From Plumapathes pennacea (Eukaryota > Cnidaria > Anthozoa > Antipatharia > Myriopathidae), in assembly GCA_964036295.1 (NCBI GenBank), contig OZ038471.1, forward strand, positions 5,020,001 through 5,084,000: 64,000 bases of DNA, in the 5' to 3' direction. This document shows, piece after piece, positions 1-64,000 of this stretch. The first letter of the stretch is position 1, and each line of letters starts with the position of its first letter. A program made the position numbers and the translations under genes. Below the pieces are notes generated by a model. It was given only the letters and a program-made list of their open reading frames with translations. It made no database searches and was not told the origin of the DNA.

Positions 1-192
1 AGATTCATATCATTTCGTCTATTTCACAGAATCCCTTTCGGTCGTGGTATTTGCCTATTTCGCTATTTTTTAAGGGTCAACCTTTTTTTGAAACTAAAGA
101 AGATAATTGAAGTTGATCACCCTTGGAAGTGAAAAGAAAGACAAAGATGGCTCTGTAAAATGAAAACCTACTGAGTGATCTTGATGTTGCAG
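1..192 (+). other. Intron of gene A, left edge
   Basis: Intron sequence ending in the acceptor AG at 191-192. Positions of about 90-135 resemble the 3' part of the dispersed CACTCCCAAG-type element (gaagttgatcacccttgg). No coding signal. Confidence 0.7.
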
Positions 193-3100
193 TGGCTGCG
201 CTTTTACAACAGGACGTAGTAGCGCTTATTGATGGGCACCACTCTTCTGATTCCGCATGCGTGCTCAGCATGTTCACGGAGATACCGCTGATTCGTCTCC
301 ATGGAAACCGTGACCACTGGAGCCAGTGTGAGCACGTGGGCGTGACACTGTCTGCAAATTATGAAAGTTACGCTCGGGCCACGGTGCAGCTTTTGAAGAC
401 TTTTCATTGGTCTAAAGTTGTGATTCTGTATGAAGGTAAAATAATAGATAATCACAGTTGTATAAGAGAGGTTCATAAATACAAAGCCAATTTAATTATA
501 GCACAAATCACACAAGAGGTAAGAAACACTTCGAAGTAACCACAATCCTGGCCAAAATGCGTGGGACACTTAGCCTTATTATGACACTTTCCCTCTTCCC
601 GCCCCCCTCCCACCTTACATGTTGAATGAATGTGCTCAAAGTGCACTCCCTTTAAGCAAAATTGTATGGGGGTGGGGGGGGGGGGGGGGGGAGGACTAAG
701 TTTCGGAAAAGGAGCCGCTTCCGTTGTTCAACAAGGAGTGGTGGTGAAAACATGGCATTCTTTCAGAGTGTCCCACATACTTTCGGCCAGGATTGCAGAA
801 GCCAAAGTAATTTTCGATTGGTCTTACTTTGAAGAGACCAAGAGAATGAATGTACGTGAAATGGGGAAACATTTCGAACATAAGAAAAAGTAGTGAACTG
901 ATATTCTTGTTCATCTAAGGTTTAGCTGATGAAACATTTTTGTTTTTAGAGAGCTTTACCCAAGAGGCGCACTATTATGATACTATCATCGACAGAGAGA
1001 AAACCAAAGTTCATCACCTGAAGCTGTACAAACAACGAAATGAGGCCGCGAACGCCGCAGTGACAAGAACAGTAAAGAGGTTGAATACCTTAAACGCCAG
1101 AGTTGTTCTTCTGTTCGCGGGAGAGCTGTATCAACGGAAGCTGCTATCGGAGGTAGGAGCTAAATGATGTGAAGAAGATTAAAATATGTAATTATTTACT
1201 CAATATTTAAATACCATATCTGAACAAAAACGTAGAAAACGAAAACGAAAAAAGGAAGGAAAGGGAGGGGAGGGAAGAGAGTGGGATATCGTTGACTACA
1301 GAGTGTAGGGTTTGATAACTGCATTCAAAAATGTATAGCACAAAAATAGAAACAGGAAAAGAAGAAACTAAAACAATCAATAAAGAAATAAGAGACTATA
1401 AAACACAACTTTCTTTACAACCTATTTCCAGGAAAACAACACTGTGCATGGAGAGACGAGAGAATTTATCATTACCAGAAAGATGTATCAGTTTAGCTGA
1501 GTTATAAAAGCTACGGATCGACACTATTTCGTTTTTCTCTAACGATACTTTGTAAATCGGTTGCCTAGGAACACTGTAATCCTGCTCAGTATCACGTTTG
1601 GATATTTCAAGGCGAGGTAAGAGCACTTTAGATTGGCGAGTGCCGTACTACGGTTTAAACTGCTCACTTATCTCTAATGTTTACGCAAAAATTTTACCTC
1701 ACTATAAAAGTTTTTGGCCAAATTACACTTTATAGTGCAAGTAATTTAGAAAAAGATTAACCTAAACTTGTTTTGAACACGCCCAGTTGTTCAAAGCCCG
1801 ATTAAGCTAATCCATAATTAACCAATTTATTTTCCTTCGTCCTTTTGGCCAACAGACTGCAAGATTTTGTTCAGAGTCTAAATAAAACGCTTCTTTTAGC
1901 TTAAAACCTATCAAGAACGTCCTTTGAACAACCGAACCAAGTGTAACATATCTATGTTGTTTCTCCATGATCTTTCTCAAGATTCCCTTCAACCTCACAG
2001 CACATCCAAATGACATGATTGTTGGCTTTCGGCTGCCTCGAGAGAAAACCCAGACATCAGCAGACTATGAAGCTAGTCTGCAATCAAGTGCAAGCGGTGG
2101 AAAGACTGACCTACTGTCATTAAAGGTATAGCCGAACAAATATGCAGTACCTAAAGAGACCACGAGAATCTTGCCAATATAGCGATGAGCTGGTAGTTCA
2201 TATATAAATATGTATGAAGAGTATGTCGGGTAGGGACTATATAAAAGTGCGAACTGTGCACTTTGACCTTTACTTTCGACTTTTGCAGGACAGAGTTGTG
2301 CTGGGGAACGAAGCTGGCCAAGTACTTGCACAGGCTCTCACCGATATGTCAAACGAAAAAGGCTGGGTACAAATGATTAACGGCACGCCGCAGTATGCTC
2401 CCATTTCTAACAGAATATCACTTTTGAAACATTTAAAGAAGGTATGCATGTGTTCTTGGGAGTGAAAGGCTTAAAACAGTAAAGATGGTATAAGCTGATG
2501 TTTCGAGTGTATGTGACGTACACAGTTGCTTTACATAACACTAAATTTGACCAAATGTGATGAAACAGCAGCTTCCAATGAAAGCCTTCAAAGTGTGCAC
2601 TTATAGCCCATAGCACTATAATTCCAAGAAATCCGTGAAAACTAAGCGAGATAACAAAACAAGGAAAAATTACTCTGCTCTTAGGTTCGTCTCCATGGAA
2701 TAACTGGAAGTATTCAGTTTGATGAAAACGGTTTGCGACCTTCCACCCAGCTTGATGTGATAAATTTACAAAATTATTCCCTTGCTGAGGTTAGTAGTTT
2801 CCGTTTCCTTCAAGTACGTACAACAACGCTAGAGAGACGTGTAAGGCACACGAAGAATAGTGACGTTATAATTACTTGTGATCAAGTCGATCGGTTTGGA
2901 CGCGCTTAATTTCAAGTCTTAATCACGTTCCGTAAAATTCAATTAACAGGTTGGATCATGGATCTCAGGGAAACTGACTCTCACACAAGATTTGTTAAAT
3001 GATCAAGTAAACGATAGAGGGGCTCAAACGTTGGAAGGAAAGCGACTCAGGATAGTTACAGTGGAGGTGAGCGATGGCCTGAGTTATTTCAACCAAGTGT

Positions 3101-6100
3101 CTCTCCTTTTAATGCATAGTCAGCTGTATGTAAAAAATAGCCAGCTACATCTTATTTGTGAATTCATCTGTCGCGTAGTTTTGGATGGGTTAAGTACAGT
3201 TAGGACCTTAGGTACAGGCGTTGAAATTACGAAGGAGCTCTCTCAGCCAAGTCAATGTTTTTATCTAGATCTACATTTGCAAAAGTGATCAACACCAGAA
3301 TGGTCATATCGCAGGCGCTCATTTCTCGCCCTTTCTCATTTAGACGTCCCCACCCCTTCCCCCTCCTCCGCAGAAAGAGAGAACAAGGTTTTATCTTGCC
3401 CAGAGTTGCTTCAGCCAAGTGTCTCTCCTTTTAATGCATAGTCAGCTGTATGTATAGCCGGTTATACCTTGTTTGTGAATTCAAGCTGCATGGTCAGACT
3501 GTACAATTTTCCTAGCATGCATTTGTCGCGTTTTTATCTACAACTGTGTAAAAATACCAAGGCTGAATTTGGTTCTAAACACCAGAAATCGTAATAGATC
3601 GATGCGAAACAAATTGGTAAGTAGCACGTTTAGGCCAAAAGAGACTAATCTTTTAGTCAAACGAGTCGGATGGAAAATGGTTGCTAATTAATCCTGCTTT
3701 GAACAACTTCAAAAGAGATTGAAATACGATGGATTCTCCTACTCCACTGTATTCTTGTCTACTATATGTGATATTCATTCCAATCCTGACTTTTTTAACA
3801 TTTGCAACACCAACACCAATTTAACTTTTGCAACATCAACACCAGAATGGTCATACCGCAGGTACTCACTTTTCAATCTCACTCATCATTACGCCCCCCT
3901 CCCCTGGAACAAGGTTTTATCTGGTCGACTTTTCTCGATTAATTTTCATTTCTAACAAGCCATTCTTGCTGTTTTTCTTTTCCATCATTACTCAACCAAG
4001 GCTGCTCCTTTTGTGACCAAGACAGCTAGTGCTGGAACGAACGGCACTAAATACGAAGGTTACTGCATCGAAATTCTCGACAGACTTGCATCGGAACTGA
4101 AGTTCACCTACGAGATTAGGACGTCTAGGGATGGGGCTTACGGCGCCAAAGTCAACGGCGTGTGGAACGGCATGATCGGGGAACTTATCCGCGATGTATG
4201 GCCTCATTCTGCTTTAGTTTGATCTACCTTTAGTTACGTTCATTTTCGTCTTGGAATAGATAACTTAATCAGTGAATCTAGGCCGTGTAGTTGCGGGATT
4301 CTTGACCAAGACTTAGCCAAGAAACTCAAAACTTAAATTCGTTACTAAAGTATAAATTAGTTCAATAACATAAGTGGCGCAAAAAATGAAAAAAAAAAAA
4401 CCAGTCTTGCACACGAGGTGAAGGTAATGACGATGACGATGGCCGCTGACCAACGGAACTGTTTCCGCGGGTGCTTTTTTTTTTTTTTTTTTTTTTCAGA
4501 AAACAGATATGGCCGTTGCAGCACTGACTGTTACAAATGAAAGAGAGGAAGATGTGGATTTCGTTGCGGCTTACATGTACACAACAACAGATATGATCTT
4601 GAAGAAAAACTTTGTGCAAGAGACAGATTTCTTGCAGTTCATGATGCCCTTCCAAATTGATGTCTGGATCATGGTCTTGGTTTCCCTGATGGTCTTGACC
4701 TTAAGCATTTTCACGTTGAATTACTGCAGTCCTTATGGATATAAAAATGAAGACGGCAAAGGAACGTCGCCAGAGTTTAACCTGTTCAACAGCTTTTGGT
4801 TCGCGTTGGCCTGTATGCTCCAACAAGGAGGCGATAACACTCCAAGATCCGTGTCAGGTATTGAAAATGTACATGAACATTAAAAGCGGTGAACCCAATT
4901 ATTAACCCTTTGAATATACATAAAGAAACTGGTCCGGTTGGCACTGCAAAAATAGACGAGTTTTCGACTTCGTGAAATTCCTCTTTTCCAACTTTTGTAA
5001 AACTTTTTTTTTATGACGATGACTTATTACAACGAAAAAAAGAACTAGTTTTCATAAGAAAGGCTTTTATACAATGGGCCTCTTTTGAAACAGAGGCAAC
5101 AGACATATCGAAAATGGCCTATTTTAAGTGACCAAAGTTTATGAAAGACTTTGACGTACTTTGAAAAGTGTGAGCAAAAAATACGAACAACTGACATCAG
5201 AGCACAGAACATAATTCCTCGCAAACTTAACTCTATCTGTAATCAATCAATTAATTAATTAATTAATCAATTAGCTGATTAGCTCTGTTTGTTTCAGGCC
5301 GCATCTTAACAGGTTGTTTCTGGTTCTGCATTCTGGTTTGGGTTTCCACGTACACCGCGAATCTTGCTGCCTTTTTCACTGTCAAAAACGAGAAACTCCC
5401 GATCAACAACCTGCAAGACGCACTCAAGTCTGACTACGATATTGGAGTATTGGAGTCATCCTCCGACCACAATTATTTCCGTAATAGCAAGTTAGAATTC
5501 TTTCAAAAAGTCTGGAAACACATGGAATCAAAGAACACATACGCCAAAAATTCCGTGGAGGCCTTGGAGAGGGTCCGTAAAAGAAAATACGTCTATTTGT
5601 GTGATCGTCGGTACATAGAGTATATAGCTGGACAAAAGCCTTGTGATCTCACCACACGTAAGTACACCCTCATTTTTGATTCTCGTGTGCCTCATTGCAA
5701 CCATGTTGGTGGTCTTAACTAACTCTTCTACAGCATGCCGTAAGTGTTAACATTGTTCCAGCGCCAATGAATATTGGACATCAAATTGCAATTGTAGCCA
5801 CTAAGTTCTTTGAAATTTAGCCTGAAGGTGTGATGAACTCAAATCGATTAGCCTTCAATGAGTTCCTTCTGACAGCTGTGTTCAGGTTATTGCCTAGTTT
5901 AGGTTAAACTGTTAAAAGGGAAACTAATTTTTCTTCTTTGGGTGTTTTCATTCAAGTTCCAGGTCTGACTAAGGAAGATTCATTGAGCTTTGCTCTCCAG
6001 GCCAATGACCCTCGTGTGAAGGAAATCACACTTGCAATGTTGCGCATGCGTCAAGATGGTTTCTTTGAGTCGTTACATCGGAAATATTGGAAGAATGCAA

Positions 6101-7937
6101 ACAAATGTTCTCAAACAACTGCGATTGGTGAGTTATTACCAAAGACTGGCACATTCTATCCAACATGAGCAAAACATATTGATAAATTGTATGTTTTTTT
6201 CAGGACTATTGCAACTGCTTAAATTGCTTCATAACTGTAAGGGTCGCTTTCACTATCATGCTGATAAATGTGTAATTGACTGGAAAATACGACAATCACT
6301 AAAAATAGACATTGCAGTATAACATACAAAGCATGAAAACTATTACCTGCATCCTGATTGGAAGCTGTTGAAACTGATCACTGACAATCACTGAGCTTAA
6401 ACTTGTGGATGCATAAATTATGAGGGGGACAAAACGTAAACAAAATATTCGTAAATTTATCGTTATTTACATGTGTGTGGTATACTATGGTCGTACTCGT
6501 TATTATCTAATATTGTGTTTACATTTTAGCTCGATATAGTTTGAAATTGGTTTTGGAACCCAAACCAACGCCTGAAACGTTTCTGAAAATATACAGCGTT
6601 TGAATCGACGAGAACATAGAGGTCAGACAAACTTTATAACACAAATATGAATCGCGGGCAATCAAATGGAAATTATCTGTGATGGGGTAATGGGGACAGG
6701 TTTTCTTCATTAGATCATGCCTTTATTTCGCTATCCTCCCAAAATAATGAAGTAGTTCAATTTGTGTGTATGTAAGCAAGCAATCGCAGATCATATCTCT
6801 GACCATCTGGGCAAGAAGATATCTCCAAATATTGTATTGCTAGTCTAAAACTATCCTTACCTTGTTTGTAAAAATCGGATCGAGAAGGTGAGTTGTACCC
6901 AGTGGATATACTCTGACACGTTTGGTCGACTCAAAAGTTTCCTCGATATTCGAACTGTTTCACACGTTTGCTGGTAAAACCCAAGAGTGGCGTAGCCATC
7001 CATGAATGACGCTTGCTTTGGGGTTTCCTTTGGGCTCTCTTGGGTCGGTAGATAAATATACGGCTCTCCCAATAAAGTAGCCATTTCTTTCACGTGCGGC
7101 CGCCATGTTTACAGCCAAGCAACCGCGCAATCTTAGATGATACGCTGCTGTACCGCGAACTGAAGGCTCACGTAAATCGTCACACGGTTCGGTCTGACCA
7201 CACAAGTGATAACGGCGTTTTCTCGCACTGTAAATTAATACTCTTCTCTTCAAAGTAAAACAGTGCAAATTATCGGTTTAGTTTCTGGCTGATCGAATGA
7301 ATTTTCTAACAGATGTGTCACGCCGGCGCGGCAATTTAGTTGAAAAGTCAATGACAACCGCTTCGTAGTTATGCGTTCAATGGTCTTCAATGTTTATATG
7401 CCGACCATGTGCCCCGTTATCAGTCGTTAGATGCTTCCTTAGACTCCTTACCCTCTTCCACTATATTGTACATCCAGGTATCTGTCTTTATTTAAAAAAA
7501 ATAGCAACAGTCCATGAAATGAGACATAAACTAACTGGGTATTTCATTCACAAGATAAACAATTTGTCTCTTGCAGTTTCTGGCAAGCAGCGGATTGGTC
7601 TGACAAGTTTGGCAGGAGTATACATCGTTCTTGCTGTCGGACTGTTCCTGTCCTTCGTTGTGTTGGGAGCAGAAATTATGTTTTTCAACCGGGGAACAGA
7701 AAAGGCCAAGTGAGGAAAATATTAATCACTGTCTCCATAATAAATGCCTTCCATGAAAATCCCACAAAACTTCCTTATAAGGGAAGACAAGCCTTTCCTT
7801 CCTAACTTAGTTTTAGTCTTTTTTTTTTTTTTTTTTTTTTTTTTTGTTCTTCACTTGTAAGGGGGATCTATGGATCTGACCAAGACAACCAGGATGACGA
7901 CAGTCCTTACGATTTACCGGCTGTAATTTCACAGTGA
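193..7937 (+). CDS. iGluR subunit gene A (5' partial)
   Basis: Ionotropic glutamate receptor subunit, a ligand-gated cation channel of the plasma membrane. Exons read from the sequence: 193-435, 950-1152, 1569-1616, 1982-2125, 2289-2441, 2685-2789, 2950-3066, 4001-4195, 4500-4857, 5298-5657, 5957-6127, 7577-7709, 7862-7937. All introns are GT-AG and the frame stays open through every join to TGA 7935-7937. By comparison with gene B, the signal-peptide exon and one further exon lie left of the window. The first seven exons encode the ATD, exon 4001 gives S1 (KYEGYCIE), exon 4500 gives S1-M1-pore ([18 protein letters not shown]), exon 5298 gives M3 and S2 (TYTANLAAF), exon 5957 ends S2, and exon 7577 is M4. 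The last exon is a short acidic tail ([15 protein letters not shown]). The acceptor before 4001 has a weak pyrimidine tract, so that boundary is the least certain. Gene B is its closest paralogue. Subfamily unknown. Confidence 0.9.
7121..7576. other. Highly conserved CpG-rich intron block (gene A copy)
   Basis: Intron segment directly before the M4 exon of gene A. By eye it differs from its partner in gene B (19674-20131) at about 7 of 455 positions, while the following M4 exon differs at about 11 of 133. It contains CpG-rich stretches (cgccggcgcggcaa) unusual in this AT-rich window. Function unknown: regulatory element, internal promoter or gene conversion tract. Confidence 0.6.
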
Positions 7938-8098
7938 ACACACAGTTGACAGCAGCCGGCGGCAAACTAGCTTCAAACTGAAGAACGATATAATGCCCAT
8001 CACAGTGTACTTACATTGACAATGACATAATGCTTATCACGGTGTAGTTACATTGCCAGTGTCAATGCTCTTAACGTGTTAAAGGAATTCCTTATTAA

Positions 8099-8620
8099 AA
8101 GTTCCTATAAGCCTTCAGACGTTACGTTTTTATATGAAAGTAGGAAGTGATCTAAGCAACTTATATTCAAAGAAACTCCGTTCCGAAGCGTTCTTATACT
8201 TTTTTCACGCGGTTGAACTCAGAATTCCGAAATCTTGACCGAGCGACATGGGAGACTGGGTCTGTAACGTCAGAGAAGGCACTGGCATCGCTTTGGCGTC
8301 TCTTTACCTTAGTTGTTTTTTTCCCTTGGTTACGTTTTTCTCGACAACACATCTATGAGCATAATTCTCACCTCGTCAACTGCAAAATCTGTGTGAAAGT
8401 TTTGTTTGGCAAGAAACGAATCCCTCCTCTGACGTCATAGCCCAGGCTCTCGATCGAAAAACTTTGCGCGGTCAGATTCAAAATGGCGGTCAAAATCGCA
8501 TGTTTGCCGGGCGGAAAAATATATAAAAACGCTTCGGAGCGGAGTTTCTTTGGCCATACGTTGTTTAGATTACTTCCTACTTTCATATAAAAACGTAACG
8601 TCTGAAGGCTTATAGGCACT
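8099..8620. mobile_element. piggyBac-like MITE, copy 1
   Basis: 522-bp element flanked by TTAA at 8095-8098 and 8621-8624. Inverted ends of roughly 100 bp: the left begins with cctataagccttcagacg and the right ends with cgtctgaaggcttatagg. The matching place after gene B (near 21090) reads gtttaacaaattacattc without it. A TTAA target duplication is the piggyBac hallmark. No transposase frame, so non-autonomous. Confidence 0.85.
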
Positions 8621-8647
8621 TTAACAAAATATACATTCAAATTCCGG

Positions 8648-8950
8648 TACCTTTCCCGACAGATGGAAAACGGCCAAGACTACAACAGTTCGTAAGGGTA
8701 ATGCCAAGAATGATCCAAATAACTACGGACCAATTTCTGTTCTTCTAATGGTAGCCAAGGTCTTTGAAAAAATAGCTTTTGACCAACTTCGTGCATACTT
8801 GAAAACCAATAATATCCTAACTAAAATCCAATTTGGGCCGGTTTTCGGTCAAAACACTCAATTCTAACAGCTTTGCTATCTGCCACGGAAGCTATACTTC
8901 TTAAAAAGCGTAACTAATATGGTATTCAGTGAACCCTTTTTAATTAGTTT
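8648..8950 (+). pseudogene. LINE reverse-transcriptase remnant
   Basis: Frame starting at 8652 gives a stretch with WKTAK, NDPNNYGPISVL and VAKVFEKIAFDQL, matching the start of the reverse-transcriptase domain of CR1/L2/jockey-type non-LTR retrotransposons (PNNYRPISxLxxxxKxFEKxxxxQL). The frame stops at 8865-8867, and a one-base shift upstream restores the pattern, so it is broken and inactive. Confidence 0.85.
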
Positions 8951-8958
8951 GCTTCATA

Positions 8959-9397
8959 CCCGGGGGGGGGGGGGGGGGGTACTCCCATATATAAGCCATA
9001 TAGGTATGTGCCGCCCCAAACAGTATCGTTTTCAAGCATCTTTAGTCTGAAATAGGGTATCGATTTTGCCTTTTTGGTCTGAAATAGGGTATCGACTTTG
9101 TCTTTTTGGTCTGGGATAGGTATGACTTTAACAGAAATATGTCGCCGCGGACATTGCACGGCAAATGTAAGAAAACACAGCGGAAATCGTTGCAAAAGAA
9201 CAAAAAATCTCTAAACAAAGGTCTGAAATAGGGTATACATTTTGGAGTCCGGTCTGAAATAGGGTAATACATTTTAGGAGTCAGGTCTGAAATAGGGTAT
9301 AGAAAATCAGGTATTTTGGTCTGAAATAGGGTAAGGGTTTTCAGGACCGGGCGGCACACCCCCACCCAAAATTATAATGAGTGCCCCCCCCCCCGGG
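8959..9397. mobile_element. GC-capped element with GGGTAT repeats (hAT-like), copy 1
   Basis: Begins cccggggg...tactcccatata and ends cccccccggg, with repeated units of the type ggtctgaaatagggtat inside. Flanked by cttcata at 8952-8958 and 9398-9404, a 7-8 bp target duplication as in hAT elements. It sits inside the older LINE remnant. Confidence 0.8.
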
Positions 9398-9404
9398 CTT
9401 CATA

Positions 9405-9780
9405 TCTTCACAAAGAAACACATTGCTGAACAATAACACATCGGAATTAAAGTACATCAGCAATGGAGTCCCCAGGGACCTCTGACCATTTTACTAGAGC
9501 AAACATTTCAACAGGGTACAAGCTACGTCGTTCTGATTTAAACGTAAAGATTCCCCAACCTAAAACGGAATTTCTCAAACGCAGTTTATCTTACAGTGGT
9601 GCCACTCTGAAACAGCCTTCCACATGATATTAGATGTTAAATGTAAATTATCTAGTTTTAAGAATCTTTAGTAGATAGTTTCTAACTTGTAACTTGGAAT
9701 AGATTATCCTACGGCTTATTTAAAAACCAACGTAACGTTGAATGTAATTACCGTAATGAAATAAAATTTCTCACTCACTC
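9405..9780 (+). pseudogene. LINE 3' remnant
   Basis: Frame 9514-9609 contains YKLRRSDLNVKIPQPKTEF and a following YSGAT, the usual carboxy end of CR1/L2-type reverse-transcriptase proteins. It ends near 9780 in a tctcactcactcac tail. Same orientation as 8648-8950, so probably the other end of one internally deleted insertion. Confidence 0.8.
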
Positions 9781-11252
9781 ACCCATTCTTCTTTCGTTAT
9801 CTACACCCAGGTATAAAAAAATTACTTATTAGAGTTACGATATATCTCTGGTGAGAAACTGAAGGATAAAACGAAGTTGATCACTCTTGGGAGTGAAGGG
9901 GTTAATGTGGTTTGCGTAAAAAAATATCAAAGACTTCTTAAAGAATAATCATTTTTCTCAATAGCCGCCATTTTGTCAGCCATTTTGTTGGCCATTATGG
10001 AGATAAGATGTTATAATTATCTTCTCACCTGTCAACTCTACGCAGGAGGTCTTATAAAGCAATCAACTTTGAACCTAAATTTTCTACCTCACACGAGGAA
10101 AATGCATTCTTGAATTCAAAGTGGAAATATCGTTAAAGGGAAATTGGCACACGAGTTATCTGAAGCTTTGACTAAGTGACATGGATATGCTTTACTGAAG
10201 GTTTGTGATCTTTCACACAATAACTCATAGCATGCCAATATTAGTTTAACACATCCGTAACTCTCTGAAACGACCAAATCGACTGCAATTTGGCACAACA
10301 AGTGTCGGATAAGTGATGCTGTTGCGAGACGTCAAATTTTGTGCTTTTTAAGTGTAGACGTCTTTAAGTGATATGCCGAAGGAAAGAGCGGTTGTGCGTG
10401 CTTGCCATGCAATATTAATTGCCAACACAAGGATTGAACACATAAAACGTGGAGCCCGTAGAGGAAGAGGGAGGCTAAAAAGCTATTTCGGTTGAAGTTT
10501 GACAAATTATGATTTTTCTTTGCATTATTGTGGTAGTGTCAGTAAAAGCCACTGTTAATCTTTCATAAAGAAAGCAAGCAAAGTTAGCTAGTAGCGGTAT
10601 CACGAGATGAATTACATTAACAGCCTTCAAGTCACCGCTGACAAAGTCCTCGGTGATTCACTGTTTTGTTTATTTTTATCAATTTGCTCTACGAGGTAAA
10701 GTTTATCACAACACACCGAAAAATCGTTCAAGTGCGATAAGTAAAAAAACGGTATCATTTCCAGCTTCACTGAATTAAAAATTCACCTGTTGGAAAATCC
10801 TTTAAATATTTATCATTTTTAGTTCGTTAACTATATACATGTGTCACTAATTAAGCGACAAAATTTCGAGGGTTTGTGCCGTTGTCGTTGTACTCACATT
10901 CACTTACTCATGAACAACAGAGGCAATGCTTTTTTTCTTCAAAAAACTACCGCTTATCACTGAGAACAATTTTCGTACAGAAAAGAAGCCACAAAACCTT
11001 AAAATTATTTCATTATATTTGTTGATAACATAAACATTTTACATGTGACAATGAATTTTCCAGCAGAGTTTGAGTGTTTTTGAACACACTTCGAGGGACC
11101 GTTCACAAGATCACAACAACATTTGAGTTGACATGGTTTCATGACAGGAATCTCCTCACGGTCACCTTATGACCAAAGTAAATGCTAGAACATACTGTAG
11201 CCTAACAAATCAAAATTAACAGAATTCTCCTTTCTTAACGTTTCAGGAGAAA

Positions 11253-14200
11253 ATGAAGCAAGCGGCTTTTATTGCAAAGCTGGTTACATTCCTTGCAGCT
11301 TCTTTGTTTCTGGAACAATGTGCAGCGCAACCCAAAGTCTTCTACGTCGGTAAATAAACTAAGATTTTTAAAATTTCATTTCAAGCTTGTTTTGTGCCCA
11401 ATTGCCTTTATGTCTATGTTGACTAACTTAACCGTATTCTTTTTGTTATAGAGCTTGTGGACATCACCGATGACTTGGAGATTGCCTCGCTGAACTATGC
11501 CATAAACAAGGCTAATGGTAACACCTCAAATCAGGGCAACAACCCGTTTACTCTAAAAATCGCCAATGATTCGCAACACAAGGATCTTTACCAACGCGGT
11601 AAGCCATCGTCCACCCAAATAAAAAAACGAAATCGTTTTCTGATAAACAACGATCCATTTTCAGCCTTTTCGAAAGAAACTGTATGAGTGACGTAGTGAG
11701 AGTTTATAGTTAAATCAGCTTTCATCTTAGCAAGGTATCAAAAGCTAAATTCTCCTTACTGTATGATAAATATTTATGATGAGATACTGAAGGAGATAAT
11801 TAGAGTCATGTGATCACCCTTGGGAGTGAAAGGGTAAAACTGACGAACAGAGACCAAGATGGCTATGTAAAGTAAAAAAACTTACTGAGCGATCTTGGTG
11901 TTGCAGCGGCTGCGCTTTTACAACAGGACGTAGTAGCGCTTATTGATGGGCACCACTCTTCTGATTCCGCATGCGTGCTCAGCATGTTCACGGAGATACC
12001 GCTGATTCGTCTCCATGGAAACCGTGACCACTGGAGCCAGTGTGAACACGTGGGTGTGACACTGTCTGCAAATTATGAAAGCTACGCTCGCGCCACGGTG
12101 CAGCTTTTGGAGACTTTTCATTGGTCTGAAGTCGTGATTCTGTATGAAGGTAAAATAATATATTATCAGAATTATATTAAGAGGTTTATAAATACAAAGC
12201 AATATTAATTATAGCACCAATCACACCAGGGGTAAAACACTTTAAACTAACCAGAAGCCAAAGTAACTTTTGATTGGTTTTACTTTGAAGAGACCAATCA
12301 GCACTTGCTTGTTTGCGTGATCAGACCGCAATTGGGTTTTGAATAGTTCCTGATTGGTCAAGAATGCTGCTTAACTTGTTCTGGCCAATTCAAAACCGGG
12401 AAAAAAATCCCTGGAAGTAACGGTTCAAATCTCACCTAAAAGACCGCCAAAAAAACGTCTGGTACCCAGGATAGCAAGGCCGCAGTTAAATCAAACATTA
12501 TTTTCTTTAAAGAAACATACAAAATAAGCCCATTTCCGACTAAATGAATGTACGTGAAATGGGAAAACATTTCAAACATGAGAAAAAATGTTCATGATAT
12601 ACTTGTTCATCGAAGGTTAAGCTGATGAAACATTTTTGTTTTTAGAGAGCTTTACCCAAGAGGCGCACTATTATGATACTATCATCGACAGAGAGAAAAC
12701 CAAAGTTCATCACCTGAAGCTGTACAAACAACGAAATGAGGCCGCGAACGATGCAGTAACAAGAACAATGAAGAGGTTGAATACCTTAAACGCTAGAGTT
12801 GTTCTTCTGTTCGCAGAAGAGCTGTATCAACGGAAGCTGCTCTCGGAGGTAGGAACTAAATGATGTGAAGAAGATTAAAATATGTAATTATTTACTCAAT
12901 ATTCAAAATACCATATCTGAACAAAAACGTAGAAAAAGAAAACGAAGAAAGGAAGGAAGAGGAGGGGAGGGAAGGGGCTGGATATCGTTAACTACAGAGT
13001 GAATGGTTTGATAACTGCAATCGAAAATGATTAGCACAAAAATAGAAACAGGAAAAGAAGAAACTAAAACAATTAATAATAAAAAAAGAGACTATAAAAA
13101 CACTACTTTCTTTCCAACATTTTTCCAGGAAAACAGCACTGTGCGTGAAGAGACGAGAGCAATCACCATTACCAGAAAGATGTATCAATTTAGCTGAGTT
13201 ACAAAAGCTACTTTTTGACACTATTTCGTTTTTCTCTAACGATACTCTTTAAATCGGTTGCCTAGGGACGCTGTAATCCAGCCGAGTATTACGTTTGGAT
13301 ATTTCAAGGCGAGGTAAGAGCACTTTAGATTGGCGAGTGCCGTACTATGGTTTAAACTGCTCACTTATCTGTAATGTTTACGCAAACATTTTACCTCACT
13401 GTCACGTTTCTATGGCCAAATTACACTTTATAGTCCAAGTAATTTAAAAAAGGATTAACCTAAACTCTTGTGTAACAGATCTATGTTGTTTCTCCATGTT
13501 GTTTCTCAAGATTCCCTTCAACCTCACAGCACAGCCAAATGACATGATTGTTGGCTTTCGGCTGCCTCGAGAGAAAACACAGACATCTGCAAACTATGAA
13601 GCTAGTCTGCAGTCACGTGCAAGCGGTGGAAAGACTGATCTACTGTCATTAAAGGTATAGCCGAACAAATATGCAGCACCTAAAGAGACCACGAGAATCT
13701 TGCCAATATAGCGATGAGCTGGTAGTTCATATATAAATATGTATAAAGAGTATGTGAACCTTGACCTTTACCCCTCGGGTAGGGACTATATAAAAATGCG
13801 AACTGTGCACTTTGACCTTCACTTTCGACTTTTGCAGGACAGAGTTGTGCTGGGGTACGAAGCTGGCCAAGTACTTTCACAGGCCCTCACCGATATGTCA
13901 AACGAAAAAGGCTGGGTACAAGTGATTAACGGAACGCCGCAGTATGCTCCCATTTCAAACAGAATATCACTTTTGAAACATTTAAAGAAGGTATGCATGT
14001 ATTTTGTTTAGTTTTAGACTGCGCGAGCTAGCTCTGTGACCTTTGTGAGGCATATGACTGTGTGTTGTCTGTGTGCGCACGCATGTATATGTAAGCCCAA
14101 GGTTGGTGTGGATATGCTTAACCCTTCCACTCCCAAGCTCAAAATACAAACTCTCCTAACCTTTGAAGAAGGAAATGCATGGGTGATGTAGTGAGAATCA

Positions 14201-17200
14201 CATATATTAATCAGTTTTCATCTGAGCGATGTATCAAAAGCCAAGTTCTCCTTGATGTAATGCTCAGATCAAAACTGATTACAGTATATCTCTGGTGAGA
14301 AAACTGAAGGAGAAAATTCAAGTTGAACACTCTTGGGAGCAAAGGGCTTAAAACCGTATAAAGATAGTACAAGCTGATGTTTCGAGTGTATGTATGTGAC
14401 GTACGTTGCAGCTGTTTTACATAACACTAACTTGACCAAATGTGATAAAACAGCAACTTCCAATGCAAGCATTCGAAGTGTGCACTTGAAGCCCATAGCA
14501 ATATAATTCCAAGAAATTCGTGATATTTGAACGAGATAATAAAACAAAGAAATTACTTTCCTCTTAGGTTCGACTTCAAGGAATAACAGGAAGTATTCAG
14601 TTCGATAAAAACGGTTTGCGTCCTTCTACCCAGCTTGATCTGATGAACTTACAAAATAATTCCCCTGTTAAGGTTAGTAGTTCCGTTTCCATCAAGTGCG
14701 TTTTAGTTATATGTACAACTACCATATAAAATGTCAGCAGGGACGAAGGCTGGAAAGAGACGTAGAGAGATGTACAAGGCACAGGGAGAATAGTGACGAT
14801 ATATTTACTTGTGATCAAGTTGTTAAGATTGGACGCGCTTAATTTCAAGTCTTTATCACATTCCGTAAAATTCAATTTACAGGTTGGGTTGTGGATCTCA
14901 GGGAAACTGACTCTCACGCAAGATTTGTCGAATGATCAAGGAAACAATCAAGGGGCTCACAAGTTGGAAGGAAAGCGGCTCAGAATAGTTACAGTAGAGG
15001 TGAGTGTTGGCTTGAGTTATTTCAGCCAAGTGTCTCTCGTTTCAATGCATAGTGAGCTGTATGTAGAAAATAGCCGTTTTTATTATATAAACACGAGACA
15101 GTGTTTTACTGGAAAATATACCGTGCGTAAAATCCATACGAAACTACATCCGGGACCCGAGTGGCATATTTTCCATATCCTCACTAGTGAGGATATTGTT
15201 GGCATCATTTCCCGCTATTCCACGGTTGTTTGTGCAATTTCTCGTAAAACACTCGTGTCTAATATAATAAAAAGAAAATTACACGGCGGCTTGAAGATAT
15301 GGATTTTATTTTCTCGTGATAAAAACAATATTTTACTCGCGAAGCGCTCGTTCGTAAAATATTGTTTTTACCACTGGAAAATAAAATTCATATCTTCGCG
15401 CCGCCGTGTAATATCCTCTATATATTACCTTGTTTGTGAATTAAAGCCGCATGGTCAGACTGTCAATTTCCCTGGCATTTGTAGCGTATTTTTGGGTGGG
15501 TTTAAGTACAGTTAGAACCTCGGGTACAGTTGAAAGCACGATTACGTAAATCCTGGGTTTCCTCAAAGTCTTGTCTTCAAGAGGCTCTCTCAGCCAATTC
15601 AGTGTTTTTAGTCAGACGAGTCGGATGGAAAATGACTGCCAACTATTCCAGCTGTGAACAACTTCAAAAGAGATTGAAATATGATGGATTCTCTTATCCC
15701 ACTTGTCAATGTGATACTTTCCAATGCTGACTTTTCGTAGCATTTGCAAAATTGATCAACACCAGAATTGATCAACATAAATACCGCAGATACTCACTTT
15801 TCGATCTTACTAATTTAGATGTCCCTCCCCACCCCCACCCAACCCCCACCCTCCTCCTCCTCCGCAGTAAGAGAGAGTGGAACAAGGTTTTATCTTGGTC
15901 GACTTGTTTCGATTCATTTTCATTTCTAACCAACCATTCTTGCTGTTTTCTTTTCCATCATTGCTCAACCAAGGCTGCTCCTTATGTGATGAAGATTGCT
16001 AATGCAAAAACGAACGGCACTAAATACGAAGGTTACTGCATCGAAATTCTCGACAGACTTGCATCGGAACTCAAGTTCACCTACGAGATTGGACCGTCTC
16101 CGGATGGGGCGTACGGCGTCAAAATCGAAGGCGTGTGGAATGGAATGATCGGTGACCTTATCCGCAATGTATGACCTCGCTCTGCTTAGTTTGAGCTACT
16201 CTACGTTAATTTTCGTATTGGCATAGATATGTCAATCAGTGAATCCGTTTAATTGGCGGATTCCCGTAAAAACATAAACATAAACAAACAAACAAAAAAT
16301 AAAAAAAGCACACAATATCTTCGAGGCAGCAGTTTTTTAAGCATTCAAGCATTCAGTACATATTCAAGTGAAGCTTTTGAAGTTTGTGCAACGCTTGTAA
16401 GACCTCAAGACTTAGCCAAGAAACTCGAAACTTAGATTCGTTACTAAAATATTAATTAATTTAATAACATAAGTTGCGCACACAAAAAAAAAGCGAGCCT
16501 TGCACACGAGGTGAAGGTACATGGTAATGACCATGACCGCTGACCAACGGAACCGTTTCCGCGATGCTTTTTTTTTTTTTCAGAAAACAGATATGGCCGT
16601 GGCAGCTCTAACTGTTAACAGTGAGAGAGAGGGAGTTGTGGATTTCACTGCGGCTCACATGACTATACAAACAGATATGATTTTGAAGAAAGATTTTGTG
16701 CAGGAGACAGACTTCTTGCAGTTTATGATGCCCTTTAAAATTCCTGTCTGGATCATGGTCTTGGTCTGTCTGTTGGTCGTGACGTTATGCATTTTCACGT
16801 TGAATTACTTCAGTCCTCATGGATATAAAAATGAAGATGGCAAAGGAACGTCGACAGAGTTCAACCTGTTCAACAGCTTTTGGTTCGCGTCGGCCTGTAT
16901 GCTCCAACAAGGAGGTGATAACACTCCAAGATCCGTATCAGGTATTGAAACAAATATGATAAAAAAGGGTGTGTACCCAATTATTAACCCTCTGAATATA
17001 TATAAAGAACTGGTCCGGTTGGCACTGCAAAGCCAGACGGGTTTTCGACCTAGTGGAAATCTCCTGCCCCTATTTCCCAATAAGGCATCATGCGAAACTC
17101 TTCTTGTGACGATGATTTATTACAACAAGAAAACGAACTTAGTTTTCATAAAAAAAAGCTTTGATGCACTAGGTCTCTTTTTGAAACGTAGGCAACAGAC

Positions 17201-20200
17201 ATCTCGAAAATGGCCAATTTTTATTGACCAAAGGTTATCAAAGACCTTGACGTAGTTTGATAAGTGTTAGCAAAAAATACGAACAACCGACATCAGAGCA
17301 CAGACAATCTATAATCAATCAATCAATTTATCAATTAATCAACCAACTAGCGGGACCCCAGTAAAATACGGTGATCAGAAATTTTTTCTTTTTGTTTTCA
17401 TTTTTTCTTCCTTTTTTCCTTTTTGAAGTCCATTTCAAGCATCTCGAATGCAGTTTACAGTGTCAATGTACAAATTTCTCTGCAGTGCGTGTACCACTCG
17501 ACGAATTGCCGATCGATCGACATGAAAATCTCCCCGTTTTTCGAACATGCGGAAGCATCAGCCCGACATCCAGTCACCTGACAGCACAAATTCCCTTTCT
17601 AAACTCATTTTCGATTTCTAAAAGAACTGTGGTCGGCACATGAGGCCAATATTTATACTTAGTTTCACTCGATGTGGCGGCCATCTTGGATTTTTTTATG
17701 AGGAGGCCTGGGAAAGAGCGTTGCAGACGGACGGACAAAAGTGAGTTAGCGTATTATTACAAAGACTGGCTGATTATATCTGTTTGTTTCAGGCCGCATC
17801 TTAACAGGTTGTTTCTGGTTCTGCATTCTGGTTTGGGTTTCCACGTACACCGCCAATCTTGTTGCCTTTTTCGCCGTCAAAAACGAGAGACTCCCGATCA
17901 ACAACCTGCAAGACGCACTCGAGTCTGACTACGATATTGGAGTATTGGAGTCATCCTCTGACCACGATTTTTTCCGTAACAGCAAGTCGGACTTCCATCA
18001 GAAAGTCTTTAGGCACATGGAATCAAGGAAGACATATGCAAAAACTAACGCGGAAGCCTTTGAAAGGGTCCGAAAAGGAAAATACATCTATGTGACTGAT
18101 AGTCCATACTTAACCTATATGGCCGGAAAAAAGCCTTGTGATCTCATCACACGTAAGTACAACCTCATTTTTGTTTCTCGTGTGACCTCATGGCAGCCAT
18201 GTTGGTGGTCTTTATCCAACTCTTCTACAGCGTGCCTTAAGTGTTAACATTGTTCCAACGGACATCAAATTGCATTGTAGCCACGAAACATTCGACTCTA
18301 CTGGCACACCTTTAAGGGAGCCTGACTAAGTTCTTTACTTTTAACCTGAAGATGTGATGAACTCAAATGAACAAGCTTTCAATGAGTACCTTCTGACAAC
18401 AGTGTTCAAGTAGTTAAACTGTTGGCAATGAAAAAGAAAAGTAATTTTTCTTCTTCTGGTGTTTTCATTCAAGTTCCAGCTCTGACTATTGAAGACTCAT
18501 TTGGCTTTGCCCTCCAGGCCAATAACCCTCATGTGAAGGAAATCACACTTGCAATGTTGCGCATGCGTCAAGAGGGTTTCTTTGAGGCAATGCACCGCAA
18601 ATGGTGGGAGGGTGCAAACGAATGTTCTCGATCAGCTGGGATTGGTGAGTTATTAGCAAAGACACTCACTGGTACATCTTATCTGACATGAACAAAACAT
18701 ACTTGATAAATTATATATTTTTTCCAGATTATTGCAACTGCTAAAACTGCTTCATAATTGCTAATTACTTCATAAATGATAGTAAAAGTGACCCAAAAAG
18801 GGTCACTTTTACTATCATGCTGATAAATGTGTTATTGACTGGGAAATATGGCAATCACTAAATATAAACTTTGTATATCTATATATACAAAGCATGAAAA
18901 CTATTAACTGCATCCTGATTGAAAACTGATCATTGACAATTGCCGAGCTTAAACTGTGGATGCATAAATTATCAGGGTGACAAAACATAAACAAAATATT
19001 CATAAATTTATCGTTATTTACATGTAAGTGGTATGTTGGGGTTGTAATCATTATTATCTAAGACTGTGTATACATTTTAGCTCGATATAGTTTGGATTTG
19101 GTTTTGCAACCATTAAAGCAACACCTGAAACGTTTCTGAAAATATACAGCGTTTGAATTGAAGAGGTCATAGGGGTTAGACGAATTACTTATAACACAAT
19201 TATACACATATCAAATGGAAAATATTTGTGATGGGCTAATAGGGACAGGTTTTCTTTTTTAGATCATGTCTATATTTCGCTATTTACGTCCCAAAATAAA
19301 GTTAAAGTAGTTCAAATTGTGTGCATGCAAACAAGAAATCGCAGATCATATTTCTGACCATCTGGGCAAGGGGGTTATTACAAATATTGTATTGCTAGTC
19401 TAAAAATATTCTTACCTTGTTTGTAAAAATTGGATCGAGAAGTTGAGTTGTACCCAGTTGATATACTCTGACACGTTTGGTCGACTCAAAAGTTTCCTCG
19501 ATATTCGAACTGTTTCACACGTTTGCTAGTAAAACCCAAGAGTGGCGTAGCCATCGATGAATGACGCTTGCTTTGGGGTTTCCTTTAGGCTCTCTTGGGT
19601 CGGCAGATGAATATATGGCTCTCCTAATGAAGTAGCCATTTCTTTCACGTGTGGCCGCCATGTTTACAGCCAAGCAACCGCGCAATCTTAGTTGATACGC
19701 TGCTGTACCGCGAACTGAAGGCTCACGTAAATCGTCACACGGTTCGGTCTGACCACACAAGTGATAACGGCGTTTTCTCGCACTGTAAATTAATACTCTT
19801 CTCTTCAAAGTAAAGCAGTGCAAATTATCGGTTTAGTTTCTGGCCGATCGAATGAATTTTCTGACAGATGTGTCACGCCGGCGCGGCAATTTAGTTGAAA
19901 AGTCAATGACAACCGCTTCGTAGTTATACGTTCAATGGTCTTCAATGTTTATATGCCGACCATGTGCCCCGTTATCAGTCGTTAGATGCTTCCTTAGACT
20001 CCTTACCCTCTTCCACTATATTGTACATCCGGGTATCTGTCTTTATTTAAAAAAAATGGCAACAGTCCATGAAATGAGACATAAACTAACTGGGTATTTC
20101 ATTCACAAGATAAACAATTTGTCTCTTGCAGTTACTGGCAAGAAGCGGATTGCTCTGAGAAGTTTGACAGGAGTATACATTGTTCTTGCTGTCGGACTGT

Positions 20201-20818
20201 TTCTGTCCTTCGTTGTATTGGGAGCGGAAATTATGTGGTTCAACCGGGGAACAGAAAAGGCCAAGTGAGGAATATCTTGATCACAAGGGGAGGTTAATAG
20301 GTCTGCAGATTGACGGATTTAGCCCCAAAAAGCGCGTGGTACTTGGGTTTCGTAGATTTATTTTATGTATTCGCAGACTTTCAAAGTGCAGCGGGTCATC
20401 AAAAACTGTAGTGCGGATTTCGTATTTTCTGTTTTGACGCGGATCCTGGATCTTAGGGTTTCTCGGGCTAATATTGAGGCCTTTGACAGCGGATTTGATA
20501 CAAAACTGACGCAGATCGGCGGATTCAGTAATGACCCGGCTTATTCACCCCCACTCCCACTCACCTATAACCAGGTCGCTATTCCCAAACCGTTTCTAAT
20601 TTATGATGCGGAATGAGAAAGTAAAGTCACTCATTTATTTATCAGTCAGAAATGGAGTTCACATTTTACTTCATCATGTATGAATTAATACATGCAAGCC
20701 TTTCCTTCCCAACTTAGTTTTGCCTTTTTCTTGTTCACTTGTTAGGGGAATCTCTGGATCTGACCAAGACAACCAGGATGACGACAGTCCTTACGATTTA
20801 CCTGTAGTTTCCCAGTAA
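11253..20818 (+). CDS. iGluR subunit gene B (complete, 848 aa)
   Basis: Complete ionotropic glutamate receptor gene. Exons: 11253-11349, 11452-11598, 11907-12149, 12646-12848, 13266-13313, 13511-13654, 13838-13990, 14568-14672, 14883-14999, 15974-16168, 16584-16941, 17793-18152, 18474-18644, 20132-20264, 20746-20818; total 2547 nt, 848 codons plus TAA. The start is the ATG opening a hydrophobic signal peptide (MKQAAFIAKLVTFLAASLFL). ATD is about residues 33-410, S1 about 420-530 with Arg499, M1 about 538-558, pore loop with Gln592 at the Q/R site, M3 about 606-632, S2 to about 780 with the KKPCD cysteine, M4 about 795-815, then an acidic tail. The M3 gate reads TYTANLVAF, where family members normally have LAAF, and the next segment is FAVK rather than FTVK. 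Gln at the Q/R site predicts a calcium-permeable channel in AMPA/kainate terms; this is inference. It is a tandem copy of gene A and lies tail to tail with gene C. Confidence 0.95.
14118..14351. repeat. CACTCCCAAG-type MITE (gene B intron)
   Basis: Starts ttaacccttccactcccaag and ends with the near-complement cttgggagcaaagggcttaa; interior contains atgatgtagtgagaat-like and tctctggtgagaaactgaag-like blocks shared by the other copies. Gene A has only the right end at about 2455-2475. Confidence 0.8.
15073..15425. mobile_element. Palindromic repeat in gene B intron
   Basis: Insertion absent from the same intron of gene A. Its core (15270-15410) is an imperfect hairpin: attacacggcggcttgaaga on one side and the complement tcttcgcgccgccgtgtaat on the other, around a short tcgcgaagcgctcg loop. 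Non-coding. Confidence 0.7.
19674..20131. other. Highly conserved CpG-rich intron block (gene B copy)
   Basis: Partner of 7121-7576, at the same place before the M4 exon of gene B. No reading frame crosses the block with a clear coding pattern. The adjoining 240 bases upstream are also conserved, but less (about 11 differences). Confidence 0.6.
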
Positions 20819-22414
20819 ACACACGGCTGAGAGTAGCCGCCCGGCAGCAAACTTCAAGAACTGAAGGATGATATGATGCCTATCACAGTGTACAGTTATA
20901 TTAACAGTAGGCTGGTTGTGATCGTCCGGGTTAGAGTAGTCTCCAGAAAGACTGTTGTTGGTTGACCAACAACAGTCTTTCTGGAGACTACTCTAACCCG
21001 GACGATCACAACCAACCTACTGTTCACACTCCTGGGTTCAAACCATTTGCCATGCTATATTAACAGTGTCAATGTTCAACGTGTTAAGGGAATTCCTTGT
21101 TTAACAAATTACATTCACATGTAACGTATCCCCACTTTCGTCGAGTTGTAGTGACAGTGCTGATCCTGTCAAGAGAAATTTTGCAAGTTCACATTTTGTT
21201 TTAAACCTTCATCCACCATCCACTCAAGATCTACCTGTCCTGTACAAAACATTTAAGTATAAATGTTAGGATGTTTTTCCGTATTGAACTGCATACACTG
21301 AGCTTACCGTTAATTTAACAAACATTTAACTTACTCTTATCATTCTTGCACATTATTGTATCTTGGAACCAATATGACGGTATGTAAACTGATAATAAAC
21401 CAGTTGTCACAGTCAATTGTCGCAACCGTTGTGGCCCCTGGCGTCCATTCTATCTTCCTAGCTTGGACACCCATTCTTCTTTTTCGTTATCTACACCCAG
21501 GTATAAGGGGTTTATTTATTGATATTAACTGCTATCACAAATCTAAACGATCAAACAATAGAAAAAAAAAAAAGAGAAAAAACACGTCGATCTGATATTA
21601 ATAAACTACATACACAATCACTTAGGACCAGATTCAGACCTGTTTGAACCGGTCAGATTTTTTGAAAATTTCCCAGCCTTCAGTAATGGCGGGAAATCGG
21701 AGCGTTTTGTGGAGCCAAACCCAAAACTATTTACGGGGAGCATGCCCCTGAAAACCCCTAAAAGCTCGGTAAAAAAAAAAACGGACAGAGTTTTTCCTTT
21801 TCCCCTTTAAATGTTCACACAGGCGATCTTGCTGCCCTGTAGCCAGAAAACATTGCTTTTAATCAGATCTCGACCAGAAGAGGCTTCTGCAGTTCAATTG
21901 GTCAAAACAACTTCTGGCTCCACCGTACCAAGCTGCATGCTGGATGATCTCACCCTGATAAGACAAAAGGACCTATCCGTTAAAAGTGTTAAACGTGACC
22001 TCCTGGTTATACCATCTCAACATGTTGTTTTGATGTTCATGTCAAGGTTATCTGGATGTCCAACATTACCCCTTAGTCCTAAAACTCCCAGTGTTTTTCA
22101 TGTCAATCCGAAATCTCCTGCGACACATATTCCCAGTTTTCTTGGATCGTACGAGAGTGATCGGCTTCGATTTTCCCCTTGACAATCGCCAGAAACATAT
22201 CTTATACAGCATAGAGAACTTGGCCTTTGATACTCCTTGCTTAGATGACAATTTATCAATTTTCACTAGCATCCTTCTCAAAGGGAAAATACGCAGTTTG
22301 GTAGTGGAGGACTGGAGGGCGGGAAAGTTTAAAAATCGCAACAGAACGAGCCTCTTCGACCATGATCTTCCCCTGAGGATGGATAAGAAGATGCGCAGAT
22401 AATGTATTATATCA
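20819..22414. other. Intergenic B-C (convergent)
   Basis: 3' flanks of two convergent genes. Contains the hairpin element 20908-21055, and an old CACTCCCAAG-type fragment near 22195-22290. Open frames here (for example 22066-22425 on the minus strand) show no family motif. Confidence 0.65.
20908..21055. mobile_element. Hairpin element with target duplication
   Basis: Two complementary arms of about 57 bp (taggctggttgtgatcgtcc ... with the reverse complement ending accaacctac) followed by a unique tail with gggttcaaacc. Flanked by tatattaacag at 20897-20907 and 21056-21066, an 11-bp duplication. Absent after gene A. Confidence 0.85.
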
Positions 22415-25106
22415 TTAAGAGACATTATCGTACCGTGAGGAACTTAAGTTTGGGCGGAGCACGTCCATCTTCTTTTTGGCTTTTCTGTGCCAAAGTATCT
22501 CAGCACCCAGTATTATGAAAGAGAGCAAGAGTCCAATGGAAAGAACAATGTACACTCCTGCCATGCTCTGCAGGTCAATTCGCACACCTGAGATGGTTTA
22601 TGAACAAAACAAAATAATAGTTACGAGGTGATCATATAAGTATTACTCACAAATGCCTTACTGATCTACCTTCTTTTCTGTGCTTGCCAGTAAATGTTTG
22701 TTAGGCTCCTTTCGTACTGTAAAACTTAAACTGAAATAAAGTTGATATTTACAATTTTTCAATTAAATATGAACGACACTTTGGCAACGAGAAATGTATT
22801 CTATGTCGGTGGCTGTTCCGGACTCTGTGTCTGTATCTCTGCATCAGTGTGTCTTTCATCGTGTGGTCTAAAACGGGGTTACGGTATCAAGCTAGAAAAC
22901 CACCAAGATGTCTAATTCACGCATAGATGCGTGAATTAAATTGTAGTCTACAGTCAAGTCTCTCAGGACGGACACAGTGTAAGGCGGACACACCGTGCCA
23001 ATCAAACAAGGTTTGTTGATCCCGGCCGGCCGAACTTCATTTATTTGTCTGTATCTAAATTCTCAATAAACCGGACACTTCCACAAGGCGGACTCCTAGA
23101 CCAGGTTCCGAAGACGTCCGTCTTATAGGAAGTTCGCTGTATTCAAGGCAAGGCGTGCGAAATATGCTTTGATTTATACCAGAATAGTAATAAAAAAACA
23201 CTTACCAGTTGTCTTCTTCTCTCGGCACATGCTTGCGTGGTCCCACCATTTTGTTCGTAAAGCATCCAGGTATCCCTTCTGGCGCAGGCGCAGCATGGTC
23301 AGGGAGATTTCTTTTAACCGTAAGTCATTTTCCTGCATGGCGATCGCAAGCCCGGTCTCCATGTTTAAACAAGGAACTGTACAAGAAGAAAAAGAAGAGT
23401 AAACCGATATTTTTCCCTGATCGGGATGTGGTCGGGATTTGGTCGACATGTGGTCGTAATGTGGTCGGGATTTGGTCGGTAACAACGACTCACCCGTCGT
23501 CAGGTCACACGGCTCTTTCTGGACCTGATACTCCAGAACTGGACCATCACCTATGAAGATGTAATCTCTCTGGCGAGCCCACTCAAAGCCTTCTCGTGAG
23601 CCTGCAGGGAACTCTTTCTCTTGATTCATCTTCTTCCAAGCCTCTTGGTAAAGCTTGTGCCGACTGGAGCGGAAGAACTCGTAGGTGAACGATGACATGG
23701 TTACTCCAATGCCGTAGTCCGATTTCAAGGCGTCTTCTAGATTCCTTATGTGGTGCCTTGTGCTTTTCACAGTGAAAAAAGCAGCCAGATTTGCCGTGTA
23801 GGTAGCAACCCAGACCAGAATGCAGAACCAGTAGCAGCCCACCAAGACTCGACCTGAAGAAAGTAAGTGACGTCATTGACCTACACACGCGCGGACGTAC
23901 GCACCCTCGCACACGCGTGAACCGTACACAAACCCATCATACACACATACGTGCGCTCATATGCGACATGCTCTTATAGTTCACAGACTTGAAGAACGCA
24001 AGCTAACACAGACACACAAAACAAATACGTACACGAGCACGAGCACGAGCACGAGCACGAACACGAACGTAAATGCGGGCACGAACATGAACACGAACAC
24101 GCGCATGCATAAGGATTTTTCAATACCTGACAGAGACTTTGGAGTGTTATCGCCTCCTTGTTGTAGCATACAGGCCAACGCGAACCAAAAGCTGTTGAAC
24201 AGGTTGAACTCTGTCGACGTTCCTTTGCCGTTTTCATTTTTATACCCATAAGGACTGAAGTAATTTAACGTGAAAATGCATAACGTCACGACCAACAGAC
24301 AGACCAAGACCATGATCCAGACGGGAATTTGGAAGGGCATCATAAACTGGAGGTAATCAATTTTTTCCACGAACTTCTTCTTCATTATCATTTTTGTTGT
24401 GTAGTACATGAAGGGTATGGTGAAGTCAACGACGCTTTCTCTGGATTTTGTGACGCTTAGTCCCGATAACGCCATGTCTGCTTTCTGAAAGAACAAATAA
24501 ACATTTCCACTGTAAGGTCTTAGAGATCGTTATACGTTTTAACTCTTTTACAAAATTTTACTTTAATTTTAATTTCTTTTTTCAGTTTCCCACCAGGGAT
24601 ATACAGTGGACTCTCTCTGAGGCGGCCACCCTCGGGACTAGATTTAGTGTCCGCCTCAGAGAGGTGTCCGCCTTAGAGAGAGTTCAGTTACAGAGAAACA
24701 AGAGAAAATCGGCAAGGACACCTCTTTAGAGGGGTGTTCGCTTAGAGAGTGTTGACTGTACAGCTAGTCAACTGCCTCTAAGCGGACACCTTTCTAAAGC
24801 GGACACATCTCTAAGACGGACAGCATACAGAGTTTGGTCCTTGCCAATTTTCTCTTGTTTCTCTGTAACTGAACTTTCTCTAAGGCGGACAGCATGCAGA
24901 TTTGGTCCTTGCCAATTTTCACTTGTTTCTCTGTAACTGAAATCTCTTTAAGGCGGACACTAAATCTAGTCCCGAGGGTGTCCGCCTGAGAGAGAGTTCG
25001 CTGTATTACATGATAAGGAAAGCTTGTCGTTTGATAACTTCTCACGGATAAAAGCTGATTAAACTATCAACTCAATATATCACTCTTGACTTACATGCTG
25101 GGACAA

Positions 25107-25138
<32 letters not shown>

Positions 25139-28100
25139 CCATCATCATCAACAAACTATGAAAATGACTACGACATCGTACCTTCCTCACTAATTCTCCA
25201 ATGAGTCCATTCCACGTTCCGTTCATTTTTGCACCAAAGGCACCATCTGGGGAAAGCTTGATTTCGTAAGTGAACTTTAGCTCTGACGCTAGTTTGTCGA
25301 GCATATCGATGCAGTAACCTTCATATTCAGTCCGGTTCTTCTCGGAATTGTAAGTGGAGATTATAAATGGATGGAACTGTTGGAATCAAGAAACCAACAG
25401 TGAAAATGTGAAGATAACAAAATGCACTGGGATTCTTTCTTTAATATCTCTTTCACTCCATTCAAGAAGAAAATACATGAGTGATACAACAAGGACTGGT
25501 AATTCAACAAGAGATATGTCATACAAATTGAATAATTTGGCTTTTGGTACAGGTCTTGATAAAAGCTGACTGAACTATCAATTCTCTCTACATCACTCAT
25601 ATAAATATTCATCTTAAAAGTTTGGGAGAGTTTGTTTTTCGATCTAACCTCTAGTACGAGTACTTTCAGCTTCTTTCCCTCCACTTTTGAATCATCACCT
25701 CCATGCGGTTGATTTTGTTGAAGATTTTGCGTCAGGATGCCTTTGCTTGAACTCCACACACCAGTCTGAAATATAGACATGAAACATAATGATTTAACAT
25801 CTAAAATCAGTTGTTTGCGCTTTCTATCTGTGCAGCGGACAACAAACAACAAACACACTGGCCCAATTAAACTAAATTAAACTAACCCCCGGCAAATTCT
25901 TTCTATCGTCTTTTTGGGCAAGAAAACTGCAGAGTTTTGATTGGAGACGAACTAAAATATTTGTTCTAGCTCAAAACATAGCAGGGAAGTCGTTTTGAAA
26001 GCAAAACTTTTCTATTTTCAGGCTTTAAATTAATGACAAAATTTCGAACTAATTGAGGGTTAGCCTGATCGTGGTTCGAACAACACTGGGTCCTGGCATT
26101 TAGTCTTGCTTTGTGTGTGTATCAGTATGACATAGTGACAGTATGTTAACAGCGAGTAGCTTACACTATACTGGTGTTTGCAGACTGAAAAGTCTAAATA
26201 GTTGTCGTACAACATTTCTGGCCTGACAGACAAGTTTGCTCTGAACTTCATTCATGGCAATTCCTACACCTCGTTATTATGCAGATTCTTTTTGATTCCT
26301 GGGAACGACAATTTCTACTTACCACAACACACTAGTTTCTCGCTCTCTGATTGGTCGATTTACCGTGGTAAATAAGAGTCCAGACAACGATGCTGACGCC
26401 AGCGTGTCACGCTTTGCAACGAAATACAACGAAACTTTCATGTATTCATGTGCATTGATTCACTAACCTTTATAAATAAATTATTTTGCAGGTTCACAAC
26501 GTCGAGTTCAATGGGTCTTCGTAAACCGTTTGCTTCAAACTGAACTGTTCCGCTGACACCTTCATATTTAGCCTGAAAGATACACAGTGAGGCTTTGGTC
26601 GTCTGCACACGTGCAATGCAAGCATAAGCGCCAATACAAGAAAAATTACACGTAAAGCTACTTAATAATATGTAACGCGGTCCAACCTGTGCAAAAGCCC
26701 CATTTTCTTAAATGTGTGCGACTTATATTATTGACCTAACTTATAATAGAGTATTGAGTCCTAGTATTGAGCTTCTTGGCTAAGTCTTCATTGAGGTTTC
26801 ACGTAACATTATACACTCTGAACTAAGAAATCTGCACTTAAACTCACAGTTGTGTGCAATGAGTGCTGACTAAAATAAGATGACCGCAGAGCTAGAAAAC
26901 GTATTACGTGAGAATATCGCAACCACGTTTTGCTCTTACACTTGATTGGCCAAGATTGTTGCTAAGCTTGTTAGGACCAATCGGAAAGCGTAGAAAAAGC
27001 AAAACCAAACCAATCACAAAATTTCTTTCGTTTCACACAATACCTCTTTCATATGACGCAATATTGACGCGCCATATGGCCCAGAGCTAAACAGTTGTGC
27101 CCAGCTTTCCTTGTTTGACAACTCTGCGAGAGCCTGGGCGAGTACTTGACCTGCGTCGTAACTCAAGGCCGCGCTTTCCTGTGAAAAATCAAAAATAATG
27201 TAACGAAAGGATAAAGTTTGGAGTGCAAGAGTCAACACACATGATCCGTACAACACTATAAGAGCCGGATCTATAAGTTGTTTTAAAATAGAAAATCTCC
27301 GTTACTTAGAAGAGTTATTTAAAAGAGTTAATAGTTTTTAAGAAAGAACATCAAAGCTACAGCAGAAGGTAATATTACCTTCATGGAGAGAAGATCAATT
27401 GCAGGACTGTTGATCTGCAATCTGAGCTTTGTTTCAAACGGTCCAGAGGCTTTGGTATGCTTTCGAGGCAATCGGAAGCCAACAATCAAGCTATTCGGGT
27501 CTGCTGTGATATTCGCTGGTATCTAGAGAAAGGTAAACGTAAAACACAGTGTTCAGTAATCACGGCTAATTTTTACAGAAACTGTCCAAGGCAAGGGTAA
27601 GAGAAACAGTTGAATAGATAAATCGACAGTTGCCTTCTAAGACAAAGTACCTGCAGTCAACTCTCTCTAAGCGGACACCTCCCTAAAGCGGACACCTCTC
27701 TAAGGCGGACAGCATACAGATTTGGTCCTTGCCAATTTTCACTTCTTTCTCTGTAACTGAACTCTCTCTGAGGCGGACAGCATACAGATTTGGTCTTTGC
27801 TGATTTCCCCTTGTTTCTCTGTAACTGAACTCTCTCTAAGCGGATACGTCTCTAAAGCGAATACCTCTCTAAGGCGGACAGCATGCAGATTTGGTCTTTG
27901 CCAATTTTCAGTTGTTTCTCTGTAACTAAATTCTCTCTGAGGCGGACAGCATGCAGATTTAGTCTTTGCCAATTTTCAGTTGTTTCTCTGTAGCTGAACT
28001 CTCTCTGAGGCGGAACCCTCCCAAAGGCGGACAGTAAATGCTATTCCTGAGGGTGTTCGCCTCAAAGAGAGTTCACAGTCACGAAACGACATGGAAGATT

Positions 28101-30124
28101 GCAAATAAGAAATAAGGGGAAGATTAAATTATTCATCAAGGCGTCATACGGAACAAGGAATCTTACCTCGCCTTGAAGAATCCAAACAAAATGCTGTGAA
28201 GGCTTGCAGTTTTCCTAAGCAACAGTTAAAATACGAGCCATCAAGTTATGGACTATAAATTGCTATTATACTCGATGCCCATTAGTTAAACTCTTTTCAA
28301 TAATTGTGTGAAAACGGCGACTGTTTTTAGTTCAGGTGATAAAAATCTGTTCTTGCGGAAAAAGTCTAAGATCTTACCTGCAACAAAAGCTTCCGTTGGT
28401 ACTGCTCGCCAGCGTACAATAACACAACATGCGCACGTATCTTCAACAGCTCCCTTGTTGTCCTCGTCACCACATGGTCTATCGTTTCGTTTCCGTGTAT
28501 ATTGAGTTGAAGCAAGTGCACTTTGGTTTTCTCTGTTTTAACCAACGTCCTGAAGTAGGTAGTCTCATAGAGGAGATTCGCTGTAGAAAAAACGTCAGGT
28601 TTACGGTAAGAACTCGTAAAATACCTTTAACTTGGTCTGCGGGTTGGGTTTGCTTTTTTTTGAGCTGTAACACTGAGTCAAAGTTGATGACTGTGCAATT
28701 GAGAAAGGCACTGTACCAGACGTTGATGATGATGAAGGAGAAGAGAAAAGGAAGAAGCGGAAGTGTGAAAAAAAAAAAAAGAAGAAAGTATAATGAGGCA
28801 AATCTTCAAATGGATCATAATTTTGCGACTATACCTTCATGTAAGACCACAATGTTAGTCCAGTGAAATAAGTCTAGCAGCTCCACCGTAGCACGAGCGT
28901 GGCCCGAGTAACCCGCTGATAGTGATAGCACAGTTTTGTATATGTGGCAGTGGTCATGGTCACCATGGAAACGGATGAGCGGTATACCGGTAATGGTGCT
29001 TAGTACGCAGGCGCGAGCAGATAGCGGGCTTCCGTCGATAAGAGCCACCACGTTTTGTTGCAGGAGTAATGTCGCTAAAAAACAAAAAAATACAATAACA
29101 AATTATGTCATTATTCTGATACCATTGATAAGTACGTTTGTACTTATATATGGGCAAGCGTTTGATTGGTGGTGGGCCCTCAAACAAAGTTAGGGTTAGC
29201 TACGTCATAGGAACCTAAAACAAAACATTAATTACGTTGTGTGGACTAGAGAAGTACTTCAAGATAATCTCTATAAACCACAAAAACATAAGTATGTGTA
29301 TCTATCCTGTTGCATCTTTATTATCCTGTACCAACATTTTAGTTTGCTTCGACAAAGGGCTAACGCTCCAAACGTCAGCTTACCCATTTTTACGCCATTA
29401 CCAACGTATCCACGTCAACCTTGAGTTGACAAAAACGTTTATCTCTAACCCCGACGGCTGACCAAGATTCCAAAGGGACTCCATCGTCATCTATCTATCT
29501 AGCTAGCTTGTCTCACAAATTGACAGTTATAACCAACAACTTACCATGACGATAGAAATCCTCATGCCCTGAAGAAGTCCGGGTCTTAATTACAAATGGA
29601 TTTTTGCTCTGATTTGAAGTCTTGGCGTTTGTCTGATCCAAGGAGACATTCAGCGATGCCACGTCTTGCTCATCAGAAAAGTTAATGAGATCTAGTGCCG
29701 GTAAATAAGTACAGTGTTAGCTATTGGACTAATTTAGTACTTGCTCTAAAATGGAAATCTGATTTTGGTGCGTGCTTTGTCTAGATTTCAACCAACGTTC
29801 TCGGGAAGACATATGAATAAAGCATTCGAAGACGCGAACGAAAGAGCGAAGAATTCAATTATCTACATTTTTTGTAATTTGTCTTGTTTTATTGTTGTCA
29901 TTCTCGACTCTTTCCCATACAGCTCAAAATGCCGTCTAGATCACACTACCTGTTCGTTGATTTAACTACTGGAAAGAGAAAAGTAGCCTTGCAAAAGAAG
30001 AGCCCGACGCTAATCCAGAATACTTACCTAAGTAAAGAACTGTCGGTTGTGCAGCGCACTGCTCCAAAACCACAGCAATTGCAAGGTATATGACCAACTT
30101 CTCAGTAGCACTCGCCTCGTTCAT
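22415..30124 (-). CDS. iGluR subunit gene C (complete, 830 aa)
   Basis: Minus-strand ionotropic glutamate receptor. Exons in transcription order: 30028-30124, 29545-29691, 28835-29074, 28378-28580, 28167-28214, 27379-27522, 27044-27178, 26468-26572, 25649-25765, 25182-25376, 24127-24484, 23494-23853, 23206-23376, 22415-22587; 2493 nt, 830 codons plus TAA. Signal peptide: MNEASATEKLVIYLAIAVVL. S1 holds TEYEGYCID and SGLSVTKSRE: Gly replaces the usual Pro, and the Arg is kept. The pore reads [12 protein letters not shown] and M3 reads [12 protein letters not shown]2 has SSFTYEFF, FIGDGPVLEY and EPCD, and ends WWDHASMC. M4 lies in the last exon, which runs on to a basic tail ending RYDNVS. The separate acidic tail exon of A, B and D is not found here; a splice at 22427/22428 into lower coordinates is possible but unsupported. 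Introns carry two GGCGGACA-type elements. It is the source of pseudogene C'. Confidence 0.93.
22950..23140. repeat. GGCGGACA-type repeat, degenerate copy
   Basis: Contains tctctcaggacggacaca, aaggcggacac and ggaagttcgctgtatt, the ends of the GGCGGACA family, in the intron before the gene C M4 exon. Confidence 0.6.
24030..24110. repeat. Hexamer minisatellite (ACGAGC/ACGAAC)n
   Basis: Degenerate hexamer array in the gene C intron between the pore and M3 exons. The copy in C' is at 52925-53010 with a different repeat count. Confidence 0.85.
24602..25007. mobile_element. GGCGGACA element in gene C intron
   Basis: Inverted ends of about 50 bp (tacagtggactctctctgag on the left; complement of tacagcgaactctctctcag on the right) enclose units of about 65 bp with aggcggacagcat, cagatttggtccttgccaatt and ttgtttctctgtaactgaa. 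MITE-like, non-coding. Confidence 0.8.
25107..25150. repeat. (CAT)n microsatellite
   Basis: Trinucleotide run with one interruption, in a gene C intron near the donor of the first S1 exon. Confidence 0.95.
27653..28079. mobile_element. GGCGGACA element, second copy in gene C
   Basis: Same family as 24602-25007: begins cagtcaactctctctaagcg, ends gagttcacagt, with about five internal units of 65 bp. In the intron between exons 28167 and 27522. Confidence 0.8.
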
Positions 30125-31361
30125 TTCAAAGCTCTTCTAATTATTGCTACATGTGTCAAGTCAGAATATATAAATGGCACTCTTATCTGCGGTCGAGAAA
30201 TTTGCTTGGCAACGGCCGGTGCTTAGCCATAACATAAAATTTATTCTTTAATACCGCTAATTCACGCTTCTGTTTAATTTTACCATTTAAAAAATCATAT
30301 AAAGAATATAGAGTTAGGGAAATATTTTAAAACAATGTTAAGAAAGGCACTAGGTATGTTGCGTGCAAAATTATCAAATTGGAATATTTAAGTCGACATT
30401 ATTGCAAGTCAGCTAGTTTTTTAATTAAAAATCTAACACATACGTAATTAGTTTCAAGGTGTCTTTCCTAAAGGCATTGTTAATTGTGAGAAATACCTGC
30501 AACATTAAATTTTAAAAGGTCTTCTTTTATCCCAATGATATGAATCATTGTTACTCGTGTTCTTGATAACGAACTGTAAAATGAGTGTGCAATTTGTTAA
30601 GAGATAGAAAGGCTGTAGCTAAGCACGAAACTGTTGTATTATTTCCGGCTGGCTTAGTTTTAAAAGCAACAAATCCTGAAATAGACTTTTTAAGTGACGC
30701 TGAATTTTAGTTCATAACATATTAATCAAGAAAATTTCATAATATTTTAGTCAGTCATTTTCAGCCACACCAAAACATAGAAACAATTAAATTAACGATC
30801 CGCGTTGTTGAAAATGTTAATTAAAAAAATCCCACCCGCGATTTGCCTACCAACGGGAAGTTTTAATTTGAAAAGCGTGGAAACTTTGCTGATTAAAACT
30901 ATCTGTTTTTTTTCTTTACATTTTCTGATGAAAAGTTGTCAAAGGAAGATCGAAATAACGCTTCTATTGTTATTTGATGTAAAATCATTTGCTTCATTTA
31001 ATATATTTACGTCAGTTGCCACAACTTTTTTGATATTATATTGGGCTCGTGCAAGTTGACGTCACAAACCACGTGATTTTTGTATATTAGTATCTTTTTT
31101 CCAGCTCGTGATTGATACCAAGTTGATACATATTAATTGTCATTCTTGTTTATGATTGGCTTAGCCAACGGTCCGGTTACTATTACAAAGTGTCCGATTC
31201 ATTACTAAGTACAGAGGGAGTATTAACCATTCATATTCAAGCAAATTACGATGTATATGATTAATCATAGAAGCAAAGAGACAATTAAGCTCCGAAAAAG
31301 TGAATTTATTCACTTCACATAACAATGCTCGTAATTTTTATGTTTGCATTGCGTTATAGTT

Positions 31362-31364
<3 letters not shown>

Positions 31365-31397
<33 letters not shown>

Positions 31398-31407
31398 GTA
31401 ATAATAA
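31365..31407. repeat. (TAA)n microsatellite
   Basis: About 14 trinucleotide units with one G interruption. Confidence 0.95.
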
Positions 31408-31727
31408 CTATATTTAAGTGTATTTACCTTTTGACAAACTAATATGGATTGTATATACATGCTTGCATTTTACATAGCTTACTCAATTTAATGTATAACA
31501 GTTACAGTATAAAGGTTTTTTCGCATTTGGTTTGCTTGACATAAAGTCACATATTTTCTGAACGCTTAATGTGGGTGAAAAAATTCGGGCTTGTTTTCTG
31601 ATAACTCACTTAATTGATTATATAGCATTTTCATTTTCATTGCATTTATATCTTCATTTATCTAAAATACATACAATTTGTCTCACTTTTCTTATTTCCG
31701 CTTTATACTCAGGTAAAGTGGCTTTCA

Positions 31728-31927
31728 GAGTGATCAACTTCGTTTTCTCCTTCAGTTTCTCACCATAAAGATATATGATACAGTAGGGAGAACTTGGCTT
31801 TTGATATCTTGCTCAGATGGTAGATGATTAAACTATCAATTCTCAATACATCACTCATACATTTTCCTCTTAAAAGGCTGTGAGACCGTGAGAATCTTCT
31901 TTTTGAACTTGGGAGTGAAAGGGTTAA
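31728..31927. repeat. CACTCCCAAG-type MITE, downstream of gene D
   Basis: Contains gatcaacttcgttttctcct, tttctcaccataaagatata and ends cttgggagtgaaagggttaa; ends immediately before the gene D stop codon, so the gene D 3' UTR probably runs through it. Confidence 0.8.
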
Positions 31928-31933
31928 AATATC

Positions 31934-34900
31934 CTACGAATCCTGCACAGGCAAGTCGTATTCTTCAGTTCCTGGGTTGTCTTGAGAAATCCTGGTCAAA
32001 ACATAACTGTCATGAATAGCTATAGCTTCTTTTAGGACAAATTCAGTTGAGAAACTGTGGGACCACTTCTAATTTTTGAATCATCAAATGCATGAAACCC
32101 AAAAGGTGTGACCACTCAAGTGAAAGCTATGAATGAGTACATTCTAATGGCACTGTTAACTTCCAACTCCTAGTGAACTGTCAACTGAAAACTAAAGGTA
32201 CGACCGCTCAAATGAGTACTTTCTAATAGTATGTATTTATGTTGCTGTTGAGGGGAGTTAATAGTTTTATAAGTTTATTGTGAAAGAGTTAATGGCGTAA
32301 GTAGGCTTCAACCAACACACGGGTCTCACCTTGAAGTACGCAAGTTCTGCAGATCTTTCAGCCTCTTTTCTTTGCCCCTTTTGTGCCAGTAGATTTCCAC
32401 CCCAAGCACAATAAAGGATAACAGAAGTCCCCCTGACAACGTCTTGTACACTCCAACCATGCTTTCAAGACTGACCTGCTGTCCAGACAAAGCTGCAGAA
32501 GAGTTGTAAGATGCAATGGAATGAATTATGACAAGACAGAGAAATATATTGTATATGCGAGCTTGAGTAGCTGAATTAGCCACTGCCCCGATAAACTGCT
32601 TTACTGTATCGATTTTGGTCAATTTTCAAACCTAGCCAATTTGGGACAAAGATATAAGCAAAGATGGACTTCTCCAATGATCTCCCAACTCACATTTCTA
32701 GGAAAAGCAACGTTTTTTCGACCCTTGATTTTAGGAATAATGTGGTGCCATTTCCAATGTACGGTTTCTGGCAACTACGAACGCCAATCGAACATTTAAA
32801 CAGGTGAAGTTTTAAACTTGTGCAAACCATACCATCTATATTTTCGCTTGGGCAGAGATTCTTGTGCTTCCACCATTTACGCTTTAAACGGCCCAGACTA
32901 CCTTCTCTTTGGAGGCGCAGTATTGTCAGTGAGAGATCTTTAACAAAAGAGTTGTTGGACTGGACAGCAAAGCTTAGACCTCCCTGCATGCTGAAAGCTT
33001 CAACTTTGGAGTAAACCACAGTGTTAGTAAACGTTAGTAAAATAATGAAAATAAGTGGGCTTAGGGTTATATATAGGAGCCTTACAAACGGCATAACTGC
33101 AGAAACAGAAAACTACAACTGTTATGAGCACTTGTTTGTATAATTCAAGACAAGAGTCCTTCAAGCATAAAATATTAAGGTGATGAAGAGTTATTAAAAT
33201 AGTAGTTGCATTTATTTTCTCAAAGGTTAAGTGTAACGTTATGCTAAATGTTTAGAGTGGGTTACGTTTAAACTTTGTTGTCATTTTAAGGTTAAACATG
33301 AAGAGCTTTCATAAAACAACTTTCTTATTATCTTAAGTCTATCTTCGTTTACGTTTACAGCTTTGTATTTCTTATGTTCGTTTATTCTTGCAACATTAAC
33401 TTGAGTACGGAAATATGACATAAAAAGGGTTCCTCCAATCGTAAGTTGATTCTACTCACACGTCACCAAGTCACATGGTTTCTGTATTGCCTCGTATTGG
33501 AGCAAAGGTCCATCGCTGATGTGAATGTACTTTTTCTGACGTACCCATTTTATCGCTTCCTCGAGGTTTTCTGGGAAGGCATTTTCTGATTCCATGCGCT
33601 GCCAAATTCTATGGTAATAGTCAGACTTGCTGGACTGAAAAAATGTGTAATACGAACTTGACATCGTCACACCGATCGCATAGCCTGAGTTCAGTGCGTC
33701 ATCCAAGGTTTTGATCGGCTGATGAAGGTACTGTACTGTGTAGAAGGCAGCGAGATTCGCTGTGTACGTAGAAATCCAGATCAGAATACAAAACCAGTAG
33801 CATCCGGTTAAGATGCGACCTGAAGAGAAAGGATTTTGGGCCGTTACGAAAACTTATCAGCTACAGTGTAAACACGAATAGACCGACCAAGAGTAAGTAG
33901 ACAGTACCTGATACCGCTTTTGGTGTGTTGTCGGCTCCCTGCTGTAGCATACAACCAAGCGAAAACCAGAAGCTGTTGAAGAAGCTGAATTCGGACGACG
34001 TGCCACCGCCAGATTTGTTCTTATATCCAAACGGACTGAAGTAATTCAATATAAACAGTGCGCAGGATACAACCAGAAAACAAACAAAGATCACGAGCCA
34101 TACGGGAACATCGAAAGGCTTCATGAACTGAAGAAAATGCGATGTTGTTTTGTTCTCTTTTTTCATGACCATAGAAGGACTGACGAATGTGTATGACACT
34201 GTGAAGTCTACCACTTGTTCCCTTTGTCCTGTCACAGTCAATGGGGCCACCGCCAGGTCGGCTTTCTAGTAGAAAGAAATATTGTTTTAGTACAACCGGC
34301 TGTACCCACATTTTTGACAATTCTTGATTTGTTAAACTCTCGTTTCTACTTCTACGTATCCGTTTTCAATTGAAAACGCAAAGTATTCTAAGCGGTTCGG
34401 CCTTCTGTCCACAGCTTTCCAAACGGTCATCGAAAACGGAACGTTTCGAGAACGGCTACGTCACGATGTTTGCGTGATTCAAAAACGCTATAGTGTGGAC
34501 GGAAAATTTTTCAAAACGGAAAAAGAGTTGCGTTTTAGAACCAAAACGGATTAGTGTGAACGCGCAAAAACGAATAAAAAAAAAAAAAAAAAAAAAAACA
34601 CTGTGGACGAAGAATTGTTTGATGTTTGAAAACAGAGAAAAGAAAAGCCGTTTTCAACCGAAAAGGGACTGTGTTAACGAGGCTTTAGTCGGACTGTTTA
34701 TGTCTGTTCTTGTGTCTATATTTCTCGCTCTGTGTCTGCTGTCTTTCTTTCTCTCCTCATGTCTGTAAGAGCTTGTTTTTAAATTTGTATGTATGTTTTT
34801 CTTGCCAAAAATGAGTAAACAATTCACGAGAGTGCCAAATGGATACCTTGCGAACTAGGTCTCCAATCAAACCGGTCCAGTGTCCATTAATCTCAGAACC

Positions 34901-36570
34901 AAATGCCCCATCCGTGGACGGTTGAATATCATAAGTGAACTTCAGACGTGAGGCCAGTTTGTGGAGCAGGTCAATGCAGTATCCTTCGTAACTAATTTGT
35001 CCACGAGAGTCGCGTTTGAAGAATACGAAGGGATGAGCCTTGTTGGACAACAGAATGAAAAAGTCACATATCTTCATGCTCAGCATTTTGATGCCCAGCA
35101 ACTGAAGCATAGATGTGTGGTATGTGTGCTTGTGGTGTGCACGCAGATGATACACACGGAGTTTTAAGCATGACCCTAATGTGACTATTGCGAAAGCATC
35201 TCTTTTTTATAGCACAACAATCAGAAAAGGAACAAATCAGGAACTAAGTAAATGCCCCTATTTGGTTTGAACTTAGAGAGGAACCCACACTGATAGACAA
35301 ATAGAAAGAGAGAAACAAACCTCAGCTGTCACGACGCGAAGCCTTCTTCCTTCCAGCTCTGAAGCTTCACTTTGCGTCTGATGGTTTCTTGCTAGATCTT
35401 GAGTAAGCTTCAACTTGGTCGAGTTCCATGAGCCGATCTGGAATTAGTTTTGTACAAATCGCATAAATATGTATTATATCGATATGTGTTCTTCTCAACA
35501 CTCGGGCGTGTTTTTCTCTCATCTATCTTTCTTTTTCTTTGTTTAATTATCTGTGTGTCTAGCTATTTTGTCTCTCATTTCATGATAAAAGAAATAAATG
35601 GGTCCCTGAAAAATTTGTGAACACTTGTCACGATTGATTTCGGGAGACATTACTTTTGCTTTGAGTTTTAGTTGGATGAAGCAGGCTTTGCAACACTCTC
35701 GACCAATCAGGAGCATTAGCAAAACCAACAGTCTACGATATTATTGCATGGTGATGCAAAAATGTCAATTTAAAGCCGCTCTTACAAATTAATGCGGCGC
35801 AGTAGCTTAAGTTGAATACCTTAATAAAGGAGTTATTCTGCAGGTTCATCACATCGAGCTCAACAGAGGTTCTCAAACCATTTTTATCGAACTGTATGGT
35901 TCCAGTAATGCCTTGAATTTGTACCTAATTAGAGAAAGATCTGGCAATATAAACGTAAAACCCAACGCAATTCAATGTGCGAAAACCTGGGTCCAAAATA
36001 TCGACCTTGAAATGGGGAGTAGCCAATCTATTACTGTTCTCTTGAAACTATAGTTTTAGTGCTGTGGCATACTTCGTGTATGTAATGATACAGTACAAGG
36101 GTGTATAATGACTTGACCTTCCGACACCGGTGCTATCACTGAGAAACGAAGGATCATGAAAGCAGGCATGGTGTTGTTCAATTTGTACCCATCAAGTTCT
36201 TTCCGTAGTTCATATATATAACCTTTCATAACTAATTCTGTAACACGGTTTCAAACTCAGAAGACTAAAGTGCAAAGTATCAAATTTACCTTCTTTAACA
36301 ATTTTATCTCCCGTTTTTTGAGTGAAAAATCAGCAAAGACCTGAGTGACCAATTTACCAGCGTCGTGTGCAAGTACAGCGTTTTCCTGATAAGAGATGAA
36401 TGGATTATTGAGAACACAATACCGAACTACTCTTTTCCATTTGATTATGTCATGTATTAGTCTAGTGAGACTTCAGAGTGAGGTAGTAGTTCAGATTTCC
36501 GTAAAGGAGGAAAATCTAAAAGACGCAATAAAAAAAACCAAAACAAAACAAAACCCTATCCGATGTAGAG

Positions 36571-36601
<31 letters not shown>

Positions 36602-39212
36602 AACCTCTAATTCGGGCCTGACTTGCAGATATTGCCCCGACCAGAAATTGTAATATATACCGGTATATCTACTTACCAAGGCAGAAGGTAGAAATAACAC
36701 ACAACATGCTGCCAAATATGATAAATGAAATTACCTACCCTTAGAGAGAACAGGTCGATCTTGTGGCTCGACTGAAGAGCGTTCTCGTACTGCTCAGACA
36801 TCTCGTTTCTTTTTCGTGGCAATCGAAAACCGACAACTTTATCATCAGGGTTCGCCGCTAATTTGACTGGAAACTGATGGATTAAATATGTAAAGTCGAC
36901 ATTCTAAGACAGCATGAAATCAAACCAAGGCGATTCTATCTAATTGTGTTTTCTCCTTTTACTGGTGAATGAACATAATTTTATTGATATAAAACTAAGA
37001 AATAATAAAACACCATCAAACTTTAGCAAGCCAATAATTACAAAATTAAGTGAAATCTGACTTACATCAGTCTGTAGAATCCACACATAGTTTCCACTGC
37101 AATCACAGAACCGCTTCTAAAAGAATGGCGACGACCAACAATTATTGGGATCCAAAATTAGCTACAGAAGTGTCTTCTACGTTTAATCCACCCCAAACGT
37201 ACATATACCCAATAAGTGACTCACTGTCGCATTCTAAGTCTTTTCTTTACCTCCGACAAAAGCTTTTCTTGGTACATTCCGCCTGCATAGAGGAGGATCA
37301 CTTTTACCCTCAACTTTGTAAGTTCGTGAATCGACCTTCTCACAACCATGTCCGCTGTTTCATTTCCTTGTTCGAAGAGCTGAACCACACGTACCCTGAT
37401 TTTCTTCTTGTTGGCGAAGATTCGAAATTCAAAGACCTCGTTGACAAAGTTCACTGCCAGTAGAAGATAAAACTATTGGTTGAAAATAGCACGTGTAAAA
37501 AGAGTTACATTTCTCATCTGGAAAGAACTACAAGGTTTGTGACTTATAATAACGTACAATTTTATTTAGACATTTCATTGAGTCAACAAAACGAATGCAG
37601 AGGGACTAATTCTAAAAGACCCAACAATACTTTGGAGGTAACGAATGTGGGCATGAAGAATATATTGCAGGCGTTAGAATTATCATTAACTCATAACAGT
37701 TAATCTAAAGGTTTGAATAGCGGTTATACTATCACAAAAAGGCCAAACGGAAAGCTGAAAGCAATTATTGAACACATCATATGACTTCCCAAACTCCATT
37801 AACATGTTACGTAACTGTACTTTATGATACTATAATCCTGCTAAATTCTGTAGTATACTGAGCCTTCAGTAATTCCTACACTTTTCTTATAAACAAGCAA
37901 CAACAAAAAGCAACAACAACAACAACAACAACAACAAGTAACAACAACAACGATTAAGCTTTGCACATCCCGTACTTTACCTTCGTATAAAACAGCGACG
38001 TTAGACCACTGAAAGGTCTTCAATATCTGCACTGTTGCACGAACATAGCTCAGATATCTCGCGGACATTGACACACCCACGTGGTCACAGTTGCTCCTGC
38101 GATGATTGTTGTTATAGAGACGGATCAGCGGTATCCCTGTCATCACGCTGAGCTCGCAAGTAGGAACAGAAGAGTAGCATCCATCGATCAGAGCCACCAC
38201 GTTTTGTTGCAATAATTCCAGCTCGGCTGCAAGAAATGATATAGCTCCCGTAGTCTCTCTTTTCTGTCAATTCCTAATGACCTCAAGATAAATGGATATA
38301 TCAAACTCAACGATCGTTCCATCCCATTTAATAATGGATCTATCAGTGTAGAACAACGATAATTGATTGAATACATGGTTTAATAAAGGTATCTATCTTA
38401 ATATCTAGCGCCTTTTGCCCTGATAGTGGGCTAACGCTACTAAACTCAGGCAAAACGTACCTTTACGCAGTTCAGCATACCCAAATTAATTTTACGTCAA
38501 TAAAGTATTAGTATTATACGTTTTATCAAAAGCTTTCCGTTGATCCAGCAATCAAATGGTAATGCATCTATATATTCATAAGTCAATCTATCGATACACT
38601 CAAAATAATGATACAGTACGTCGAGCCACCGCTCTAGCATCCATTGATCGATTTATCGATCCGTCAATCCACTATGCAGCAATTTGTTGAGCCACCAATC
38701 TATCGATCAGTCGATTTGACCAATCTCGGCTTAGTCTAAACAAGAAGTAACCGTAATCAGTATACCACATGTCGAAGAGTCTGAGCCAGTAAACTGAATA
38801 CAATTTAGTTAAATCTCACCATACTGGAGCAGATTCTGGTTTTGTGACGAATCGAGATGTCGGAGGACAAATGAAGCATTCGTATTTCTCGAGGTGTTGG
38901 TATTTGCCTGGTTCAAGGCATAACTGAGAGAGGCAACTTCAAGGTCACTGCTGGGGTTGATAAGATCTATAACGAGAAAAATTCGAGTATTATTGAATGC
39001 AAACAAACAAAACGTTTTCATTTGGGTGATCGCACCTTCAAGTTTCCTTTGACGTTATTTTTTTATAGATGATCTTCTTTGACATTGACAGAACAAGGAT
39101 CAAAAACAAACTCACCAACATAAAGATCCTTTGGTTGTGCTGGAAACCAATCTAAAGCTGCAGTCACCGCGAGGAGAAGGGCAATTTTCGCGGGAAAACT
39201 CGCACCATTCAT
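31934..39212 (-). CDS. iGluR subunit gene D (complete, 832 aa)
   Basis: Minus-strand ionotropic glutamate receptor. Exons in transcription order: 39116-39212, 38820-38966, 37981-38226, 37251-37453, 37066-37116, 36739-36873, 36290-36385, 35820-35924, 35321-35437, 34847-35038, 33908-34265, 33460-33819, 32833-33003, 32330-32492, 31934-31991; 2499 nt, 832 codons plus TAG. Signal peptide: MNGASFPAKIALLLAVTAAL. S1 has the classical APLTVTGQRE, pore MLQQGADNTPKA, M3 [12 protein letters not shown]2 SSSYYTFF, HISDGPLLQY and KPCD, ending KWWKHKNLC. M4 is in exon 32330-32492. The last exon encodes ISQDNPGTEEYDLPVQDS, matching the acidic tail of A and B in phase and motif, which supports both. The ATD exon 36290-36385 is 32 codons against 45-51 in the other genes: an in-frame loss. 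Of all copies it keeps the most standard S1 loop. Confidence 0.93.
34330..34690. repeat. AAAACG-rich repeat in gene D intron
   Basis: Repeated blocks such as ccgttttcaattgaaaacgc, atcgaaaacggaacgtttcg and ccgttttcaaccgaaaaggg, with a poly-A tract. Resembles a degenerate non-autonomous DNA element. Ends not defined. Confidence 0.5.
37898..37951. repeat. (CAA)n microsatellite
   Basis: Imperfect trinucleotide array in the gene D intron after the third exon. Confidence 0.9.
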
Positions 39213-41137
39213 ATCAAGCTTAAATTCAAGGAGTATAGCATAAATTATTTGACAGTTCGCAGTACACTGATTTAAAGAAATAATTGAATCTTCAACATGT
39301 TACAAATACCAGTGGCCAACCCCACAAATCTATTTCTATCGTCCGGAGTTGCAACATAATAGTCCCAGACAGCATGGGTCTTCTAACTTTTTAATTACAA
39401 CAAGGCATAGAAAGAGATTTTTATAAAGGCCTCTTAAATTATTAATCGCTCAAATATAATATCTTTAGGTTTTCATTCATATTCGAAGTCAAGCACATGC
39501 AGAGGCACGGAGGTTTTTTTTTTAGTAAATTGAACTGCATCAAAGCAGGTGGTTTGAAGCAACTTATGTGGACATGTTTTTAATGTAAGTAACAGGCCAA
39601 AATTAAATCACCATACGGCAAAATCCTCGATTATATGAAAACAACTAAAATACTTCAAAGTACAGTACGTTGACTTTTGTTCGATGGCGAGTTGTCACTC
39701 AATTCAATACGAAATACATGCAAACCAGGTAGCATGCAAAACTTTCCTTCTGTTGCACAAAAACGAAGACCTCCCTTGAGGGGATTGTTGGTGTTTGAAT
39801 GTGACGTCATGGCGGTCATATTTGATAAACTTTAACAAAAGATCCCTATTAGCTTCTATTGTGAGTGATGCTAACACGGCCCTGGTGTCATTGCCTGAAT
39901 CCCCAAGGATTGATTGCAACCCAAGATGAGCCAAATTATTCTTTACATCTATAGATTTTTCTTTGCACCACAACACTGTTTCACATTTGGCGGATGAAAA
40001 CAACTTCTGTTGCGGTAACAAATGTGTAGAAATCGATAAATTGCTTCACATTTGGCAAATCTAAATGTACATTTTTTCAACACAGTGTAAATTCGGGAAG
40101 AAATTAAAAGCCCCGAGGTTCTTTCCGAATTCAAGACCATTTGATAAGCGCCTAAAATACTTGGGTCGGATAGGGCACGCGAAGTTTGTTCCGCTTTGCT
40201 ACCACAGGACAGCATCAACAGTGTATTTTCAGCATCAACATGTTCAATCTTACCTGTAAGTAGCGTCCAAGACTTCCAAGTGTTGGTCCAGACATCAGCA
40301 AGTTGGCAGAGACATTAAAAATGCTGGAAAACGCGGAGCAATAACATCGTTTCTCTTTGGTGGGTGTGAATAATGGACGTCAATAATTGAAAAAGTTTCT
40401 AACCAGCACGAAACGATGTCATACAAATCGTGCAATGAAAAGCTTTCGAACTAATTACCGTAAGTTCTTTTGCACAAACAAAAAAATATCATAGAGAGCT
40501 AAAGCAAACTAGGACGACGACAGAAACACATCAAGGACGGTATTACAATTTTATTGGCCGTTCATTATTTACAGTGGCATTAGTTTTAATAGTTTAGCAA
40601 TGACAGTGTTACAGATTTGCCATACTTTGACAGTACTGCGCGTTAGTGCTACAGTTACCCTCTTGTTTGTGGTATATATAAGCTACTGTCACTCTTTGGA
40701 ATTAATTCCTTTTCATACGGCACCCACATTATCTTGATTAGCTAAAAGAATCTCTTCAGTTATTTCGTGTCTAAATTTCAACAGTGACACAACCATAAAC
40801 GTTAGCATGAGAATCGTATGCTTGACAACCTAATTTCTGAACCTAATTCTTTGTGACTATCGTCAACTGTCAGTCGATTCATTTCTAATTGATCATTATG
40901 TAGAAATTCATGAATTTTTCTAAGACTGCTGTCTATATAATTAACTTCTCAAGACACCAAACAAATTAAGGACTCTGCAAGATAAGCAGTCAAATCCAAG
41001 GACTTTTTAAGATGTACGAACATTGAAAGATGTACTGTTCCTAGAACGTCTTAGGGGCCAAGTACCATATAATGTACAAGAATGACTGTATTATTTTTTT
41101 GTGAAAGTACTTCCCTGACTTGAAATGCTCACAGGTT
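39213..41137. other. Intergenic D-E
   Basis: Gene D upstream region and gene E 3' flank. From 40373 the sequence is shared with 53571 onward. No gene seen. Confidence 0.7.
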
Positions 41138-44100
41138 TCAAACTTCAGGCTGACTCACATTAGCCTGGAAAGAAAGAAAGAAAAAAAAAAGTGACGTCAT
41201 GGCGGCCATATTGGATGATATTAGTAAAAGATTGCTCATCAGCCTCAACATGGCTGCAATGTCTTTGTATTGCAAAAACTGCTCTAAAATCATCACGGAA
41301 CTACTAGAGTATGGCGTTGGCTAATTTTTAGCGGTATAAGGCCTTACCTTCTCGTATGCAATCTCCGAACGTATTTCCTCTTCTTTCCTTTGTCTTCTTT
41401 TGTGCCAATAAATTTCCCCCCCAAGAACAATAAAGGATAAAAGAAGTCCTCCTGACAATACAGTATACACGCCGGCCATGCTCTCCAGACCGATTCGCTG
41501 TCCTGACAAAGCTACAAACAAAGTGGTGAGGTGGTGAATCTTAACCCTATCACTCCCAAGTTCAAAGTACAGATTCTCTTAACCATTCAAGAAGAAAATG
41601 TGAGAGATGTGGGGAGAATTAATATTTTAATCAGCTGTCATCTTAGCAAGCTATCAAAGCCACCTTCTCCACAATGTAATGATACATCTTTGGTGAGAAA
41701 TTGAAGGAGAAAATCAAAGTTGATCACTCTTGTGAGTGAAAGGGTTAAAGGTTAGCCGCTCATCGAGTGCGTATCGGGCGTCGAGTATCGAGTATTCGTA
41801 AACGGGCGAGCGAACATCGAGTAACGACCGAGTAAAATTTTGGATCGAGTGATTATCGAAACAAAGAAAAACAAAAGGTTATTGTTTGATGGCCAGAGTC
41901 TAATATCGAACTGCCTAATGCTCTTCGTTGTATAAAAGATAAATTTTCGAAGCGTTCGATGCGAGATACAATCCCCATGAAAGTACATGAAAATTAAATG
42001 TAACTACAGGCCATGCCACACGCACGAGGCAATTTGTCTTTAAGCTTGCAACGGCACCCCCTGCTTATAACTTGCAACGGAACAAAAAAGCTTGCTAAAT
42101 AAGTTGGAGTTACAGTTGAACAGTCTCCTACTTTTCACGACGTTGCGTGCTCTTGTTGAATCGTGTGACATGTACTATGCAACTTGTCCCGCGACACAAG
42201 TTGCAAGAAAAATTGCCTCGTGTGACATGGTCTCAACATGGGAGGGGTTTTCTGTTTTTCGTTACTTACAATCTCCTTTTTTCTTCGGGCAATTATTTGC
42301 GTTATCCCACCAAGTCCGACGCAACTGATCCAGGTATCCTTTTTCTTGAAGGCTGAGTATCTCAAGGGAAATCTCCTTAACATGAGGGCTGTTGGCTTGA
42401 AGAGCAAAAGCGAAACCCTCTTCCATACCCAAGAGTGAAACTTAGAGAGAGAAAGCCAAAAACAATAACATCCTCATCATTGCATCATTGCATCAAGCAT
42501 TGACATTTATGGGATATATGAATACAAACTATGCAAAATAGGACATAGCAGATTACTAGAAAGTTGATTAGAAATATATTATGGCTTGGATTTTGGACAG
42601 AGATTAGGGGTGCGTTCGATTGGATCTGTTCTGGAATACGAAGAGCTAAAATGTTGCGTGGAAAATTTAGTTCGAAATTGTTTTGAAAACCTTCATACTG
42701 ACATTGCGAACGGCTACCATTGCATCTTTATCCAAGTCAGCTCCCAACCAAAGAATTTTTACCGATCAACATCACTAATCCTATTTCGCGCCCTAGATGA
42801 ATGTGAATACATGTAGTGTAAATGTATTGACTCTGTTCCAAGACGAGGCCTTATACGAAACCTTTCTTATAAAGAAGTAGCCTGCGTAGCGGCCTCGAGG
42901 GACTGGGAACTAGCCTCGAGAGACTGGGAACTAGGAGGGGAGGGAAGGCCTTCCCTCCCCTCCTAGTTCCCAGTCCCTCGAGGCTAGTTCCCAGTCCCTC
43001 GAGGCCGCTACGCAGGCTAATAAAGAAGAGTTTAACTTGCACGAAAGAAAAACTAAATTTCATAAGAAAAAAATTCGCACTGGGGCTCTCCCGTCCCAAT
43101 ACAAAGAAAACGTATGGATGATATAGTGAGAATTGATTGTACAATCAGCTTTATCTGAGCAAATTATCAAGTAGCAAATTCTCAGTACTGTATCATATAT
43201 CTCTCATGAGAAATTGAAGGAGAAAATATAAGTTGATCTTACGTGCTACCAGGTCACACGGCGGTTGGTTTTCTTCGTATATCATAGGTGGCTGTGCGTC
43301 AATGTAAATATAATTTTTCTTTCGTACCAACTCTATTGCTTCTGCCTCTGTATTGGGAAATGCTTTTCGCGTCCACATACGCGTCCAAGCTCTTTGGTAC
43401 AGATCATACTTGCTATTCTGGAAGAAAGAGTAATACGCGGTCGAGTTGACTACACTGATAGTGTATTCTTCAGAGTTAAGCGCATCTTCCAAGTCTTTAA
43501 TCGGCTGTTCAGCATTCTTGACAGTTAAAAAGGCAGCAAGGTTCGCTGTGTACGTGGAAACCAAGATCAGAATGCAAAACCAGTAGCAACCAGCCAAGAC
43601 ACGACCTAAAGAGAAACGTGTAAACAACAACAAAAAAAGAAAACACAAACAAATTATTATGCTTGTAATTTATCAACTGTATAAGGGTTTATACGGTGAA
43701 AAACGCTATCCACTCTTTCAACAACTGGACCCAGCTGTCCATTTTTGTTTTCGTCTTATTCCCTTCTCTCCTAATGCAGTTTGATTTGACAGATGTTTTG
43801 ACTATCGCCATAACATTTCAATTTTATTTTATTTTTACAACTTTATTAGCTAAAGCTACAAAACTAATTTGTTACAAAATTCTTACAAAATTCAAAATAA
43901 GTAATTAAACAAGTACTAAATAAAAGAAATAAACACACACGCACATAAAGTAAATACCAGCCCTCGCGTAATCTCGAAAAGAGGAAGAAATCAAGAAATG
44001 CCCAAATCTACGTAGTCATTTACAGTGTATTCAGTCATGCATCCGCACGTTTTTCCAAGAAATCCAATTACAACATTTCAGTTCTTACCTGACAGCGCCC

Positions 44101-47053
44101 TCGGCATGTTTTCGGCTCCCTGCTGCAGCATGCAACCAAGCGAAAACCACAAACTGTTGAAGAAGCTGAACTCTGACGACGTGCCACGGCCAGAGTCCGC
44201 ATCTTTGTATCCAAACGGACTGAAGTAATTTATGATATAAGTGGCGGAGGAAACGACTACGAGACAAACAAGAACCAGGCACCATACCGGAATATCAAAG
44301 GGCATCATGAATTGAAAGAATTCTATTTCCACTCCAGGTTTCTTCATGAGCATAGCCGGGGTGTAGTACATGTAAGCTACTGTGAAGTCCACCACTTGTT
44401 CTCGTTCATACGTCACAGACAAAGGGCCCAGTGCTAGATCTGCTTTCTAAAAATAAATGGGCTACATTTGAGTTGGGACGCAATTATCTATCATTTAATC
44501 GATCTCAGTTTTGGCCAAATTGTTAAAAAAAAAAAGAGTATTCAGATGCGACATTTCTCAGTAGCGGAAATTCCATTATCACACCAGAGTTTATGTAATA
44601 AACAATATTAACTTTTAGAACCTGCACTGCTAATGCACCTTTATTTATTAGTAACAAGAGAGAAAATGTGGTGTCCGAGCAAAGAAAATTATCGTGTTCT
44701 TTTTATGATATGATACATATCGAAAAGAAGATAAGGTATGATTGCACGTTCTCAAAGTTCAATATACCACTTATTGTTATCCTAAAGGTAATTTGATTTA
44801 TGATTATTTGACCAATGACAAGATCATCTGAATCTCTCAGCCAGAGCCGTTTTCGAATAAATACAGCTCCAATCACAGAAGTAGTTACCAGTCAGAAGCC
44901 AAAGTAATTAATTTGGCATTGGTTTTACTATAGAGAAGAGACCAATTGAAACGCCATCGCCACATCTTTGCTCGAGTAAGCTGATTGTAATTGCAAATTG
45001 GATTGGCTTTATTCCTGATTAGTTTAGAACGCTGGCGAACTCCAAAAGCGACTACTTTCCAAAAGTCATTCAAAAACGTTTCTGATCAGTAATAATAATC
45101 ATACTATACCTTACAAACTAAATCGCCAACCATGCCTGTCCACCCTTCGTCGGTATGTACTCCAAAATAACCGTCCGAGGAAGATCCAATATCATACGTG
45201 AACTTCAGATTTGAGGCCAGTTTTTTAAGCAGGTCAATGCAGTAGCCCTTATAAGTGACATTTCCCTCAGAGTCCCGCTCCAAGAATACAAATGGGTGAT
45301 ACTAACAGGAACAAAGAAGACCAAAACAGAAGACAGAACTAGTCAGTCATCACGATTGTACTTCTATTCCACGAAATGATTTCTTGAAAATTATTTGTTT
45401 CATCAACCCTTTCTTGGTTTCCTAAGTTCATAAAACCGACTCTCCCAAACTAAAGTGATGTTATGAGAATTAACAGTTCATTCAAATTTAATCTGAGCAA
45501 GCTATCGAAAGCCAAGTTCACCATAATGTATGTTGTGTTTCTGATGAGAGTCTGAAGGAGAGAAGATAATCGACTACTCCTCGCTTGTTTCACGTTTGCG
45601 CATGGAATTCTTTTAACTGAATCTACGAATTTTGCCCGGGGGGGGGGAGGTACTCCCATATATTTCCTATATGGGGATGTTCCGCCCGATAGGGTATCAT
45701 TTTCAGGGTCTTCTGTCTTAAACAGGGTATCAAATTTTACATTTTCGTGTCTTAAGCAGGGTTATTTTCTGAAGATTTTCTCCTCTTCCCCTCCCCCCTC
45801 AATCACATTTTTGCTCTCGCCATTTTCGCGCGATTTCTTCGTATGCTCCAGTGGAAACGCGTGCAACGCAGGCTAACTTATCTAAACTTAGTCTTGAAAA
45901 GGGTATCAAATTAGAGCACTTTGTCTTAGACAGGGTAACAAAATTTCCATTTTTGTGTCTTGAATAGGGTCAGGGTTTTATAGAGTCAGCGGAACACCCC
46001 TACCCAAATTACTCCCCCCCCCCCCCCCCCCGGGGAATTTTGTAAGAAGTTTAACAATGCACAATCATAGTACTAACCTCCAATGTCACAACTCGAAACC
46101 TTTTCCCTTCCAGTTTTGAGGCATCACCTGTCAGCTCTATGTTTTGTCGAAGGTCTTTGTCCATAAACAACTTAGTCGATTTCCATGTGCCAATCTGGAA
46201 TAAAGTTGTAATATTGTATCATCCATCTATATCTTTTTTATAATTTTTTTTTGAGTATGTGTTAGTTTTTGTCCTCCATCTCTTGCGGTGTTAATTATCT
46301 TTGTCTGATTCGGTCCCTGGATCAGCCCCTATGTCGGTCCCTGCCGATTTTTAAGATGTTTTATTTCACAAAAAAGCTTCAGATTTTCAAATTTTAGAAT
46401 ATTTCCCGGACTGTTTTGAAATCAGTGGGGGAGTTTATCGCAAATCTGCTCACCTTAACGAAGGAGTTGTTCTGAAGGTTCATCACATCAAGCTCAACAG
46501 AACTTCTCAAACCAGCCTCGTCAAATTGAATCATTCCAGTGATTCCTTCAAGTTGAATCTGAAAAATAATTGGGCAATAATGTTTAAACAATAGATAAAA
46601 GTGCCCATCCAAGTGTTTTGCTCGTAGCTCTATTTGAGAAAATCATGTGCACTGAAACTTAAAACAAATCTAATTTGTAGGTGAACACGTAAACTTACCT
46701 TTTTTATTTGACTTCTTAGGGCCATCCTGTGTGATGCACTATTAAACAGTAGTCCCCAGTCTTTTTTCTTGGACATAAAGACGAGGGCCTGGGCAACAAC
46801 CTGAGCTGCATCATGTGCGAGGACAACATTTTCCTGTGAAAACATAATGAACACAACTATGAGATAAGGTGGATAGCAAGCGCAGATTGCTATCATTTAC
46901 CAGCTCAAGTGCCTATTTTCTGCGTTCTAGTGGGAGTCAGAGACCAAGGAATTTTGGTTGAATCTACCCTAGGAGTCTGGGTCTAACCCTAACTAACTCC
47001 GCCAAAAATGCCAAGAGTGGTGTGTTCTCAATGGCAATTTTCACTGGATGCTC

Positions 47054-47084
<31 letters not shown>

Positions 47085-49739
47085 CTAGAAACATTAAAAA
47101 GAGAAATAAGTTCTCTTTTTATGGTGATTTTTGTAAAGTTCGTAATTGGTGTATGGTGTATTTCACTCTTGTTTTTGATTGGAAACTGTCCAATATTATA
47201 AGCGTCTGATTTGTGACTAGTTGCGCTGTAAATGGCGGTACAGTGGGCTGAACCTATCCGGTTTTTAACGTTGCATTAAGCGGTTCTACATACCAATAGA
47301 AGAATATATTAACCATACCTTTAGCGAAAAGATGTCAGTCACAGCGATGTTAAAAATTGATTTCAAACCCTCCTCGTATTGCTTCGACTTCTGATTAAGT
47401 TTGCGAGGCAAACGGAAACCGACCACTTTGTCCGCAGATGGGGCTGTGATGTTCAGAGGAAACTGGAGGGATAAGGGATAAATAAAAGTATCACGCAGTT
47501 CTCAGTCTTGGGAAGACCTAGAAATACTCATGACGTCAGACCAAGTTTAGCGTAAGAGTTAGCTTCACAACAGTTCGACTGGAAACTCTATGTAAGCTAA
47601 ATCTAGTGACTACTACAGACAATGAAACAACAACTAACTTACGTGGGTTTGAAAGATCCATACAAAGTTTTGGATGTGATCACAGGGTCGCTTCTAAAAA
47701 TGGAAGTTTGAGAGTGATAAAGTTTGTCATTTTAGTTTATCTATACATAACTTGCATGCATTTAATCGTGAAGGCAATATTTCTTGCCTCTGAGAGTAGC
47801 TTGTGTCGATACATCCCTTCTGCGTACAAGGCAACAACGTTTATCTTCAACTTTGATAGCTCATTAATTGCCTTTGACACAACGCTGTCCACTGACTCGT
47901 TTCCATATTGATGAAGTTGAATGGTATGCACAGTAGTTTTCTCCTTGTTAATGAATGTCTGGAAGTGAGATGCCTCGTAGCCATAACTCGCTGAGTAAAC
48001 ATAAAATATATAAATTAGCTTTGAATGAATAGAATCACTAATACACATAAACACATCATTACATTTGTTAAATTGGTAAACGGAAAACCGCATGGTATAA
48101 TACTTTTGTTATAGAAACTTGGAAACTAGATAATCTGTTTTTCCATACAAAAAACCATGAAAAACAAGAGTCAGTTCAGCTTGTCTTGTGTACCTACCTT
48201 CATATAAAACCGCAACTTTGGACCAATGAAAAGTCTCCAGTAGCTGTACCGTTGCAAGAGCGTAGCTTGAATAACTCGCAGACAGTGAAACACCCACGTG
48301 TTCACACTTGCTCCAGTAGTAATCGTGATTACTATGGAGACGGATCAGCGGTATCCCCGTGAACATGCTGAGCACGCATGCGGGGATGTTAGAATCCTGC
48401 TGTGCTTCGATAAGCGCCACCACATCCTGTTGTAAAAGTGCTGACGCTGCGAAAAAAAACAAACAAACAAACAAACAACAAAAACAAAAACAAAACAAAA
48501 CAAACAAAAACAAACAAACAAAAAAAAAAACAGATGCTTGAATATTCGACAACTGGTTGGCCTGTAAACGTTAAAGGATTTCCAATCCTGGTGGTACACT
48601 GACCCGGGCTCGTGTAAACAAGGCCGCCTAAATACTGATATGTGCCTATCATATGTGAATGATAGACTACATTGTATAGAAGTCGACTTACTGTAGTTAA
48701 ACAGATCCTTCTGCTGTGGAGCGTCACGAAGTTTGAGGACAAATGCATTGTTTATCTGCTTCGAGGTGTTTTTATTGCTTTGTTCCAAGGTATAATTGAA
48801 AGATGCGACTTCAAGTTCACTGCTGGAGTTCTGCAGTACTGCAGAAGAAGAGAAAGAAGAAGAAAAAGTCGAAAGAGATTAAACAATTTTAGTAGTGTTG
48901 CCAAAAGAATTGAAACTCGATTTTACCTGTCTAATAACAGCAACTAATCAGCTAAGGCCCTGTTTACACGACTCCGGGTCGGCTGCAATCCTGGGTCAGA
49001 TCACCATTCCTGGTCAATCCGTCTTCAGTCAATCTTCTGTACGCGTTCATATGAAAAAAGCGTTCTTCATGTAAACGCTCACGGAAGATTTACTGACGAT
49101 GACTTGACTCGGCCTACATCCAACACGGGGTCGTGTGTAAACATGGTCTTAGAGGTAAAACGGCCATTTTAGAGCAGGTGTGTCAGTTTCGTTGCCGACT
49201 TCTACGCAGAACATGACTTTATCCGCCTCACAGATTCCCGAGTTCACCGTTTAAGACACAGCAAACCGTATTTTAGAGTAAGCACAGGAATAAAAGAAGT
49301 CAACGTTGCGCCACCATGAGTTTAAATTTCCCGCGTGGGGCCACGCAGACCAATTTATGCAGGATTCAATATCCGCGCATTCAACCTTAAAATTACTTGT
49401 CGCCTTACTTTCCCTTGGGGATAAACTCGTTTCTAGCCAAAGCTGGAAATTAACCAATCATCTTTGCGATATCAGATCCATTGAAATGCTAATTGACTAT
49501 CTAAAAAGTAAGCATTTGTCCTGAGAACAAAGGGCATTCTGAGCGATGTGACTGTTTAAGAAAGAAAAGCCGGAGACTCACTGTCTTTCACTAACCATGA
49601 CGACAAATGCAAGCTGCAGTAAACCGAATACGTATAACTCACCGAGATAAAGTTTCTTTGGCCGAGCTGCACATCGCTTCAAAACAGCAGCAGCTGTGAG
49701 AAACAGAATCAACTTCAAGTGAAACATCACAATGTCCAT
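41138..49739 (-). CDS. iGluR subunit gene E (complete, about 840 aa)
   Basis: Minus-strand ionotropic glutamate receptor. Exons in transcription order: 49643-49739, 48692-48838, 48198-48446, 47788-47990, 47643-47693, 47319-47462, 46699-46833, 46454-46558, 46078-46194, 45110-45301, 44089-44446, 43243-43605, 42270-42440, 41348-41511, 41138-41164. Signal peptide: MDIVMFHLKLILFLTAAAVL. The intron after 47788 starts GCAAGA, a GC-AG intron; all others are GT-AG. S1 GPLSVTYERE, pore MLQQGAENMPRA (Glu where the others have Asp), M3 [11 protein letters not shown]2 NSTAYYSFF and IDAQPPMIYEE, then PPCD. The acidic ligand residue of the other copies is Ala here. The last 27-nt exon (ANVSQPEV, stop) is chosen because of a long pyrimidine tract and phase match. 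The alternative is read-through of the 41348 donor to TAG at 41321. The gene is the parent or sister of E'. Confidence 0.9.
41541..41748. repeat. CACTCCCAAG-type MITE in gene E
   Basis: ttaaccctatcactcccaag at the left and gtgagtgaaagggttaa at the right are inverted ends. Located between the last S2 exon and the M4 exon. The twin in E' is at 54634-54842. Confidence 0.85.
42878..43019. mobile_element. 142-bp hairpin MITE with 9-bp target duplication
   Basis: Two 71-bp arms that pair with a single mismatch (tagcctgcgtagcggcctcg at the left end). Flanked by ataaagaag at 42869-42877 and 43020-43028. The same place in E' (55980-55988, ataaagatg) is empty. A 9-bp duplication suits Mutator-like elements. 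Confidence 0.9.
45635..46034. mobile_element. GC-capped element, copy 2 (gene E intron)
   Basis: cccggggg...tactcccatata to ccccccggg with internal cagggtatcaaattt units; flanked by gaattttg at 45627-45634 and 46035-46042, an exact 8-bp duplication typical of hAT insertions. Confidence 0.85.
48452..48530. repeat. (AAAC)n microsatellite, gene E
   Basis: A/C-rich tetranucleotide array directly upstream of the acceptor of exon 48198-48446. On the coding strand it is T/G-rich and supplies the pyrimidine tract. The twin in E' differs in length. Confidence 0.9.
48953..49151. mobile_element. TIR element in gene E first intron
   Basis: Starts taaggccctgtttacacgac, ends with the near-complement gtcgtgtgtaaacatggtctta. 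Non-coding MITE-like element shared with E' (63585-63783), so it predates the duplication. Confidence 0.75.
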
Positions 49740-52120
49740 TCCATCCAAAGGTTATTCCGCCCTGAAATTCAAATTATAAAATCTAAAACACTTTTAAACG
49801 CTTTAAACGTCCCGACCGGCTGCACCACTAAAACATATAACTGAGAAATTAGCATTGTAAGCTCTCTGAAAAGATTGTCAAACGCAAATTTGAGTCACCT
49901 TCATAAAACATATTTGCAAGATAGCTTTTTTCCGTCGAAATAATTACACCAGTAAGCTTACAGTGTACGAAAACACAGACAATATTATTGACAGCTGCCT
50001 TCATTTACAACTCTATGCCCGTAAAGAATAACAATGAATAGCAATAGCAAGAACAACATAATATTCAAATTCTCAAAGAAATCTTCTAAACATACGGAAA
50101 TATTCAAGATGATACTGATCTGCCAATGGCTCAGTGCGGGTACAGAGTCTTCAAGGTGCGACTTCCTTCGGGATCAAAGTCCAGCGTTTGGAATAAAAAT
50201 ACTTGCACGAAATTTGTTTTAAACAAAAAAAAGTAGAAATAATTATTTTTAAATTAACCTAAAGGTAAGCTGGTTATATCCTGGAGGCAATTAGCCTGTC
50301 CGCTAATAAACAGTGTTAAATAATTAATATATCGAGTTGTTTGACGACTCACGGATCAACTCTAAGCATGGGAGACAACTATGCAAACTCAATTTCTCAG
50401 TTATCATTGCCAGGAAGGTCGTCAAAAGAGCGAAGGTGACAAACAACGTCACGACAAATTGGCGTCCGCCTTTTTCATGAAAGCATTATAGACAGCTTAT
50501 CGTTATAAGATAAATTGAGGTTGTATTTGACAATTCTAGGTTACTTTAAGTACACGTGTATAAATCCCACCCTGAGTTGGGAATTTTGAGTTAGGAAAAT
50601 AAAAAAAAAAACAAGGGTCAATTGGTTTCCAAAACGTCATGGAAATGCAAAAGAAAATAAAGAAACGAATCAAGCAACAAATAATGGTTCGATAGTTGTT
50701 TATGTATTAAGGTGGGAACCGTCACCGTTTATTGGTAGAGAAATCATTTAAATATTTTGTTTTATTTAATACTTTGCCGAGCAGGCTGAATCCTTGCGGT
50801 TTAACCTTTCTTAACATTAATATTAAGTTTTGAAAATGTAGTGTGATCGCATAAATCTTGGCCAGTAAAAATTAGTTTCGTGTCGTTCACTGATCAGTGA
50901 AACTTGTCCTCAATTACAAAAATAAATAAATTGTTTTTATGCAAATATATTGGCGCATCCCCCGCGTTTCAAGCTAACATTTCGAAAAAATAAAAAAATA
51001 AATAAAAAAGTACAGCACACATATCATAATAATACGATAGAAGAGGTATAACTACTACTGACATTTGTAGTGGACTGGATTGATGTTTCTTAGATTTCTT
51101 TGAATTCTGCCTTATGATGAGTGGCTTGTATTGTACTTAATTGATCGCAAAGAGGTGACGCCGAAAAAAACATCACAAAGAAAACGCGTACTGCGTAAAT
51201 TGTACTTTGCCGGTTCCGACGCTGTTAGAAGTTGCGACTTTTCCCATGGCTACGAAATCCAATGATACTATAGTTTGATGTGAGAAAGAAACGCCCATCA
51301 AGAGCTTTAGAACTTCACGACAATAAAGACAAGAAAAATCGATAATCGCAGCTTTTTAGGGTTCGGTTACTAAAGTGTGACTTAAAGAAAATGATATCGA
51401 CATTTAAAACTTCTCAGGTGCAAAAATGGCGCTTTGTTGTCAAGGAATATGTGGATGAGTTGCTACCAAACTTTGAAGAAGCCGTCGTTTTGCCTTGGGT
51501 GCTAAGTTACTACCAACTATCCATTATAATACGAACGGGTCCTTTGGTCAGTTTCTTTTTGGCCATTATTCCTTTTTTCTTTTTTAAGTTGCAATTCTGA
51601 TATTTTAGCCCTTTGGATTTTCGTCCGAGACCGAAGAACAGAACTAAAGAAAGAAATATTACAACTTACCTTGCATTCAGCTGTTCCGTAGTCCAAATAA
51701 TACTGAAATGTGCAAAATTATATTCATCAGTCCCCTGGTAGGGTGACACTCAGGTAATTAAATGACCATCTAATTACGCTTATTCTACGGCCCACGTACA
51801 CACGTTTCTCAATCAGTCTCTCACCAGAGATTCATGATACAGCATGGAGGATTTGCCACTATCAAAATAGTTTTGCTCAGACGAAAGCTGATTGGCCTAT
51901 CAATTCTCACTATATCACTCATATCTTTCTTCTTGAATGGTTGGGGGAATTTGTATTGTAAACTCAATCTGCCATTCCGCCCCGCAGGGTCTTCTGGGAA
52001 GAAATGTGAATGAAAAAGAATCAGCCAGCTGGCAGCGCACTGTCAACAAGAAATACGGGAAATTTGCAAATTTCAATTTGTTGAACGAGAAGTTGAAAAG
52101 TACAATGGAAAACCTGGATA
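49740..52120. other. Spacer upstream of gene E
   Basis: Gene E upstream region, then a CACTCCCAAG-type fragment at about 51810-51965 and 150 bases of unrecognised sequence up to the C' breakpoint. A 69-codon frame at 51391-51600 has no recognisable motif. No gene supported. Confidence 0.65.
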
Positions 52121-53390
52121 ACATGCTTGCGTGGTCCCACCATTTTGCTCGTAAAGCATCCAGGTATCCCTTCTGGCGCAGGCGCAGCATGGTCAGGGAG
52201 ATTTCTTTTAACCGTAAGTCATTTTCCTGCATGGCAATCGCAAGCCCGGTCTCCATGTTTAGACAAGGAACTGTACAAGAAGAAAAAGAAGAGTAAATCG
52301 ATATTTTTACGTGATCGGGATGTGGTCGGGGTTTGGTCGACATGTGGTCGTAATGTGGTCGGTAACAACGACTCACCCGTCGTCAGGTCACACGGCTCTT
52401 TCTGGACCTGATACTCCAGAACTGGACTATCACCTATGAAGATGTAATCTCTCTGGCGAGCCCACTCAAAGCCTTCTCATGAACCTGCAGGGAACTCTTT
52501 CTCTTGATTTATCTTCTTCCAAGCCTCTTGGTAAAGGTTGTGCCGACTGGAGCGGAAGAACTCGTAGGTGAACGATGACATGGTTACTCCAATGCCGTAG
52601 TCCGATTTCAAGGCGTCTTCTAGATTCCTTATGTGGTGCCTTGTGCTTTTCACAGTGAAAAAAGCAGCTAGATTTGCCGAGTAGGTAGCAACCCAGACCA
52701 GAATGCAGAACCAGTAGCAGCCCACCAAGACTCGACCTGAAGAAAGTAAGTGACGTCATTGGCCTACATACGCGCGGACGTACGCAGCCTCGCACACGCG
52801 TGAACCGTACACAAACCCATCATACACACATACGCGCGCTCACATACGAGTGGCTATGCTCTTATAGTTCACAGACTTGAAGAACGCAAGCTAACACAGA
52901 CACACAAAACGAATACGCACACGTACACGAGCACGAGCACGAGCACGAGCACGAACACGAACACGAAAACGAACGTAAATACGGCCACGAACGTGAACAC
53001 GAACACGCGCATGCACAAGAATTTTTCAATACCTGACAGAGACTTTGGAGTGTTATCACCTCCTTGTTGTAGAATACAGGCCAACGCGAACCAAAAGCTG
53101 TTGAACAGGTTGAACTCTGTCAACGTTCCTTTGCCGTCTTAATTTTTATACCCATAAGGACTGAAGTAATTTAACGTGAAAATGCATAACGTCATGACCA
53201 ACAGACAGACCAAGACCATGATCCAGACGGGAATTTGGAAGGGCATCATAAACTGGAGGTAATCAATTTTTTCCACGAATTTCTTCTTCATTATCATTTT
53301 TGTTGTGTAGTACATGAAGGGTATGGTAAAGTCAACGACGCTTTCTCTGGATTTTGTGACGCTTAGTCCCGATAACGCCATGTCTGCTTT
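52121..53390 (-). pseudogene. C' : truncated, stop-bearing copy of gene C exons 11-13
   Basis: Near-identical copy of gene C positions 23226-24660, same strand. It keeps exons 53033-53390 (S1b-M1-pore), 52377-52736 (M3-S2) and part of 52121-52269 (S2 end), with intact splice sites. It has no ATD, first S1 exon or M4. Two stops break it: TAA at 53139-53141 in the M1-pore linker (GAA in gene C) and TGA at 52477-52479 in S2 (CGA in gene C). The gate also changes to TYSANLAAF. Similarity to C stops at about 52121, just before the last S2 cysteine codon, so that cysteine is lost. It is fused at about 53569 to the start of the E' duplication. It lies downstream of E' in the direction of transcription, so read-through RNA could splice into it, but it cannot make a channel. 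Confidence 0.92.
52925..53010. repeat. Hexamer minisatellite in C'
   Basis: Counterpart of 24030-24110 in the pseudogene intron, with the repeat number changed. Confidence 0.85.
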
Positions 53391-54230
53391 CTGAAAGAAC
53401 AAATAAACATTTCCACTGTAAGGTCTTAGAGCTCGTTATACGTTTTAACTGTTTTACAAAATTTTACTTTAATTTTAATTTCTTTTTTCAGTTTCCCACC
53501 AGGGATATACAGTGGACTCTCTCTGAGGCGGACACCCTCGGGACTAGATTTAGTGTCCGCCTCAGAGAATAATGGACGTCAATAATTGAAAAAGTTTCTA
53601 ACCAGCACGAAACAATGTCATACAAATCGTGCAATGAAAAGCTTTCGAACTAATTACCGTAAGTTCTTTTGCGCACACAAAAAAAATATCATAGAGAGCT
53701 AAAGCAAACTAGGACGACGACAGAAACACATCAAGGACGGTATTACAATTTTATTGGCCGTTCATTATTTACAGTGGCATTAGTTTTAATAGTTTAGCAA
53801 TGACAGTGTTACAGATTTGCCATACTTTGACAGTACTGCGCGTTAGTGCTACAGTTACCCTCTTGTTTGTGGTATATATAAGCTACTGTCACTCTTTGGA
53901 TTAATTCCTTTTCATACGGCACCCACATTATGTTTATTAGCTAAAAGAATCTCTTCAGTTATTTCGTGTCTAAATTTCAACAGTGACACAACCATAAACG
54001 TTAGCATGAGAATCGTATGCTTGACAACCTAATTTCTGAACCTAATTCTTTGTGACTATCGTCAACTGTCAGTCGATTCATTTCTAATTGATCATTATGT
54101 AGAAATGTACGAACATTGAAAGATGTACTGTTCCTAGAACGTCTTAGGGGCCAAGTACCATATAATGTACAAGAATGACTGTATTATATTTTTGTGGAAG
54201 TACTTCCCTGACTTGAAATGCTCACAGGTT
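53391..54230. other. Junction region between C' and E'
   Basis: 53391-53568 is gene C intron sequence ending inside the inverted end of a GGCGGACA element (53510-53568). From 53571 the sequence is the gene E 3' flank. Compared with E, about 107 bases (near 40917-41022) are missing around 54105. Confidence 0.85.
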
Positions 54231-57200
54231 TCAAACTTCAGGCTGACTCACATTAGCCTAGAAAGAAAGAAAAAAAAAAGAATGTGACGTCATGGCGGCC
54301 ATATTGGATGAAATTAGTAAAAGATTGCTCATCAGCCTCAACATGGCTGCAATGTCTTTGTATTACAAAAACTGCTCTAAAATCATCACGGAACTACTAG
54401 AGTATGGCGTTGGCTAATTTTTAGCGGTATAAGGTCTTACCTTCTCGTATGCAATCTCCGAACGTATTTCCTCTTCTTTCCTTTGTCTTCTTTTGTGCCA
54501 ATAAATTTCCCCCACAAGAACAAAAAAGGATAAAAGAAGTCCTCCTGACAATACAGTATACACGCCGGCCATGCTCTCCAGACCGATTCGCTGTCCTGAC
54601 AAAGCTACAAACAAAGTGGTGAGGTGGTGAATCTTAACCCTATCACTCCCAAGTTCAAAGTACAGATTCTCTTAACCATTCAAGAAGAAAATGTGAGAGA
54701 TGTGGGGAGAATTAATATTTTAATCAGCTGTCATCTTAGCAAGCTATCAAAGCCACCTTCTCCACAATGTAATGATACATCTTTGGTGAGAAATTGAAGG
54801 AGAAAATCAAAGTTGATCACTCTTGTGAGTGAAAGGGTTAAAGGTTAGCCGCTATATCGAGTGCGTATCGGGCGTCGAGTATCGAGTATTCGTAAACGGG
54901 CGAGCGAACATCGAGTAACGACCGAGTAAAATTTTGGATCGAGTGATTATCGAAACAAAGAAAAACAAAAGGTTATTGTTTGATGGCCAGAGTCTAATAT
55001 CGAACTGCCTAATGCTCTTCGTTGTATAAAAGATAAATTTTCGAAGCGTTCGATGCGAGATACAATCTCCATGAAAGTACATGAAAATTAAATGTAACTA
55101 CAGGCCATGTCACATGCACGAGGCAATTTGTCTTTGAGCTTGCAACGGCACCCCCTGCTTATAACTTGCAACGGAACAAAAAAGCTTGCTAAATAAGTTG
55201 GAGTTACAGTTGAACAGTCTCCTACTTTTCACGACGTTGCGTGCTCTTGTTGCATCGTGTGACATGTACTATGCAACTTGTCCCGCGACACAAGTTGCAA
55301 GAAAAATTGCCTCGTGTGACATGGTCTCAACATGGGAGGGGTTTTCTGTTTTTCGTTACTTACAATCTCCTTTTTTCTTCGGGCAATTATGTGCGTTATC
55401 CCACCAAGTCCGACGCAACTGATCCAGATATCCCTTTTCTCGAAGGCTGAGTATCTCAAGGGAAATCTCCATAACATGAGGGTCGTTGGCTTGAAGAGCA
55501 AAAGCGAAACTCTCTTCCGTACCCAAGAGTGAAACTAAGAGAGAGAAAGCCAAAAACAATAACATCATCATCATGTATTCTCTTTATTTACTATGTAGTG
55601 CTAAAAGCATTGACATTTATGGGATATATGAATACAAACTATGCAAAATAGGACATAGCAGATTACTAGAAAGTTGATATAGAAATATATTATGGTTTGG
55701 ATTTTGGACAGAGATTAGGGGTGCGTTCGATTGGGTCTGTTCTGGAATACGAATAGCTAAAATGTTGCGTGGAAAATTTAGTTCGAAATTGTTTTGAAAA
55801 CCTTCATACTGACATTGCGAACAGCTACCATTGCATCTTTATCCAAGTCAGCTCCCAACCAAAGAATTTTTACCGATCAACATCACTAATCCTATTTCGC
55901 GCCCTAGATGAATGTGAATACATGTAGTGTAAATGTATTGACTCTGTTCCAAGACGAGGCCTTATACGATACCTTTCTTATAAAGATGAGTTTAACTTGC
56001 ACGAAAGAAAAACTAAATTTCATAAGAAAAAAATTCGCACTGGGACTCTCCCGTCCCAATACAAAGAAAACGTATGGATGATATAGTGAGAATTGATTGT
56101 CCAGTCAGCTTTATCTGAGCAAATTATCAAGTAGCAAATTCTCAGTACTGTATCATATATCTCTCATGAGAAATTGAAGGAGAAAATATAAGTTGATCTT
56201 ACGTGCTACCAGGTCACACGGCGGTTGGTTTTCTTCGTATATCATAGCTGGCTGTGCGTCAATGTAAATATAATTTTTCTTTCGTACCAATTCTATTGCT
56301 TCGGCCTCTGTATTGGGAAATGCTTTTCGCGTCCACATACGCGTCCAAGCTCTTTGGTACAGATCATACTTGCTATTCTGGAAGAAAGAGTAATACGAGG
56401 TCGAGTTGACTACACTGATAGTGTTTTCTTCAGAGTTAAGCGCATCTTCCAAGTCTTTAATCGGCTGTTCAGCATTCTTGACAGTTAAAAAGGCAGCAAG
56501 GTTCGCTGTGTACGTGGAAACCAAGATCAGAATGCAAAACCAGTAGCAACCAGCCAAGACACGACCTAAAGAGAAACGTGTAAACAACAACAAAAAAAGA
56601 AAACACAAACAAATTATTATGCTTGTAATTTATCAACTGGATAAGGATTTATACGGTGAAAAATGCTATCCACTCTTTCAACAACTGGACCCAGCTGTCC
56701 ATTTTTGTTTTCGTCTTATTCCCTTCTCTCCTAATGCAGTTTGATTTGACAGATGTTTTGACTATCGCCATAACATTTCAATTTTATTTTATTTTTACAA
56801 CTTTATTAGCTAAAGCTACAAAACTAATTTGTTACAAAATTCTTACAAAATTCAAAATAAGTAATTAAACAAGTACTAAATAAAAGAAATAAACACACAC
56901 GCACATAAAGTAAATACCAGCCCTCGCGTAATCTCGAAAAGAGGAAGAAATCAAGAAATGCAGATTTCTTGGAAAAACGTGCGGATGACTGAATACACTG
57001 TAAATGACTACGTTTTTCCAAGAAATCCAATTACAACATTTCAGTTCTTACCTGACAGCGCCCTCGGCATGTTTTCGGCTCCCTGCTGCAGCATACAACC
57101 AAGTGAAAACCACAAACTGTTAAAGAAGCTGAACTCTGACGACGTGCCACGGCCAGAGTCCGCATCTTTGTATCCAAACGGACTGAAGTAATTTATGATA

Positions 57201-60200
57201 TAAGTGGCGCAGGAAACGACTACGAGACAAACAAGAACCAGGCACCATACCGGAATATCGAAGGGCATCATGAATTGAAAGAATTCTATTTCCACGTCAG
57301 GTTTCTTCATGAGCATAGCCGGGGTGTAGTACATATAAGCTACTGTGAAGTCCACCACTTTTTCTCGTTCATGCGTCACAGCCAAAGGGCCCAGTGCTAG
57401 ATCTGCTTTCTAAAAATAAATGGGCTACATTTGAGTTGGGACGCAATTATCTATCATTTAATCGATCTCAGTTTTGGCCAAATTGTTAAAAAAAAAAGAG
57501 TATTCAGATGCGACATTTCTCAGTAGCGGAAATTCCATTATCACACCAGAGTTTATGTAATAAACTAGATTGGCCTTGCCAGTGAGCTCGCGGCGTGAGT
57601 TGGGTCGAGACCAGAATATAAAATGGGAAAGTAGGGGACAAGAGCGGAACTCCCAAGAGAGACTTCCAATTTCTCACCATAAAAATATCACACAGTATAG
57701 AGAACTTGGCTTTTGACACCTTGCTCTTTTGACACCTTGATTAAACTAAAAATTATTATTACAACACTCATACACTTGCTTCTTAAAGGTTGAGCGACCC
57801 TGCATCTTGAGAATGCGTGACATATCTTTTTATGCACAATCGACAGTTTATGACAGTTTGACCTTGACTCATATTTCTAATCAGAGGCCACGATTAATCC
57901 AGCCTTCGCTTCACTACTTATGTGTTTCCTTTTGTTAACTCAATACGTTTCTTCTATCAGGCTTTCGAGTATTCGTGCTCTGTAACAAATATAAAATTGA
58001 AAGCGAGGAATGTCACACGAGAGATGTTTACAATATTATTGCGCTTTTGTTCACAGTGTGTTCAGTCCATTTGTGACTGCAAACTCAATCCTCAGAATTA
58101 TTTCGGTGTATTTTTCATTTCTGGTATTTAATGAACATTGCGAAACAAAGACTACATGATCGAATAAAAGAAACACTTCAACAGGCAATGTACGATACGC
58201 AGAAGAATTTTATGAGGCAACAGATGTCATGTACAGAGTAAAGCATAAAGCGTCATTGTTTTACGGCTAAAGCTCACCGTAGCTTTGGTTTCTGCTTTCG
58301 CCCTGTTATCTTCCCAAAAGTATTTCGTGTCGCCACAGAAAGTTTCGTCGGGACTAAATATTTATCGGCGACAGCGGTACCATCAAATATTTGTTTACGG
58401 CTATTCTCAAAGCTTCCGCGGTGAACGCGAGCCAAAATCGTTCCCGAAAATCCAGTTTATCCGTGCATATTCCACAGAGCCAAATGGTGTTGAGTTTGGA
58501 TGGGATGCAGTTAACTTTTACACACAAGTAACGAGCAATTCACTGGCCACATCTCGAGTTGTTTAGCGAAGTCAATTACGTCATCGCCCAGCACGTGATA
58601 ATATGAACCAATCACCGTGTGCTGATTCTCGACCCACAAAAAGGAAAAAAATAAATAAAAATTCCCATTTTTAAGCTCTCGTGGGCCCCAGGCCCCCGCG
58701 AGCAACAATATTAACTTTTAGAACTTGCATTGCTAATGCACCTTTATTTATTAGTAACAAGAGAGAAAATGTGGTGTCCGAGCAAAGAAAATTATCGTGT
58801 TCTTTTTATGATATGATACATATCGAAAAGAAGATAAGGTATGATTGCACGTTCTCAAAGTTCAATATACCACCTATTGTTATCCTAAAGGTAATTTGAT
58901 TTATGATCTATTTATTATTTGACCAGTGACAAAATCATCTGAATCTCTCAGCCAGAGCCGTTTTCGAATAAATACAGCTCCAATCACAGAAGTAGTTACC
59001 AATCAGAAGCCAAAGTAATTAATTTGGCATTGGTTTTACTATAGAGAAGAGACCAATTGAAACGCCATCGCCACATCTTTGCTCGAGTAAGCTGATCGTA
59101 ATTGCAAATTGGATTGGCTTTATTCCTGATTAGTTTAGAACGCTGGCGAACTCCAAAAGCGACTACTTTCCAAAAGTCATTCGAAAACGTTTCTGATCAG
59201 TAATAATAATCATACTATACCTTACAAACTAAATCGCCAACCATGCCTGTCCACCCTTCGTCGGTATGTACTCCAAAATAACCGTCCGAGGAAGATCCAA
59301 TATCATACGTGAACTTCAGATTTGAGGCCAGTTTTTTAAGCAAGTCAATGCAGTAGCCCTTATAAGTAACATTTCCCTCAGAATCCCGCTCCAAGAATAC
59401 AAATGGGTGATACTAACAGGAACAAAGAAGACCAAAACAGAAGACAGAACTAGTCAGTCATCACGATTGTACTTCTATTCCACGAAATGATTTCTTGGAA
59501 ATTATTTGTTTCATCAACCCTTTCTTAGTTTCCTAAGTTCATAAAACCGACTCTCCCAAGCTAAAGTGATGTTATGAGAATTAACAGTTCATTCGAATTT
59601 AATCTGAGCAAGCTATCGAAAGCCAAGTTCACCATAATGTATGTTGTGTTTCTGATGAGAGTCTGAAGGAGAGAAGCTAATCAACCACTCCTCGCTTGTT
59701 TCACGTTTGCGCATGGAATTCCTCAACTGAATCTACGAATTTTGCCCGGGGGGGTACTCCCATATCTTTCTTATATAGGGATGTTCCGCCCGATAGGGTA
59801 TCATTTTCAGGGTCTTCTGTCTTAAACAGGGTATCAAATTTTACATTTTCGTGTCTTAAACAGGGTTATTTTCCGAAGATTTTCTCCTCTTCCCCTCCCC
59901 CCTCAACCACATTTTTGCTCTCGCCATTTTCGCGCGATTTCTTCGTATGCTACAGTGGAAACGTGTGCAACGCAGGCTAACTTATCTAAACTTAGTCTTG
60001 AACAGGGTATCAAATTAGAGCACTTTGTCTTAGACAGGGTAACAAAATTTCCATTTTTGTGTCTTGAATAGGGTCAGCGGAACACCTCTACCCAAATTCC
60101 TATTGAGTACCCCCCCCCCCCCCCCCGGAAATTTTGTAAGAAGCTTAACAATGCACAATCATAGTACTAACCTCCAATGTCACAACTCGAAACCTTTTCC

Positions 60201-63200
60201 CTTCCAGTTTTGGGGCATCACCTGTCAGCTCTATGTTTTGTCGAAGGTCTTTGTCCATAAACAACTTAGTCGATTTCCATGTGCCAATCTGGAATAAAGT
60301 TGTAATATTGTATCATCCGTCTTATCTATAATTTTTTTTTATAATTTTTTTTTTAGTATGTTAGTTTTTGCCCCCATCTCTTGCGGTGTTAATTATCTTT
60401 GTCTGATTCGGTCCCTGGATCGGCCCCTGTGTCGGTCCCTGCCGTTTTTTAAGATGTTTTATTTCACAGAAAAGCTTCAGATTTTCAAATTTTAGAATAT
60501 TTCCCGGACTGTTTTGAAATTAGTGGGGGAGTTTATCGCAAATCTGCTCACCTTAACGAAGGAGTTGTTCTGAAGGTTCATCACATCAAGCTCAACAGAA
60601 CTTCTCAAACCAGCCTCGTCAAATTGAATCATTCCAGTGATTCCTTCAAGTTGAATCTGAAAAATAATTGGGCAATAATGTTTAAACAATAGATAAAAGT
60701 GCCCATCCAAGTGTTTTGCTCGTAGCTCTATTTGAGAAAATCATGTGCACTGAAACGTAAAACAAATCTAATTTGTAGGTGAACACGTAAACTTACCTTT
60801 TTTATTTGACTTCTTAGGGCCATCCTGTGTGATGCACTATTAGACAGTAGTCCCCAGTCTTTTTTCTTGGACATAAAGACGAGGGCCTGGGCAACAACCT
60901 GAGCTGCATCATGTGCGAGGACAACATTTTCCTGTGAAAACATAATGAACACAACTATGAGATAAGGTGGATAGCAAGCGCAGATTGCTATCATTTACCA
61001 GCTCAAGTGCCTATTTTCTGCGTTCTAGTGGGAGTCAGAGACCAAGGAATTTTGGTTGAATCTACCCTAGGAGTCTGGGTCTAACCCTAACTAACTCCGC
61101 CAAAAATGCCAAGAGTGATGTGTTCTCAATGGCAAGTTTCACTGGATGCTCGAGTAACTTGAAAAAAAAAAAAAAAAAAAAAAAAACTAGAAACATTAAA
61201 AAGAGAAATAAGTTCTCTTTTTATGGTGATTTTTGTAAAGTTCGTAATTGGTGTATGTCTAAATTTCACTCTTGTTTTTGATTGGAAACTTTCCAATGTT
61301 ATAAGCGTCTGATTTGTGACTAGTTGCGCTGTAAATGGCGGTACAGTGGGCTGAACCTATCCGGTTTTTAACGTTGCATTAAAGTGCCTATAAGCCTTCA
61401 GACGTTACGTTTTTATATGAAAGTAGGAAGTGATCTAAGCAACTTATATTTAAAGAAACTCCGTTCCGAAGTGTTCTTATACTTTTTTCACGCGGTTGAA
61501 CTCAGAATTCCGAAATCTTGACCGAGCGACATGGGAGACTGGGTCTGTGACGTCAGAGAAGGCACTGGCATCGCTTTGGCGTCTCTTTACCTTAGTTGTC
61601 TTTTTTCCCTTGGTTACATTTTTCTCGACAACACATCTATGAGGCACAATTCTCACTTCGCCAACTGCAAAATCTGTGTGAAAGTTTTGTTTGACAAGAA
61701 ACAAATCCCTCCTCTGACGTCATAACCCAGGCTCTCGATCGAAAAACTTTGCGCGGTTAGATTCAAAATGGCGGTCAAAATCGCATGTTTGCCGGGCGGA
61801 AAAATATATAAAAACACTTCGGAGCGGAGTTTCTTTGGCCATAAGTTGTTTAGATTACTTCCTACTTTCATATAAAAACGTAACGTCTGAAGGCTTATAG
61901 GCACTTTAAGCGGTTCTACATACCAATAGAAGAATATATTAACCATACCTTTAGCGAAAAGATGTCAGTCACAGCGTTGTTAAACATTGATTTCAAACCC
62001 TCCTCGTATTGCTTCGACTTCTGATTAAGTTTGCGAGGCAAACGGAAACCGACCACTTTGTCCGCAGATGGGGCTGTGATGTTCAGAGGAAACTGGAGAG
62101 ATAGAGGGATAAATAAAAGTATCACGCAGTTCTCAGTCTTGGGAAGACCTAGAAATACTCATGACGTCAGACCAAGTTTAGCGTAAGAGTTAGCTTCACA
62201 ACAGTTCGACTGGAAACTCTATGTAAGCTAAATCTAGTGACTACTACAGACAATGAAACAACAACTAACTTACGTGGGTTTGAAAGATCCATACAAAGTT
62301 TTGGATGTGATCACAGGGTCGCTTCTAAAAATGGAAGTTTGAGAGTGATAAAGTTTATCATTTTAGTTTATCTATACATAACTTGCATGCATTTAATCGT
62401 GAAGGCAATATTTCTTGCCTCTGAGAGTAGCTTGTGTCGATACATCCCTTCTGCGTACAAGGCAACAACGTTTATCTTCAACTTTGATAGCTCATTAATT
62501 GCCTTTGACACAACGCTGTCCACTGACTCGTTTCCATATTGATGAAGTTGAATGGTATGCACAGTAGTTTTCTCCTTGTTAATGAATGTCTGGAAGTGAG
62601 ATGCCTCGTAGCCATAACTCGCTGAGTAAACATAAAATATATAAATTAGCTTTGAATGAATAGAATCACTAATACACATAAACACATCATTACATTTGTT
62701 AAATTGGTAAACGGAAAACCGCATGGTATAATACTTTTGTTATAGAAACTTGGAAACTAGATAATCTGTTTTTCCAGACAAAAAACCATTAAAAACAAGA
62801 GTCGGTTCAGCTTGTCTTGTGTACCTACCTTCATATAAAACCGCAACTTTGGACCAATGAAAAGTCTCCAGTAGCTGTACCGTTGCACGAGCGTAGCTTG
62901 AATAACTCGCAGACAGTGAAACACCCACGTGTTCACACTTGCTCCAGTAGTAATCGTGATTACTATGGAGACGGATCAGCGGTATCCCTGTGAACATGCT
63001 GAGCACGCATGCGGGGATGTTAGAATCATGCTGTGCTTCGATAAGCGCCACCACATCCTGTTGTAAAAGTGCTGATGCTGCGAAAAAACAAACAAACAAA
63101 CAAACAAACAACAAAAACAAAACAAAACAAACAAAAACAAACAAACAAAAAAAAACAAAAAACAGATGCTTGAATATTCGACAACTGGTTGGCCTGTAAA

Positions 63201-63470
63201 CGTTAAAGGATTTCCAATCCTGGTGGTACACTGACCCGGGCTCGTGTAAACAAGGCCGCCTAAATACTGATATGTGCCTATCATATGTGAATGATAGACT
63301 ACATTGTATAGAAGCCGACTTACTGTAGTTAAACAGATCCTTCTGCTGTGGAGCGTGACGACGTTTGAGGACAAATGCATTGTTTATCTGCTTCGAGGTG
63401 TTTTTATTGCTTTGTTCCAAGGCATAATTGAAAGATGCGACTTCAAGTTCACTGCTGGAGTTCTGCAGTA
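54231..63470 (-). CDS. iGluR subunit gene E' (recent copy of E, 5' partial)
   Basis: Tandem duplicate of gene E, reading frame intact. Exons in transcription order: 63324-63470, 62829-63077, 62419-62621, 62274-62324, 61949-62092, 60797-60931, 60552-60656, 60172-60288, 59221-59412, 57052-57409, 56203-56565, 55364-55534, 54441-54604, 54231-54257; the signal-peptide exon should lie about 350 bases past the right edge. It shares the GC-AG intron after 62419. Amino-acid changes from E include S1 GPLAVTHERE (E: GPLSVTYERE), S2 NSTSYYSFF (E: NSTAYYSFF) and DAQPAM (E: DAQPPM). Several others fall in the last S2 exon (GTEESF for GMEEGF; NDPHVME for NSPHVKE) and M4 (FFVLVGE for FIVLGGE). No stop or frameshift was found, so it is probably functional. 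Introns contain a TTAA-flanked element and a 1.14-kb insertion absent from E. Confidence 0.9.
54634..54842. repeat. CACTCCCAAG-type MITE in E'
   Basis: Twin of 41541-41748 with almost no change. Confidence 0.85.
57566..58706. other. 1.14-kb block present only in E'
   Basis: Gene E reads gtaataaacaatattaac at about 44595-44612. E' has about 1141 extra bases between gtaataaac and aatattaac, starting tagattggccttgccagtga and ending ccaggcccccgcgagcaac, with aac on both sides. Contains a CACTCCCAAG-type fragment (about 57640-57800). Frames such as 58285-58566 show no known domain. Either an insertion in E' or a deletion in E. Confidence 0.85.
59745..60129. mobile_element. GC-capped element, copy in E'
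   Basis: Duplicate of 45635-46034, shortened at both homopolymer caps and near the right end. Confidence 0.85.
61383..61905. mobile_element. piggyBac-like MITE, copy 2 (only in E')
   Basis: 523-bp element begins agtgcctataagccttcaga and ends with its complement; flanked by TTAA at 61379-61382 and 61906-61909. Gene E reads gcattaagcggttc at 47273-47286, an intact single TTAA, so this insertion came after the duplication. Very similar to 8099-8620. Confidence 0.92.
63083..63162. repeat. (AAAC)n microsatellite, E'
   Basis: Twin of 48452-48530 with altered repeat units. Confidence 0.9.
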
Positions 63471-64000
63471 CTGCAGAAGAAGAGAAAGAAGAAGAAAAAG
63501 TCGAAAGAGATTAAACAATTATAGTAGTGTTGCCAAAAGAATTGAAACTCGATTTTACCTGTCTAATAACAGCAACTAATCAGCTAAGGCCCTGTTTACA
63601 CGACTCCGGGTCGGTTGCTGGCCTGGGTCAGATCACCATTCCTGGTCAATCCGTCTTCAGTCAATCTTCTGTACGCGTTCATATGAAAAAAGCGTTCTTC
63701 ATGTAAACGCTCACGGAAGATTTACTGACGGTGACTTGACCCGGCCTACATCCACCACGGGGTCGTGTGTAAACATGGTCTTAGAGGTAAAACGGCCATT
63801 TTAGAGCAGATGTGTCAGTTTCGTTGCCGACTTCTACGCAGAACATGACTTTATCCGCCTCACAGATTCCCGAGTTCACCGTTTAAGACACAGCAAACCG
63901 TATTTTGGAGTAAGCATAGGAATAAAAGAAGTCAATGTTGCGCCACCATGAGTTTAAATTTCCCGCGTGGGGCCACGCAGACCAATTTATGCAGGATTCA
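63471..64000 (-). other. First intron of E', right edge
   Basis: Intron sequence with the TIR element 63585-63783. The first exon of E' is expected beyond the window by alignment with 49643-49739. Confidence 0.8.

Follow-up and report, generated by a model that had tools for sequence, protein, structure and literature searches.

In the antipatharian Plumapathes pennacea, AKDF-like ionotropic glutamate receptor genes arranged in tandem probably encode channels that have a common pore and differently tuned ligand pockets, none of them selective for glutamate in the manner of AMPA and kainate receptors. At eleven ligand-contact positions taken from the available part of PMC12226733, the pockets of all ten copies differ, with a median of seven differences between copies. 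Since the side-chain part of the pocket is among what differs, a family of differently tuned channels is the most likely outcome.

The receptor array and its gene models

The window is the 64-kb stretch of contig OZ038471.1 that was analysed. Spliced protein-to-DNA alignment fits six receptor genes in it, A to E', without internal stops. Its features are as follows, in window coordinates.

g1 = A: exons at 193-7710 in the window, exons 1-2 upstream at -629 to -275; + strand; spliced model, alignment, Pfam PF01094, PF10613 and PF00060
A, pocket codons: exons 4001-4195, 4500-4857, 5298-5657, 5957-6127; TM4 exon 7577-7710; + strand
g2 = B: 11253-20265; + strand; signal peptide to TM4; spliced model, alignment
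B, pocket codons: exons 15974-16168, 16584-16941, 17793-18152, 18474-18644; + strand
g3 = C: 30124-22469; - strand; spliced model, multiple and pairwise alignment
C, pocket codons: exons 25376-25182, 24484-24127, 23853-23494, 23376-23206; - strand
g4 = D: 39212-32365; - strand; spliced model, alignment
D, pocket codons: exons 35038-34847, 34265-33908, 33819-33460, 33003-32833; - strand
g5 = E: 49724-41384; - strand; Ala705 and Asp704; spliced model, multiple and pairwise alignment, Pfam
E, pocket codons: exons 45301-45110, 44446-44089, 43605-43243, 42440-42270; - strand
g6: 53568-52121; - strand; 3' half-copy of C and a pseudogene, interrupted by two in-frame stops and lacking amino-terminal exons
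g7 = E': 63470-54477 in the window (exon 2 starts at 63470), exon 1 outside it at 64539-64452; - strand; near-duplicate of E; spliced model, alignment
E', pocket codons: exons 59412-59221, 57409-57052, 56565-56203, 55534-55364; - strand

The initial annotation had described six linked receptor genes. All six stand as models without internal stops, but the half-copy at 52.1-53.6 kb, which is 95% identical to C over 1459 alignment columns, had been missed, as had the wider array. One further gene, g0, lies upstream of the window and two, g8 and g9, downstream, giving nine array models without an internal stop across about 170 kb, and a distant copy, g10, is found at 15.63 Mb of the same contig. 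The ten copies referred to throughout are the nine array models and g10, g6 being excluded from every count, and the genome searched comprises 290 Mb in 24 contigs.

All exon models derive from genomic sequence alone and exclude carboxy-terminal tails and UTRs; from the signal-peptide exon to TM4, A to E' are modelled at 813-829 residues. The spliced aligner was custom-written, penalises stops, disallows frameshifts and accepts only GT or GC donors and AG acceptors. The idea that A to E' are evident pseudogenes was rejected because their models lack internal stops, although these rules partly predetermine the open frames and splice sites, and a short intron could mask a frameshift. The 6-base "exons" in the models (e.g. 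4418-4423 and 7166-7171 in A) are artefacts that arise in fitting where exons meet. In the models of E, E', g8 and g9 no methionine stands at the start of exon 1, the g10 model covers the ligand domain and pore only, and the comparison models C6a, C6b and C3n are rough, the start of C6a being doubtful.

The ANF_receptor, Lig_chan-Glu_bd and Lig_chan domains score above the Pfam cut-offs in both of the proteins scanned (A and E), and the same exon series was fitted in all nine full models, including those outside the Pfam scan. The M3 gate motif TYTANL is present in all nine, and the pore-loop motif QQG.[DE] is kept in all ten copies, which have Gln at the Q/R site and, four positions further, Asp or Glu; Q586 and D/E590 fit AKDF receptors. 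Among the best 60 solved-structure matches of each of A, C and E, the closest relatives are AMPA receptors (E-values of 1.7e-75, 1.6e-71 and 1.5e-79, respectively), followed by kainate receptors for all three and, for C, delta receptors, and no NMDA receptor chain is among those 60 for any of them. A maximum-likelihood tree of 18 sequences places the ten copies in a single clade (bootstrap 100) whose sister is the receptor pair C6a and C6b on another contig of the same genome (support 99), with GluA2 and GluK2 outside this group. Similarity and pore residues point to ionotropic glutamate receptors of the AKDF type, at a support of only 43 for the tree node that parts the array and the C6 pair from NMDA-type sequences, GluN1 among them. 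Over its whole ligand-to-pore part GluK2 has a best genome match of 38% identity (locus L001), with shorter pieces reaching 58%; no close AMPA or kainate orthologue therefore showed in this genome, which fits a non-bilaterian animal. The nearest match to a STING gene of the genome is sea anemone STING (chains 5cfp/5cfo). A search for GFP-family genes returned no match, and its controls returned none either.

Residues of the ligand pocket and their rate of change

Pocket positions are numbered as in GluA2 and were read from a MAFFT alignment. According to the available part of PMC12226733, positions 450, 478, 480, 485, 654 and 705 contact the ligand backbone, and 653, 655, 704, 708 and 732 contact its side chain. 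The residues at 450/478/480/485/653/654/655/704/705/708/732 are listed here, the last six lines being comparison sequences.

g0: YSTRSSNSDYL
A: YATRSSDCDYL
B: YATRSSDTDYF
C: FGSRSFTGDVL
D: FPTRSSYSDLL
E: FPSRTAYDAPF
E': FPARTSYDAAF
g8: YPTRNAYDDIL
g9: YPTRTSYGDLL
g10: YSTRSATENTL
C6b: YPTRGATTEYY
C6a: YATRGSLTDYY
GluA2: YPTRGSTLEMY
GluK2: YPARGATMETY
GluD1: YATRSAVWDVY
GluN1: FPTRSSVWDVF

Arg485 is the sole residue of the published eleven that never changes in the ten copies. The initial annotation had already named this Arg as the only constant contact, from six positions in six genes, and the alignment confirms all 36 of its residue calls at 478, 480, 485, 654, 655 and 705: A,T,R,S,D,D in A and B; G,S,R,F,T,D in C; P,T,R,S,Y,D in D; P,S,R,A,Y,A in E; and P,A,R,S,Y,A in E'. 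Pairwise HMMER alignments to GluA2 chains put the three genes checked (A, C and E) in the same register as the MAFFT alignment of all sequences, from which the register of B, D and E' is taken, and on this agreement misalignment was rejected as the source of the pocket differences. A and B, alike at those six positions, differ at 704 (C/T) and 732 (L/F). Differences at 478, 480 and 654 are not diagnostic on their own, GluK2 having A480 and A654 and GluD1 having A478 and A654, and positions 653, 655, 705 and 732 are the more informative ones.

How do these pockets compare with those of known ligand preference? The glutamate rule given in the available part of PMC12226733 (Gly, Ser or Thr at 653 with T655 and Y732) fits none of the ten copies, whereas it does fit C6b, in the sister clade of the same genome, which also has E705. 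The AMPA/kainate-type contacts G653, T655, E705 and Y732 likewise describe none of the ten. Tyr732 is absent from every copy, and 655 is Asp, Asn or Tyr in eight of the ten, Thr655 being kept in C and g10. Position 705 is Asp, Ala or Asn and never Glu, unlike in GluA2, GluK2 and C6b. Glycine, which had been suggested as a possible ligand, finds no support in the residues, as the glycine/D-serine rule of the same source (S653, a hydrophobic residue, V/L/A/I/P, at 655, and F732, in the part available) fits no copy either. An Asp at 655 would plausibly repel an acidic side chain, and array members probably do not all sense glutamate, as far as their residues tell.

Arg485 and an acid at 705 are both present in seven of the ten copies (g0-g4, g8 and g9). 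The other three, E, E' and g10, carry an acid at 704 instead, their residue 705 being Ala or Asn. Both positions are acidic in g8 (D704 D705), which may be a form between the 705-acid and 704-acid pockets. The S2 exon of A, taken singly (122 residues), was modelled from six sequences with a mean pLDDT of 68.6; the Foldseek matches of the model are AMPA and kainate receptor structures, and a helix starts in it at the residues aligned to 654/655, with block means of 86 and 88 over residues 51-70. Confidence is low around 704/705 (block means of 60 and 37), so the model has no bearing on the shifted acid.

In three glutamate-type sequences, GluA2, GluK2 and C6b, six of ten contacts are identical, against 73 of 253 ligand-domain positions; contacts are thus normally the conserved part of the domain, and in the array they are not. 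The ligand domains of E and E' are 95% alike, yet they differ at three of the eleven pocket positions (480, 654 and 708), against 10 of 243 other ligand-domain positions (p = 0.014). Between g8 and g9 the counts are four of eleven (653, 654, 704 and 708) and 26 of 242 (p = 0.030). Pooled, these two young pairs differ at 7 of 22 pocket positions against 36 of 485 others, about a fourfold rate (p = 0.0013, or 0.00065 with the ten contacts that omit 450). There is no such enrichment in the A/B/g0 trio, where g0/A, A/B and g0/B differ at three, two and four of eleven positions (one-sided p = 0.48, 0.82 and 0.25). The initial annotation had proposed that neighbouring genes sense different ligands rather than all sensing glutamate: the differing pockets, the failure of the published glutamate rule in all ten copies against its fit to C6b, and the pocket excess in the young pairs speak for its core, that not all of them sense glutamate, and the trio does not share the excess.

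Omega was estimated by a custom codon likelihood on the ligand-domain tree and is 0.28 for the ligand domain and 0.14 for membrane-segment codons. For the eleven published pocket positions it is 0.46, a weak elevation over random codon sets (8.5% of draws; permutation p = 0.085). The permutation p depends on the contact set, being 0.097 for ten contacts; leaving out Arg485 gives 0.020 (nine positions) or 0.089 (ten). When positions 402, 650 and 686, which we take to be further ligand contacts, are added to the initial ten, omega rises to 0.58 (p = 0.005, 0.5% of draws). Pocket dN/dS does not exceed 1. The mean pairwise difference per site among the ten copies, 0.596 at the ten contacts and 0.464 elsewhere, is not significantly raised (p = 0.10), with p = 0.020 once 450 and the three presumed contacts are added. 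For g8/g9, dN/dS is 1.11 in the ligand domain, 0.71 in the amino-terminal domain and 0.17 in the membrane segments. Change in the pocket is no more restricted than in the remaining ligand domain, and the young pairs show an excess of it.

What the variable pockets may mean

Each gene encodes a subunit of standard architecture, comprising an amino-terminal domain, a clamshell S1S2 ligand domain, a re-entrant pore, an M3 gate and TM4, and the most likely product is a tetrameric cation channel permeable to calcium. As ligand, a small amino acid or a closely related compound is most likely, its carboxylate gripped by the invariant Arg485. Asp705 would anchor the ligand's amino group in g0-g4, g8 and g9; in E and E' (Ala705 and Asp704) and in g10 (Asn705 and Glu704) this anchor would be lost, or shifted by one residue. 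The side-chain pocket formed by 653, 655, 704, 708 and 732 varies by copy, and the copies are most likely tuned differently, as chemoreceptor-like channels with a role perhaps in chemical sensing. If this is true, a single genome holds a receptor in ten natural variants, alike in pore and unlike in pocket, the contrast between E and E' makes the residue rules of ligand choice in the superfamily directly testable outside vertebrates, and the array supplies candidate amino acid chemoreceptors for an animal with a simple nervous system.

The main rival to differently tuned receptors is relaxed constraint, in which the copies serve as auxiliary or redundant subunits of heteromers, their pockets drift while a liganded partner gates the channel, and no new ligand is gained. 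We regard this as a minority possibility. In its favour, pocket omega is raised yet below 1, the acid at 705 is missing from E, E' and g10, the pseudogene g6 shows that copies turn over, and the partly homogenised amino-terminal domains of some pairs, described below, would favour co-assembly. Arg485 is nevertheless unchanged across ten copies and membrane-segment codons are strongly constrained, so that these channels are not simply decaying; the contrast in g8/g9 between ligand domain and membrane segments fits relaxation and selected change equally, and a different ligand for each copy is not separable from relaxed constraint here. That all or most copies still sense glutamate through an altered side-chain pocket is improbable. 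Arg485 is retained, Thr655 persists in C and g10, and nine receptors with "negative polarity" residues at both 653 and 655 are taken as glutamate-binding candidates in the available part of PMC6307864 (Ramos-Vicente et al. 2018), but Tyr732 and Glu705 occur in no copy and eight of the ten have replaced Thr655.

Another question concerns the number of genes. E with E', and C with g6, could be two haplotypes of a single locus that the assembly placed one after the other, as C-D-E and then C'-E'. Where the E and E' units align, they are 94-98.7% identical, introns included, C and g6 are at 95%, and the order matches a C-D-E block followed by a copy without D. Against this, g6 has its two stops and lacks its 5' half, and the E and E' units are set apart by insertions, one of about 1 kb and others smaller; the 16.9-Mb contig points to a contiguous assembly, though it excludes nothing. 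We think the haplotype explanation unlikely. It would affect the gene count, is compatible with the other explanations, and has no bearing on how A, B, C, D and E differ.

Silent differences are unevenly spread along some gene pairs. Between g0 and A there are 20.5 in 285.5 sites in the amino-terminal part and 58.3 in 269.3 in the rest (p = 7e-7), and between E and g8 81.5 in 276.3 and 144.4 in 264.3 (p = 4e-9). The effect is weaker in g0/B (p = 0.0065) and A/B (p = 0.067), and four of the eight pairs tested (E/E', g8/g9, D/g8 and B/C) have none. The low silent divergence of these 5' halves fits gene conversion or unequal exchange, by which the amino-terminal and ligand domains of one gene can differ in history. 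B and C, for their part, share a young TM1-2 segment, with a dS of 0.26 compared with 1.0 or more in their other segments. It is tempting to see in the array a receptor-diversifying locus, a speculative proposal to which we give only a small chance: exchange would keep the amino-terminal assembly domains alike for co-assembly while the pockets are driven apart, the alpha-amino anchor would have moved from 705 to 704 via the double-acid form still seen in g8, and E, E' and g10 would either hold their ligand in a new way or be constitutively open, ligand-blocked channels. A literature search for gene conversion combined with pocket selection found nothing.

Comparison with known receptor systems

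Insect variant ionotropic receptors are relatives of the ionotropic glutamate receptors with divergent pockets and chemosensory roles, and most lack the amino-terminal domain, which the array genes retain. GluD1 (chain 9jrg) resembles the array in having S653 and D705 as in g0-g4, A478 as in A and B, and no Glu705; it differs in its Val655 and Trp704, 655 in the array being Asp, Asn, Tyr or Thr. The differently tuned receptors proposed here can also be set beside placozoan AKDF1, which lacks Asp705 and, according to another study cited in the available part of PMC12226733, leaks constitutively and is blocked by ligands, most of all by glycine. The missing Asp705 is reminiscent of E, E' and g10, but the placozoan receptor has Tyr705, whereas these three have Ala or Asn at 705 and an acid at 704.

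Our literature search returned no paper that describes this array in its title or the start of its abstract, the word glutamate is absent from the main texts of PMC10236652 and PMC12314368, and neither an array of this size nor its pocket table appears in the available part of PMC12226733. That part does report AKDF receptors as an expanded clade in cnidarians, with several AKDF-type paralogues, and the array shares with these the Q at the Q/R site and the acid that follows four residues later. From the available text of PMC6307864, 28 of 122 receptors of newly described groups were judged by their residues to be unable to bind an amino acid, and a ligand was predictable for two of nine NMDA-Cnidaria proteins. 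The latter class is similar to the array in being cnidarian and in its many changes at backbone and side-chain contacts, but the best solved relatives of A, C and E, among the best 60 matches for each, are AMPA, kainate and delta receptors, though the node separating the array and the C6 pair from GluN1 has a support of only 43. An AKDF expansion in cnidarians and altered, ligand-unpredictable pockets in cnidarian receptors are thus already published, as far as the available parts of these sources go, and the array belongs to a known kind.

Array members and the block order

The tandem array of AKDF-like ionotropic glutamate receptor (iGluR) genes comprises, besides its apparently intact members in the window, a truncated copy and four members beyond the window's ends (negative window positions and those above 64,000 lie outside it):

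g0, array member: L010-L011, window -13516 to -4652
g6, lying between E and E', a truncated C copy that carries two in-frame stops: window 52121-53568, minus strand
g8, array member: L013-L014, window 75712-85160
g9, array member: L019-L021, window 140966-156085
g10, array member: L023-L024, 15.63 Mb of the window's contig

Along the window the blocks run C-D-E and then C'-E', an order that suggests either duplication of the block with a deletion or the presence of two haplotypes. In the gene models, E, E', g8 and g9 have in common a GC-AG intron after exon 4, all remaining modelled introns being GT-AG; the spliced aligner permitted only GT or GC donors.

Uneven silent divergence and repeats

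In the pairs g0/A and E/g8, and more weakly in g0/B, the amino-terminal half is less silently diverged than the ligand half, a pattern that fits past gene conversion. Between B and C, the TM1-2 segment (exon 4500-4857 in A and the matching exons of the other two genes) is young.

Two related inverted repeats, at window 8098-8624 and 61379-61909, have arms of about 110 bases and spacers of 307-309 bases, and are likely to be a small mobile element. Near-perfect palindromes lie at 42878-43019 (71-base arms) and 20903-21024 (60-base arms), with arm complementarity of 98-99% and 0-2 bases between the arms.

Receptor loci elsewhere in the genome

L001, iGluR match inside an open frame of 995 codons: G000:C2:665029-668874
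Second receptor cluster, sister of the array: G000:C6:5316000-5355000

The open frame at L001 implies that no introns interrupt that stretch, and the locus is possibly a retrocopy. Within the sister cluster, the C6a receptor has a G653/L655 pocket (GluA2 numbering) and the C6b pocket is of the glutamate type.
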